This document shows, one piece after another, positions 1 through 64,000 of a DNA stretch of 64,000 bases; within the stretch, counting starts at the first letter, position 1, and each line of letters opens with the position of its first letter. Below the pieces are notes generated by a model. That model had not been told where the DNA came from, did no database searches, and saw only the letters and a list, made by a program, of their open reading frames with translations. The stretch is from Styela clava (taxonomy: Eukaryota > Chordata > Ascidiacea > Stolidobranchia > Styelidae). The stretch lies in assembly GCF_964204865.1 (NCBI RefSeq), contig NC_135252.1, positions 24,945,383 through 25,009,382 of the forward strand. The letters are read 5' to 3'. A program made the translations under genes and the position numbers.

Positions 1-205
1 TTGCGAGTGGTGAGATTTATGTCTGACAATTAGGAGCGGATTTCTATCTTTATTTTTTGTGGTTAGTTTGACTTATTGGGTAAAATTATGAAATAATGAA
101 AGACCTTTTTTGAGTGTATATGCCAGAGGTTGGAACGAATTGAAAATATATTCATTAAAACACAAAAGCACCCTGAAAATTTAGTATTGTTTAACAAAAG
201 AAGTC

Positions 206-227
206 TGGAGATGCCGGGCATCGATCC

Positions 228-262
<35 letters not shown>

Positions 263-278
263 TATGAGCTACATCCCC
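206..278 (-). tRNA. tRNA-Ala (TGC)
   Basis: 73-nt cloverleaf decoding GCA. Acceptor GGGGATG pairs with CATCTCC and keeps the G3-U70 wobble that is the alanine identity element. D stem GCTC/GAGC, anticodon stem CGCGC/GCGCG, loop TTTGCAT, T stem CCGGG/CCCGG. The T loop is ATCGATG, so base 54 is A instead of the near-universal T; this holds in every Ala copy of the array. A TTTT Pol III terminator lies a few bases past the 3' end. All stems pair in this copy. Confidence 0.93.
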
Positions 279-287
279 CATGCGACT

Positions 288-339
288 GTCGGTTTCGAAC
301 CAACGCTATCGAAATGACTGGTGCCTTAGACCAGCGCCT
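288..339 (-). pseudogene. Relic half tRNA-Leu (AAG loop)
   Basis: Starts at the end of the D arm (AGGCG), keeps the anticodon arm CTGGT/ACCAG with AAG in the loop (base 32 is C), the variable arm and a T arm in which GTTGG pairs with CCGAC. The acceptor stem and most of the D arm are missing and no T-run terminator follows. Ten versions of this relic occur in the array, always between Leu(TAG) and Ala(TGC). Confidence 0.85.
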
Positions 340-447
340 AAAAACGGAATTTGGAATTTTTCATCAAACATTATTAGTTTTCGGGATTTTTCTATTTGAA
401 ATATTATATTACAAGTCTTCTCGTGGTAACACATTTTTAAAAAAAAC

Positions 448-529
448 TGGCAGCGGTGGGATTCGAACCCACGCCATTGAAATGACTGGTGCCTAAAACC
501 AGCGCCTTAGACCGCTCGGCCACGCTACC
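448..529 (-). tRNA. tRNA-Leu (TAG)
   Basis: 82-nt class II tRNA decoding CUA. Acceptor GGTAGCG/CGCTGCC, A box TGGCCGAGCGG, anticodon stem CTGGT/ACCAG with loop TTTAGGC, variable arm with a 3-bp CAT/ATG stem, T stem GTGGG/CCCAC, B box GGTTCGAATCC. All stems pair, and a run of eight T follows the 3' end. It is one of only two Leu(TAG) copies in the window (with 13842) whose T stem is fully Watson-Crick. Confidence 0.95.
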
Positions 530-553
530 CTCCATATGTCAGCGTTAATTTAT

Positions 554-585
554 ATTCTATTTTCATCAACTTATGCAAATAGAAT
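554..585 (-). promoter_or_regulatory. Upstream inverted repeat with octamer motif (Leu-TAG)
   Basis: Begins about 25 bases upstream of the tRNA 5' end. Nine-base arms ATTCTATTT/AAATAGAAT enclose an exact octamer ATTTGCAT (573-580), and a second interleaved pair GTTGATG/CATCAAC overlaps it. The same block precedes the other complete Leu(TAG) genes. Octamers of this kind serve as distal elements in snRNA and some tRNA promoters in animals; a role here is inferred only from position and conservation. Confidence 0.5.
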
Positions 586-838
586 AATATATATGCATAC
601 TACGTTGTATAGATGAACCTTAAGCTTAGCAGTGCGAGTGGAGGGATTATTGTTTTACAATTGAGAGCGGATTCATATCTTTAGTTTTTTTATGGTTATT
701 TTGACTTATTGGTTAAAATTATAGGTCAATGAAAGACTTTTTCTTAGTGTATATGCGAGAGGTTGGAACGAATTGAACATATTTTAATTCAAACACAAAA
801 GCACGCTGGAAATTTATAATTGTTTAACAAAAGTAATC

Positions 839-911
839 TGGAGATGCCGGGCATCGATCCCGGTACCTTGCGCATGCTAAGCGCGTGCTCTACCATATGA
901 GCTACATCCCC
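839..911 (-). tRNA. tRNA-Ala (AGC), weakened
   Basis: 73-nt Ala tRNA decoding GCU, loop TTAGCAT. G3-U70 is present. G26 is A and base 43 is A, which leaves a C27-A43 mismatch at the top of the anticodon stem. A TTTT terminator follows. May be less stable than the clean AGC copies. Confidence 0.85.
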
Positions 912-1012
912 GATGCGACTATGTTTTTCATCAAACCTTATTAGTTTTTAGGATTTTTTTATTTGAATTAATATATTACAAGTTATCGTGGTATCAAAGT
1001 TCGAGCAAAAAT

Positions 1013-1048
1013 TGGCAGCGGTGGGATTCGAACCCACGCCATCGAAAT
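1013..1048 (-). pseudogene. tRNA-Leu 3' stub at deletion junction
   Basis: Only the 3' third of a Leu tRNA remains (acceptor strand, T arm, part of the variable arm). It then joins directly to the AT-rich spacer that normally follows Ala(AGC). The same junction recurs at 1898-1933, so the deleted unit was itself duplicated. Confidence 0.9.
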
Positions 1049-1160
1049 TCATGAAAGACTTTTTCTTAGTGTATATGCGAGAGGTTGGAACGAATTGAAC
1101 ATATTTTAATTCAAACACAAAAGCACGCTGGAAATTTATAATTGTTTAACAAAAGTAATC

Positions 1161-1182
1161 TGGAGATGCCGGGCATCGATCC

Positions 1183-1217
<35 letters not shown>

Positions 1218-1233
1218 TATGAGCTACATCCCC
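1161..1233 (-). tRNA. tRNA-Ala (AGC)
   Basis: Clean copy: acceptor GGGGATG/CATCTCC with G3-U70, anticodon stem CGCGC/GCGCG, loop TTAGCAT, T loop ATCGATG. Adenine 34 would normally be edited to inosine, allowing GCU, GCC and GCA decoding. TTTT lies six bases downstream. Confidence 0.93.
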
Positions 1234-1334
1234 GATGCGACTATGTTTTTCATCAAACCTTATTAGCTTTTAGGATTTTTTTATTTGAATTAATATATTA
1301 CAAGTTATCGTGGTATCAAAGTTCGAGCAAAAAT

Positions 1335-1416
1335 TGGCAGCGGTGGGATTCGAACCCACGCCATCGAAATGACTGGTGCCTTAAACCAGCGCCTTAGACC
1401 GCTCGGCCACGCTACC
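1335..1416 (-). tRNA. tRNA-Leu (AAG)
   Basis: 82-nt class II tRNA decoding CUU (and CUC if A34 becomes inosine). Anticodon stem CTGGT/ACCAG, loop TTAAGGC, variable arm CAT-TTCG-ATG, T stem GTGGG/CCCAC, B box GGTTCGAATCC. TTTTT follows directly. The body closely resembles vertebrate Leu(AAG) as I recall it. Confidence 0.95.
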
Positions 1417-1440
1417 CTGCATATATCAGCGTTGATGTAT

Positions 1441-1472
1441 ATTCTATTTTCATCAACATATGCAAATAGAAT
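1441..1472 (-). promoter_or_regulatory. Upstream inverted repeat with octamer motif (Leu-AAG)
   Basis: Same block as at 554, with arms ATTCTATTT/AAATAGAAT and octamer ATTTGCAT (1460-1467), but followed by ATG where the Leu(TAG) version has AAG. It lies 25 bases upstream of the tRNA 5' end and is repeated before the other Leu(AAG) genes, with single-base changes in a few. Confidence 0.5.
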
Positions 1473-1723
1473 AATATGTATGCATAGTACGTTGTATAGA
1501 TGAACCTTAAGCTTAGCATTGCGAGTGGTGAGATTTATGTCTGACAATTAGGAGCGGATTTCTATCTTTATTTTTTGTGGTTAGTTTGACTTATTGGGTA
1601 AAATTATGAAATAATGAAAGACCTTTTTTGAGTGTATATGCCAGAGGTTGGAACGAATTGAAAATATATCCATTAAAACACAAAAGCACCCTGAAAATTT
1701 AGTATTGTTTAACAAAAGAAGTC

Positions 1724-1796
1724 TGGAGATGCCGGGCATCGATCCCGGTACCTCGCGCATGCAAAGCGCGAGCTCTATCATATGAGCTACATCCCC
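1724..1796 (-). tRNA. tRNA-Ala (TGC), D-loop variant
   Basis: D loop has GA instead of the conserved G18-G19, and base 26 is T. Loss of G19 would weaken D-loop/T-loop contact, so function is doubtful. The same two changes occur at 2609 and 4286. Its 5' flank is of the Ala(AGC) type, so this unit is a fusion. Confidence 0.75.
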
Positions 1797-1897
1797 GATG
1801 CGACTATGTTTTTCATCAAACCTTATTAGTTTTTAGGATTTTTTTATTTGAATTAATATATTACAAGTTATCGTGGTATCAAAGTTGGAGCAAAAAT

Positions 1898-1933
1898 TGG
1901 CAGCGGTGGGATTCGAACCCACGCCATCGAAAT
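1898..1933 (-). pseudogene. tRNA-Leu 3' stub at deletion junction
   Basis: Second copy of the stub at 1013 with the identical breakpoint. Together with the next Ala(AGC), Leu(AAG) and Ala(TGC) it belongs to a directly repeated 885-bp short unit. Confidence 0.9.
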
Positions 1934-2045
1934 TCATGAAAGACTTTTTCTTAGTGTATATGCGAGAGGTTGGAACGAATTGAACATATTTTAATTCAAA
2001 CACAAAAGCACGCTGGAAATTTATAATTGTTTAACAAAAGTAATC

Positions 2046-2067
2046 TGGAGATGCCGGGCATCGATCC

Positions 2068-2102
<35 letters not shown>

Positions 2103-2118
2103 TATGAGCTACATCCCC
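2046..2118 (-). tRNA. tRNA-Ala (AGC)
   Basis: Identical to the clean copy at 1161, with all stems paired and the TTTT terminator present. It lies 885 bp from that copy. Confidence 0.93.
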
Positions 2119-2219
2119 GATGCGACTATGTTTTTCATCAAACCTTATTAGCTTTTAGGATTTTTTTATTTGAATTAATATATTACAAGTTATCGTGGTA
2201 TCAAAGTTCGAGCAAAAAT

Positions 2220-2301
2220 TGGCAGCGGTGGGATTCGAACCCACGCCATCGAAATGACTGGTGCCTTAAACCAGCGCCTTAGACCGCTCGGCCACGCTAC
2301 C
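2220..2301 (-). tRNA. tRNA-Leu (AAG)
   Basis: Same sequence as at 1335, with full cloverleaf, TTTTT terminator and the inverted-repeat block upstream. Confidence 0.95.
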
Positions 2302-2608
2302 CTGCATATATCAGCGTTGATGTATATTCTATTTTCATCAACATATGCAAATAGAATAATATGTATGCATAGTACGTTGTATAGATGAACCTTAAGCTTA
2401 GCATTGCGAGTGGTGAGATTTATGTCTGACAATTAGGAGCGGATTTCTATCTTTATTTTTTGTGGTTAGTTTGACTTATTGGGTAAAATTATGAAATAAT
2501 GAAAGACCTTTTTTGAGTGTATATGCCAGAGGTTGGAACGAATTGAAAATATATCCATTAAAACACAAAAGCACCCTGAAAATTTAGTATTGTTTAACAA
2601 AAGAAGTC

Positions 2609-2681
2609 TGGAGATGCCGGGCATCGATCCCGGTACCTCGCGCATGCAAAGCGCGAGCTCTATCATATGAGCTACATCCCC
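2609..2681 (-). tRNA. tRNA-Ala (TGC), D-loop variant
   Basis: Carries G19 to A and G26 to T like 1724. Here the usual relic Leu follows upstream, so this unit is not the fusion type. Possibly non-functional. Confidence 0.75.
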
Positions 2682-2690
2682 CATGCGACT

Positions 2691-2742
2691 GTCGGTTTCG
2701 AACCAACGCTATCGAAATGACTGGTGCCTTAGACCAGCGCCT
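2691..2742 (-). pseudogene. Relic half tRNA-Leu (AAG loop)
   Basis: Same extent as the relic at 288, with the anticodon arm and self-consistent T arm preserved and the 5' third absent. Confidence 0.85.
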
Positions 2743-2850
2743 AAAAACGGAATTTGGAATTTTTCATCAAACATTATTAGTTTTCGGGATTTTTCTATTT
2801 GAAATATTATATTACAAGTCTTTTCGTGGTAACAAATTTCGAACAAAAAC

Positions 2851-2932
2851 TGGCAGCGGTGGGATTCGAACCAACGCCATTGAAATGACTGGTGCCTAAA
2901 ACCAGCGCCTTAGACCGCTCGGCCACGCTACC
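2851..2932 (-). tRNA. tRNA-Leu (TAG), T-stem mismatch
   Basis: Full length with TAG anticodon and TTTTT terminator. The T stem is GTTGG against CCCAC, giving a T51-C63 mismatch. The B box itself (GGTTCGAATCC) is intact, so transcription may persist while the product folds less well. Four other Leu(TAG) copies share the change. Confidence 0.85.
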
Positions 2933-3241
2933 CTCCACATGTCAGCGTTGATGTATATTCTATTTTCATCAACTTATGCAAATAGAATAATATATATGCA
3001 TACTACGTTGTATTGATGAACCTTAAGCTTAGCAGTGCGAGTGGAGGAATTAATGTCTTACAATTAAGAGCGGATTCATATCTTTAGTTTTTTATGGTTA
3101 TTTTGACTTATTGGTTAAAATTATAGATCAATGAAAGACTTTTTCTTGGTGTATATGCGAGAGGTTGGAACGAATTGAACATATTTTAATTCAAACACAA
3201 AAGCACCCTGGAAATTTTCTTATTGTTTAACAAAAGTAATC

Positions 3242-3314
3242 TGGAGATGCCGGGCATCGATCCCGGTACCTCGCGCATGCTAAGCGCGCGCCCTACCATA
3301 TGAGCTACATCCCA
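3242..3314 (-). tRNA. tRNA-Ala (AGC), lacking G1
   Basis: Full body, but base 1 is T because the copy abuts the 430-bp spacer, so the first acceptor pair is lost (T1-C72). D stem base A23 is G, still able to pair with U. Mature function is uncertain since the native 5' leader is replaced by the spacer. Confidence 0.75.
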
Positions 3315-3744
3315 TCGTGTAGGTAGCGTAGCCCGGCGTTCTGAAACATCTGAAATTTCGTTGACATGTGCAGAGTTTGTTGATATTGTTCCCTAGACTC
3401 CACGCGTGCCGAGACTGCGCTTCCTTTTAACTGTCCGCTTCCAAGTGTCTAGTAGTTTAAAACGTGTGAAATCCTGGTTGTGTATTCTAATCTTCAGTAA
3501 ACGATAACGGTAAAATCGATTCAAAGTTTCAGTGAAAGTAAGTATGACATCAAAAGACTTAACTTATTTTGTGGAACAGGCTTATCGTTGCAGTTGAGAT
3601 GCGTGTTGCGATAGATTCTCCAGTCGAGGGGCAATCAAGTAAACGCCCCAAAAATCGAAACGCGTTATCACCTCACTCGAAAAATCAACGGTCGACGCGA
3701 CCCGGACCATGATGTCGCTATAAATTAGAAGACTTATGCAATCC
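3315..3744 (-). repeat. 430-bp spacer of long unit, copy 1
   Basis: Not found in the short units. On the minus strand it joins an Ala tRNA 5' half (3745-3795) to a complete Ala(AGC) body. All four internal copies are exactly 430 bp and near identical. The last array copy carries a diverged version leading into flanking DNA, so I infer that the spacer is captured array-edge sequence. No coding frame or RNA family recognised. Confidence 0.8.
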
Positions 3745-3795
3745 AGGTACCTCGCGCACGCTAATCGCGCGCTCTACCATATGAGCTACATCCCC
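3745..3795 (-). pseudogene. tRNA-Ala 5' half
   Basis: Keeps acceptor 5' strand, D arm and an anticodon arm with changed stem bases (C31 to A; loop TTAGCGT), then departs from the tRNA in the T arm and runs into the 430-bp spacer. Its upstream flank is the normal Ala(AGC) leader, so a promoter-proximal half was stranded by a recombination break. Confidence 0.85.
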
Positions 3796-3896
3796 GATGC
3801 GACTATGTTTTTCATCAAACCTTATTAGTTTTTAGGATTTTTTTATTTGAATTAATATATTACAAATTATAGTGGTATCAAAGTTCGAGCAAAAAC

Positions 3897-3978
3897 TGGC
3901 AGCGGTGGGATTCGAACCCACGCCATCGAAATGACTGGTGCCTTAAACCAGCGCCTTAGACCGCTCGGCCACGCTACC
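3897..3978 (-). tRNA. tRNA-Leu (AAG)
   Basis: Body as at 1335; immediate 3' flank GTTTTTGC provides the terminator. Confidence 0.95.
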
Positions 3979-4285
3979 CTGCATATATCAGCGTTGATGT
4001 ATATTCTATTTTCATCAACATATGCAAATAGAATAATATGTATGCATAGTACGTTGTATAGATGAACCTTAAGCTTAGCATTGCGAGTGGTGAGATTTAT
4101 GTCTGACAATTAGGAGCGGATTTCTATCTTTATTTTTTGTGGTTAGTTTGACTTATTGGGTAAAATTATGAAATAATGAAAGACCTTTTTTGAGTGTATA
4201 TGCCAGAGGTTGGAACGAATTGAAAATATATCCATTAAAACACAAAAGCATCCTGAAAATTTAGTATTGTTTAACAAAAGAAGTC

Positions 4286-4358
4286 TGGAGATGCCGGGCA
4301 TCGATCCCGGTACCTCGCGCATGCAAAGCGCGAGCTCTATCATATGAGCTACATCCCC
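4286..4358 (-). tRNA. tRNA-Ala (TGC), D-loop variant
   Basis: Third copy with G19 to A and G26 to T, in a unit almost identical to the preceding one. Confidence 0.75.
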
Positions 4359-4367
4359 CATGCGACT

Positions 4368-4419
4368 GTCGGTTTCGAACCAACGCTATCGAAATGACTG
4401 GTGCCTTAGACCAGCGCCT
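4368..4419 (-). pseudogene. Relic half tRNA-Leu (AAG loop)
   Basis: Matches the relic at 288. Confidence 0.85.
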
Positions 4420-4527
4420 AAAAACGAAATTTGGAATTTTTCATCAAACATTATTAGTTTTCGGGATTTTTCTATTTGAAATATTATATTACAAGTCTTT
4501 TCGTGGTAACAAATTTCGAACAAAAAC

Positions 4528-4609
4528 TGGCAGCGGTGGGATTCGAACCAACGCCATTGAAATGACTGGTGCCTAAAACCAGCGCCTTAGACCGCTCGGC
4601 CACGCTACC
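4528..4609 (-). tRNA. tRNA-Leu (TAG), T-stem mismatch
   Basis: Same T51-C63 mismatch as 2851; otherwise complete with terminator and upstream block. Confidence 0.85.
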
Positions 4610-4918
4610 CTCCACATGTCAGCGTTGATGTATATTCTATTTTCATCAACTTATGCAAATAGAATAATATATATGCATACTACGTTGTATTGATGAACCT
4701 TAAGCTTAGCAGTGCGAGTGGAGGAATTAATGTCTTACAATTAAGAGCGGATTCATATCTTTAGTTTTTTATGGTTATTTTGACTTATTGGTTAAAATTA
4801 TAGATCAATGAAAGACTTTTTCTTGGTGTATATGCGAGAGGTTGGAACGAATTGAACATATTTTAATTCAAACACAAAAGCACCCTGGAAATTTTCTTAT
4901 TGTTTAACAAAAGTAATC

Positions 4919-4991
4919 TGGAGATGCCGGGCATCGATCCCGGTACCTCGCGCATGCTAAGCGCGCGCCCTACCATATGAGCTACATCCCA
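4919..4991 (-). tRNA. tRNA-Ala (AGC), lacking G1
   Basis: As 3242: T at base 1 and G at base 23, next to the second 430-bp spacer. Confidence 0.75.
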
Positions 4992-5421
4992 TCGTGTAGG
5001 TAGCGTAGCCCGGCGTTCTGAAACATCTGAAATTTCGTTGACATGTGCAGAGTTTGTTGATATTGTTCCCTAGACTCCACGCGTGCCGAGACTGCGCTTC
5101 CTTTTAACTGTCCGCTTCCAAGTGTCTAGTAGTTTAAAACGTGTGAAATCCTGGTTGTGTATTCTAATCTTCAGTAAACGATAACGGTAAAATCGATTCA
5201 AAGTTTCAGTGAAAGTAAGTATGACATCAAAAGACTTAACTTATTTTGTGGAACAGGCTTATCGTTGCAGTTGAGATGCGTGTTGCGATAGATTCTCCAG
5301 TCGAGGGGCAATCAAGTAAACGCCCCAAAAATCGAAACGCGTTATCACCTCACTCGAACAATCAACGGTCGACGCGACCCGGACCATGATGTCGCTATAA
5401 ATTAGAAGACTTATGCAATCC
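4992..5421 (-). repeat. 430-bp spacer of long unit, copy 2
   Basis: Same length and nearly the same sequence as the spacer at 3315. At one site it reads CGAACAATC where the first copy reads CGAAAAATC; the later copies share the CGAACAATC form. Confidence 0.8.
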
Positions 5422-5472
5422 AGGTACCTCGCGCACGCTAATCGCGCGCTCTACCATATGAGCTACATCCCC
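5422..5472 (-). pseudogene. tRNA-Ala 5' half
   Basis: Same stranded half as at 3745. Confidence 0.85.
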
Positions 5473-5573
5473 GATGCGACTATGTTTTTCATCAAACCTT
5501 ATTAGTTTTTAGGATTTTTTTATTTGAATTAATATATTACAAGTTATAGTGGTATCAAAGTTCGAGCCAAAAT

Positions 5574-5655
5574 TGGCAGCGATGGGATTCGAACCCACGC
5601 CATCGAAATGACTGGTGCCTTAAACCAGCGCCTTAGACCGCTCGGCCACGCTACC
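5574..5655 (-). tRNA. tRNA-Leu (AAG)
   Basis: Complete; base 65 is T so the first T-stem pair is a G-U wobble. The terminator is TTTT after AA. Confidence 0.92.
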
Positions 5656-5963
5656 CTGCATATATCAGCGTTGATGTATATTCTATTTTCATCAACATAT
5701 GCAAATAGAATAATATGTATGCATAGTACGTTGTATAGATGAACCTTAAGCTTAGCATTGCGAGTGGTGAGATTTATGTCTGGCAATTAGGAGCGGATTT
5801 CTATCTTTATTTTTTTGTGGTTATTTTGACTTATTGGGTAAAATTATAAAATAATGAAAGACCTTTTTTGAGTGTATATGCCAGAGGTTGGAACGAATTG
5901 AAAATATATCCATTAAAACACAAAAGCACCCTGAAAATTTAGTATTGTTTAACAAAAGAAGTC

Positions 5964-5985
5964 TGGAGATGCCGGGCATCGATCC

Positions 5986-6020
<35 letters not shown>

Positions 6021-6036
6021 TATGAGCTACATCCCC
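5964..6036 (-). tRNA. tRNA-Ala (TGC)
   Basis: Clean copy like 206, with all stems paired and TTTT downstream. Confidence 0.93.
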
Positions 6037-6045
6037 CATGCGACT

Positions 6046-6083
6046 GTCGGTTTCGAACCAACGCTATCGAAATGACTGGTGCG
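6046..6083 (-). pseudogene. Truncated relic tRNA-Leu
   Basis: The relic is broken inside the anticodon stem and joined straight to the 3' flank of the next Leu(AAG), giving a 534-bp short unit that lacks Leu(TAG) and Ala(AGC). Confidence 0.85.
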
Positions 6084-6107
6084 TGGTATCAAAGTTCGAG
6101 CAAAAAT

Positions 6108-6189
6108 TGGCAGCGGTGGGATTCGAACCCACGCCATCGAAATGACTGGTGCCTTGAACCAGCGCCTTAGACCGCTCGGCCACGCTACC
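6108..6189 (-). tRNA. tRNA-Leu (AAG), C33 variant
   Basis: Anticodon loop reads TCAAGGC, so the almost invariant T33 before the anticodon is C. All stems are intact and TTTTT follows. C33 may impair the U-turn. Confidence 0.85.
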
Positions 6190-6497
6190 CTGCATATATC
6201 AGCGTTGATGTATATTCTATTTTCATCAACATATGCAAATAGAATAATATGTATGCATAGTACGTTGTATAGATGAACCTTAAGCTTAGCATTGCGAGTG
6301 GTGAGATTTATGTCTGACAATTAGGAGCGGATTTCTATCTTTTTTTTTTTGTGGTTAGTTTGACTTATTGGGTAAAATTATGAAATAATGAAAGACCTTT
6401 TTTGAGTGTATATGCCAGAGGTTGGAACGAATTGAAAATATATCCATTAAAACACAAGAGCACCCTGAAAATTTAGTATTGTTTAACAAAAGAAGTC

Positions 6498-6519
6498 TGG
6501 AGATGCCGGGCATCGATCA

Positions 6520-6554
<35 letters not shown>

Positions 6555-6570
6555 TATGAGCTACATCCCC
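6498..6570 (-). tRNA. tRNA-Ala (TGC), T-stem mismatch
   Basis: T stem CCGTG against CCCGG gives T52-C62, and the B box is altered further. Likely weak or dead. Confidence 0.75.
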
Positions 6571-6579
6571 CATGCGACT

Positions 6580-6631
6580 GTCGGTTTCGAACCAACGCTA
6601 TCGAAATGACTGGTGCCTTAGACCAGCACCT
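6580..6631 (-). pseudogene. Relic half tRNA-Leu (AAG loop)
   Basis: As 288, with one base changed just before the anticodon stem. Confidence 0.85.
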
Positions 6632-6739
6632 AAAAACGGAATTTGGAATTTTTCATCAAACATTATTAGTTTTCGGGATTTTTCTATTTGAAATATTATA
6701 TTACAAGTGTTCTCGTGGTAACAAATTTCGAACAAAAAC

Positions 6740-6821
6740 TGGCAGCGGTGGGATTCGAACCAACGCCATTGAAATGACTGGTGCCTAAAACCAGCGCCTT
6801 AGACCGCTCGGACACGCTACC
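6740..6821 (-). tRNA. tRNA-Leu (TAG), two stem defects
   Basis: T51-C63 mismatch and G10 to T inside the A box (TGTCCGAGCGG). Probably inactive. Confidence 0.75.
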
Positions 6822-7129
6822 CTCCATATGTCAGCGTTAATGTATATTCTATTTTCATCAACTTATGCAAATAGAATAATATATATGCATACTACGTTGT
6901 ATTGATGAACCTTAAGCTTAGCAGTGCGGGTGGAGGAAATTATGTCTTACAATTAAGAGCGGATTCATATCTTTAGTTTTTTATGGTTATTTTGACTTAT
7001 TGGTTAAAATTATAGATCAATGAAAGACTTTTTCTTGGTGTATATGCGAGAGGTTGGAACGAATTGAACATATTTTAATTCAAACACAAAAGCACCCTGG
7101 AAATTTATTATTGTTTAACAAAAGTAATC

Positions 7130-7202
7130 TGGAGATGCCGGGCATCGATCCCGGTACCTCGTGCATGCTAAGCGCGCGCTCTACCATATGAGCTACATCC
7201 CC
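7130..7202 (-). tRNA. tRNA-Ala (AGC), anticodon-stem mismatch
   Basis: Base 41 is A, giving C29-A41 in the anticodon stem. Otherwise complete with terminator and normal 5' leader. Confidence 0.82.
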
Positions 7203-7303
7203 GATGCGACTATGTTTTTCATCAAACCTTATTAGTTTTTAGGATTTTTTTATTTGAATTAATATATTACAAGTTATCGTGGTATCAAAGTTCGAGCAAA
7301 AAT

Positions 7304-7385
7304 TGGCAGCGGTGGGATTCGAACCCACGCCATCGAAATGACTGGTGCCTTAAACCAGCGCCTTAGACCGCTCGGCCACGCTACC
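7304..7385 (-). tRNA. tRNA-Leu (AAG)
   Basis: Clean copy identical to 1335 over the tRNA body. Confidence 0.95.
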
Positions 7386-7693
7386 CTGCATATATCAGCG
7401 TTGATGTATATTCTATTTTCATCAACATATGCAAATAGGATAATATGTATGCATAGTACGTTGTATAGATGAACCTTAAGCTTAGCATTGCGAGTGGTGA
7501 GATTTATGTCTGACAATTAGGAGCGGATTTCTATCTTTATTTTTTTGTGGTTAGTTTGACTTATTGGGTAAAATTATTAAATAATAAAAGACCTTTTTTG
7601 AGTGTATATGCCAGAGGTTGGAACGAATTGAAAATATATCCATTAAAACACAAAAGCACCCTGAAAATTTAGTATTGTTTAACAAAAGAAGTC

Positions 7694-7715
7694 TGGAGAT
7701 GCCGGGCATCGATCC

Positions 7716-7750
<35 letters not shown>

Positions 7751-7766
7751 TATGAGCTACATCCCC
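7694..7766 (-). tRNA. tRNA-Ala (TGC)
   Basis: Clean copy like 206. Confidence 0.93.
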
Positions 7767-7775
7767 CATGCGACT

Positions 7776-7827
7776 GTTGGTTTCGAACCAACGCTATCGA
7801 AATGACTAGTGCCTTAGACCAGCGCCT
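7776..7827 (-). pseudogene. Relic half tRNA-Leu (AAG loop)
   Basis: As 288 with a G-U pair in the anticodon stem (ACTAG). Confidence 0.85.
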
Positions 7828-7935
7828 AAAAACGGAATTTGGAATTTTTCATCAAACATTATTAGTTTTCGGGATTTTTCTATTTGAAATATTATATTAC
7901 AAGTCTTCTCGTGGTAACACATTTTTAAAAAAAAC

Positions 7936-8017
7936 TGGCAGCGGTGAGATTCGAACCCACACCATTGAAATGACTGGTGCCTAAAACCAGCGCCTTAGAC
8001 CGCTCGGCCACGCTACC
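7936..8017 (-). tRNA. tRNA-Leu (TAG)
   Basis: T stem GTGGG pairs with CTCAC (one G-U) and base 48 is T. Long T-run terminator as in the 448 copy, with which it shares flanks. Confidence 0.9.
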
Positions 8018-8326
8018 CTCCATATGTCAGCGTTAATGAATATTCTATTTTCATCAACTTATGCAAATAGAATAATATATATGCATACTACGTTGTATAG
8101 ATGAACCTTAAGCTTAGCAGTGCGAGTGGAGGGATTATTGTCTTACAATTAAGAGCGGATTCATATCTTTAGTTTTTTTATGGTTATTTTGACTTATTGG
8201 TTAAAATTATAGATCAATGAAAGACTTTTTCTTGGTGTATATGCGAGAGGTTGGAACAAATTGAACATATTTTAATTCAAACACAAAAGCACCCTGGAAA
8301 TTTATTATTGTTTAACAAAAGTAATC

Positions 8327-8348
8327 TGGAGATGCCGGGCATCGATCC

Positions 8349-8383
<35 letters not shown>

Positions 8384-8399
8384 TATGAGCTACATCCCA
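8327..8399 (-). tRNA. tRNA-Ala (AGC), lacking G1
   Basis: Base 1 is T at the junction with the third spacer copy; the D stem is standard here. Confidence 0.75.
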
Positions 8400-8829
8400 T
8401 CGTGCAGGTAGCGTAGCCCGGCGTTCTGAAACATCTGAAATTTCGTTGACATGTGCAGGGTTTGTTGATATTGTTCCCTAGACTCCACGCGTGCCGAGAC
8501 TGCGCTTCCTTTTAACTGTCCGCTTCCAAGTGTCTAGTAGTTTAAAACGTGTGAAATCTTGGTTGTGTATTCTAATCTTCAGTAAACGATAACGGTAAAA
8601 TCGATTCAAAGTTTCAGTGAAAGTAAGTATGACATCAAAAGACTTAACTTATTTTGTGGAACAGGCTTATCGTTGCAGTTGAGATGCGTGTTGCGATAGA
8701 TTCTCCAGTCGAGGGGCAATCAAGTAAACGCCCCAAAAATCGAAACGCGTTATCACCTCACTCGAACAATCAACGGTCGACGCGACCCGGACCATGATGT
8801 CGCTATAAATTAGAAGACTTATGCAATCC
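8400..8829 (-). repeat. 430-bp spacer of long unit, copy 3
   Basis: Again exactly 430 bp with a few substitutions relative to copies 1 and 2. Confidence 0.8.
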
Positions 8830-8880
8830 AGGTACCTCGCGCACGCTAATCGCGCGCTCTACCATATGAGCTACATCCCC
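8830..8880 (-). pseudogene. tRNA-Ala 5' half
   Basis: As 3745. Confidence 0.85.
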
Positions 8881-8981
8881 GATGCGACTATGTTTTTCAT
8901 CAAACCTTATTAGTTTTTAGGATTTTTTTATTTGAATTAATATATTACAAGTTATAGTGGTATCAAAGTTCGAGCCAAAAT

Positions 8982-9063
8982 TGGCAGCGGTGGGATTCGA
9001 ACCCACGCCATCGAAATGACTGGTGCCTTAAACCAGCGCCTTAGACCGCTCGGCCACGCTACC
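8982..9063 (-). tRNA. tRNA-Leu (AAG)
   Basis: Complete with TTTT terminator. Upstream block has one arm base changed (ATTCTTTTT). Confidence 0.94.
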
Positions 9064-9371
9064 CTGCATATATCAGCGTTGATGTATATTCTTTTTTCAT
9101 CAACATATGCAAATAGAATAATATGTATGCATAGTACGTTGTATAGATGAACCTTAAGCTTAGCATTGCGAATGGTGAGATTTATGTCTGACAATTAGGA
9201 GCGGATTTCTATCTTTATTTTTTTGTGGTTATTTTGACTTATTGGGTAAAATTATAAAATAATGAAAGACCTTTTTTGAGTGTATATGCCAGAGGTTGGA
9301 ACGAATTGAAAATATATCCATTAAAACACAAAAGCACCTTGAAAATTTAGTATTGTTTAACAAAAGAAGTC

Positions 9372-9393
9372 TGGAGATGCCGGGCATCGATCC

Positions 9394-9428
<35 letters not shown>

Positions 9429-9444
9429 TATGAGCCACATCCCC
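9372..9444 (-). tRNA. tRNA-Ala (TGC)
   Basis: Base 9 is G instead of A; all stems pair. Confidence 0.88.
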
Positions 9445-9453
9445 CATGCGACT

Positions 9454-9505
9454 GTCGGTTTCGAACCCACTCCATTGAAATGACTGGTGCCTAAAACCAG
9501 CGCCT
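9454..9505 (-). pseudogene. Half tRNA-Leu (TAG), chimeric
   Basis: Combines the relic-type 3' end with a TAG anticodon arm, then breaks at AGGCG and joins the AT-rich Leu upstream flank. It looks like conversion of the relic by Leu(TAG) followed by deletion. Confidence 0.8.
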
Positions 9506-9763
9506 AGAATAATATATATGCATACTACGTTGTATAGATGAACCTTAAGCTTAGCAGTGCGAGTGGAGGGATTATTGTCTTACAATTAAGAGCGGATTCA
9601 TATCTTTAGTTTTTTTATGGTTATTTTGACTTATTGGTTAAAATTATAGATCAATGAAAGACTTTTTCTTAGTGTATATGCGAGAGGTTGGAACGAATTG
9701 AACATATTTTAATTCAAACACAAAAGCACGCTGGAAATTTATAATTGTTTAACAAAAGTAATC

Positions 9764-9785
9764 TGGAGATGCCGGGCATCGATCC

Positions 9786-9820
<35 letters not shown>

Positions 9821-9836
9821 TATGAGCTACATCCCC
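9764..9836 (-). tRNA. tRNA-Ala (AGC)
   Basis: Clean copy, TTTT downstream. Confidence 0.93.
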
Positions 9837-9937
9837 GATGCGACTATGTTTTTCATCAAACCTTATTAGTTTTTAGGATTTTTTTATTTGAATTAATATT
9901 TTACAAGTTATCGTGGTATCAAAGTTCGAGCAAAAAT

Positions 9938-10019
9938 TGGCAGCGGTGGGATTCGAACACACGCCATCGAAATGACTGGTGCCTTAAACCAGCGCCTTAG
10001 ACCGCTCGGTCACGCTACC
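9938..10019 (-). tRNA. tRNA-Leu (AAG), two defects
   Basis: T stem GTGTG against CCCAC (T52-C62) and G10 to A in the A box. Likely inactive. Confidence 0.75.
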
Positions 10020-10327
10020 CTGCATATATCAGCGTTGATGTATATTCTATTTTCATCAACATATGCAAATAGAATAATATGTATGCATAGTACGTTGTAT
10101 AGATGAACCTTAAGCTTAGCATTGCGAGTGGTGAGATTTATGTCTGACAATTAGGAGCGGATTTCTATCTTTATTTTTTTGTGGTTAGTTTGACTTATTG
10201 GGTAAAATTATGAAATAATGAAAGACCTTTTTTGAGTGTATATGCCAGAGGTTGGAACGAATTGAAAATATGTCCATTAAAACACAAAAGCACCCTGAAA
10301 ATTTAGTATTGTTTAACAAAAGAAGTC

Positions 10328-10400
10328 TGGAGATGCCGGGCATCGATCCCGGTACCTCGCGCTTGCAAAGCGCGCGCTCTACCATATGAGCTACATCCCC
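10328..10400 (-). tRNA. tRNA-Ala (TGC)
   Basis: Anticodon loop ends in A (TTTGCAA), base 38 changed; stems intact. Confidence 0.9.
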
Positions 10401-10409
10401 CATGCGACT

Positions 10410-10461
10410 GTCGGTTTCGAACCAACGCTATCGAAATGACTGGTGCCTTAGACCAGCGCCT
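10410..10461 (-). pseudogene. Relic half tRNA-Leu (AAG loop)
   Basis: As 288. Confidence 0.85.
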
Positions 10462-10569
10462 AAAAACGGAATTTGGAATTTTTCATCAAACATTATTAGT
10501 TTTCGGGATTTTTCTATTTGAAATATTATATTACAAGTCTTCTCGTGGTAACAAATTTCGAACAAAAAC

Positions 10570-10651
10570 TGGCAGCGGTGGGATTCGAACCAACGCCATT
10601 GAAATGACTGGTGCCTAAAACCAGCGCCTTAGACCGCTCGGCCACGCTACC
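10570..10651 (-). tRNA. tRNA-Leu (TAG), T-stem mismatch
   Basis: T51-C63 as in 2851; otherwise complete. Confidence 0.85.
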
Positions 10652-10959
10652 CTCCACATATCAGCGTTAATGTATATTCTATTTTCATCAACTTATGCAA
10701 ATAGAATAATATATATGCATACTACGTTGTATTGATGAACCTTAAGCTTAGCAGTGCGAGTGGAGGAATTAATGTCTTACAATTAAGAGCGGATTCATAT
10801 CTTTAGTTTTTTATGGTTATTTTGACTTATTGGTTAAAATTATAGATCAATGAAAGACTTTTTCTTGGTGTATATGCGAGAGGTTGGAACAAATTGAACA
10901 TATTTTAATTCAAACACAAAAGCACCCTGGAAATTTATTATTGTTTAACAAAAGTAATC

Positions 10960-10981
10960 TGGAGATGCCGGGCATCGATCC

Positions 10982-11016
<35 letters not shown>

Positions 11017-11032
11017 TATGAGCTACATCCCA
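10960..11032 (-). tRNA. tRNA-Ala (AGC), lacking G1
   Basis: As 8327, before the fourth spacer. Confidence 0.75.
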
Positions 11033-11462
11033 TCGTGCAGGTAGCGTAGCCCGGCGTTCTGAAACATCTGAAATTTCGTTGACATGTGCAGAGTTTGTTG
11101 ATATTGTTCCCTAGACTCCACGCGTGCCGAGACTGCGCTTCCTTTTAACTGTCCGTTTCCAAGTGTCTAGTAGTTTAAAACGTGTGAAATCTTGGTTGTG
11201 TATTCTAATCTTCAGTAAACGATAACGGTAAAATCGATTCAAAGTTTCAGTGAAAGTAAGTATGACATCAAAAGACTTAACTTATTTTGTGGAACAGGCT
11301 TATCGTTGCAGTTGAGATGCGTGTTGCGATAGATTCTCCAGTCGAGGGGCAATCAAGTAAACGCCCCAAAAATCGAAACGCGTTATCACCTCACTCGAAC
11401 AATCAACGGTCGACGCGACCCGGACCATGATGTCGCTATAAATTAGAAGACTTATGCAATCC
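11033..11462 (-). repeat. 430-bp spacer of long unit, copy 4
   Basis: Fourth 430-bp copy, close to copy 3 in sequence. Confidence 0.8.
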
Positions 11463-11513
11463 AGGTACCTCGCGCACGCTAATCGCGCGCTCTACCATAT
11501 GAGCTACATCCCC
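11463..11513 (-). pseudogene. tRNA-Ala 5' half
   Basis: As 3745. Confidence 0.85.
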
Positions 11514-11614
11514 GATGCGACTATGTTTTTCATCAAACCTTATTAGTTTTTAGGATTTTTTTATTTGAATTAATATATTACAAGTTATAGTGGTATCAAA
11601 GTTCGAGCCAAAAT

Positions 11615-11696
11615 TGGCAGCGGTGGGATTCGAACCCACGCCATCGAAATGACTGGTGCCTTAAACCAGCGCCTTAGACCGCTCGGCCACGCTACC
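11615..11696 (-). tRNA. tRNA-Leu (AAG)
   Basis: Complete, TTTT terminator, flanks as at 8982. Confidence 0.94.
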
Positions 11697-12004
11697 CTGC
11701 ATATATCAGCGTTGATGTATATTCTTTTTTCATCAACATATGCAAATAGAATAATATGTATGCATAGTACGTTGTATAGATGAACCTTAAGCTTAGCATT
11801 GCGAGTGGTGAGATTTATGTCTGACAATTAGGAGCGGATTTCTATCTTTATTTTTTTGTGGTTATTTTGACTTATTGGGTAAAATTATAAAATAATGAAA
11901 GACCTTTTTTGAGTGTATATGCCAGAGGTTGGAACGAATTGAAAATATATCCATTAAAACACAAAAGCACCTTGAAAATTTAGTATTGTTTAACAAAAGA
12001 AGTC

Positions 12005-12026
12005 TGGAGATGCCGGGCATCGATCC

Positions 12027-12061
<35 letters not shown>

Positions 12062-12077
12062 TATGAGCTACATCCCC
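12005..12077 (-). tRNA. tRNA-Ala (AGC) in Ala(TGC) context
   Basis: The body and 5' leader are of the AGC type while the 3' flank is that of Ala(TGC). The crossover therefore lies within or next to the gene and swapped the anticodon relative to its terminator flank. All stems pair. Confidence 0.92.
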
Positions 12078-12178
12078 GATGCGACTATGTTTTTCATCAA
12101 ACCTTATTAGTTTTTAGGATTTTTTTATTTGAATTAATATATTACAAGTTATCGTGGTATCAAAGTTCGAGCAAAAAT

Positions 12179-12260
12179 TGGCAGCGGTGGGATTCGAACC
12201 CACGCCATCAAAATGACTGGTGCCTTAAACCAGCGCCTTAGACCGCTCGGCCACGCTACC
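12179..12260 (-). tRNA. tRNA-Leu (AAG)
   Basis: Variable-arm loop is TTTG in place of TTCG; all stems intact. An extra AT dinucleotide sits in the 5' flank. Confidence 0.94.
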
Positions 12261-12570
12261 CTGCATATATATCAGCGTTGATGTATATTCTATTTTCATC
12301 AACATATGCAAATAGAATAATATGTATGCATAGTACGTTGTATAGATGAACCTTAAGCTTAGCATTGCGAGTGGTGAGATTTATGTCTGACAATTAGGAG
12401 CGGATTTCTATCTTTATTTTTTTGTGGTTAGTTTGACTTATTGGGTAAAATTATGAAATAATGAAAGACCTTTTTTGAGTGTATATGCCAGAGGTTGGAA
12501 CGAATTGAAAATATATCCATTAAAACACAAAAGCACCCTGAAAATTTAGTATTGTTTAACAAAAGAAGTC

Positions 12571-12643
12571 TGGAGATGCCGGGCATCGATCCCGGTACCT
12601 CGCGCATGCAAAGCGCGTGCTCTACCATATGAGCTACATCCCC
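12571..12643 (-). tRNA. tRNA-Ala (TGC)
   Basis: Base 26 is A; stems pair. Confidence 0.9.
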
Positions 12644-12652
12644 CATGCGACT

Positions 12653-12726
12653 GTCGGTTTCGAACCCACGCCATTGAAATGACTGGTGCCTAAAACCAGC
12701 GCCTTAGACCGCTCGGCCACGCTACC
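12653..12726 (-). pseudogene. tRNA-Leu (TAG) with lost acceptor
   Basis: 5' acceptor strand, D arm and anticodon arm are intact, but the 3' end has been replaced by the relic-type end (CCGAC and beyond). The acceptor cannot pair and the T stem has a G51-G63 clash. No T-run terminator. Confidence 0.85.
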
Positions 12727-13035
12727 CTCCATGTGTCAGTGTTAATGTATATTCTATTTTCATCAACTTATGCAAATAGAATAATATATATGCATACTAC
12801 GTTGTATAGATGAACCTTAAGCTTAGCAGTGCGAGTGGAGGGATTATTGTCTTTCAATTAAGAGCGGATTCATATCTTTAGTTTTTTTATGGTTATTTTG
12901 ACTTATTGGTTAAAATTATAGATCAATGAAAGACTTTTTCTTAGTGTATATGCGAGAGGTTGGAACGAATTGAACATATTTTAATTCAAACACAAAAGCA
13001 CGCTGGAAATTTATAATTGTTTAACAGAAGTAATC

Positions 13036-13057
13036 TGGAGATGCCGGGCATCGATCC

Positions 13058-13092
<35 letters not shown>

Positions 13093-13108
13093 TATGAGCT
13101 ACATCCCC
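13036..13108 (-). tRNA. tRNA-Ala (AGC), terminator altered
   Basis: Body clean, but the usual TTTT downstream is TTCT, so readthrough into the spacer is expected if transcribed. Confidence 0.9.
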
Positions 13109-13209
13109 GATGCGACTATGTTTTTCATCAAACCTTATTAGTTTTTAGGATTTTTTTATTTGAATTAATATATTACAAGTTATCGTTGTATCAAAGTTCG
13201 AGCAAAAAT

Positions 13210-13291
13210 TGGCAGCGGTGGGATTCGAACCCACGCCATCGAAATGACTGGTGCCTTAAACCAGCGCCTTAGACCGCTCGGCCACGCTACC
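13210..13291 (-). tRNA. tRNA-Leu (AAG)
   Basis: Complete; TTTTT terminator. The upstream block has one altered base (ATCCTATTT arm on the plus strand). Confidence 0.94.
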
Positions 13292-13599
13292 CTGCATATA
13301 TCAGCGTTGATGTATATCCTATTTTCATCAACATATGCAAATAGAATAATATGTCTGCATAGTACGTTGTATAGATGAACCTTAAGCTTAGCATTGCGAG
13401 TGGTGAGCTTTATGTCTGACAATTAGGAGCGGATTTCTATCTTTATTTTTTTGTGGTTATTTTGACTTATTGGGTAAAATTATAAAATAATGAAAGACCT
13501 TTTTTGAGTGTATATGCCAGAGGTTGGAACGAATTGAAAATATATCCATTAAAACACAAAAGCACCCTGAAAATTTAGTATTGTTTAACAAAAGAAGTC

Positions 13600-13621
13600 T
13601 GGAGATGCCGGGCATCGATCC

Positions 13622-13656
<35 letters not shown>

Positions 13657-13672
13657 TATGAGCTACATCCCC
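13600..13672 (-). tRNA. tRNA-Ala (TGC)
   Basis: Clean copy like 206. Confidence 0.93.
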
Positions 13673-13681
13673 CATGCGACT

Positions 13682-13733
13682 GTCGGTTTCGAACCAACGC
13701 TATCGAAATGACTGGTGCCTTAGACCAGCGCCT
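13682..13733 (-). pseudogene. Relic half tRNA-Leu (AAG loop)
   Basis: As 288. Confidence 0.85.
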
Positions 13734-13841
13734 AAAAACGGAATTTGGAATTTTTCATCAAACATTATTAGTTTTCGGGATTTTTCAATTTGAAATATTA
13801 TATTACAAGTCTTCTCGTGGTAACAAATTTTGAACAAAAAC

Positions 13842-13923
13842 TGGCAGCGGTGGGAATCGAACCCACGCCATTGAAATGACTGGTGCCTAAAACCAGCGCC
13901 TTAGACCGCTCGGCCACGCTACC
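13842..13923 (-). tRNA. tRNA-Leu (TAG)
   Basis: T stem fully paired; T loop is TTCGATT (base 59 changed). TTTTT terminator present. With 448, one of the two best Leu(TAG) candidates. Confidence 0.93.
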
Positions 13924-14232
13924 CTCCATATGTCAGCGTTAATGTATATTCTATTTTCATCAGCTTATGCAAATAGAATAATATATATGCATACTACGTT
14001 GTATAGATGAACCTTAAGCTTAGCAGTGCGAGTGGAGGTATTATTGTCTTACAATTAAGAGCGGATTCATATCTTTAGTTTTTTTATGGTTATTTTGACT
14101 TATTGGTTAAAATTATAGATCAATGAAAGACTTTTTCTTAGTGTATATGCGAGAGGTTGGAACGAATTGAACATATTTTAATTCAAACACAAAAGCACGC
14201 TGGAAATTTATAATTGTTTAACAAAAGTAATC

Positions 14233-14305
14233 TGGAGATGCCGGGCATCGATCCCGGTACCTCGCGCATGCTAAGCGCGTGCTCTACCATATGAGCTACA
14301 TCCCC
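14233..14305 (-). tRNA. tRNA-Ala (AGC)
   Basis: Base 26 is A; stems pair; TTTT downstream. Confidence 0.91.
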
Positions 14306-14406
14306 GATGCGACTATGTTTTTCATCAAACCTTATTAGTTTTTAGGATTTTTTTATTTGAATTAATATATTACAAGTTATCGTGGTATCAAAGTTCGAGC
14401 AAAAAT

Positions 14407-14488
14407 TGGCAGCGGTGGGATTCGAACCCACGCCATCGAAATGACTGGTGCCTTAAACCAGCGCCTTAGACCGCTCGGCCACGCTACC
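14407..14488 (-). tRNA. tRNA-Leu (AAG)
   Basis: Clean copy. Confidence 0.95.
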
Positions 14489-14797
14489 CTGCATATATCA
14501 GCGTTGATGTATATTCTATTTTCATCAACATATGCAAATAGAATAATATGTATGCATAGTACGTTGTATAGATGAACCTTAAGCTTAGCATTGCGAGTGG
14601 TGAGATTTATGTCTGACAATTATGAGCGGATTTCTATCTTTATTTTTTTGTGGTTAGTTTGATTTATTGGGTAAAATTATGAAATAATGAAAGACCTTTT
14701 TTTGAGTGTATATGCCAGAGGTTGGAACGAATTGAAAATATATCCATTAAAACACAAAAGCACCCTGAAAATTTAGTATTGTTTAACAAAAGAAGTC

Positions 14798-14870
14798 TGG
14801 AGATGCCGGGCATCGATCCCGGTACCTCGTGCATGCAAAGCGCGCGCTCTACCATATGAGCTACATCCCC
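14798..14870 (-). tRNA. tRNA-Ala (TGC), anticodon-stem mismatch
   Basis: C29-A41 mismatch as in the AGC copies at 7130 and 15469, suggesting exchange between Ala isoacceptors. Confidence 0.82.
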
Positions 14871-14879
14871 CATGCGACT

Positions 14880-14931
14880 GTCGGTTTCGAACCAACGCTA
14901 TCGAAATGATTGGTGCCTTAGACCAGCGCCT
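14880..14931 (-). pseudogene. Relic half tRNA-Leu (AAG loop)
   Basis: As 288 with one substitution beside the anticodon stem. It is joined by a short bridge to a second Ala(TGC). Confidence 0.85.
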
Positions 14932-15004
14932 AAAAACGGAATTTGGAATTTTTCATCAAACCGATTTCGGGAAGAAAATTTAGTATTGTTCAACAAAAGA
15001 AGTC

Positions 15005-15077
15005 TGGAGATGCCGGGCATCGATCCCGGTACCTCGCGCATGCAAATCGCGCGCTCTGCCATATGAGCTACATCCCC
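15005..15077 (-). tRNA. tRNA-Ala (TGC), degenerate
   Basis: An extra Ala(TGC) only 207 bp from the previous one. C31 is A (mismatch closing the anticodon loop) and the D loop reads GGCA. TTTT terminator kept. Confidence 0.75.
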
Positions 15078-15086
15078 CATGCGACC

Positions 15087-15160
15087 GTCGGTTTCGAACC
15101 CACGCCATTGAAATGACTGGTGCCTAAAACCAGCGCCTTAGACCGCTCGGCCACGCTACC
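15087..15160 (-). pseudogene. tRNA-Leu (TAG) with lost acceptor
   Basis: Same chimera as at 12653: intact 5' part, relic-type 3' end, no acceptor pairing. Confidence 0.85.
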
Positions 15161-15468
15161 CTCCATATGTCAGCGTTAATGTATATTCTATTTTCATCAA
15201 CTTATGCAAATAGAATAATATATATGCATACTACGTTGTATTGATGAACCTTAAGCTTAGCAGTGCGAGTGGAGGAATTAATGTCTTACAATTAAGAGCG
15301 GATTCATATCTTCAGTTTTTTATGGTTATTTTGACTTATTGGTTAAAATTATAGATCAATGAAAGACTTTTTCTTGGTGTATATGCGAGAGGTTGGAACG
15401 AATTGAACATATTTTAATTCAAACACAAAAGCACGCTGGAAATTTGTAATTGTTTAACAAAAGTAATC

Positions 15469-15541
15469 TGGAGATGCCGGGCATCGATCCCGGTACCTCG
15501 TGCATGCTAAGCGCGCGCTCTACCATATGAGCTACATCCCC
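15469..15541 (-). tRNA. tRNA-Ala (AGC), anticodon-stem mismatch
   Basis: C29-A41 mismatch; otherwise complete. Confidence 0.82.
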
Positions 15542-15642
15542 GATGCGACTATGTTTTTCATCAAACCTTATTAGTTTTTAGGATTTTTTTATTTGAATTA
15601 ATATATTACAAGTTATCGTGGTATCAAAGTTCGAGCAAAGAT

Positions 15643-15724
15643 TGGCAGCGGTGGGATTCGAACCCACGCCATCGAAATGACTGGTGCCTTAAACCAGCGC
15701 CTTAGACCGCTCGGCCACGCTACC
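15643..15724 (-). tRNA. tRNA-Leu (AAG), weak terminator
   Basis: Body clean, but the downstream T run is interrupted (TCTTTG), leaving only three T in a row. Confidence 0.92.
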
Positions 15725-16032
15725 CTGCATATATCAGCGTTGATGTATATTCTATTTTCATCAACATATGCAAATAGAATAATATGTATGCATAGTACGT
15801 TGTATAGATGAACCTTAAGCTTAGCATTGCGAGTGGTGAGATTTATGTCTGACAATTAGGAGCGGATTTCTATCTTTATTTTTTTGTGGTTAGTTTGACT
15901 TATTGGGTAAAATTATGAAATAATAAAAGACCTTTTTTGAGTGTATATGCCAGAGGTTGGAACGAATTGAAAATATATCCATTAAAACACAAAAGCACCC
16001 TGAAAATTTAGTATTGTTTAACAAAAGAAGTC

Positions 16033-16054
16033 TGGAGATGCCGGGCATCGATCC

Positions 16055-16089
<35 letters not shown>

Positions 16090-16105
16090 TATGAGCTACA
16101 TCCCC
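16033..16105 (-). tRNA. tRNA-Ala (TGC)
   Basis: Clean copy like 206. Confidence 0.93.
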
Positions 16106-16114
16106 CATGCGACT

Positions 16115-16166
16115 GTCGGTTTCGAACCAACGCTATCGAAATGACTGGTGCCTTAGACCAGCGCCT
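16115..16166 (-). pseudogene. Relic half tRNA-Leu (AAG loop)
   Basis: As 288. Confidence 0.85.
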
Positions 16167-16274
16167 AAAAACGGAATTTGGAATTTTTCATCAAACATTA
16201 TTAGTTTTCGGGATTTTTCTATTTGAAATATTATATTACAAGTCTTCTCGTGGTAACAAATTTCGAACAAAAAC

Positions 16275-16356
16275 TGGCAGCGGTGGGATTCGAACCAACG
16301 CCATTGAAATGACTGGTGCCTAAAACCAGAGCCTTAGACCGCTCGGCCACGCTATC
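16275..16356 (-). tRNA. tRNA-Leu (TAG), several defects
   Basis: T51-C63 mismatch, G2 to A in the acceptor (mismatch with C71) and G26 to T. Probably a decayed edge copy. Confidence 0.75.
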
Positions 16357-16664
16357 CTCCATATGTCAGCGTTAATGTATATTATATTTTCATCAACTTA
16401 TGCAAATAGAATAATATATATGCATACTACGTTGTATTGATGAACCTCAAGCGTAGTAGTGCGAGTGGAGGAATTAATGTCTTACAATTAAGAGCGGATT
16501 CATATCTTTAGTTTTTTATGGTTATTTTGACTTATTGGTTAAAATTATAGATCAATGAAAGACTTTTTCTTGGTGTATATGCGAGAGGTTGGAACGAATT
16601 GAACATATTTTAATTCAAACACAAAAGCACCCTGGAAATTTATTATTGTTTAACAAAAGTAATC

Positions 16665-16686
16665 TGGAGATGCCGGGCATCGATCC

Positions 16687-16721
<35 letters not shown>

Positions 16722-16737
16722 TATGAGCTACATCCCA
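16665..16737 (-). tRNA. tRNA-Ala (AGC), terminal copy
   Basis: Last tRNA at the right edge (5'-most in transcription). Base 1 is T as in the other spacer-linked copies; the rest pairs. Confidence 0.78.
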
Positions 16738-17016
16738 TCGTGTAGGTAGAGTAGCCGGGCGTTCTGAAACATCTGAAATTTCGTTGACATGTGCAGAGTT
16801 TGTTGATATTGTTCCCTAGACTCCACGCGTGCCGAGACTGCGCTTCCTTTTAACTGTCCGCTTCCAAGTCTCTAGTAGTTTAAAACGTGTAGAATCTTGG
16901 TTGTGTTTTTTAATCTTCAGTAAACGATAACGGTAAAATTGATGCAAAGCTCCAGTAAAAGTAAATATGACATCAAAAGACTTAGTTTGAGGCAGAGGCT
17001 TATCGTCGCAGCTCAG
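16738..17016 (-). repeat. Diverged terminal spacer, array edge
   Basis: Matches roughly the first 280 bases of the 430-bp spacer with increasing divergence, then turns into unrelated AT-rich DNA. There is no Ala 5' half here. This marks the array boundary and suggests where the internal spacers came from. Confidence 0.75.
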
Positions 17017-17083
17017 ATAAATTTAAATTTAAATTTTAAAATCCCACCCAATCTGTCAAATAGCATGCTGAACAACAAAAATG

Positions 17084-17757
17084 GGTACTCCCGTAGTTAG
17101 GGTTAGGCCATAGAAAATTTTGTTTAAATTCAGTTCTATTACGAGTTTGGGGCAGTGGCGTAGCAAGACTCGTGCCCCCGCGCAAAATATTTTGTGGAAA
17201 TGACCCTAAAAACTCTCGGACATAAGCTAAAACATAGCTTGTTTATATTTTGTCAAAAAACATAACATGTCGCTATAAAAAGGCCATGGTAACCTGAAAT
17301 TTGCCGTTTATCTTGGTTACTTTAATTTTTTTTCATACGTTTTCCTTTTTTGTCATTTTTCTGCGTTTCTGTGCGCCCTTGAGAGGCTTTGCTTTCGACA
17401 TTATTCTGACAGCTTTCGTAATTTTGCCGCTGCGATCAAACCACAAGACGCCGAAAATCGATGACTCCCTGGCATTGTTACATACCAAAACGATTTGAGC
17501 AGAACTATCATCAATTTTATAAGATGTGCATTACTGGTTTTGCAATGCAGCTTTTGGTTTTGCGGCCTAAATTTCTAAATTCTAACCGCTTGGGCCCCTT
17601 TGCGATGTGGCCCTCCCGCGGAGTGGATGCTACGCCACTGGTTCGGGGACTGTTTGTGTTAACCAAGTAAATACACTCTTTGTCAATAGGTTTCAGTCCA
17701 TTTGCACAACTCGATGTAAAAAGGCTAACAAAATTAGTTACCCCCATATTGGTACAC
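17084..17757 (+). mobile_element. Foldback/MITE family C, interrupted
   Basis: Outer element beginning GGTACTCCCGTAG with a GTTAGGGTTAGG stretch and ending in CATATTGGTACAC. The same family recurs at 21630-21820 and, inverted, at 43880-44091. It is split by the hAT-like insertion at 17153-17640; removing that restores the order seen in the other copies. Confidence 0.7.
17153..17640. mobile_element. hAT-like non-autonomous element
   Basis: Terminal inverted repeats CAGTGGCGTAGCA and TGCTACGCCACTG, 488 bp, no transposase frame. Flanks GTTTGGGG and GTTCGGGG match at 7 of 8 bases, as expected for the 8-bp target duplication of hAT transposons. Inserted in the family C element. Confidence 0.8.
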
Positions 17758-17817
17758 TATCGTGTCTGAATGTCTGCTTTGTATAGGTTTATAATTTGGC
17801 CAGGTGTATCACTAAAT

Positions 17818-18099
17818 CAGTGGTTTTCAAATGGTTGGGCGCGTCCCATAAGGCGAGCATACACAGTATTTTGATGGTTTGTGAAGCAAATTAAAAATAA
17901 AAATATTGGTTAGATCTGATATTTCCCGCCTTATTTTGTATATTTACATTCCATTCACGTGTTTTCAACTTGTTTTTTAATGAAAAATACTTTCGCCTTA
18001 CTATCTATTATTTGTAGCTTCTTGTTAGCTAGTCAGAGGATTGACGAGACTTGACAAATTTTAAAAAGGGAGCGCCCCAAAAAAGTTTGAGAAACACTG
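17818..18099. mobile_element. hAT-like MITE
   Basis: Begins CAGTGGTTTTCAAA and ends TTTGAGAAACACTG, with flanks CACTAAAT and CACTTGAT (6 of 8 identical). Non-coding, 282 bp. Confidence 0.65.
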
Positions 18100-19440
18100 C
18101 ACTTGATAATTGTTGGCGCTAAATTTAAATTCAAGTCAACACTGCCAGGGAATCTTCTAATATCATTTCATAAGTTTTTACTTTTATGATCACGGAACAC
18201 GGAATATAAATATATAATAAGTTTGAAGTGGGATTTTGTCTATATTCAATTAAGTATGGTTCGTACATAAAGCCCGTTTTTAATGTGTGATGACATATAA
18301 GTAAAACAAAGAACACTTCGATTTCGGTTTTTAGTTGAAGGGAAATTTTGCAAAAAAAGTTACGGAAACGGAAATGATGTTGCTTATGATTAGGGTATTT
18401 TGTGCTATACCGCACTACACAATACTCTGACCCGACAAAACAGCTCATCTCTAAGTAAGCTATTTGACCACAGAAATACCAAAATCTTTTGGCACTATTT
18501 AGAATTATGGTATTTCATAGCCAGAACTCACTCAGAAGTAAAGGAGACCCATATCCGAGCAAAAATTATTGACAACAACTCAATTGTCAAGAGCTACTGA
18601 AACTATATATATATATAATTACGGTGATACATTGCGCGCACTAACTCCTAAGTCAAGGAGACTCATCTCTGAATAAAGTTACGCAGTCATTACGCAGGTC
18701 CGGCCGTCTTTCGCGGCCGTCAGATGGCCTGTTAACCAACTAAACAAATCGTAGCAAAAAGTTATTCATAGTGTTATTTTGATTGGTAAATCCCATGTCC
18801 GATTATGATCAAACAATTCATGAACAAGCAAGTGAAATAAGCTGATCAGGTAATGAAAGTACAAAGAACGGGGAATTTCCTTATGAAGGTTAACATGTGC
18901 AAATCAATTCTGCGTCTGGTATTGTGGCCCCCGTGCGTGACCACGGGCACCCGGTTGGCAACCGCTGCTATATAGAGTTAGGGTAGTGTATTACGTACAC
19001 ACACTCAGAAATAGGATGAGGGAACTCATCTCTGAGAAAGTGACCACCGAAACCTTATTATGGTGGCGCACGCGACTTAAAAAAAAAGTGTGAGAACCAC
19101 ACTGCAATAGATGGTTGTTGGTGCCATATTTAAATTTACCTCAATACTGCAAGGGAATTTTCAAATATCATTTGATAAATTGTTACTTATATGCATGAGG
19201 GACACAGAAAACGCGTAATATAAGCATAAGCTTATATTGAATTCTATCTATATTCAAGTAGGTATGGTTTGTACATAAAGTCTATTTTTATTGTTGGGTC
19301 CATACATGATATAAGTTAAACGAAGAACACTTGGGTTTCGGTTTTTATTCGAGGGGGAATTTTGTCTGATTTTGCAAAAATTGAAACAATGGTTTGTTCG
19401 CGTCGAGGAAATGATGTCATTTATCCTTTATATATTTTTG
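18086..19440. repeat. Diverged direct duplication of about 1 kb
   Basis: The segment 18086-18400 recurs as 19085-19440 in the same orientation, including the right end of the hAT-like MITE and the GTACATAAAG and CGGTTTTTA stretches. Identity is moderate. No coding frame is convincing; the 105- and 66-codon frames here fall inside the duplication and are not conserved. Confidence 0.6.
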
Positions 19441-19779
19441 TGATATACTGTGTGGAATAAAAAGAAATGTAAGTTTCAATAGAATTTATCAGTGATTAAT
19501 ATGCAACTATGCTACAATACTATGCCACACATGACCCTGGGAAGAAGATAAGATATATATATAATTCAATCATGATCTTCACTCAATCCAAATATTGTTC
19601 AGTTTCAAATGCTATGCTTTAATCATAACACACAGAAATGCAACTAATTTATAATTTTTTAACAGGGTTGGCTTCAATGCATTCTGCATCCACTATGTCA
19701 TATACAGTGAGTACCTTGGGTGGAGTGGACGTGTATTTTTTTTGTCAGAAATTCTACATTTTGAAAACAAAATTATTCA

Positions 19780-22700
19780 ATGAAGACCATTCAGTGGATC
19801 GGAGTTCTACTCCTTATTGAAGGTGGGTTAAGCATTTTATATATTTTATAAAGATTGGCTTTTTAAATATTCTTAGGAAATGATTTTATTACTCTATTTA
19901 AATTGAGTATTTCATTTTATGGTGAAGTAGTTTACCTGTATATACTGATCATTATTCGTATTTTGCCAATGGTTAGCACTTTGCAGTAAGAGTATGAATA
20001 AAACGAATATTTGAATACTTTCAAAATTAGTTATATTTAATATTTTAAATTTTCAATTTCAGAAAGAATTTAATATGTTTCTATGTTTAATTTTTGTATT
20101 TCAATAATCTGAATAGTTTAGCAAAATGTTCTCGGCGATGAGGCGCATCGTGCTAAGCGTTAGGACTATGTGAAGTGTCATGGGGTTGGGGACCAATTGT
20201 TCAAAGTTAGACCAGGTGTAGCCCTGATTAAGATACCTCGCGTGAGGGCGGTAAAGTAGCCACCTTGTAATACTTCGTATTATTCATAGATTGTAGTTTT
20301 TTTTGTCTCGTGGCTGTAAATTCAAACAAACTTATTTATGCAACGTTTCCGCAACTTCAGGGGTTGGCTCACCCCTGGTTAAGAAATCCTACCCAGGGCA
20401 TGTAAATAACCAGGGAATGCCTTCATTTTAACAAGGCTCTAGGCCAGCTATCACTTATAACAGGGGGGCCAACATGTCGATCGCGATCGAACGGTGCATC
20501 ACCATGTCTAGATTAATCGATCGCGTCTTATGTTAGGTGGATTTGATAACATTTGGTAACTCAAAAATTTGCCTTGATCCAGTTTCATTCAGCACTATTG
20601 TGAACGATTCCATGGAAATGGTTTCGATTTTTTTTGAAAACTGAAAAGTTGCCAATAACGCGCGCAATTGCCTTCTGCTAATATCTCCGATTGTTTCCAC
20701 CGGCGTGGCGTCTTATTTAGGCCGTCAACGCCTTTATATTGGTGTTTATTCTCTTTAAATCACAAATTTGTGCCACGGTAGCAATGATAATTATCTTATT
20801 TTTGTACTGGCACGGAATTGTGAAAACTGTAAAAGTCGCCAAAAACGCGTGCAATTGCCTTCTGCTTAAATCGCCGATTGTTTTCTATTAGCGTGTTATT
20901 TAGGCTGTAAACGCTTTTACATTTACAATAACAACGATAATTAATTTATTTTTGTACTTGCACGAAATTGTGAATTCGGTGAAAGTTATTATACGTTCAT
21001 CGGCAGCGAGATTCTAAACACAAATGTAAGAGTAAATCCGCAATCTAAATTTTTTGAGAAAAAAGCGGCAATATAAAAACTGAAAATAAAACCGTGAACA
21101 ATATAAGTTCTAGGCATTGAAAATCGCAACATTTTGCAAAATTTGGCAAAGAAGAAATCTTTCTAGTTTGGCTTAGTGTTTAGTAAACATTAGGTGAGGT
21201 GGTAAACAATGGGATACTTTTACTATTTTACCGTGTGGAGAATGCGTTCGAAATTACAAAACAATTAAACTAAAATACAAAAAAATTTGACAATTTATAC
21301 TGATTCGACACTAAAATCTATATAGGAAAATTCCGTTTGGCTTTCGGAGCATTTATAATATTATAGTATTTATAATAAGCATATTTTGATATATATATAT
21401 ATTTTTAGGCCATATTTTTGAAATAAATTATCAAAGTAGGTATAGGGGCCATTTCAAGCAACTGTAGAATTTTACCAACTGCTAAAAGTGTAGTGAAAAT
21501 AGATGTTTTGTGTTTTTATGGCAAAGGATTCTTGAATTTTATTGGACTGCATTTATCTCACTGAAAAAAGTTGAAAATTCACCCATTTTTTATGACTCAC
21601 ACAAAGTGGTGTAAAATGTAGAAATTTTGGTACTCCCGCTGTGTGTGTTTGTGCCAGGTTAGGGTTAGGGAACAATTTATTTCGATTTTCCTTATTTTAG
21701 TTCTATTACGGGACTGTCTGTGAGCCAAGTGAATACCCCCTGTCCATTGCTTCCAGTTCCTTTATACAATTTGATGTAATGTAGGCGAACAAAATTAGTA
21801 ATCTTCATATGGGTACACATGGGCCAAAATTTCGATATAATTAAAATGTTTTATATCAACTCGTTAGGCAAAGTGTTTGATTGTCTTGCACAGTTAATTT
21901 ATTTCAAATAGATGCTTTGGAATTAAGTTAAGAAAGCTTAAGTGTTTGAGATGCAGTCGGACATATCCTCACTTATTTAATGATGTATTGCCAGACTTTC
22001 AAGAGATGATAGAGACTGCTGATCTAAAGTGGAAAAATATTCCATAGTGTCACGTATCATAGAGTCACAAACAATGTGCACATTTAGGGCTATTATGAAT
22101 GAATTGAGTAGCACATAGTGGGGCCCTTCAGTCCTTTCTTTTTGCTTCCTGCCTGAAAATAGTTTAGGCTCCTGCTGTACCAGTGCGACAATTTACAATT
22201 TTAAAAATTTATTTTAAAGCCTTGTAAAAATGATCTTTGACTTTTGTAACCTGATAATCCAAGAACAACTTGATTCTCATTCTGCTAATTTCAGGAATCT
22301 CGAATGTGAACGGGCAGAGTTGTGGATCGTTCATAGATAACATGGGGGGAGAAATCAAGTCTTCAGCAAATAAAAGTGGATGTAGTAATTGGGGCGGCTG
22401 TGAATTGATGTTTTTATTCAATCGCAGTATGGATCAGACGATGTTCAGATTGAATTTCACAGAGACGTTTGTTTCAAAAGGAAGGTTTTATGTTCATATT
22501 GGAGCCATCATGAGTGGTAAGTATTTCATAACACGAGTTAACGCATTATGTTCCTCAAGGTGGGTTTGTGTTATTTGAAACAATTTGGTTTAAACTCAGT
22601 CATGGCACAAAAGATAGCAATAGACGTGATGGCACGAGTTTGATATGCTATATAAAGAGGAAATTTTCGAAAATTGCCAAAGTTCATTAAATAAATGAAA

Positions 22701-25021
22701 ACGCGTGACATTTGGTTGTCGATTTATGGTTAGAAATTGGTATATGCATTGTTAATCAATGCCTGTTCAAGTAACTGTAACTTTCTGTATTAATTATTGC
22801 TGAACTTGGTATGGTATTTCGTATCATCAATCTAACTTATACCTATTTTAATCAAATAAATTTGTCCAATTATTCTATAAATCCCAAACTGAATGTAAAA
22901 GAGAATAGTTCTAACTTATAACGCCATCTATGGTCAGTTCATTTATCTCAACATACTTTATTACAGATGGGAACTACATTTCCACACTCACATTTACTCC
23001 CCAAACTGACCAGGAATGTTTGATATACAGCGAACTTGGTATTTGCTCAAATAAAGTGGATACAACATGTAAGAATAAAGACTGGGTAGACGTGACGGGC
23101 ATTATGGTAATGGGGATATGGGTTCGGTACTATTGCGAGCCTTCCGAGTTTCGATTCAAATTGACCTACGAATACATCGATTGCAAAACAGGTGAAACTA
23201 TTCTTTATTTCGAGTTTTGTAAAATCTCTCTGAATAATTGCTCCAATCTTTGATAAGCTAGTTGTATCTGTGAAAGGATCAAGATCTATTCAGTTTAACA
23301 TTCACTACTCGCTTCGTTAAATGCTTTTTTATTTTTATAAGAATTATGTTTAGTTATTGCTGTTGCAGTGTGCTATACTTTGGACTCCTCTGTTTATATT
23401 CCGTCCTTGTTACATTATTGTTCTTTGTGTTTAAACACTGATTATCGTCAGGCGACAATGGAATGCATCCGTCTCATTATATTAGTTACTAGCTGTTACG
23501 AGTATTAGACGGTGGTTTGATTAAGTTTGGCTGTACTACATGAATCAATGTAATTATTCTTTTGTGTTTAAGTCAAGATGTGTTTTAAGTGTCCTGAAGC
23601 CATAACATTGGTTATAATAAATAAACTGTCACAGCACCCATTTCAATATAAGCCTCATCAAAAAGTAAATTTTGTAGAGCACTTCCAGACTTTCTTTAAA
23701 ATATGATTCATATTTGAAAATATTATTTTCTGAAAAGTGAATTGTTCGTTTTTGTCCACCCTAACACTAATGAATATGTCGTTATCACATGCATACCTGG
23801 ACTATCTGGATTTTGAACTCGTGATCTCTATTCGGTGAAGTTTGAAAAATTAACGATCGATTCACGGTTCTTCGGTTGTAAAATTTATTTACTCCCACTG
23901 CAAACTCCCTCCCCATTTTTGACTTTAGTTTTTTTAACGCTTTCGCCTTTCCCTTTAGGGGAAATTTTGGACGCATTCTTGTTGGAGTTCCTGTAAAGAA
24001 TTTTCGGGTTATATATCCATTGAGAGTCTGACATCCCCACCCCGGACTCTGTGAGACTCAAAATTTCATATCCAAATTCGAAAAGTTCGAAATTCGAAAA
24101 AAATATTCTGTAAAATAATAGCAAACTTTACTATATTGCTCTGGTTACAAGAAATTAACTGCTTTTAATATCTTATATAGGAACTGAAAGACATGGAATT
24201 TGAACCTGCGACCCCCAGTAAAGCTATCATGTGCATTGATTAGTGTGTTTATGTCCACTGACCAATATCGGAGGCATTGTCCACTAATCGATTTCCATCT
24301 TATATTTCAGGAAAAAGACTTGAACCACCAACTACCACGGCCCTACAAACTACCACGGCACCAACCACCCAAGCAAACAAATCCTACCATACGACCTTTA
24401 ACCTTGTATCCACTGAATCAGATTCCGGCAACAACCCTCTCACAACGATTTTGATAATAGTAGGATCTGTGATAGCAGTATTGGTTGCCATATTGATAGC
24501 CGTTGCGGTCGCAGCCGTGATTTATTGGAAAAACAGGTAAAATGAATTATTTTATCACACCCCCTCCCCCGCCTTATTCCTTTCACATATTTCAACTAAC
24601 TCTGTGTTATTGTTACAGACAACAAGGCCAGGAAGAAAGTATTGCAATGTCGAGCCCAACTCATGAGTACGAAGAGATTCGCGAACCGGTAGATCAGGGA
24701 GGTTATCTCTCACCAATGCCAAACCCCAACGTATCTGTTCAAATACCGAGTGCTTATGCCGATCCCCAAGATCCTGATTATATTGTCTCAGAGGATATTT
24801 ACCCTCCTGCCATACCCCACCCAATGTACGACAGAGTAGAACTGCTGCCTCCCAGCAATCTGCCTACTGTCGCCTCAATCCCGGGCACTTCTCATCAAAA
24901 ATCAAGTGTCGACGGCATTTATACCGAGCCCGATTATGCCCCGCCAGGAAAAATTACTGTCCCGCACAGATATGATGAGAATTTGGCCTTTAGCCCTTCC
25001 GTCTACGATGATATAGCCTAA
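19780..25021 (+). CDS. Type I membrane receptor-like protein, tyrosine-rich tail
   Basis: Five exons joined by GT-AG introns with consistent phases: 19780-19822, 22295-22516, 22967-23191, 24311-24536, 24619-25021; 372 residues. Exon 1 gives a signal peptide (MKTIQWIGVLLL..., cut likely after NG at 21). Residues 22-163 hold eight cysteines and N-glycosylation sequons (NKS, NRS, NFT) with no domain I recognise. A Thr/Pro stalk (about 165-205) leads to one hydrophobic helix (about 208-234). The 136-residue tail has ten tyrosines: HEYEEI at 254-259 fits the Src-family SH2 ligand pYEEI and SVYDDI at 366-371 fits the ITIM consensus. Suggests a phosphotyrosine-signalling surface receptor, perhaps for recognition or immunity; ligand unknown. 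Intron 1 is 2.47 kb and full of repeats. Start chosen as the ATG opening the signal peptide; an acceptor-like TTTTTTAACAG lies at about 19655. Confidence 0.8.
20640..21000 (+). repeat. Two tandem units of about 185 bp in intron 1
   Basis: The CGCGCAATTGCCTTCTGCT block at about 20659 recurs with changes at about 20847, each time followed by GATTGTTT, a GTTATTTAGG-like stretch and TTATTTTTGTACT. Just before, at 20461-20530, CAGGGGGGCCAACATG and two GATCGCG motifs resemble a hAT-type end. Non-coding. Confidence 0.6.
21630..21820 (+). mobile_element. Foldback/MITE family C copy
   Basis: GGTACTCCCGC start, GTTAGGGTTAGGG, then the CAAGTGAATA and GGCGAACAAAATTAGT blocks seen at 17.7 kb, ending in GGGTACAC. 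Lies in intron 1 of the receptor gene. Confidence 0.65.
23192..24310 (+). other. Intron 3 of the receptor gene
   Basis: 1.1 kb, AT-rich, no open frame worth calling. At 24199-24250 a TTTGAACCTGCGACC block resembles the 3' part of a tRNA-derived SINE on the minus strand. Confidence 0.5.
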
Positions 25022-25023
25022 AG

Positions 25024-25205
25024 CAGTAGCTTCCAACTTTTTTTGTGGCACGACCCATTTTGAATATTTTCTAACATTCCATGAACACTTTATACGATAT
25101 TTGCTGAATGTAAAAAAGAAACGAGAGAAACAATATTAAAATTAAATTCGATTTCTAGGAATACGAACCTCTTGTGGGTCGTGACCCCCAGGTTGGGAAT
25201 CACTG
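25024..25205. mobile_element. hAT-like MITE at the receptor stop codon
   Basis: Starts CAGTAGCTTCCAAC three bases after the TAA and ends GTTGGGAATCACTG, with GTGGCACGACCC facing GTGGGTCGTGACC inside. Flanks GCCTAAAG and GCATAGAA agree at 5 of 8 positions. If the target duplication is real, it overlaps the stop codon, so the element forms the start of the 3' UTR. Confidence 0.65.
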
Positions 25206-25439
25206 GCATAGAATGAACTCAAATCTAATGAGGCAGAAAACTTTTTCTCCTGTTGAATTCAGTAACTTTGAAACCTTTATTTTTAAAAAAAATATTTAAA
25301 AAAAAATAAAAAAAAAATTTTAATTTTTTTTATTGACATTGATTTATAGGAGGGAAATATTTTTTTCATTTGATCTCTGTGATTTACAGAATAATTCAAC
25401 CATGAACGAATATTAATTAACTTTGAGCTTTAAGCAGGA

Positions 25440-26200
25440 TGAAGGCCGTGACTAAAAATATTAACCTCAGAAATGCCTCGACTAAAAATTTTTGACTCTG
25501 ACAATGCCTTGGCCAGGCCAAACAATTTGACTCCGACAAGGCCTTGGCTAAACAGTTGCACCCCAACAATGCCTTGGTCAAACAATTCGACTCTGACAAT
25601 GCCTTGGATAAACAATTTAACTCCGCCAATGCCTTGGCCCAACAATTTGACTCCAACAATGCCCTGGCTAAACAACTTGACTCCGACAATAACTTGGCTC
25701 AACAATTTGACTCCAACAATGCTTTGGCTAAACAACATCACTCCGACAATTTTTTGGCTAAACAATTTTGACTCTGACAATGCCTTGGCTAAACAACTTG
25801 ATTCCAAAAATCCTTTGGCTAAACAACTTGACTCCGACAATGCTTTGACTAAACAACTTGACTCCGACAATTTCTTGGCTAAACAGTTTTGACTCTGACG
25901 ATGCTTTGGCTAAACAACTTGACTCCAACAATGCTTTTGCTAAAAAACTGGACTCCGACCATTTCTTGACTAAACAATTTTGACTCTGACAATGACTTGG
26001 CTAAATAATTTCTATTCCGGCAAGGTCTTGGCAAAACAAATTCACTTCAGCTAAGCCTTGGCTCAACAATTAAACTCCGGCAGGGACTTGGCTAAACAAA
26101 TTCATTCCAGCAAAGTCATGGCTTAACAATTTGAATCAGATGATGCCTTGGCTAAACAATTTGAATCAGATGATGCCTTGGCTAAACAATTTGACTCTTA
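25440..26200 (+). repeat. Minisatellite, 30-bp unit, about 25 copies
   Basis: Consensus unit CTTGGCTAAACAA followed by a TTGACTCCGACAATGC-like half, degenerate. The 30-base period leaves long frames on both strands (10-residue repeats such as NALAKQLDSD), which break where units have 31 bases. I take it as non-coding satellite rather than a repeat protein. Confidence 0.85.
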
Positions 26201-27342
26201 GCTTTAGACTCTGAAATCCCACTCCGGAGATTTTTAACGCACAGTCGCGTCTCTAATACCTGTGAAAAAAACATCAAACTCTTGACTTCCCAGCCCTGCT
26301 TCGAATCAACGTCTATTGAGTGTATCTGTTTTATTTCACATCATCATATTCTGAATTTTTTATTGATATTGATTGAAATATTCATTTTCGGCTCTGTGAT
26401 TTCTTCAATATAATATTTTTTTAATATTCCAGCAGCCAACTAGGTGAATTTGTCGTCGCATGGACGAAATAAATGTCTCGTTAATGGCATAGTTATCTTT
26501 GAAACTAGGATATGTTCATCCATAATCAAGCTCTCTACCGTATTCATTTTTTGCATCATTTCATGCAGTTGAGAATTGGTCTTTTATTTTAATTGTATTC
26601 CTTTCTGTGTAAAAAACTTTGGTTTTGTCATTCTGTATTATTCGTTTAAGTTCAAATTTTTTAATTTATTTCGGGGGAGAGGAAAGTAGATGTGATGGCT
26701 CAATCACATGGCAAACCGAAGCTTTTTTCCAGTTATCAGTCCAGGTCAGGTATAAAAACAGTCAAATAATTATTAGTTTCAAATGAATGCACTTTGTGCT
26801 GGCTGATCATGCATTGTATACTATTTTAATTGATTTTATTTGGCGCGCGGGTGAGCAAATCAAAAAATTATATGCTGACCAATTTCTTAAAGTTTTATAT
26901 TTTGCTCAGGAATCTCTTGTTTTTCTGATGTTTTTATTCGACGTAAAATTCAACCCTACAAGAGGCCACAAAATTTACATCGCTGTCCGTCAAAGGGCCT
27001 GGTGTCCATATCCCTCAATATAGGTCTTGTATATATTTCCTGTTGTCGAATAAAACTCCAACTTGAAATTTTAAATACAGTACTCTTCAATTTATTGACC
27101 CTTAACAAATCTCTGGACAAGCATACGCATTAGGTCTGGCGGTTTTCCACGCACGAGTTAACAAATCAATGAATTTTATGCTGACCTCTTGAAGTCTTTT
27201 AAGTTTGCTAAATATTTTGTGTTTTTTAAATTTTCCAGATAAATTTTCTTTTTTTTTCTATATTTTCTCATAATCAGATTTTTATTGGTATTTTTGATGT
27301 ATTTGTTGACATTTTCATTGTTTTCCACCACAGACAACTATA
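26201..27342. other. No gene seen
   Basis: AT-rich DNA. A weak pair of segments (about 26787-26910 and 27130-27200) share TATGCTGACC and neighbouring bases. The 78-codon frame at 26787 has no recognisable features. Confidence 0.5.
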
Positions 27343-27386
27343 CTAGTGCCTTAAACCAGCGCCTTAGGCCACTCGGCCACGCTACC
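27343..27386 (-). pseudogene. tRNA-Leu (AAG) 5' half
   Basis: Minus-strand GGTAGCGTGGCCGAGTGG through the AAG anticodon loop and half of the stem, then ends. The upstream flank still resembles the array flank (ATATATCAGC). A dispersed fragment 10 kb from the array. Confidence 0.8.
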
Positions 27387-27798
27387 CTTGCAAATATATC
27401 AGCTTTCATGAAATATCGTAGTTTTCTTGAATCATTGCAAGGACGAATAAGACTGTTTCGAAAGTTGCATGTTTGAACCTTCATTTAACCATGCTCGAGT
27501 TACCGGGATTGGTGCTCGGCAATTCAAAGCACTGGTCGTTTTTTATTTTGATAAATACGAAACAAAGGAATTGTAACGTCAGGTTTAATGCTCTTTCATC
27601 AAAATTTGTTCTAAAATTTTAACTTATAAAATATCGATTCTGGAAGCCGTGGCGACCGAAACTAGTTTAAAATAACTGTTGTATGAAAATAACGACTTGA
27701 ATCGCTTGACTCAACCTGATTGGAAATATCCTGTTTTCAGCGATTTGATTTTGTTGATGAGTGAAATAGAAATCTATTTTATGTGGATATAAGGCCTG

Positions 27799-27870
27799 GG
27801 GGATGTAGCTCATATGGTAAAGCGCGCACATAGCATGCGCGTGGTACCGGGTTCTATGCCCGGCAGCTAC
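27799..27870 (+). pseudogene. tRNA-Ala (AGC)-like sequence
   Basis: Plus-strand relative of the array Ala genes: GGGGATGTAGCTCATATGG, AGC in the anticodon loop, T arm CCGGG-TTCTATG-CCCGG. Unlike the array copies it has T at position 54 but lacks G57. The 3' acceptor strand (CAGCTAC) does not pair and the anticodon stem has a mismatch, so it is a pseudogene. Confidence 0.8.
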
Positions 27871-28355
27871 ACAACTCTTTTGGAATATTTTTCATTTGCA
27901 GGATTATTTAGTGTTTAAATCAATACATACTTTTCCAAATTTTTTAAAGGCCTATGTACTATTTCGCAGAAGATTACAGAAATCAAATACAACCTAAAAG
28001 GTATCCACGTGAAATCAGCGAGGTTATAAAGTTCATTTCGCGCAGCACTATATTCTCAGAATTAACTTAACCGCAGGCATGACTGATTGAGTCTGATTAT
28101 CAGGATGTTAGTTGGGGTCTCGATCGGGCCGTGGGTCGAGGATAGGAAGGCCGAGGTGTGTAGGGCAGAGGGTCCAACATGGCAGAGTGAGAGGCATAGG
28201 GCCTTGGGTCAAAGATAGAGAGGCTGAGGTAGATACGGCTGTGGATGGAAGATAGAAGTATAGAAGTTTTTTCAAAAGCAGTCATTAAATATTTCGGGAC
28301 TCATTTTCACTTCTGGTTAAACTTTTTTAAAACTCCTGGCCTCCTGAAAGCATGC

Positions 28356-28467
28356 GGTGCTCCCGTAGTTTGTGCATCAAGATGGGGCACAACCTGGGCA
28401 AAGTATGTGTACCAGGTTGGGGTTATCAGATTGTGCGCCATCTTGGTGCACATACTACGAGAGCGCC
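28356..28467. mobile_element. Foldback element (family B-like)
   Basis: Inverted arms GGTGCTCCCGTAG...CATCAAGATGGGGCAC and GTGCGCCATCTTGGTGCAC...CGAGAGCGCC around a short centre. Non-coding. Confidence 0.65.
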
Positions 28468-28726
28468 AAGAATGCATCTGAAGTCAAAAAAAAATATTTT
28501 CTATCAAAGTTTAAAATAATTTTTGTTTATTTTTATTTAACATTTGCCAGACAACTTCCTTCAGAAAGGTCAAAAGTGAAAAAAAATTCTTTGAATCAAC
28601 TTGGCGAAAAAATATTTTTTATTCAGGGTATCGTGTTAACCAGTTAACTAGATGAATATTTTTAATTCAATACTGCATGAATTGCATTAATATGGATATT
28701 TAAATATTGTTTACATGAAGTGGACA

Positions 28727-29250
28727 GATGAATCGTTTTGTGATTATGTTGTTGTTGTTGGTATTCTTCTTCTTTTAAAAAATCGCTGATCTTTTTAACT
28801 ACACGATCAATTGCTTTAAAATTTCCCGGTCAAAGATTGTTGTTGTTACTAGAAGGCTATTATTTTAACTTTAAAAAACTCTTGTAGATTTTGGGGTATT
28901 TCTTTGTTTGTGTGTCCTGACGTCATCAAATCAAAATGCGCACTTTATGACGGTTACCTTGTGGCCGTGAAGGCTGCGGTACTGGTAGTTTACTGTTGCA
29001 GATTGCATACCCGTTTGACTTTCGTGTCAATACATTTTAGCTTCGCTCTATTATTTATTAAGTAACACAAAGTATGACGTGGAAGAAATTTAACTAAAGT
29101 TGGATGTTGTTTGCGCTCTACTTTTGATGATACGTCATGTGGGCGAAATGTGTTGTGAACACATTATAAGATATTTATTACGACACAACTTCAAATGTCT
29201 CCTATCTTTTGGAATGGCCGAATAGTGCTATATAGACTCTCTTGATGGGT
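28727..29250 (+). repeat. Dispersed repeat D, copy 1
   Basis: Contains TTCTTCTTC, AAAAAATCGCT, a TTTAAAATTT stretch, TGACGTCATCAAAT and ends near CAACTTCAAATGTCT. Related diverged copies lie at 47226-47530 and 59800-60100 (same strand) and at 35975-36280 (inverted). Likely an old non-autonomous element. Confidence 0.55.
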
Positions 29251-30721
29251 TTGATGCCGGAAATCCCTAAACCCTGTTTGACATTTGATTAAATTCAAAA
29301 AAATGTTGAGAAATTTTAACTTTCTATTCTTGACCTCTGTCTTATCTTCCTCCGCCTAGCTATCAAATTAAATAAAGACTCTGTCATATTAATGACCAAC
29401 CACGAATATTCTGATGTTATTTATTTCAGTTTGGGTTGTAAGGTGGAGCAATAACTTATCGTAAGATAAACAAAATCAAAGAAAGAGATGAAAAAATTTG
29501 GTGTTTCAGGTGAGGTAATAATCTCTTCTGGCAGGGGTCTCACAAATTTTAAAATCAAAGTATCTTTAATAAAAATGCTCAAGTTCGTGCCAGTTTTTGA
29601 TAATGATGTTGAATTAAAAAATGATTCGGGGGATAAACAAATTATAAATGTTGTTATACATGAGAATAAATAAATTAAAGGTCAAGTAATAGTGAAATAT
29701 TTGTTTCATTAATAATTAAATCATCAAATCGAGCAACACCCTTACTCTTATAACCTGCTGCCCCTATTGCCCTCGCCTAGCCAAGCCTTCAAAAAATTCT
29801 GAACAATTTACCATCGTGGCAGAAATCACTTAGGATGAGACATCTATGAATTCTATTTTCCCAGCAAATGGTTTTAATAGACCAGGTTACCAATTGTATG
29901 GCATGAGTTAAATAATGGTGAAGAAATACTATAAGGAAAAATATGTAGAAGCAATTTACTTATAAGACAAACCTACTTGTGTGGCCTTTCATTTTGAAAG
30001 GGATCGATTTCATTTTGTCATAAAATATAAGTAATTTACTCAATTCAAGATTCACATTTTAAAATTAAAATTATTTCAGTGTGACTAAAAATGAAAAATG
30101 TAAACTTCATAAACAGGTAATTTAGTCTTCTCTCATGAATAATACGCAATTTAGTAGAATTAAAAAGTGATTAAAAGTGAGCATATGATTTCAATAGACC
30201 AATTCAAAGCGTGGGTTACTTTTTGCACAATTGAACACATTCTCTGCCATCTCGATTCACTTTGGTAAAGCTAATGCAACTGTAATAGAATAAAATAAGT
30301 AAGTGAAAAGTAGAAGCAAGTTTCATTTATCAAGACAAACATACTTGTGTAAACTGTTGAATAAAAATGCACAAATAAAATGTCGGTATTTTAACTTCCA
30401 TAAGCACGCAAATTAGTCTTTTATGATAAAATCATTAAAAAAAAGTCATGTTTTGATGCCTGGGAGACAGACATTGCAATAAAGAGTAATTCAAGTTTGA
30501 ATCATCTGTGGGTTGTTTATATTTTATGCGTAATCAGAAACGGGCCAAATATAACTCTATTATTTAGGAATCGATAAAATCAACGGCCATAAAAAACGAA
30601 CAAGAATTTTGTTAAAACTGAAAAAGTTTATCTACGCACATTACAGTAAAGTCATTAGAGTGTTTTGTCTTTTTACATCAATCATTCCGTCAAAAAAGTT
30701 CACTCCGGTTTTAAGCTGGTT
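29251..30721. other. No gene seen
   Basis: AT-rich. A 61-codon frame at 29488 is unsupported; its end (GATAAACAAATTATAA) resembles 36626-36645 and so is repeat-derived. A block at 30235-30285 (CTCTGCCATCTCGATTCAC) recurs at 39015-39070 and inverted near 43000. Confidence 0.5.
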
Positions 30722-33278
30722 TTATATTTCACAAATCACACCGTTGAATACCCAGGATGGTATTCCATTGAACATTCCCTGATCTCCCCCTGAATGTTTA
30801 TTGACAGCAACACCGACATTTGTCCACGATTCATCGGGATACGGATGATTAGGATACCACACATCATTTGCAAGTGTGATATTTTCTCCACTTGACAGCA
30901 AAAGCTGATTGTTCTGTAACAATTAAATAAACAGTAATATCTGTTTCGGTTGTTGAAATTGTATGTAAACCAGAAGAACTAGAAGGAATATTTGTAAATC
31001 TTTGACTCGGTGACTCAAACGGATAAAACGCTGCAGATATTTCAGTTCGTGACTTATCAAACTGACCTTATACAGCATTCCAGTCCAAATGCCAATCCAT
31101 GACCAACCGGCAGGTACCACAGGACCTAGATGAGTGAGAAACATTTGGTAGTGAGTGATGTCGTAAATATTCGCCGGTTTCCCGATGTCCATTGATTTGC
31201 AAATTGGTTCGGCATCGTTGAAGGTGGTGTTGTCCACAGCATACGTAACAACTCGAAAGCATTTCGAATTGTATTTGAAGTCACATTTAACTAAAAACAT
31301 TATTGTGGGCATTGAATATTTCATGTTAAGAAAGACGAAACACCTTCAATAATGACTTCGAAAATCATGGAATAAATTTTTAGATTTGGATAATTCCTTA
31401 GTTCAATGAGACTCCTCTTAGAAATACTGCATTCTATTAATTCTAGGGAGAGAAAAGCCGATACGACAAACTAATAACGGTGAAACACATCGAGTTCAGA
31501 TGGCGAGTTTAGATGCATGGTTGGTGGACGGCGTCGTAATTTAAACGAGAATGGCTTAAACACCCATCGACCACTAAGAGTCCAAGACATGAAATTAGCA
31601 ATAAATCTAGTTCCGAACAAATAAGTCTTGAAAATCTGATTCTGACGCTATCACGGGTGTGGCAGACTATAATAAACACAAATATAAATTACCTTCAACC
31701 ATTTCCTTCTCATCAAGACTCTTTTTGATCAGTCTCGCAATTTCTGTAAAAAAAATTGATATATTTTGTTGGGTGTAGGGTAAAGACGTTGTAAATCAGT
31801 TTCCGTCATATTTTAACGTACCGTATTTACTGACCATAAGGCGCATCGGGTTATAATGCGCAGTGTCACTTGTTTAGATTGGGTTTTATATAAGACGCAA
31901 GGAACACCGATAGATTTTGAATGTATGCAATAAAGCATTAAGTGCTACCTGAGCGATACATTAGATTAGGCATTAGGTGCCCGCATTTAAGGCGCATGAT
32001 CGATTTAAAAGAATGTTATGTAAACCGTGTGGTTCGTAAAATACGTTACATACTATATCTTTGTTGTAACTAAGTGACTTTTCCAATCATAATACAAAAA
32101 CGTCGTCAAAAAATCTCTTATAAAATATGAAGCCAACTTGTTTATTGCAGTGACGGGGTGGTATATCTAGATATAAGGGCATTGAATCCAGCTAAGTTGG
32201 AATCGCATGTTGAACATTTCAGGTTCAAACTCCATGCTCAACATTTAACTTAGGTTTTAATAAATTGATATAGCAATGACTGTAACGCCAATATCTTGTA
32301 GTATAATTAGTTTCTTCCGCTAGTTGGCGGTATGAAAGGTAAATCGAATGCCATGTTTAGTTCTAATTGCAACACACCACCTCAAGAAATAAAAATCTTG
32401 AGTTGATAGTGCGCGTCTTTCTGGGAGTCCAACCTTGGTTGTCAGGAGTATCCCCATACTTTATCTGGACAGAGTCCGCTCTTCAAACTTTACTAATAAT
32501 CAAAGTTCTGCGCCAACAATGACCAAACGATAAATTCTTTCAAAATACTAGTTTCTACCAGTGAAGACCAATAACTCTTTCTCTGTGAATACGTTGATTA
32601 CCATACACGACAAATAAAATTGCTGAGCATCGCTTAGTTAATTATCAAAAGTACCTTCAGTACGAATATTGTTCAAAAATCATTTGTTTACTTCCTAAAG
32701 TAAATATTTATGAATTCGAATTGAAGAAGGAAGAACTCACCGGATCCATCGTTCTTCTGTGAAATAAATATAAAATGCAGATGATTAGTAAAGTGATTAT
32801 AGCACGTAAGTTGTTGATATTAGTTGTGTGGCATGCAGAAGTCGGATCTGTCAAACCCTAAAAATCCGAGGCAAAATATTGAGACCAAACCATGAATTGT
32901 TGTTATGTCTATCTCGAACCTAAAAGCCTCTAGTCTCTCCAAATTGTAGCTCTATATATAAAAGTGTCTCATTGTTTAAAGCCTTGTTTGAAGTTTAAAT
33001 GCTGAACACCAGCTAAAATTACAACTTAATTTTACCTTGCAATCTCCAAATTGGACAAGTTTCCCATCCACGATCTTGGAAACGCAGGATCCAGCTGTCA
33101 AATAAAAAACGCGATATTTTAAATAGTAGAAGAGCAAAATCTCACCTTTACCACCAGAAGTCTGTAAACCAATATTTATAAAATAATTGTATCCGGAACA
33201 AATCTTACCTGGAAGCTTTACTTTTGCAAACAAACCACAGATGTGAGAAATGAACAAAATAATTTTGACAAAGTCCAT
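30722..33278 (-). CDS. Secreted C-type-lectin-like protein
   Basis: Six exons on the minus strand with consistent phases: 33209-33278, 33036-33094, 32741-32756, 31693-31743, 31067-31290, 30722-30913; 203 residues. Signal peptide MDFVKIILFISHICGLFA, a short Cys-containing segment (two cysteines), a charged helical neck (EIARLIKKSLDEKEMVE) and a C-type-lectin-like domain from about residue 66 to the end. Domain landmarks are KCFRVVTYAV, the WSWIGIWTG strand, WYPNHPYPDESW and the C-terminal WVFNGVICEI. Four domain cysteines are seen where six is common. The Ca2+ motif has YPD in place of QPD or EPN, and WND is not intact, so sugar binding is uncertain. Exon 3 is a 16-base microexon. Start is the ATG giving the signal peptide; an ATG 30 bases upstream is less likely. 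Confidence 0.78.
31818..32050. mobile_element. Probable MITE in lectin intron
   Basis: Ends ACGTACCGTATTTACTGACC and GTTCGTAAAATACGTTAC are imperfect inverted repeats, with GGCGCAT repeated near both ends. Non-coding; lies between exons 3 and 4. Confidence 0.5.
32152..32245 (+). repeat. tRNA-derived SINE head
   Basis: GACGGGGTGGTATATCTAG gives an A-box-like start and AGGTTCAAACTCC a B box 60 bases on. The intervening sequence folds poorly as a tRNA. Antisense to the lectin gene, in its intron. Confidence 0.5.
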
Positions 33279-33842
33279 ATTTACTTTCAGAAAAGATTGA
33301 TGACGCAACTAAAGGTTTAGCTAAAAGTAAATATCTGTAAATGTCCAAGGTTATTTAAAGATTTAGCAACGCCTTGGGAAAATGTCTTGTAAGTTCTTAA
33401 TGAGCTGTTGAATTAACTTCATTTGTTAATATTTATAAGAATTTGCTCATAGCAAATCAATATTTATGAGTGAGTGGCAAGAGATCAATTACGTGTAAGG
33501 AAATGAATTATCGATTAAATTGAGACTAAAGGAATTCAAGTCGATGTATAAAAGTCCGTTTTCGCCTTGGCGCTGCTGTGAACACGTGATACATAAACGA
33601 GATAACGAGTGCTGCTCTTCTGAACGAGCGTTACCTAACCTTTGCAGAAAAACCAGACTGAGCTTCGCAAGCCTAACGAAACACAAAATAATCAATGTTA
33701 TATGAGAGCTTGTTTACTATAGCCGTCTGGAACCTTTGTTTGTTTATTATGTGCGGAAAACTGTTTCTCGCTCGTTCAAATTATTTCTCATTGAAGTAAT
33801 GACAAGTTCTTTGTATATTTCTAAGCTTTTAAATATCTAAAG

Positions 33843-35113
33843 CAGGGGTGGGCAACATACGGCCCGCGGGTCGGATCCGGCCCGCGACAAAATTTTGACC
33901 GGCCCGCCGACTGTATCCAACCTCACTCTGTAGTGTGGTCCGACGCATCATTCCTGAAAGTTGCCGATCACTCCACTCTCACCGTACTGTCAGTGCGAAC
34001 TGGGGAAATAAACAATCGTCTTAGTGAACAAACAATTGACCTCTCTCTCCCGACCTTTGACCCCCGAAAACGTCTTCTTATACTTTATCATTGCAAAATT
34101 GTCGGGGCTTATACTAAAAGTGGTTTCGCGAGTTGGCGCTTGTAAAATGGGGTATGTGTTTGAAACCATCATTATGATTCATCGCATACAACAAATATGT
34201 TTTTTAAAAATACCGGTAAAGAATTTTGGCCTAGTCTATCAAAGTTATTTCTACACTAATTTTGTTACTGCAATTAAATCAAAAACCCTTAAGAAGACAG
34301 AGTGATCATTGACTTATCTAATTTCTATTCAAATTTCCGAAAAACAACTGAAAACTAACGAATAGAGTTCAAAAACGAGGTAATGTTTACGACCACGCCT
34401 GAAAATCTGTCTGAGTGAGAAAATGTCTGAGCAGATGCGAAAAGGGAGAATTGTTACGTCACTTTTTGCATCTTGCTGATTGGTGAATGTCACGAAGTAA
34501 ACAAGGAAGTCGATGTTCGGAGAAAGGTCCATTGCCTTAGCGCACTTGGTAAACAAACAATATAAGGTCAAAGCAGAGAGCGTTGTAAACGTTCCCCGGG
34601 GCTCCCGAAGTATGCGAATCAAGATGGCGGACATCGGAATGTAATATGTGTACTAGGTTAGGGTTAGGCCATAATTTTAGGTATAAATACTACGGGAGGA
34701 TCTTGGCTAGTCTTCGAACTGATAATAGGACTAAAATAGGAACAATTGGATAAAAAATTATTGCCTAACCCTAACCTGTTACCCATGTTACGTTCCGATG
34801 TCCGCCATCTTGGTTCGCATACTTCGGGAGCACCCATTCCCCACTACTGTTATCAGTTATATTTATATTTAGAATCCAAATATAAATATAACTGCTTTTC
34901 TGATTTTAGGAATAAGACTGATTTTAGGAATTAGATTTTATTTTAATATTAGGTTTTATTAACCATTAAATATCCTAAGAGACGTAAAATTGACAGAGAG
35001 TGTCGAGCATTTAACAAAGATTGGATACCGAAGTATTTTTGTAATAATCCGGCCCGCCGAGGACTTTATTTTCCCACATCTGGCCCACCGACTAGAGAAG
35101 TTACCAGCCCCTG
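33843..35113. mobile_element. hAT-like non-autonomous element, 1.27 kb
   Basis: Left end CAGGGGTGGGCAAC, right end GTTACCAGCCCCTG, both beside GGCCCGC-rich subterminal repeats (left at 33860-33915, right at 35049-35100). Flanks ATCTAAAG and GTCTAAAC match at 6 of 8 bases. No transposase frame; the 60-101 codon frames inside are not recognisable. Carries the nested foldback element at 34601-34831. Confidence 0.8.
34601..34831. mobile_element. Foldback element family A
   Basis: Long inverted arms, GCTCCCGAAGTATGCGAA facing TTCGCATACTTCGGGAGC, both continuing through AAGATGGCGGACATCGGAA, with a GTTAGGGTTAGG stretch in the stem. Another full copy is at 59351-59579 and a half copy at 38230. Confidence 0.8.
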
Positions 35114-35974
35114 GTCTAAACAAATAAAATTCACCTTGTCGTAAAATAAAAATATACAAAAAATACATGATCCGGTCATCCGTGATTACGAACACTCGCA
35201 TCAGACATGGATCATAGTTGAATGCTTAAAATGATTTTAGTTAATGCGGAAATACAACACGAACATAAACTAACATATTATTGCCTCGCTATGGCCAAGT
35301 ATGACAGATGTTTGATTATATTGGCCTTGAGGAACAGAAAGGTTAACACACAAGGCTATTCTCGCAAAATCACATTCTCGCAAGTTAGCTACACTCTATC
35401 CCAAGGTTTCATTAGATCCAGATGTTTGATTACTGGAACAAATCGCAGAATTATTTACTTGGCTCAACTCTTCTAGCTGTGTTGCTAATCTAACCATATT
35501 AATGCTCGCCCAAACCCCAGCGAATTGAAATTTGAATAATCGTGCATTTCGGAATATTCAGTTAGACGAGTGGTTCTAAATCATTTTCGTTATATTCCTC
35601 CCTTCGCATATTTAGAAACTCTTCATTGCTCCCACAATATGTTTATTCAATCGTCAATGGATCTTTAGCTATAGTTATCAAAAGCATCACTCCAGCTAGT
35701 GTACAGTTTGAGTAATTAATGGGAATTAATTAATTAATCATAGGATATACAGTAATATAAAAAAACTAAAGAATATCAGTAATACTCAATAAAAAAGCAA
35801 AATCTCAAATACAAACGGCAAAATTCCTCATTAGGAAAGAACTCTTCATCGAGTGGGAAATGTTGAGTGAGACGATCACTACCTAAAAGCCCACAATTAG
35901 AAACTCTGTCAAATGTCAACTAACTAGCAAATTTAGCAGAAAGTCATATAGTGCGAGCCATCCATTCTAAAACA

Positions 35975-36280
35975 TAGAAGACATTTGAAGTTGTGCCGTA
36001 TGCAGTATCTTATAGTGTGTTCACAATATAATATCTCTGTGATCTCTGTGTTCATAAACCAGAACGCCCACATGACATATAATCAAAAGTAAAGTGCAAA
36101 CAACATCGACCTTCAGTTAAGTTTTCCCCACGCAATACATTGTGTTGCTTGCTGAAATATATCGACACGAAAGCCAAACGGGTATGAACTCTGCAACAGT
36201 ACCATACGGTACCACATCGTTCACGATCACAATGTGCGCAATTTGATTATAGGACGCTATGACACACAAAAAAACATAAA
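35975..36280 (-). repeat. Dispersed repeat D, inverted copy
   Basis: AGACATTTGAAGTTGTGCCG faces the end of the copy at 29220; matching continues through the CCCACATGACATAT and GACACGAAAGCCAAACGGG blocks. Confidence 0.55.
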
Positions 36281-38229
36281 GCCTACAGGATTTTTTTAAA
36301 AGTGAAAATGTTAATGGGATTTTAAAGTGTTTCCCTATTTGAATTGCGTTGAATCTTTTGCGCCTCGTACTTGTACATTTTTAACTAAATTCAGAGATAT
36401 GCTAGTCTGGCTTTCTCTGAATTTTGTTGTTTATATACTTTTGGCGTTGTTTCCATTTATTTAAAAATACCAAAATTATATGAAGATGATGGAACGCCCT
36501 GCGACAATTAGAAATCAACACGCAAATATTACATACATTGCAAAACATCTAGAGTTCAAACACGGCCGTGTCAAACTTTTTTGCTGTCCGATGCCCCTCA
36601 CTCATAACTTCAAAATACATTGGGGAATAAACAAATTATAGGTGTTGTTATATTGATGCGGGACTAAACAAATTGAAGGCAGAGTAATGTTTATGTATAA
36701 TATATAAATTTCCATAAATTTTATTCAAAATGCATGCAAGTCGGTTCTGTAGTTAGCTAAGATAGTAGCAGACAAAGTGCTACTTATTTGGTACTTATAT
36801 TGTCAAAAAATATAAATGGATGAGGAAACCACTAGAGTAGTACAGATTATACTCAGGTTATATGTAACGTGGAGTTAGTCGATCACATTTATACGATGAT
36901 AACCCTAAGATAGAAAAATAGAAATATCTTTTTGAGCTACCAATAATGGTGGTCAATATAAAACTTTGGAGAGCTGCGGAGACGAGCCTATTTCTAACGC
37001 TTATTACGATGCGCCACACCGCCGATCCTGATAAGGAAATTTATTGTATTGGTCGCTATAATCGTATTAGGCCTTACATCATTCATGATTTATTAGGTTT
37101 ATTTTGTTCTATTTATTAATTACCAATCTTACTACAATCAAACACTCCAAAGAAACGGAAAGCATACAATAAAAATAACAAATACCAGACAGTATAATGT
37201 AAGAAAACAATATACAAAATAAAAACACTAAAAATTAAAGACGGTCCCTGAAACCAAAGACAACCCTCAACAGAAGCCCAATGACCCCCAAAACAGGCCG
37301 AAAACAACTCACGACAGGCATTCCAGAAGACCACAAACAATTCCACTTGCGCACAACACATGAACAACACCGATGACAGCCAACTCCACGACAAAACCAA
37401 AAACACAACACCAAAAATCCAACCAAACACAACCACAACTGCACCGCGGCAAACCACAGCACAGGTCAACAAGACACCCAAAGGGACAGATCGACAGTGT
37501 CACAGCGCCCTCAGTGTCTTCAATGTCATAAAAAGAAGATATAGCAATATCACATGACATTATTTAAAATATAAAACAAGGGTCGTTACAATATCTTTCA
37601 TTTTTTATAACTTTGGTGTCTTATTGGTATATAGTTTTAAATATAAAAGCTTTACAAATTTCCTCCACATCGGCATATCCTGGTAATGGTATGCCCAAAC
37701 CCGGCTGATTCTGAAACAGCTACCCTAGCTCAAGTACGATTGTAATACCATAAATAAAAATTTATGATTGAAGCAATGCTAAAAAGCTACTGATACGATA
37801 ATAGCGACCAATATAATGACTTTCCTCAACAAATGATACCACTATAGGAGCTTTAAGCATATCATACCAGTGCCAAGACTCAAAAATATTGGCCGAATGA
37901 CATGGCCACGTCATGGTAGCCAACGATAAAAATCGATGAATGGTCTGATAAATTGCGTTTTTTGTCCACTTCCGTTTCACCGAGAGAAGCTTGGACATGC
38001 CTATTAGCTACGTGCAAGATCCACGGAGATGTTGTGGTCGCTCCGTGTTTTGTTTTTCTATTTTAAACGTTGACTTCATAAACTAATAAACTGAAAACAG
38101 TAATAAGAAGTTGAAACCCGTTATTAGAAAACCGGGTATGAGATCGACATGTGGGATTATTTCTGTACGACACTGGAAGACGATGGCACGTTCTACATCG
38201 TGTACTCTGATTGCAAGGAGAAAATTAGG
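36281..38229. other. No supported gene
   Basis: Contains a 121-codon minus-strand frame (37116-37481) rich in Val, Trp, Phe and Cys. It is the complement of a C/A-rich tract and shows no domain, so I do not call it. The rest is AT-rich. Confidence 0.5.
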
Positions 38230-38330
38230 TACTCCCAAAGTATGTGAACCAAGATGGCGGACACCGGAACGTGATATGTGTACAATATTAGGGTTGGGTC
38301 ATAATTTTATTCCGATTTGGGGTGGTTCGC
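38230..38330 (+). mobile_element. Foldback family A, left half only
   Basis: ACTCCCAAAGTATGTGAACC, AAGATGGCGGACACCGGAAC and the TTAGGGTTGGG stretch, then unrelated DNA; the opposite arm is absent. Confidence 0.65.
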
Positions 38331-40660
38331 GTTATCGTTGGTAAGTTATGGCTTCCTCCACCATCAAGTCCATGCACCTGTAAACAAATAACTGACTATT
38401 CTCAAACCCGAGATCTGGTAACCGGGCGAGAGGTTGTGGTTTGTCAAATGATTGAGCCGTCTTATTATTTTCCTCTCCTCGGAATGAATAGGTAAATACT
38501 ATTCTATCATAATCACCACGATATTTTTAGAACGGGTTCCCATAAACCAGTGGTTCCCAAACAAACCACAAGCAAGGAACTCCAAGTCTTTTATTATACA
38601 ATAAACGAAAATCTTGCACTTGGGTCTTGTCCGAAATAGTTGCTTATATTAGGCACTGTCTTTGATACAGCAAGACAATTGTAGCTGTCGCCATCAAGAC
38701 GGTTTTTAGATTTCGTTTTGATGATAACAAGATCAGGAAAGCCAGATTCGAACAGATAGGTTGTGGCAAATTGAACTAGCAGTGAAGAAGTTTTTTTGCT
38801 AAGTAGTAGGTGGGAATCCGATGCCACTTCCTAGCGGGTTTTTCTCCGACAGAAATCCGAACTTGGCCAATGTCTTTTTTTGTCAAATCTAACTCGCTCG
38901 GCAGCCGAGAAACCGATCAACGTCTTCCACCTGGCGATAATTTTTGTCATTATGGTTTTGGAGTTTAGATGGACGTAATGATTCATTTCTCATTACCAGA
39001 GAGCAATGCAGGCATTGAGCCCATTCTCTGCCATCTCGATTTACTTTGGTAAAGACAAACTCAACTGTCGTTCTTTCGTATTTCGGGCATTATAAATTTG
39101 CAATTAGGTTTTTGCATCTAATATACGATGGCGAAGTTTATCTTGCAGTCTAGTGAAATTGCTTAATAACTTATATATTCAAACACAGTTGCTTTATGAT
39201 AAATTATTAGCCTTGTGTCGGGCCCCCCATGAACTGCTTCATGGCCGCCTTGAGGGGCCCCGGTTGAGAACTACTGCCCTAAACTGTGGTAACTCCCTGA
39301 ATCCCACCGCTGGTCTAACCACTTCATTGGGTACCGGTACCAATAAATTTCTTAGCTGGCAAACCAGATAATAATCAAGACGAAAAATTCATCTAACGCT
39401 TTTATTTACTATAAGGCAAAAAGTTTATACATTCACTCACATTTACTATAATAATGAATAGCCAAACAGCAAGAAATTAGTTAAAATACTGCGAAACATG
39501 CTCAACTGGGAAAACGATTTGAGTTTAATTATATAGATTCTGAAGTTCAATTCCAGGGGCTTAGTAATAGTTTAAACGCTTTCCATATCATCGTGGGTAG
39601 AGTACGGACATCGAAATTAGCTATAAAATTTATTAAAATATACTCTATTTGTCTTTGCTTCAAATAATGAAAATCTTTCAACTAATTAGAAAACATTTTG
39701 TTTCCGGCATTTTGATGACCACGACAGTACAGTTGGTTGGTAAATTAACGCATGGTTCATACTTCATATCATAACTATGTCATAACAATTTTTCTCTCTA
39801 TCTGAACTAGTGAAATGAGTTGCCAATCAGTTGCCTCGGATAAAAAAAGAATTCGTAATGCTATTAAATAGAAAAATTATTCATGACTCGCATATTGCAA
39901 AACCGCGACATTTGAGTATATCTCCGGGACGGCGGATAAACTTGCTAAAACCGAGACTGTCCCGGCTAAACCGAGACGTATGGTAGGCCTAAAAATTGCC
40001 CATATGGAAATTTGAAAGATTTACATCAACCATGAAATACAGAAATTTGGATAATCCTTTTTGTTTGTTCAGTTCTTTAAGGTGTGACAATTATTTCTTT
40101 TGTCTCCGTGATATTCAGTCACGAAAATTGTAATACACTCAAGCAGGACACTGCATTCCTATATTTAAATGGTGCGAAAAATTGGCAAATTAAACAATAA
40201 ATATAAGACTTTACAATCAATCATATAATGCTCAGTAATCCAACATCAGAAAAGCACAAAAAAATTTGTACATTGACGACATTTTGATGACGTCACCAAA
40301 CTAACGTCACAAATATTTAGTGACACTTGATAAAACGATAACTAATATACAACCTCTATAACATTTTTGGCAAAATTAGTTTTGTGACAGCAAGTAGCTG
40401 TGGAAATGACGTCATCGTGAGATTGAAACTTAGTTTTGCGACGTCATACTAACTTTGGAAATGACATCACTTGTTCCGTGACGTCATCATTTCCGTGACG
40501 TCATTCAGTGAACTGTTAAATGACAACACTTCTCACATGACATCAGCATACATTATACAAAAATTATAATTTTAAACAGCTTAAGTCTTCAGGCACTTTT
40601 CTTATATCGTAGTCAACATTCGTGTGAGATGACGTCATCAATTGTTGACGTCATACATAT
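38331..40660. other. No supported gene; hAT-like debris
   Basis: CAGTGGTTCCCAAAC at 38551 and CCCGGTTGAGAACTACTG near 39265 look like single hAT-type ends. At 39010-39066 lies a copy of the CATTCTCTGCCATCTCG block. From 40280 onward there are several TGACGTCA palindromes, which may be part of the 3' UTR of the next gene. Confidence 0.45.
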
Positions 40661-43600
40661 TTAGTAATCGTATTCATCTTCCTCTTCCTGTGCCTCATCT
40701 TCATCTGATCCGGAACACATTCTCATCTTACAGAAGAAAGGTAGAGCGAGAAGACATAAAGCCCAGAATGCGACACCGATGTAGAACAAGATCTCCACAG
40801 CAAGCATAGCTGCATCGTCGTTGGGTGAAACGCCCTGGAAAAGTAAGATTTTTGTTTATATGCTATGTTTCACGTATATCTTATACGTTTGAACTGCAAT
40901 AGAAGACTTGATTCGGCAATGATACGCAAAAAGCTATCATTCAAACAAAAAAACGAAATTTTTCTGTTTGACATTATTTACACAATTTATTCCACTCGGA
41001 CAAGTTTCTTTTGAATTTTTTTCTTTCTGTTTGTTTATGTTTTATTTGTTTATACGTAAAATGATCATTTGCGCCAGCAAAACTATCTTTACTGCTCAAA
41101 TGGCTTGACTTATTCCACCTATGTTTATTTGTAAGAGTGCTCTCTCTAGCTGTGTCCACATATATCGCTTCATGACGTCATGTATTGTGTATTACGTCAT
41201 TTTCCCTCAATATCTTTCAGATGCTTCTCTCAAAGACACATAATATATCATGACGTCATGACGACAATTATTTTTTTTCCAAACAAGAACACTACTTACT
41301 GGTAAAGCGAGATAGCGAGTGACTCCGAGCATCGGGGTGAAAATAAGCAGAGGGAACATGATCAACCAACCGAATAATTTCAAGCACGTGATCCACCAGA
41401 GGTCGTTGGCAAGGTCAAGGATGAATTTCAAGGTCACGATACCGATTGCGTAACAATCGATCAGTTTAAAAATGAAACTTATCTAAAAATAGAAGAATGG
41501 TTGATGTAACTATGACGTCAGTAAATGCGTCATATCATAGGAAATAACGTCAATTGATGGCGGCAGTAAAGCCATTGTCCATAGATTTATTCAAATTTCT
41601 AAACCTATCAGATAAACCACTGGTTTTTATTTATATGGTCTAGGTCAAATTTTTCCTAAATGCAAGTGTAAAGTATCACTTCATCAGTGACGTAATAATA
41701 TTTTTTTATGTTGTGTGACATTTTAAGTTAAAACATGTAGCTGTTACATGTTGACTGTAAAAACAATGCTATTAAACAAGGCCTCAATACCTCCTTGGCT
41801 ATGAAAAAAAACTCACCAGCGCCACCATAGACCACTGTATTGTGTCTGGCTCAGCGGGCCAATGGGTGTGGTAATTCCAGGGGTCGATATCCGAACAGTA
41901 AGTGGTGAAACGGCATGTTGCACACCTGAATCAAAAGTTTAGATATTCGTTATTCTTATTTATGATGAAAAAAGTATTTGTCCCATGGGAGTTTTCAGTA
42001 GTTGTTTGCCCCCGGATATAGTTCTAAATTATTTTCTGCAGGTAAAAATGAGAAATCTTGTATTACGTGATTGATGATGCATGATGCAACTTTTTTAGTT
42101 CTGCAGACCGGATAAATACTGGATATAGTTTTACAAAACACAAATATTCGGCAGTGAAACACCTTTACAACTAATAGTTATTTGGCTACTAAAACCTTAT
42201 TTGGATGAACGCTTCCACTCTGCATTTAATCATGACATAAGGATTAAAATCAGCCGGTCAAGGATATTCCTCGTATAACGCCTGGAAAATTTTATCCTAT
42301 CGTTACGAAAAAAGTTCAAAAATATATACTGCCAGGCACGAAATCCTCGCGGATCGGGGCTGGGTGGTTGTAGAGCTAGAAATGCACTCACCTCAAACCA
42401 CCTTCTGATGACTCTTGCGCAAAAACAGCGACTGTGACCGCCATTGAAATGGAGTACAGGAACAAGTTCACTAAAATGAATGAACTCCATTCTTCAGTCA
42501 GAAAAACGTCACAACGGAGTCCTAAACCAATCAGAAGCGAGATGAAACCGATGATTGTAAACATAAAGAAGAGTGTCTGCTCTTTTTGATCTGAAAAAAA
42601 AAATAGATTATTCTATAAAGAATATTGTCGTGAGTTTTTGTTTTTGCTACTGCACACCGAACAAAACTGACGCCTGGTCTGATACTATTTTTGGATGAAC
42701 CAGAAATAGAATTTTCCCATAACAAAAACTCTCTGTTTTCCCAGGTTTCATGACCTGATAAGATTATTCCATACAGTGTTTTCACTTCCTTGTGCATGAA
42801 TTGTTTGATTACAATGGCATTTGAATGTATCAATGAACCCTAGTGGGTTGACAGGCTTTTTGACCTGTTAAACTTAGTTTACAGTTACACAGAACTGTGA
42901 AGGAGCTGTCGTAAATACATTGTAGACGCAGAAAAATATATTCAAATTTCTAATATTTTCATGAAATGTGACGACTTCACTTTGCTTCGATTTCACCAAA
43001 GTAAATAGAGATGGCTTGGAATGTGTGCAATGCGTACATCGCCACGAGTGCCAAAATCCTTCGGAATAAGCCACGAGCCAACAAAAAGTCACTAGTTTAG
43101 GAACTTCTACACCAAGCTGCTTTCTAAACACTTACATGCGGAGTAAGACTCATCTTCAAACCAGTCCGACCCATATTCATGCGCATACGACATGTGCAGA
43201 TCATAGAAATAGTAAAGTCCTTTGCAGAATTCGCCATCTTGTCTCTTCCAAATATCTGGGTCGATTGGTGTTGCGTTGGCTTTCTCGGTTGTTGTTGTTT
43301 TCAAAGTAGTGAAACGGAAGCCTGGTGAAATAAAACGATGGTTTATTGAATTGAAGGTCGGTTTCCTAAACTGTTGTTGTTTGGCGCGTGCAAGAATTTT
43401 TGGATCATTTGTACCAATCTCACGCCACTAACGCAAAAATGGGAGAGTTAGGAAAAACACTCCGCCAAGTTTTTAAATAAACAAATTAGTAATTATTCAT
43501 TTAGGGCTAGAGTTTTAGTTAAAAAGTCGAATTCCTATAAACCATTTCATATATTTACAGTCTTAGAACTATTGAAATATGTGTAGCTCTGCTAAAGCTC

Positions 43601-46600
43601 AACGAGATGTTTTAAACGCTATCAAGTACACAGACACAGCGCTAGCAGTTTAAACTTGATGTGAAATTAAATTAGTATTTTATTTTTGTCCTCGCAGAAG
43701 GGTTTATTGCGAATTTCACCAGTTTGTTTTAATCTGTATTCTTGAGCTTTTCTTACTCTTGCAGACATAATCATGTATACAAATACAAAGTAAAATGATT
43801 AAACTTAAAGCGGAATAGAAAATTAGCATTTTTGCTCGTGACGGAAAAGTTACTTTGCGAATTTTCACCGGTCTATTTGGCGCTCCAGAAGTGTGTTTAC
43901 CAATATGGAGGCAACTAATTTTGTTTGCCTACTTTATATCAAGTTGTGTAAAGAGACTGAAACCCATGGACAGGAGTATATTCACTTGGCTAACACAGGC
44001 AATACCCGAACTCTTAATAGTACTAAAATATAGAAAATTGAAATATAATTATGACCAGACCCTAACCTGGTACACATACTACGGAAATACCGTCTATTTT
44101 AATTTAATCTGTACCTGGACGGGGAATAAACTTTGCTGGTTTCCTCCGAATCGTTGTGTTCTGGGGCTCCTGTGTAGCAAGAATCGTATCGTTGGTTGAA
44201 AGAATCGTTGAATTAGCAACCAGTACTGGCTTCAACGTTGTTGTAGTGGTAGATTTTGCGGTCGTAGTTGTTGTGGATGACGTCATTGATGACGTAACAT
44301 CTAGAGGAGTCTTTTCTGATGTAGTTGAAGGTGGTGCAACAACTTTTTTGGTTGTTGTTGTGGTTGATTCCGTGCTCACTTAAAATAGATATTAGTTACA
44401 ATTCGAAATGTTACGCTTCGGCAAATACAGATTAAGAAATAGTATTACGTCGCTGTTGACGTCACACTTTACACTTGTATTTAGGAAAAACGTTATTCTA
44501 CGGCGAGACTTTAATTTTGTACAATATTGTAATAAGTGCAATAGATATAGTACTTTGCGTAGAATTAGCGAGCCCTTCGTATCCCCTGAAAATCGTTGCG
44601 CAGCTCCCTATGGGGTGGCAACCCCCACTTTGGGAAGTTCTGATCTATAGATTGCACTGTAATACCAAGTGTTTTATGAAGAAAAACCATCAAATGTTTG
44701 CAAATGAATGCAAACTAATTTCAAATCGAGCGAATCTTTATTACTGAACAGTACAAGATTAGCAAAGCTTATCGGGCTATTATCTTAAATCAACACTTCG
44801 ATTATTGAAATACGGATAATTATGGCAAAGATCTTTTCCGTATGTGTGCAAGAAAATTCAACGAACTGTCTGGGTGAGGAATTCTATGTTTTCAATAATT
44901 TATTTGTCTGAATGACCCATTACAATTAAAAAGTCACATACAATTATATATCTTCCAAGTATTCGAGATTCGATTCGAAAAAAATATTCGATTCGATTCT
45001 GGGTGCAAAAACAGTGGGAAAACATTGCAAAAGCGTGCAAAAAGAGTGAAAACCGTGAAAAACTCTAAAAACCTACAATAGCGCAAAAAACTGTGAAAAC
45101 CCGTGAAAAACTTGAAAATGCGTATCTGACTCGTGTATTGTGATGCAACAAATATCTTACCAGATGTGGCTGGAGTCACTGAAGGATCTACCGCGGCATC
45201 AACAATGTTTGGTTCGTCTCCGACTGCCCTGGTATATCTGGTTTTCGGCTTTGAATTGATTTGTATCTGTGAAGGATTATAACAAAATGAGATGCCATGT
45301 TTGTTTCTCTATTATTCAGTGCTAATTATTTAATATAAGTACGATATAGAATAGATAAATTAAAGTGTGGGTAATAGGTATACAGACATTTTGAACATTT
45401 CTATTTCGGACTTGAATTGATTGGTATATGCAAAGGCATTACCTTGAGTTTCTATATTTGTCTATGAACTCGAGTTCTATAGTTTGTTCAACTTTTCAAT
45501 TTCGTGACTAGTAGAAATCATTGAAGCGTGATTGGACAGAATAATTTCATCCCAACAAATATATGTCAATGCTGTCAATTATTTTTTGCATCGTTAATTC
45601 TTTCACTGGTAAAAATCATTGGAGCGTGGCTGGACAGAATAATCTTATCCCATCGGGTATATGTCAGTCCTGTAATTTATCGCTTCGTTGGTTAGATTAG
45701 ATTAATTTTAATTCGACTTACCGACATAAATATTGTCCGCTGAATATGATACTTCTGGCCGACAAGGAGTTCAGGCATCGGTAGCTGAGACATATTGTTT
45801 ATAGGAGAGATGATCGCGCCTTTATAGCTTTCTCTATCTATGACGTTCACGCTGAGTATGACATCACAAGCGTAAATGCTGAAAGGCAGTATGACGCAAA
45901 CAAGAATACCAAAAGCGAATCGCAGAGGGGCGTCCATCAAATCGCTGAACTGTGATTTCAGCTTTTGTTTCTAAAAAGGAAAATTGTGAAAATGAGTTTT
46001 CATATTTATTATGGCTAAGGAAAGCTGATGAAATGTACTAATCACATGACAAAACAAACTAATCACCCAGAAAATCGTATATAAATTTGCATATCCAATA
46101 TAAAAATCAGCAAGATTTGCGATGGGAAACTTGGCCTCATATGCCTGGTTGGAAAAATAAAGAAATGGTGAGCATTACTAAGCAATGTGTAATACAATAG
46201 AGCGATGCTCAAATATATGGACACGTAGACTAAAACGAACGGGTATACAATCTTTCATAGTAGACTACAGGTACCGCAGTCTTCACAACTTCCGCTGGCC
46301 AACAGATAGAGAGCGCGTGACCGACACAAAGAACGCAATTTTCAATTTTGACGAGGGTATCGTACACAAAAATAAATTTCATAGAACCCACAGAAATTAT
46401 TGAATTTAATAAAAGTAATAGCCTTTAGCGAAAAATGAAATCGAATCTTCCAACAACAAGAAGAAAAATACCATAACAACGATGAAATCATTAGGTTGGA
46501 CATTTGGTTGCGAAGAAAAGCTATTTTTTGCGACAATAAGTTGTCTTAGGTTGACTTAGTCGCAAATGATGGTTTTTTATGATACTGACCTTCCCTTGTT

Positions 46601-49600
46601 TGGGTTTCTTTGCCGCCTCTTTGTCGTCGTCAAGTGGCGGAGAATACGGTGGTGGATCAACGTCTTCAACTAAATAAAATAAATAATATTAAATAATTTA
46701 AAAATGATGGACAATTTTGATTAGTTCCAAAATAGGTTACAGCAGGTTTTTTTAACTGGGGCACATTTACCCCAATCGACTTTTCAAGACGTACAATTGG
46801 ATATACGAACTTTCGGTACTCCTGAAGTATGCGCACCAATATGTCGCATAACCTGAACCTTAACCTGGTACACAAGCGGAGTTCAGCTTGTCTTGGTGCG
46901 CATACTTCAGGAGGTCTGAATATTCTTCCTATAATTTCCAATCTGTCGTGAAATATTTAGTCACAAGAAATAATTGAGTCATAACTAATAGTTATATTTC
47001 AGCTTCCAATTCAAATGCATATTTCCCTACTCTTTGCTGTAATAGACTGGGGTCAAGAAGCCCCTATCTTATTACCCCCACTCCTCTCCCATAGCTACTT
47101 GGAAAATTGACCATCGAAAATAGGATATATATCTGGCATATGTCGGCACCCGTGCGCTGAAATATAATCATAGAGAACTAAGTAGTTTGATGCATTTCCT
47201 GCCCACCAGAATGTTCGGTCATCATCCGGCTCATTGGTATTAAGTGGACCCGTGGATCGTTTTGTTATGTTTCTTCTTCTTGTTGTGAAAAAATCGCTTT
47301 TCTCTTCAACTACTGGGCCAATTGCTTTGAAATTTAAGTGGTTGAAGATTGTATTTTTTGCTATAAGGCTATTACTTTTATTTATTTCAAACATTTTTGT
47401 GAATTCTATGGGATTCAATTTTTGTGTGCGATGACGCCATCAAATTTCAGAATCGCGCTCCTTGTGGCGTTTTTTTTTCGCTGCCGGCACTAGCTTGGTT
47501 CGAATAAATATCTGTAGCCGCTTGCATAGAGCTTCGTTTGGAGCATAATATAAATAATATAAAAAATGTCGGGCCGACCTCAATACCCCACACCAAAAAG
47601 AAAAAAAATTTACTCCCACTCCCCTTAATATATTTCATGCTGGCTCAACTTACCTTCTTTCTTTTTTGCTTCTCTCGCCAATTTTCTCTCTTTTTTTCGC
47701 TTCTTGCGTTCCTCCCTTTCTTCAGGTGTTTCCTGTTTTTCTTTCTTTCCTTCTTTATTATTTTCATCTGATTTCTTCTTCTTTTTACGAGGCTTTTTCT
47801 CGGAATTCTGAATAAGATAAATACATATGATATTATTTTACAATTTAAACTCGGCGAAAAAACTGGGATTTAATTTTATTCATCACATTTATTATCTTCA
47901 ATGGCAAAGCCAGCGATTTCTACTTCTTCCTCCCCTCAAAAATTTCAAACACCCCCTTCCTAATTTTGAAGTGTGACACCGCAGTTTAATTCCTAACTTA
48001 AAAATAATGGTATTTGAATATCCAAAAAGTGCCGAATATACCATTGCAGATGGTCAGTCAAATATACGTAATACGTTTTTATAAGTTACGAATATTTTTA
48101 TCGCTAATGGATAAATACCTACCACCCCCTAGATTTGGAAACACCCTCTTACTATAAAATAAAATTCTTGAGAGCATACTGGTGATGACACAACCGACTG
48201 ATGTTAACGTAAACCACCAGTCCAGCAATCTTCTCGCGCATAATTATTTCATTGAGGAAGCATTCGATGTAATCAGAATTGCGATTGCAAACGTGTTTGC
48301 GTGTGTAATGCGTTAAAGATTGGAGTTGTTTATTTATCTCGTGGGAAGGGAATCCGTCGAGTTGAATCACGGTGTGAAGCCATTCTACGAATATCTGAAT
48401 TCTATTAGCAGCTCAAGAATACGATGCCAGATTGTAGTTTGATTATGTCTGTATTCTATCAACTAGACAGAAAAAGGAACTAGAAGCAGTTCATGTCAAT
48501 TAGATAAGAAAAGCAGCTATGAGGTAGAGAATTCTGTATAACTTGGAAATAACGTTTGGCATGACATGAATTGTACTGTTTCACAGGTTACCAAACCAAA
48601 TATGGTCTGAATTGGTATATGTACAATAACTTATGCGACTTAGAAGTTTGAAAAGTGCAAAATTTATCCCGGTAGAGAAAGCCGATAAGCTTAATTCAAG
48701 GCTGATTATTAACTCATATGGTTAACTGTCGGTTGCCGGTCTAAATCAGGTGGAAGAAAGATTTTATTTATTAATCAAACCGAAAAGCAATAAAAATACA
48801 AATTATTCACGACAGTCAAAAAAGTATAGCTTCAAAAACCGTTTCGTCTTGAAGCCTCGCTGTGCGCCTATGTACGGCAAAACCCCGATCAAAGCAATTT
48901 ATTATGTGTCTTATATCCAGAGTCGCCCCAGCACTGCCTCTCAATTTGGTATTTGCAGTTGTATTACTAAAATTCTATAGTTTTTTATTACTATAGTTGC
49001 TGAAGCCATTATTTATACGCATATACTAAACTACTTGAACTAACCAAAAGTGGGAGTGCTACTTGCGTAACACTACATTAGCATCCAGTTAAGATTGAAT
49101 AAATAAAGTAGTTTTTATGCATAGTGGTAGCGGAATGGAAAATTCCAACATAGGCGACGGTAGAGATATAATTAAACTAACGAAAACGACTGAGAACCAC
49201 TGTCCCAGAGATTCAAACTTGCACCACGGTGCTGAGGGAAGTGTATTCTCAACGCTTACCACGATTTGTTTAATTGTGATGCGATGTTTCATTCAACACA
49301 TCTGGTATAATATCACGCTGTTGCGATATGCTAAGTGCCGTGGAGCAAAAAGATTGAGGTCCGCTGCTTTAGAACATACTAAACCTGTACTAGAGTGCTA
49401 AGACGAGTGTATTCTTGACGCTTAGCTTACTGCGAGGCGTTTACCGTCGAGCCACTGAGAACATTTTGATGTATTATTCAATTAGGTACATATTGTATGC
49501 TGTTGAGGTCTGCGGGTGATTCTGAAGCAAAAAAGATTGGGAACCACTGCTTTACCACATACTTATATCACAGAATTTGAACCTGCGCCAAGGTGCTAAA

Positions 49601-52145
49601 GCAAGTGTATTCTCAACGCTTAGATTACCACGTTTACCATCAAGTCTTAAAAAATATTTTGATGTCTAGTTTAATCAAGTACATCTGGTGTAATATTACT
49701 TTGTTGAGGACTGTACAGAAGACGAATCGCCCGAAGCTATACAACATTCGTCTTGTAATTCGATAGAGTTAGTTAATTATCTTTACCGATAAGAATCTGA
49801 TGAACCGGTTGTAACAGAATTTCGGAGAGAATTCTCGGAGAATTACTTGCGTGTTGTGATACATCATAGCAGTACGCAACAATGATATTTGAGAACGTTG
49901 ATATTATTGCCCGTTCGTTGGTGGTTTTTGATTAGAAAATATATTTTTGGATTGTTTCGTTCTGAGACGTTTTTTTGTAAGACACTTTACCTTCGTCTCA
50001 CTCCAAAGAAAGATCTGCACAAAAATTCATTTTGAATCACTCAAGACTACCCAAATCATTACACCCTGTGTGAGGTAGTGGGGATGTGATTTGAACCAGA
50101 GAATATTACCCTATAATCTCAACAGTTAATTCCAGCGCTTAACCCATCAGCCCATCGCGACTACTAAGCTAGTTGTTATCTCCACAATGATCGAGTTGTT
50201 CATAGATAAATAGATAGATAGTTTATTTTGAAAACTCCACAATATGACAATACAAACAAATAAAAAATGGAGGATTCTGGAGAGCGAGCAAAACCTTATT
50301 CTGGAGAGCGAGCAAAACTTTCATTTCAAATATGCTAGTTTTCTCACGTTAATAACAATACTAATAACAAATGGTTTAAATGAAATTGTTTCATCATAGT
50401 TTGGTTGAAATTGCAGACGAAATGGCCCGATTCGTGATTTTTGGCGATGCTGAAAAAGTGCCAGAATTTTGCGTATTATCATGTCGTAACAGCTTTTTCT
50501 ACCATTCAACGACTTTATTTGATCAAAATTACTGCGCATAAGCCAAGCTGTGGAGTTTGACACGTTTTGCTCTTAGTCAGAGCGGGATTCGTATTTTCAA
50601 TTTTCTAAGTTGGGGTTTTACAACCCGGAGTAGGAGAAAAAAATTTTTTTTAGCCTGGAGTCGTCGCAAAAATGAATTGTAAATTTCTCCAACTCCGCAT
50701 CCCTGACAGATAGAGGGAAAACTTTTTCCAAGGATGAGTACAAGCAAACTTTTATCAACTCAGACAATCGATTTCAAGCCAAAACAAAATCGTAAACTTA
50801 AACACTCACCTCTTCCGGTGTGACTTCAATTTCCGTATCTACGTCATCGTCGCTGAAGCCGCTTGCTCCATTCTCGGTTGGGGCAGGTTTCTCTGCTTCT
50901 GTAAGTAATGTATATGAGTTATCTTGAGAGATTGATGATGGGATGGTTTTTGTATAGCAGTAATAAACAGTGTTGCGAGAGCATGAGCCATTTAAATGAA
51001 ATGACTCGAACTTTTTACCAGCTAGTCGCCAGCGAGACCCCGTCAATGACTTAACTAGAGTCTTGAATGTCTCTTCACCAATTTCAATTTTTTCGCAGTG
51101 GTTTTTAGGCCCCCGGGGCTCATATAAAAACCCACGACCCAGACAACCCTAACCCCCCCCCCCTCGAAAAATTTTGGTTACACCCCTGTGTCCCTTCTCC
51201 TTCTGAATACAAGACTTTATATGATTGATTATTTTTCATGGGAGAATCTTTTGGCAACCTTCATTTAGCCCCGTTTTATCAGATCACTTGGCTTTGGTTT
51301 ATAAATGTTAAGTTAAAGTCTAGTTAAATGGCTTGTTAAAGGCCTTATAAGTAAGTCAATGAGAGAGGGAGAGAAAGAGATTTAATTTCAGAAAGTTCAT
51401 TTTTACGATTAACTCATTTACATAGTCCCAGTCTAACAATTTTCTGAAAGGTTATATATATATCTAATCGCGAAGAATTCGACTGAGTCTATTCAACTCT
51501 GAGCACCATGCTTTAACAAAGTTTGTTCCCCAAATCAAAACTCGCGTATACAAAATGGGCAAGTATATAATTTTAGAAACTATCGAATTGCGAGTAAATA
51601 AGGATTCAATGGTGGGAAAATTTCAGACGTCCTCGAACCGATGATATGGCAAAACTTCATAAATATACAATTTCGATAGGCATATCGTTTCGTTAAACGC
51701 AAGCGCGAGTATGGAAAATTTCAGACGTAGTCGAACCGTTCATTAATTTAAAAATCACAAATTCACGAAATTCAGACGTACTCGAAACACCTTCCTAATT
51801 GGTGGACCAGACATATCGTTTCGTTGACCGTAAGCGCTGTTATGAAAAATTTCAGACGTAGACGAAAATATGTTAATGCAAAAAACAAACTATTTTCAAG
51901 GTTTCAATTTTGAATTCTGAGAAATCCCATTTCCACACTCAACAAGCCAAGGCGAAACGTGAGACTAATGAAATTATGTCGATATACCCATGTTCAATTT
52001 CAAATGTCGTAGAAACAAAACGCTCAACGATTATATTGAAGCTATTTTTATTCAATAATTGAGATCATATTCATCAGTAATAATAAATCTTGCATTCACC
52101 TCCGCTAACCTCCGATGTCTTAATCTCCAATGGATTTGGCGCCAT
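40661..52145 (-). CDS. Six-helix membrane protein with PPxY and Thr-rich loop
   Basis: Twelve minus-strand exons with matching phases: 52100-52145, 50810-50898, 47654-47807, 46590-46669, 45722-45970, 45161-45266, 44115-44378, 43136-43321, 42392-42590, 41817-41925, 41300-41482, 40661-40834; 612 residues. N-terminus MAPNPLEIKTSEVSGE, acidic then strongly Lys/Glu-rich (46-96), with PPPY at 102-105, a WW-domain ligand typical of Nedd4-type ubiquitin ligase substrates. Helix 1 (about 139-158) is followed by a large loop with Thr-rich tracts (242-345) and cysteines, then five helices (about 398-415, 425-448, 489-511, 525-550, 566-590) and an acidic tail ending DEYDY. An even helix number puts both ends in the cytoplasm. 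I do not recognise the family. Start is the first ATG of exon 1; every junction preserves the frame. Confidence 0.8.
43880..44091 (-). mobile_element. Foldback/MITE family C, inverted copy
   Basis: GCGCTCCAGAAGTGTG start and GGTACACATACTACGG end with the same internal blocks as 17.7 and 21.7 kb in reverse. Its edge is about 20 bases from the splice donor of the Thr-rich exon (44115-44378). Confidence 0.7.
46817..46914. mobile_element. Foldback family B
   Basis: ACTCCTGAAGTATGCGCACC against GGTGCGCATACTTCAGGAGG with an ACCTGAACCTTAACCTGG centre; about 100 bp, in an intron. Confidence 0.75.
47226..47530 (+). repeat. Dispersed repeat D, copy 2
   Basis: CGTTTTGTTATGTTTCTTC, GAAAAAATCGC, GACGCCATCAAATTTC and CTCCTTGTGGCG match the 28.7-kb and 59.8-kb copies. 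Lies in intron 3 of the membrane protein gene. Confidence 0.6.
49130..49720 (-). repeat. Three diverged tRNA-SINE-like units
   Basis: TGTATTCTCAACGCTTA or close variants occur at about 49240, 49408 and 49606. In two units a GATTCAAACTTGCACC or GAATTTGAACCTGCGCC block precedes it, which on the minus strand reads as a B box. Each unit also holds a CATCTGGT or GTACATATTGTA stretch. Lies in intron 2. Confidence 0.55.
50086..50163 (-). repeat. tRNA-derived SINE head
   Basis: Minus-strand GCGATGGGCTGATGGGTTAA (A box) and CTCTGGTTCAAATCAC (B box) at tRNA-like spacing. Also in intron 2. Confidence 0.55.
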
Positions 52146-55144
52146 CTTGCGTATTGGTTGTCTTGGCCTATTTACTTAGGCTAGCTGAGAAATATATATT
52201 ACGAATACACTATAAATGCAATTCTTGTCGCATACTAATACAAATACATTTTTGTAGTTCACATCTGGGCAGAGTTAAACTTCTTCAATAACTAGTGAAC
52301 CGCTACAACGATTTGGAATAGTCACGTTCCCTTTTTTTTACAGCATCTTTGCTTTTTGTTCAGCAGCCCAAATGCATATAAGAAGGATGAGGAGTTAATA
52401 CCACCCTTGTAGCATTCTGTTGTCAAAATCAGTGATTCCCAACTCATGGGACGCGACCCAAAACTGGGTTGCCAGAAAATTATCACCTAAAATACGTCGT
52501 GTATGTTAGATGAAATTCTGAACTGAAATTTACTTTGGTGGAGCCGAGATTAGAAACCATTGAATGTAAACTAGCATCATCTACGACGTTAGGAATGCTT
52601 GATTCAGGAACGTACCCTTTTTGAAATGTAAAGCAAAGCATTTTTCTGTATCATATATAGCAATTTTTTGTTGCTCAAAAGGTTTTTTAGACTCTGAAGA
52701 ACTTTGAAAGCCCACGTTTTCCGGCGGTCTAACTTGGCTATTAGAAATTTCAGAACCCCCTCCTCCACCTTAAAAGTCTTGGCTAAGTAACTCCAGAGTC
52801 TAGACATATATCATAGTCATACTATAATCATACTCTGATCAAAACTTATCACCAATGAAACTTGGCTCGATGATTGACTCGACTCAATGATCCGTGGCTT
52901 GATTAGACTCGTAAGTCAAGGTTTAGGAAATCCTCATCTTTGACCAATGTTATAATCGACCACTAAAAGACCAGTAGCTCCTTACTTAAACTAGTTATAA
53001 AAATGGAGGTGCTGAATGCGTTAGTAGGTAGAGATTGATGATATACCTGATTGATGTTTAAATTTTGAAATATTACCGGATTAAGTATTCTGACTTTAAT
53101 CTTTTGATTTATATTCTGTTTGACTTTTTTTCTATCCAACCTCTATCAAAGTAAGAATTTTATCACATATGTCGCTGCTCGATAACTAAAATTGGTTTTT
53201 CCGCGTCACCATTCACCTTGAAATGCCATTTTCATTTTATTATTCCTAGATTTCGTTCGCCTCAAAAGTATTTTCAGTTTGGTGAAAAATAAACTACTGA
53301 CTGACTGTATTCCAAGTATTCGAGTTTTTGTAAATTGATATTTTTTAAATTAAATTTTGGGCGCGACATACGTAGAATATGTGGAATACCACATCTTATA
53401 TGCCTTTGTTCTGGCTGGTGAATACGTATGCGTATAATGCAAAGATGCTGTAACAAGGAATAAAGTTACCATTCTACGTGATTCAAGAGTCCTGCTGCAC
53501 ACTAACACAAATGTATTTACGCAGTACTGACTACTTAACCTTCTAAGGTTTTACACAGCTTAAAATAACTATTTTATGCGGTTCAAGATTTTAAAATCAC
53601 GTTTTAGAATTCACCGCAAAAACGTCAGATTTTACATAACAAACTGTGATTTCGAAATCTTTTACTTGGGCTTACGCAAAACTAAATATAGCCTACTCAA
53701 GTCAAGCAAGTTCATTTATTTTTTCATCCGGTAATGGAGAAGAGGAACTGAGGGGAACCAAAGTGGTTATCGAACAGCCACATACAAGGTTATTTTAATA
53801 TCTTATTAAAATGATATGGAATTTTAGTTACGAAATTTCTAATATTTTCGTTCTGTAAAATTTTGCTCACTTATCTTTTTATATGCGTTTGCACTGTACT
53901 ACGTTATCCCAAGAATTCTGCTGTAAACAAACGCAAATTTATTTCCATATCCGGCCTGTAAGTAACACGCATAAGTAATTCGATGATACTGTTTCCAAAG
54001 TGACTATTCTATGTAATTCAAGAAAATACACCTTCCTCAAATACCATTAATTTCAAATGTGTTCAAACTAGAGTTTCTATATTTTAACTATTTCGTATAA
54101 AACTATGACAAGACTATCATGCACAAGCTGTCTGTATATTAGAACTGAAAAACAATCAAAACTGCAAACATATTGTGACAAAATAGGCGTATCTCTCACT
54201 AAAGCATTAGAACTATTATGAGGCAATAACTAGTTTTTACTTTCGCGTTACAAAGGAAACAACTTAATAAGAACAGGTATATACGTGTGCAATTAACACT
54301 TTGACCGCATCCGGCGAATTAATTACTATATTCGGTATTGCTTCCATATAACGGGTTAATCTAACACGAGACGACAAAACTATCCAGTTTAGCGCCCCAG
54401 GCGCTTCATCAAAGTCACTTGAGCGTGACATTAACTCTTGTTACACAATAATATGCGGATTTTACGACTCGGATATTGTTATATTATACTTTATAATCAA
54501 AAGCAGATCCACGTCCAGGGATGCATATAGAACATCAAATCGAGTGCAATTTGAATATACGTCATAATAAACAATGCGACGTCATAATATCATTTAAATG
54601 GACCATATTACCCAGCCGTAATGTCTTATTAACACAGATAGTAGTAATATATCTTTTAAGTTTATACATATTTACCATGTTGACTTGAAACTCCACAAAG
54701 TCTCACATTCATCGGTATTTGCTTATGCGTTCTATACAGTGGTGGGATCCGAATTTTTTGTCAGCCCGTTCCTTCACAAAAGTCATATTTTTAGCCGATT
54801 CTGTTACAAACAGAACATTGACAGTAACCAATAATGCTAACCGGTTCGCTAATCTGATAAAATTCCGTGAGACGTTTCTATAGAACTGGTGCGAACCGGC
54901 TGAATCCCACTACTGGTTCTATAGCATTTCAGTAACTTTTTGCATTTTAGTAGTTATCATAAATATTTTTTTTTTTTTGGATTCCTAGTAAGCGGCCTTT
55001 TCAACCTCACAGATTTAGACCCCAATACAAAAATAGAATTCATTCATTTTTGCAATCTATTCAGAGGGATACATCTATTATCGGTTCAGAAATATGGCGA
55101 ATCTCCCTATCACACAAGACGCTGTAAATCCATAACAAAATTTG
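52146..55144. other. No supported gene
   Basis: AT-rich upstream region of the membrane protein gene. A degenerate hAT-like fragment runs from CAGTGATTCCCAAC (52430) to about 52562. The SINE-like and 60-80 codon frames here have no features I can support. Confidence 0.45.
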
Positions 55145-55253
55145 GTGCTCCAGAAGTATGCGCACCAAGATGTCGCACAACCTGAATCCTAATCCTACAC
55201 ACATACTATGTACAGGCTGTGCGACATCTTGGTGCGCATACTTATGGAGGTCC
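55145..55253. mobile_element. Foldback family B
   Basis: AGAAGTATGCGCACCAAGAT against ATCTTGGTGCGCATACTTAT, centre CCTAATCCTACACACATAC. Confidence 0.75.
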
Positions 55254-55254
55254 C

Positions 55255-57060
55255 AAAATTTTGTGCTATCCTGTTACCTCGCGATTAATTTCTGGTCTGT
55301 TTTTATCTTAGTTAAGAATAAGTTAATGAACCAGAGAAAGGAAATAACCTAGTTTAATGAAGATAAAAACGATAAAAAAAGATAAAAAATAAAAACTGGC
55401 CATGGGACAACATCAGGTATTCCACCCAAAATTTTAGTGCATGGGCCGATGAATATATTCGGAACAAATACATCATCAATAATATTAGGTTTTTTTACAT
55501 GCACAAAATTCTTAAAAAACTTTACTAAATTTTTAAAATTGTGTCTTTAATCAAAAACCTGAAGACCCTCTTACGTGTTGTGTGTGTTTTCAAGCGGATA
55601 ATAAAAAATCGCAAATGACTTTTGAGAGTAATTCAATGAATAAATCAAATATTCTAAAGTTTACAGCGACTCTAATAACTCTCGAATTTCAATTTAATTC
55701 AACAATATTTTTAAACGCTAATCCTGTTCTGACACATGAGCGATACACCCTCTGGCGCGTGCTCGCATGACGTGATTAATTATGAGTTGAGAAACCGGTC
55801 TTGCCGTTCAAGTGCTTCTTCGTGCGAGTGTTTTTGTTTGGCGGTAAATTGCTTACCGTTTCAAGAAAGTGTACAGAGTCGGTTTAAAGATCTATCCGAA
55901 TCCGGTTTTGAGTTTAAAAACCGGTATTGTCGTGTTCGTTCAAGTGCTTCCTTCGTGCGAGTATTGTGGTTTAACGGTACATTTCTTACTGTTTCAAGGA
56001 AGTGTACAGAGTCAGTTTTAGGGTATATCCGGATCCGGTTACGAATTGATATACCGGTATTGCCGTGTTCGTTCAAGCTTTCTTCGTGCGGTGTTCTTGT
56101 TTGACAGTAAATGGATTACCGTTTTGAGTAAGTGTACAGAGTCGGTTTGAGCTCTATCCGAATCCGGTTCCTAGTTGGGAAACCGGTATAGCCGCGTCCG
56201 TTGAAATGCTTCTTCTTGCGCGGCGAGTGTTGTTGTTTGGCGGTGAATTTCTCACCGTTTCAGTAAGTGTACAGAGTCGGATTTAGGCTCTATTCGAACC
56301 CGGTTCCGAGTTGAGAAACCGGTGTTGTTTGTCCGTTCAAGTGCTTCTCCTTGCGCTGTGAGTGTTGTATGGCGGCAAATAGTTTTAAAGTTTTTAGTAA
56401 GTGCACAGAGTCGGTTCAAAAAATTATCCGAATCCGGTTCCGAGTTGAGGTACCGGTATTGCTGTGTTCGTTAAAGTGCTTCTTCGTGCGCTGTGAATGT
56501 TGTATGACGGCAAATACTCTAAGTAAGTGGACAGAGTCGGTTTCGAGAGGTATCCGAATCCGGTTCCGAGTTGAGATACCGGTATTGCTGCTCTCTGTTC
56601 GATTAATCTTCTCCGTGCGCTGCGAGTATTGTTGTTTGGCGATAAATCGCTTACCGTTTCAAGTAAGTGTACGGAGTTCGTTTTAAGGCCTATCCGAATC
56701 CGGTTCCTAGTTGAGAATACGGTTTCGCCGTGTCCGTTCAACTGCTCCTTCGCGCACTGCGAGTATTGTTGTTTGGTGGCAAACTGCTTAACGTTTCCTG
56801 TAAATGTACAGAGTCGGTTTTAAAGTCTATCCGAATCCGGCTTTGAGTTAAGAAACCGGTATTTTCGTGTTTGTTCAAATGCTTTTTTGTGCGAGTGTTT
56901 CTGTTTGACGGTAAATTGGCTTACCGTTTCAAGTAAGTGTACAGAAAAAATGTTGGTTACAAGATCTTAGCCATTAGCGAGATACCAACAACCAATCCCG
57001 ACACTTAATCCCATATTTGACCTCAAATCCCGTGTACATTCAAACTCCAACCCTTACCAT
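55255..57060 (+). repeat. 1.8-kb dispersed element, copy 1, with internal tandem array
   Basis: The same sequence recurs from 62162 to the right edge. From 55750 to 56950 it consists of eight or nine tandem units of 126-140 bp, each with GTACAGAGTCGG, TCCGAATCCGGTTC, GAGAAACCGG and CGTTCAAGTGCTTC. Several units contain TTTCAAGTAAGTGTACAG. Open frames of 70-120 codons exist in several phases, as expected for a repeat, and none is convincing. Family unknown. Confidence 0.75.
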
Positions 57061-57242
57061 ATTCAAAATTAATCCGTTGTAAATGGGCTATCGCTGAGTT
57101 GACTCAAATGCTTTGTGCATTACATTTTTTTTTGTCTGCCATAGTGGTCGGCAAAATGTAGGCGCAGCCCAATCGTGGTGAGCCGAGAATTAAATAATTA
57201 GCCTCCAATAAATTCCATTATGGCGGTGATACACAAAAAATT

Positions 57243-57351
57243 GTACTCCTGAAGTATGCGCACCAAGGTGTCGCATAATCTGAACCCTAACCTGGTACAC
57301 AACCCGAGTTCAGGTTGTGCTTCATCTTGGTGCGCATACTTCAGGAGGTCC
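57243..57351. mobile_element. Foldback family B
   Basis: TACTCCTGAAGTATGCGCAC against GTGCGCATACTTCAGGAGGT, centre TGAACCCTAACCTGG. Confidence 0.75.
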
Positions 57352-58422
57352 CAAAAAAGTTCTATAAATTACGTATAAATTTTTGCCAAATGGTTTTTGT
57401 TCATATATCGAACGATCATACATTGCGTTCATTTCAACTTAACAAATTAAATGTCCCTTAACAAGTTCATCACGTGGTTAAATTTAAAATTACTAGGCCT
57501 TGAAGCCTTTTCCATTTTACCACTGACCCGCTAATAGTTTATCGTTTTGAGTAAGTTTGAAGAGTCAGTTTCAAGGTCTATCCGAATTCAACTCCGAACA
57601 AAATAATTTGATTCCAACCACAAAGTATCTTTACGAAGCCCATAAATAGGAAATATCCTGATTGCGAAATACAACTATTCTTTCCTCAAATAAAACAAAT
57701 TACATTTTAGACATTTTATTAGTTAAGAAAAATTCAATTTACAGCAAAAAAAGATAAATTGTTAATGAATTCCATAACGTTCATGATGGTAAATCAAAAA
57801 TAGCAAAAACCAAATATAACTATACAGAGAGATTGAAAAACACAATGCGGGCGCTACCCGAAAATACTTTTTTGACATAAATTAATATGTTAAATTCACA
57901 ATTATTTATTCACAAAAAATCTGGACTTTTCGTCGTCGCAAGGTGGTTTGCGTAACTTTTTACCCTTCGTTTAGGCTTTTTCCACTTTTAAAGTTCATGA
58001 GTGTGTTGAAACAAAACCGAAGAAAAGCGTGGTTCTCCATATGATTCAGCCGTTTTATCGACGAATCCCCCTTTTAAAATGTGAATAAAAGCATTTTTTC
58101 TGCAATATACATAGCAATATTTCGTAGCTCTAAACGCTCTTGTCACGACGTAACTCGGCAATTGGAAATTTCAGAAATTTGAAACGACCCTCTCTTTGAA
58201 AATTCACGGGTACGCCTCTTGTGTAATTAATTGATTAGGGATATTGCTAAACTGGTAATATTTGGTTCATTTCAAAACAAAAAGTATTAGTTCAGTATAT
58301 ATTAGTGATGGCTTATACAAAGCCTCACTTTTTGTGAAACATCGACGTATAAAAAGAGATAAAGAGCGCAGATAGATTCTATTTAAATTCTAAAATAATC
58401 ACAATCTTCTGAGGTTGTGCTT
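57352..58422. other. No gene seen
   Basis: AT-rich 3' flank of the Kelch gene. One stray fragment (about 57540-57595) resembles a single unit of the 130-bp tandem repeat. Confidence 0.5.
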
Positions 58423-61400
58423 TTAATAAAATTTCCCGACATAACTTCGCGGCAATTGCACGACCGTTGCTGATAATGATCCTCGCGGAAACGGTAAAAA
58501 CATCATCATAGGAGTCCAAGTTTCTGTTGCAGGGTCGAAGCATCTGAAAAATGTTTTAATATATGTTATGTCATTGATCACATCCTTTGTCATGTCCCCG
58601 ATATTGTGACTTACAATTGTAACACAAGGGCGTGGTCAGCCTAAGACAGGGGGGGGGGGGGGGCAATGTATAATTGCTTCGGGCACACATATATAGTTGG
58701 GACCTTGTTCTGAGGAAACGCGTATGGAACATATTTTTGAAATGTGACGTAAGTTTTTGTGTGACATATTAAATACGTCACACTGTTGTGCAAGTTCCAC
58801 GTCATTGTGATTAGTTAATTTAAGTGCTCTGATTAGAAACAAAAGATGTGTTTCGTTTTTGCAATTTTCCATAACCATATTACTGCATCAACTTACTTTA
58901 CGTCATCATGTCCGTCATCATCTCCTCTCCATCCACCAATCAAATATATTTTATCGTTTAGTACTGTGACCCCAGGCAGATATACAGGCTCGGAATACAT
59001 GAAAGGTAGGAGCTGCCAGCATTCCGAAGATGAATTGTATTCTTCTACTGATAAGACTTTGATGTCTCCACCTGAGAATATTTGTTGGCAAGAATAAATT
59101 GAAAGCAAACAAACAAATTAAAAAAGTATTTGGTCCTGGGTATTGTAAACGTCTCCTTGCTTGGTCGGGTACGGGCAGAAAGAGCGTATCCAGGGAGGTG
59201 CGGGTCGGAATTGGGTTAAAATGTGAAAAAAAAATTCTGTAGCATACGTGGCAATTTTTCGGTGCTCCCGAAATATGCGAACCAAGATGGCTGACACCGG
59301 AGTGTAGAATGTTTACCAGGTTGGACCATACCAATATTCCAATTTTCGGTGCTCCCGAAGTATGCGAACCAAGATGGCGGACATCGGAACGTAACATGGG
59401 AACAGGTTAGGGGTAGGCGATAATTTTTTTCCAATTTTGCCTATTTTAGTCTTATTATCAGTTCGAAGACTAGCCAAGAGCCTCCCGTAGTATTTATACT
59501 TAAAATTATGGCCTAACCCTAACCTAGTACACATATTACATTCCGGTGTCCGCCATCTTGGTTCGCATACTTCGGGAGCCCCATTTTTCGTAGCTTGAAA
59601 CGCTTTTCAGACTCTTGAAAGCTCTAGCTCCGTTAGCTGATACTGTCTAACTTGACAATTAGAAATTTCTTTTTTATTTTATCTAGTCACGGTATATCTT
59701 TTCTTATGAATGTGTTTGTCTAGATGTTTACTGATATTGTGACATCTATATTTGTTATTGCGCCCTAATGATATTGCAAGAGCATTGCTCGCGTCAAGAA
59801 CGCAGTGGACCTATGGATTGTTCTGTTATTATGTTGTTGATGATCATCATGTTCTTAGTACTTCTCTTATTTTCTTCTTCCTGTTGTGAAAAATCGCCTT
59901 TTTCATCAACTACTGAACCAATTGCATATACCTATTACTTATATTTATTTCAGAAATTTCTGTGAGCATTGTGGAAGTCGTTTTGGTGTGCGAATACGTC
60001 ACAACTAACGTCACCATTATTCAGAAATTGCGCACCTTGTGGCACTTACGTTTGCGTTAGTCGTGAAGTTTACAGTAGCCTACGTTTTGGACTTTGTGCC
60101 CATATATTTAAGCATCGCTCTCTTCTTCGGAGGTGGCATTACTCACCTAAAACATAAACTTTGTCCAACGCTGTAGCCATAGCATGGGAGTCTCTTCCCT
60201 GGTTCATCGGCTTCATAGGACGCCAACTGTCGCTAGATGGCGTATACTTCAAAGTGTCGGTCGATTTATCGTTCCCTCCAGTAATGATGATTTCACCATG
60301 GTAAACGCACCCGCCGTGTCTGTTTGCAAAAGTAAAAATAAACATTTCAGCAAAATTTGAAGGGTCTCTTGCAGAATAAAATAGGACTAAAGCGTGACGT
60401 AAACGTTTACGTGTGACGTAAATCCAGCAGACATTTTACATAAAAATTATGTGAGATTTTATTTGTAATTTTCCAATTTCCCCGGAAATTAAAGATTCTT
60501 AACAATTAGTGTCAACAGACAGCAGTCTAAAGCTTTCTTGTAGCAGTATAACACCAAATGTATAAATATAAATATTACGCCTGTACTACATTGTATTAAA
60601 TTTAACCATGACGTCGTTGTCAAATAAATGTATAAAACTATGGCGTCAGTTGTGACGTCATGAAAGTAATGTCGCCATCAAACCTGTAATAAGTCCTTGG
60701 TAGTTGAGCTACGTATTCCCACTTCATTTTGGATCTGTTGTATCTTTCGACTTTGTTGGAGTAGCCAGTAGGAGTCAGACCACCAACGGCATATATGTAT
60801 CCATCGAGATATTGAAGGGTGAAGCAACCTCGTTTGACCTGGTAGGAATTTTAAGGAAGTAGATAGTTAAAGGTTCCGGGTTCAAATAGCGTATTTACAT
60901 GTATCCATCGAGATATTGAAGGGTAAAGCAACCTCGTGTGACCTGGTATGAATTACAAGGAAGTAGATAGTCAAAGGTTCCCGGTTCAAATAGCGTATAT
61001 GTATTTGTCGAGGTATTGAAGGGTGAAGCAACCTCGTTTGACCTGGGTTGAATATTAAGGAAGTATGAGGTTAAAGGTTCCGGGTTCAAATAGCGCATTT
61101 ACATGTATCCATCGAGATATTGAAGGGTGAAGCAACTGCGTTTGACCTGGATTGAAATGAGTTTAGTATGAAGAGATGACCCAGTGATTATACGTTAGAT
61201 CTAATAATAAGGAAATAGAATGTTATAGATTCCGGGTTCAAACATGGCGTTCGCTTTTACCCTATATTGCAATAAATAAGTGATCGTGGGGCTAGTTTGA
61301 AAATAAAGTACTCCGAAATAAATAAAATGGCTCCGAATGACCACATTTTTGGCACAATAACGCACTGATTTGAAAACCAATTTGCAACAATTCAGTGTCA

Positions 61401-62044
61401 AAATTCAGTTATCTGATATATTTACCAGTTTCATATATACAGAATAAAAGGGAAGGTAACGGAGTTCTTATTTCTTAGTGTATGAAGTGTTTTTAACAAA
61501 ATTCCGAATGTGTTTTACAGCGTAAATGTAAATCATATATGTCAAAGAACATATAGTGTGTTTATAAACAACTTTGAAAATTGTTAAAGGGAATTTATCG
61601 ATACTATATATTGTTTTAGGCTTCACAGATGTATTAAATGAAATAAAAATACTTACTGAACAATTACTGAATAGAAAACAACAAACAAATATATATAGAA
61701 CCGACTTCATAACAAAATTAAAATTGTAACAGGACTTTATGGACACCATGTACTTTTTGTAGAGATGGACAGATTTACAAATAAACGGAATTAATTTCGA
61801 ATATCATACAAACAAACCTTCATATTGGGTAGCTTATTCCAAATCATAGTTGCCAGATCCAGAGCATAAACTTCATTTGTGATGCAAGAATATTTATCAA
61901 ATCCTCCAGCGATTATAACGTAATGGTCTGCCATGAGGGCACAATGAAGAGATCTTGTTTCTGGTAAATACGTCAGTTCGTTCATTTGTCCATTTTTGAC
62001 GTCACACATTGTGACGTAATCGCTAAATGCGACTGCTGTATATC
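58423..62044 (-). CDS. Kelch-repeat protein, 3' part (Kelch-like type)
   Basis: Five minus-strand exons with matching phases: 61818-62044, 60684-60838, 60147-60319, 58897-59071, 58423-58543; about 283 residues, 5' incomplete because the first exon begins mid-codon after a good acceptor. Five blades are seen by the GG doublets with following Tyr/Trp: VIIAGGF, YAVGGL, IITGGN, YVLGGG and YLIGGW, with ends such as MIWNKLP, KWEYVAQLP, DSWRPM, CWQLLPF and ETWTPM. A final strand ATVVQLPRSYVGKFY closes the propeller. Kelch propellers of this kind usually follow BTB and BACK domains in Cullin-3 adaptors; those exons would lie beyond the right edge, so the adaptor role is inferred. The last donor uses GTAAGT inside GACGTAAAGTAAGT, avoiding an immediate stop. 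Confidence 0.85.
58649..58663 (+). repeat. Poly-G run
   Basis: Fifteen G in a row in the last intron of the Kelch gene; also a likely assembly or sequencing weak point. Confidence 0.8.
59264..59579. mobile_element. Foldback family A, full copy plus extra left arm
   Basis: The full element runs 59351-59579 (GCTCCCGAAGTATGCGAACC to GGTTCGCATACTTCGGGAGC). A second left arm at 59264-59350 with a shortened interior sits directly before it, giving two left ends and one right end. Confidence 0.75.
59800..60100 (+). repeat. Dispersed repeat D, copy 3
   Basis: TTCTTCTTCCTGTTGTGAAA, AAATCGCC and GCGCACCTTGTGGC match copy 2. Lies in a Kelch intron. Confidence 0.55.
60800..61160 (-). repeat. Tandem copies of a Kelch exon start
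   Basis: The first 40 or so bases of exon 60684-60838 with its acceptor (TATCTCGATGGATAC, GTCAAACGAGGTTGC, CCAG) are repeated three more times at about 60898, 61010 and 61103, about 105-110 bp apart. Each is followed by TTCCGGGTTCAAATAGCG (plus strand), a B-box-like stretch. Only the leftmost copy continues into the complete exon. Confidence 0.8.
61178..61250 (+). repeat. tRNA-like SINE fragment
   Basis: TGACCCAGTGATTATACG (A-box-like) and CCGGGTTCAAACATGG (B box) about 50 bases apart. It is probably related to the B-box-like stretch inside the neighbouring duplicated units. Confidence 0.45.
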
Positions 62045-62161
62045 CTGTATTTAAAATAAATAATATTGTGTTGTGCTTCACTTTTATTGCCTTTCGAGAA
62101 GAGAAGAAAGCCGATTATATGGTGAAGACACTTTTGCCAGTAATGAACAGAATAACCAACC

Positions 62162-64000
62162 CAAAATTTTGTGCTATCCTGTTACCTCGCGATTAATTTC
62201 TGGTCTGTTTTTATCTTAGTTAAGAATAAGTTAATGAACCAGAGAAAGGAAATAACCTAGTTTAATGAAGATAAAAACGATAAAAAAAGATAAAAAATAA
62301 AAACTGGCCATTGGACAACATCAGGTATTCCACCCAAAATTTTAGTGCATGGGCCGATGAATATATTCGGAACAAGTACATCATCAATAATAATAGGTTT
62401 TTTTACATGCACAAAATTCTTAAAAAACTTTACTAAATTTTTAAAATTGTGTCTTTAATCAAAAACCTGAAGACCTCTTACGTGTTGTGTGTGTTTTCAA
62501 GCGGATAATAAAAAATCGCAAATGACTTTTGAGAGTAATTCAATGAATAAATCAAATATTCTAAAGTTTACAGCGACTCTAATAACTCTCGAATTTCAAT
62601 TTAATTCAACAATATTTTTAAACGCTAATCCTGTTCTAACACATGAGCGATACACCCTCTGGCGCGTGCTCGCATGACGTGATTAATTATGAGTTGAGAA
62701 ACCGGTCTTGCCGTTCAAGTGCTTCTTCGTGCGAGTGTTTTTGTTTGGCGGTAAATTGCTTACCGTTTCAAGAAAGTGTACAGAGTCGGTTTAAAGATCT
62801 ATCCGAATCCGGTTTTGAGTTAAAAAACCGGTATTGTCGTGTTCGTTCAAGTGCTTCCTTCGTGCGAGTATTGTTGTTTAACGGTACATTTCTTACTGTT
62901 TCAAAGAAGTGTACAGAGTCAGTTTTAGGGTATATCCGAATCCGGTTACGAGTTGATATACCGGTATTGCCGTGTTCGTTCAAGCTTTCTTCGTGCGGTG
63001 TTGTTGTTTGACGGTAAATGGCTTACCGTTTTGAGTAAGTGTACAGAGTCGGTTTGAGCTCTATCCGAATCCGGTTCTTAGTTGAGAAACCGGTATAGCC
63101 GCCTCCGTTGAAATGCTTCTTCTTGCGCGGCGAGTGTTGTTGTTTGGCGGTGAATTTCTCACCGTTTTAGTAAGTGTACAGAGTCGGATTTAGGCTCTAT
63201 TCGAATCCGGCTCCAATTTGAGAAACCGGTATTGCCGTGATCATTAAAGTGCTTCTTCCTGAGCTGCGAGTTTGGTATAACGGAAAATAGTTTTAAAGCT
63301 TTGAGTAAGTGCACAGAGTCGGTTTAACGGTATATTCGAACACGGTTCCGAGTTGAGAAACCGGTGTTGTCTGTCCGTTCAAGTGCTTCTCCGTGCGCTG
63401 TGAGTGTTGTATGGCGGCAAATAGTTTTAAAGTTTTTAGTAAGTGCACAGAGTCGGTTCAAAAGTTTATTCAAATCCGGTTCCGAGTTGAGATACCGGTA
63501 TTGCTGCTCTCTGTTCGATTAATCTTCTCCGTGCGCTGCGAGTATTGTTGTTTGGCGATAAATCGCTTTTCGTTTCAAGTAAGTGTACAGAGTCCGTTTA
63601 AAGGCCTATCCGAATCCGGTTCCTAGTTGAGAATACGGTTTCGCCGTGTCCGTTCAACTGCTCCTTCGCGCACTGCGAGTATTGTTGTTTGGTGGCAAAC
63701 TGCTTAACGTTTCCTGTAAATGTACAGAGTCGGTTTTAAAGTCTATCCGAATCCGGCTTTGAGTTAAGAAACCGGTATTTTCGTGTTGGTTCAAATGCTT
63801 TTTTGTGCGAGTGTTTCTGTTTGACGGTAAATTGGCTTACCGTTTCAAGTAAGTGTACAGAAAAAATGTTGGTTACAAGATTTTAGCCATTAGCGAGATA
63901 CCAACAACCAATCCCGACTCTTAATCCCATATTTGACCTCAAATCCCGTGTACATCCAAACTTCAACCCTTACCATATTGAAAATGAATCCGTTGTAAAT
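62162..64000 (+). repeat. 1.8-kb dispersed element, copy 2, cut by window edge
   Basis: Begins CCAAAATTTTGTGCTATCC as at 55255 and follows copy 1 closely, with scattered substitutions and a different number and order of 130-bp units around 63230-63450. Lies upstream of, or within an intron of, the Kelch gene. Confidence 0.8.

Follow-up and report, generated by a model that had tools for sequence, protein, structure and literature searches.

A 107-kb tandem array of alanine and leucine tRNA genes in the ascidian Styela clava

An array of alanine and leucine tRNA genes ends in the 64,000-nucleotide stretch of the Styela clava genome analysed here (the window; contig NC_135252.1, positions 24,945,383 to 25,009,382). 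It has a regular four-gene anatomy over 107 kb, diverges on two timescales, contains duplicated blocks, and predominates in the assembly's exact count of these genes. We read it, with a probability of about three in four, as a nuclear tandem array of RNA polymerase III tRNA genes that grew from a duplicated Leu-Ala pair, in which single copies are dispensable and which provides a bulk or conditional supply.

Both ARAGORN and Rfam called all 49 full-length genes at window positions 206-16737 (Table 1), comprising 14 Ala-TGC, 14 Ala-AGC, 13 Leu-AAG, and 8 Leu-TAG genes, the last being under-represented. All are on the minus strand. Their Rfam RF00005 scores range from 38.6 to 60.5 bits and exceed the gathering cut-off of 29 bits, all 49 conform to the cloverleaf of the covariance model, and no RF00005 match was detected elsewhere in the 64-kb window. 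The window begins within the array. When two gene sequences were used as BLAST queries, ~90 kb more of the array was found to the left, giving a span of C3:24,855,467-24,962,118 (106,652 bp) with 317 full-length genes. ARAGORN counted 316 genes over this span, and Rfam, applied to the 110 kb adjoining the window on the left, gave 274 matches, of which the 150 listed are all tRNA. Across the array, 315 of the 317 genes share one strand; the two plus-strand genes are both Leu-AAG and lie left of the window. The first-pass annotation had reported 49 full-length copies of a four-gene repeat, all on one strand, at positions 1..16737. The genes are indeed there, but these coordinates truncate the array, 49 is a number of genes and not of four-gene units, and the uniform orientation holds for the window only.

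Table 1. Features of the window. Every tRNA gene row is based on ARAGORN and Rfam.
Feature	Position	Strand	Remark
Right-hand end of Ala/Leu array	206..16737	-	49 of 317 full-length genes; continues left to C3:24,855,467
tRNA-Ala TGC	206..278	-	
tRNA-Leu TAG	448..529	-	
tRNA-Ala AGC	839..911	-	
tRNA-Ala AGC	1161..1233	-	
tRNA-Leu AAG	1335..1416	-	
tRNA-Ala TGC	1724..1796	-	
tRNA-Ala AGC	2046..2118	-	
tRNA-Leu AAG	2220..2301	-	
tRNA-Ala TGC	2609..2681	-	
tRNA-Leu TAG	2851..2932	-	
tRNA-Ala AGC	3242..3314	-	
tRNA-Leu AAG	3897..3978	-	
tRNA-Ala TGC	4286..4358	-	
tRNA-Leu TAG	4528..4609	-	
tRNA-Ala AGC	4919..4991	-	
tRNA-Leu AAG	5574..5655	-	
tRNA-Ala TGC	5964..6036	-	
tRNA-Leu AAG	6108..6189	-	
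tRNA-Ala TGC	6498..6570	-	
tRNA-Leu TAG	6740..6821	-	
tRNA-Ala AGC	7130..7202	-	
tRNA-Leu AAG	7304..7385	-	
tRNA-Ala TGC	7694..7766	-	
tRNA-Leu TAG	7936..8017	-	
tRNA-Ala AGC	8327..8399	-	
tRNA-Leu AAG	8982..9063	-	
tRNA-Ala TGC	9372..9444	-	
tRNA-Ala AGC	9764..9836	-	
tRNA-Leu AAG	9938..10019	-	Lowest Rfam score among the 49 (38.6 bits)
tRNA-Ala TGC	10328..10400	-	
tRNA-Leu TAG	10570..10651	-	
tRNA-Ala AGC	10960..11032	-	
tRNA-Leu AAG	11615..11696	-	
tRNA-Ala AGC	12005..12077	-	
tRNA-Leu AAG	12179..12260	-	
tRNA-Ala TGC	12571..12643	-	
tRNA-Ala AGC	13036..13108	-	No T-run in 30 nt 3'
tRNA-Leu AAG	13210..13291	-	
tRNA-Ala TGC	13600..13672	-	
tRNA-Leu TAG	13842..13923	-	
tRNA-Ala AGC	14233..14305	-	
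tRNA-Leu AAG	14407..14488	-	
tRNA-Ala TGC	14798..14870	-	
tRNA-Ala TGC	15005..15077	-	
tRNA-Ala AGC	15469..15541	-	
tRNA-Leu AAG	15643..15724	-	No T-run in 30 nt 3'
tRNA-Ala TGC	16033..16105	-	
tRNA-Leu TAG	16275..16356	-	
tRNA-Ala AGC	16665..16737	-	Last gene of the array
Example regular unit, 1,196 bp	6498..7693	-	ARAGORN, BLAST; Ala-TGC 6498-6570, Leu piece 6580-6631, Leu-TAG 6740-6821, Ala-AGC 7130-7202, Leu-AAG 7304-7385
Leu gene piece (23-74)	288..339	-	~10 nt 5' of Ala-TGC
Leu pieces of the same class	2691-2742, 4368-4419, 6580-6631, 7776-7827, 9454-9505, 10410-10461, 13682-13733, 14880-14931, 16115-16166	-	Each ~10 nt 5' of Ala-TGC
Shorter Leu piece (38-74), same class	6046-6082	-	~10 nt 5' of Ala-TGC
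Longer Leu piece (1-74)	12653..12726, 15087-15160	-	~10 nt 5' of Ala-TGC; expected following Leu-TAG gene absent at both
Ala gene piece (1-55)	3741..3795, 5418-5472, 8826-8880, 11459-11513	-	In long (655-bp) Ala-AGC to Leu-AAG intervals
Leu gene 3' piece (47-82)	1013..1048, 1898-1933	-	
Decayed unit relic outside array	27342..27928	.	Leu piece 27342-27450, Ala piece 27490-27521
Ala-like gene in relic	27799-27872	+	88% identical; called by ARAGORN (its 50th), not by Rfam

The higher-order unit of two amino acids and four anticodons that had been proposed for this DNA was borne out, as the order TGC-TAG-AGC-AAG recurs in full: the array as a whole has 39 such runs, 6 of them within the window. 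The regular unit is 1,197 bp long and is a duplicated Leu-Ala half-unit. A Leu gene fragment, most often covering positions 23-74, is also part of the unit, ~10 nt on the 5' side of Ala-TGC; over the whole array, a Leu piece or gene is found 5' of 81 of the 83 genes of the Ala-TGC lineage. When the half-units were compared, the spacers were identical at 271 of 308 and 83 of 101 positions, and the genes differed at 1 of 73 and 2 of 82. Since the half-unit duplication, genes have changed at 3 of 155 sites and spacers at 55 of 409 (Fisher p = 9e-6). Gene conversion limited to the genes, rather than selection, could explain part of this long-term conservation. The Ala genes of the whole array comprise 80 with AGC, 76 with TGC plus 2 that are one base short, 3 with CGC, and 2 Ala bodies with TGT, and the Leu genes 83 with TAG and 71 with AAG. 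The idea of matched dosage of the Ala and CUN-Leu isoacceptors thus holds approximately but not exactly (80/76 for Ala-AGC/TGC, 83/71 for Leu-TAG/AAG), least of all for Leu-TAG in the window (8/49). The array does not match a tRNA-derived SINE, in which a tRNA part is followed by a body and tail and inserted at dispersed sites: its genes are full-length and in tandem register, and neighbouring units have their spacers in common.

Every one of the 161 full-length Ala genes carries the alanine identity pair, G3:U70; the 2 remaining genes of the 163, being one base short, were not judged. A run of at least four T lies within 60 nt 3' of 302 of the 317 array genes, and 47 of the 49 window genes have a T-run within 30 nt. 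With homopolymers excluded, 23 of 67 sites in the 20 nt 5' of genes were variable, compared with 83 of 406 far from genes (p = 0.017); this excess, in one modest test among several, weakly hints at germline transcription. An excess in the 3' flanks was gone once homopolymers were excluded (7/45 compared with 83/406 far from genes). The observed/expected ratio of CpG was 1.21 in array spacers and 0.97 and 1.01 in the flanks, with no depletion, and CpG transitions were not in excess in genes (9/30 compared with 16/64) or spacers (9/58 compared with 41/304). These results indicate that heavy germline methylation has left no footprint, although this evidence is indirect and concerns the germline only. 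The genes may be transcribed, and their tRNAs may be charged and contribute to the tRNA pool.

Within the array, 101 self-matches of at least 3 kb at 95% identity or more were detected, the longest being 10.1 kb (98.48%) and the next 9,784 bp (99.47%, offset 31.9 kb). One adjacent pair of 4,756-bp blocks is 99.96% identical. The end points of partial genes recur, and relics lie past both array edges. The copies have probably been turned over, and the units kept alike, by unequal exchange involving duplicated blocks of ~10 kb, in agreement with the block-wise sharing of sequence described at first pass. Among recent copies, diversity was 0.0131 in genes and 0.0159 in spacers, and values as low were obtained in 413 of 1198 circular shifts. 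Stem-breaking changes were, if anything, in excess, accounting for 49 of 85 distinct gene substitutions compared with 37.5 expected (38 of 70 compared with 30.2 on the set leaving out 38 genes), and at least one stem pair is broken in 109 of 315 array genes. Neither gene/spacer diversity nor stem-breaking substitutions revealed purifying selection among recent copies. As genes are about as variable as spacers and stem breaks are not depleted, single copies look dispensable.

The same observation also fits a mostly silent tDNA satellite, a repeat that grows and shrinks by unequal exchange, is packed in heterochromatin, and yields little tRNA, with the pool supplied by the few dispersed genes for Ala and Leu. 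We consider this quite possible, though short of an even chance. Dispersed Leu-AAG genes do exist (C3:10.29 Mb, C3:12.80 Mb, and C14:20.68 Mb); they match the array in the gene itself and not in the flanking sequence. There are also precedents: in zebrafish embryos, the clusters of chromosomes 4, 8, and 3 show near-complete CpG methylation (PMC11574265), and the Arabidopsis SYY cluster is silent in most tissues (PMC12308677). However, terminators have been retained, genes have been protected relative to spacers since the half-unit duplication, and the CpG data show no footprint of heavy germline methylation.

Of the assembly's exact cores, 146 of 152 for Leu and 126 of 140 for Ala lie in the array. 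Other families are arrayed likewise (Ala/Ser, Lys, Cys/Trp, Gly-type, and elongator-Met-type), and the 8 initiator-Met-type matches are dispersed. With some isotypes probed and 63 of 32,363 tRNA candidates scored, at least six array regions were found, and the genome appears to carry several tRNA arrays for different amino acids. The Thr-reading anticodon TGT occurs on Ala bodies in both the Ala/Leu array (two genes) and an array on C9 (one), and 8 of 15 exact Trp-type cores have an anticodon that would read UGA. It is conceivable, but rather doubtful, that many elongator families, and not the initiator, moved to arrays of their own on different chromosomes, each with tens to hundreds of genes, in an Entamoeba-like layout within a large chromosomal genome, and that redundancy makes such arrays nurseries for recoded tRNAs.

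Selection of copy number for a burst of protein making, such as an Ala/Leu-rich secreted product or the egg, seems unlikely. The joint rise of two amino acids and four anticodons and the dominance of the array in the exact gene count would suit it, and silkworm silk-gland tRNA-Ala is a parallel. In Arabidopsis, deletion of SYY altered a Ser/Tyr/Pro-rich protein in root-tip cells (PMC12308677). By contrast, the arrays for other isotypes argue for a genome-wide habit rather than a need for Ala and Leu. An assembly artefact, with haplotypes or repeats falsely stacked, is very improbable: near-identical blocks would favor it, but neither the window nor the 110 kb comprising array and left flank contains an N, the best 30 of the 101 self-matches by length nearly all differ at 0.4-2% of sites, providing markers for accurate long reads, and the breakpoints, inverted genes, and relics give the array an individual structure.

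Under the preferred reading of a tandem array that supplies tRNA, a Leu-Ala gene pair would have been duplicated, and its halves would have diverged at wobble base 34 (Ala-TGC/Leu-TAG and Ala-AGC/Leu-AAG), producing the four-gene unit, with a Leu fragment coming to sit directly 5' of Ala-TGC. Unequal crossing-over and gene conversion may then have multiplied the unit to its present number, accompanied by block duplications, deletions broken inside tRNA genes, and inversion of two genes. The genes look arranged for individual transcription and not as an operon, from an internal promoter (assumed from the tRNA sequence) to a T-run terminator. The array would add bulk or conditional Ala and CUN-Leu tRNA to that of a few dispersed copies, so that a single copy would be dispensable and accumulate mutations up to its replacement by exchange; at a given moment, a considerable share of the array may be silent. 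Such a gap-free array is a natural archive of the evolution of redundant RNA genes, covering long-term gene constraint, relaxed selection on single copies, and breakpoints within genes. Array-specific variants exist, for example Ala G18A and Leu G60T. Variant genes are built-in tags, which makes supply of the tRNA pool testable against mostly passive repeats. The tRNA gene counts of an assembly cannot simply be equated with tRNA supply.

Mixed-isotype tandem tRNA arrays are already a known organisation, of which the Ala/Leu array, with its order recurring 39 times and nearly all its genes co-oriented, is a further example. The 3.18-kb tDNA repeat of Xenopus laevis is tandem and present in high copy, each unit containing eight tRNA genes that represent several isotypes. 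The Ala/Leu array resembles it as a high-copy, multi-isotype tandem unit in an animal, but its unit covers two amino acids. The arrangement had been called unusual; its kind is not new, with precedents in Entamoeba (PMC2652664) and the Arabidopsis Ser/Tyr cluster (PMC12308677). Units of several tRNA genes are repeated in tandem in Entamoeba, and in E. histolytica nearly all tRNA genes lie in 25 array units that take up >10% of the genome, short tandem repeats separating the genes (PMC2652664). Multi-tRNA units and separate arrays per isotype are common to both genomes, whereas in S. clava the initiator-Met-type genes and a few of those for Leu and Ala are dispersed, and the arrays observed account for a very small fraction of the 376.6 Mb. 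The DNA-methylated SYY cluster, whose expression is known, includes 54 clustered Tyr genes (PMC12308677). It too is a mixed-isotype unit grown by duplication, with dispersed as well as clustered copies and with variants and pseudogenes inside; by contrast, the Ala/Leu array is larger, with 317 genes, and shows no CpG footprint. Among metazoans, Nematostella, clawed frog, and zebrafish have mostly mixed pairs of neighbouring tRNA genes, and clusters of at least 50 tRNA genes occur in Nematostella and teleosts; according to the same 2010 paper, tandem tRNA repeats had by then been reported from Entamoeba only (PMC2888827). In early zebrafish embryos, tRNA level is uncorrelated with gene copy number (PMC11574265). 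The Ala/Leu array shares with these clusters the hundreds of genes or more and the mixed neighbours, pairs in Danio and Xenopus being nearly all parallel; a four-gene unit with a Leu piece is not among the features described in the available parts of these reports, which concern copy numbers, pairings, and methylation (PMC11574265, PMC2888827). The human 1q23.3 VNTR is likewise a tRNA-containing tandem repeat, and its copy number changes (PMC4041453). Its 7.3-kb GC-rich units, numbering 9-43 per allele, are CTCF-bound and consist of tRNA genes for <6% of their length (PMC4041453), whereas the units of the Ala/Leu array are 1.2 kb long, AT-rich, and packed with genes.

The first-pass annotation had given 49 full-length copies for an Ala/Leu tRNA repeat at the left of the window, and as a number of genes this was borne out by both ARAGORN and Rfam (RF00005), each of which placed 49 genes within window 206-16737. 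ARAGORN predicted 50 tRNA genes in the whole window, 49 of them on the minus strand within 206-16737; the fiftieth, an Ala-like gene at window 27799 on the plus strand, was absent from the RF00005 matches, every one of which fell inside 206-16737. The anticodons in the window were Ala-TGC (14), Ala-AGC (14), Leu-AAG (13), and Leu-TAG (8). Because no tRNA was detected by Rfam in the other 47 kb of the window, the density of tRNA genes is not due to chance. An additional 110 kb was then read leftward of the window and searched by BLAST with two gene sequences as queries, and the left edge of the window proved to fall inside the array. The array spans 106,652 bp (contig C3:24,855,467-24,962,118) and contains 317 full-length genes (163 Ala and 154 Leu), of which 315 are on the minus strand and two, both Leu-AAG, on the plus strand. 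ARAGORN counted 316 genes over the same span. In the 110 kb read beyond the left edge, Rfam returned 274 matches, of which the best 150 were all tRNA. The assembly comprises 376.6 Mb in 379 contigs, and the window corresponds to C3:24,945,383-25,009,382; C3 has a total length of 25.58 Mb, so the array ends ~0.6 Mb short of the contig end.

Read with ascending coordinates, the repeat unit has the order Ala-TGC, Leu-TAG, Ala-AGC, Leu-AAG, and the complete four-gene order occurs 39 times across the array and six times within the window. For the diversity comparison, 19 of these 39 regular gene orders were kept, namely those in which the next gene was another Ala-TGC and the length was 1,190-1,205 bp; the commonest size was 1,197 bp (15/19). 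The unit consists of two paralogous halves. When the halves were compared with gap columns (1 and 68) excluded from the spacers, 271 of 308 positions were identical between the 3' end of the Ala gene and the next Leu gene, and 83 of 101 in the Leu-to-Ala spacer. Between the Ala genes of the two halves one of 73 sites differs, the wobble base 34, and between the Leu genes two of 82. Of the 83 Ala-TGC-lineage genes, 81 have a Leu piece or gene ~10 nt to their 5' side, in most cases the fragment 23-74, but just 4 of 80 Ala-AGC genes do.

We next compared change in genes and spacers on two timescales. Since the half-unit duplication, 3 of 155 gene sites have changed versus 55 of 409 spacer sites (Fisher p = 9e-6), indicating that the genes were long constrained or were converted together. 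Among recent copies, genes had a diversity of 0.0131 versus 0.0159 for spacers. When the gene mask was shifted in a circle, equally low diversity arose in 413 of 1198 shifts, so protection of genes was not seen among these copies. When stem pairs were scored in the 315 of 317 genes with full ends, 206 genes had no broken pair and 109 had at least one. Leaving aside base 34 of the anticodon and a single fixed Leu difference, 49 of 85 distinct gene substitutions were pair-breaking versus 37.5 expected under the same spectrum. We read this as redundancy, in which individual copies are free to decay until replaced by exchange. The selection pattern among recent copies would also fit an array that is mostly a silent satellite of tRNA genes.

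Exchange is suggested by self-matches within the array. There are 101 of at least 3 kb at 95% identity or more, including 10,129 bp at 98.48%, 9,784 bp at 99.47% (offset 31.9 kb), and 6,618 bp at 99.41% (offset 20.0 kb), and one duplicated pair of 4,756 bp at 99.96% is adjacent. The end points of partial genes are recurrent across the array. In two places in the window the expected Leu-TAG gene is missing and a Leu piece 1-74 lies directly 5' of Ala-TGC, as expected if a Leu gene had recombined with the Leu fragment. Beyond each end of the array there is a decayed relic of the unit.

Coordinates of partial genes, relics, anticodon variants, and other tRNA arrays or loci
Feature	Location	Details
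Leu piece 1-74	window 12653-12726	directly 5' of Ala-TGC; expected Leu-TAG missing
Leu piece 1-74	window 15087-15160	directly 5' of Ala-TGC; expected Leu-TAG missing
Decayed relic of unit	C3:24,847,374-24,847,812	outside left end
Decayed relic of unit	window 27342-27928	outside right end
Ala body, TGT	L019:5421-5493 = C3:24,940,803	left of window; G3:U70 kept
Ala body, TGT	L019:7813-7885 = C3:24,943,195	left of window; G3:U70 kept
Ala-type body, TGT	L027:251	C9 array
Lys-TTT array	C2:15.88-15.94 Mb	steps of at least ~316 bp; 14 genes within the 8 kb read
Mixed Ala/Ser array	C9:21.065-21.131 Mb (L024-L028, L032)	94 genes in 56 kb read, two gaps between
Cys array with Trp-type genes	C10:6,854,753-7,030,448	
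Initiator-Met-type solo loci	C3, C5, C9, C13, C14, C19	
C, assembly contigs; L, stretches of them that were read

Features bearing on expression were also examined. A run of at least four T within 60 nt was found for 302 of 317 array genes, and every full-length Ala gene (161 of 161) had G3:U70, the stem and identity scoring covering 315 of the 317 genes. The CpG observed/expected ratio was 1.21 in the spacers and 0.97 and 1.01 in the flanks, and CpG transitions were not in excess in genes (9/30 versus 16/64, in the untrimmed subset that leaves out 38 of 317) or in spacers (9/58 versus 41/304). Since spacer CpG was not depleted and CpG transitions were not in excess, the array shows no footprint, in CpG content or transitions, of heavy methylation in the germline. 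With homopolymers excluded, 23 of 67 sites were variable in the 20 nt on the 5' side of genes versus 83 of 406 at a distance from genes (p = 0.017); at most, this hints weakly at germline transcription. Both the CpG and the flank counts were made on spacers whose length was within 3 bp of the usual one. The corresponding 3' flank showed no excess variation once homopolymers were excluded (7/45 variable); homopolymers accounted for the apparent 3' excess, which was dropped as a sign of transcription.

Two Gln and three Arg anticodons called by ARAGORN in the array were not accepted: the anticodon loops had slipped, and a reading by position gives Ala-TGC and Ala-CGC. Two Ala-type bodies with the Thr-type TGT anticodon were upheld. 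G3:U70 is recognized by AlaRS. Because both TGT genes keep this pair, they could, if expressed, lead to Ala insertion at Thr ACA codons. In eukaryotic genomes, shifts of anticodon from one isotype to another are known (PMC3923123). In the C10 Cys/Trp array, whose Trp-type genes include L030 171 and 5102, 8 of 15 Trp-type exact cores carry a TCA instead of a CCA anticodon, and such genes would be predicted to read UGA.

Most exact gene cores of the assembly lie inside the array, 146 of 152 for Leu and 126 of 140 for Ala. Outside it are dispersed Leu-AAG genes, which in the three read share the gene with the array but have different flanks, and small Ala/Leu clusters with other orientations at C3:21.30 Mb and C17:7.78 Mb. 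Putative Gly-type cores gave 281 matches with up to two mismatches, and the 100 listed were all at C3:23.49-23.67 Mb and C4:22.82-22.85 Mb. Putative Met-type cores gave 443 matches with up to three mismatches; among the 100 listed, 92 were at C4:22.665-22.697 Mb and of elongator type, and eight, of initiator type, were dispersed over six contigs and served as a non-array control. The Gly and Met labels, and the elongator and initiator types, are those that we take these cores to have. In the C9 array, Ala genes (TGC and CGC) lie on one strand with Ser-GCT beside them and Ser-CGA on the opposite strand, and Ala and Ser-GCT genes abut without a spacer in places.

Several other observations were made in the window and the assembly. 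The 18S rRNA core had 390 exact matches at many chromosomal places in both orientations, with C1, C2, C3, C5, and C6 among the first 100 places listed, and COX1 had no match in the assembly. In several small contigs, a tRNA match was repeated every 44-46 kb. C154:12000-18999 (L031) contains seven adjacent tRNA genes, each with a CCA end, together with thymidylate- and thymidine-kinase-like frames (PHROGs); contigs of this type probably represent a circular, phage-like element that the assembly joined into concatemers, rather than host DNA. The array DNA itself matched one record of the phage collection, by a short tRNA-Ala match. A Pfam scan of 10 of the 19 window open frames of at least 110 aa gave one weak match, below the curated cut-off. 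A 133-bp tandem repeat occurs in two copies ~6.9 kb apart (window 55733-56945 and 62640-63861), with a shared start and nearly identical 123-aa frames. Window 25516-26197 is a 30/60/121-bp tandem repeat with ~150 codons partly open in both directions, and window 60795-61150 holds 3.5 copies of a 104-bp tandem repeat.

Judged from the DNA, the locus is best explained as a bona fide Pol III tRNA array that would have started from a Leu-Ala gene pair and whose copies would be turned over by unequal exchange, individual copies being dispensable. The silent alternative would leave the array contributing little to the tRNA pool, and on this supply the precedents, taken as analogies, point both ways. 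In early zebrafish embryos, tRNA levels are not predicted by copy number and methylation of the large clusters is nearly complete (PMC11574265). Most Arabidopsis tissues keep the Ser/Tyr (SYY) cluster silent, yet it is active in root-cap cells, where its deletion altered a transgenic protein (PMC12308677). A SINE origin was rejected, the genes being full-length and in tandem register. Among the open-licence papers listed, none was found on this array. Tandem and mixed tRNA arrays (PMC2652664, PMC2888827) and copy-number change inside tRNA repeats (PMC10701932, PMC4041453) are already known, and the array is therefore a further case of a known tRNA organisation.
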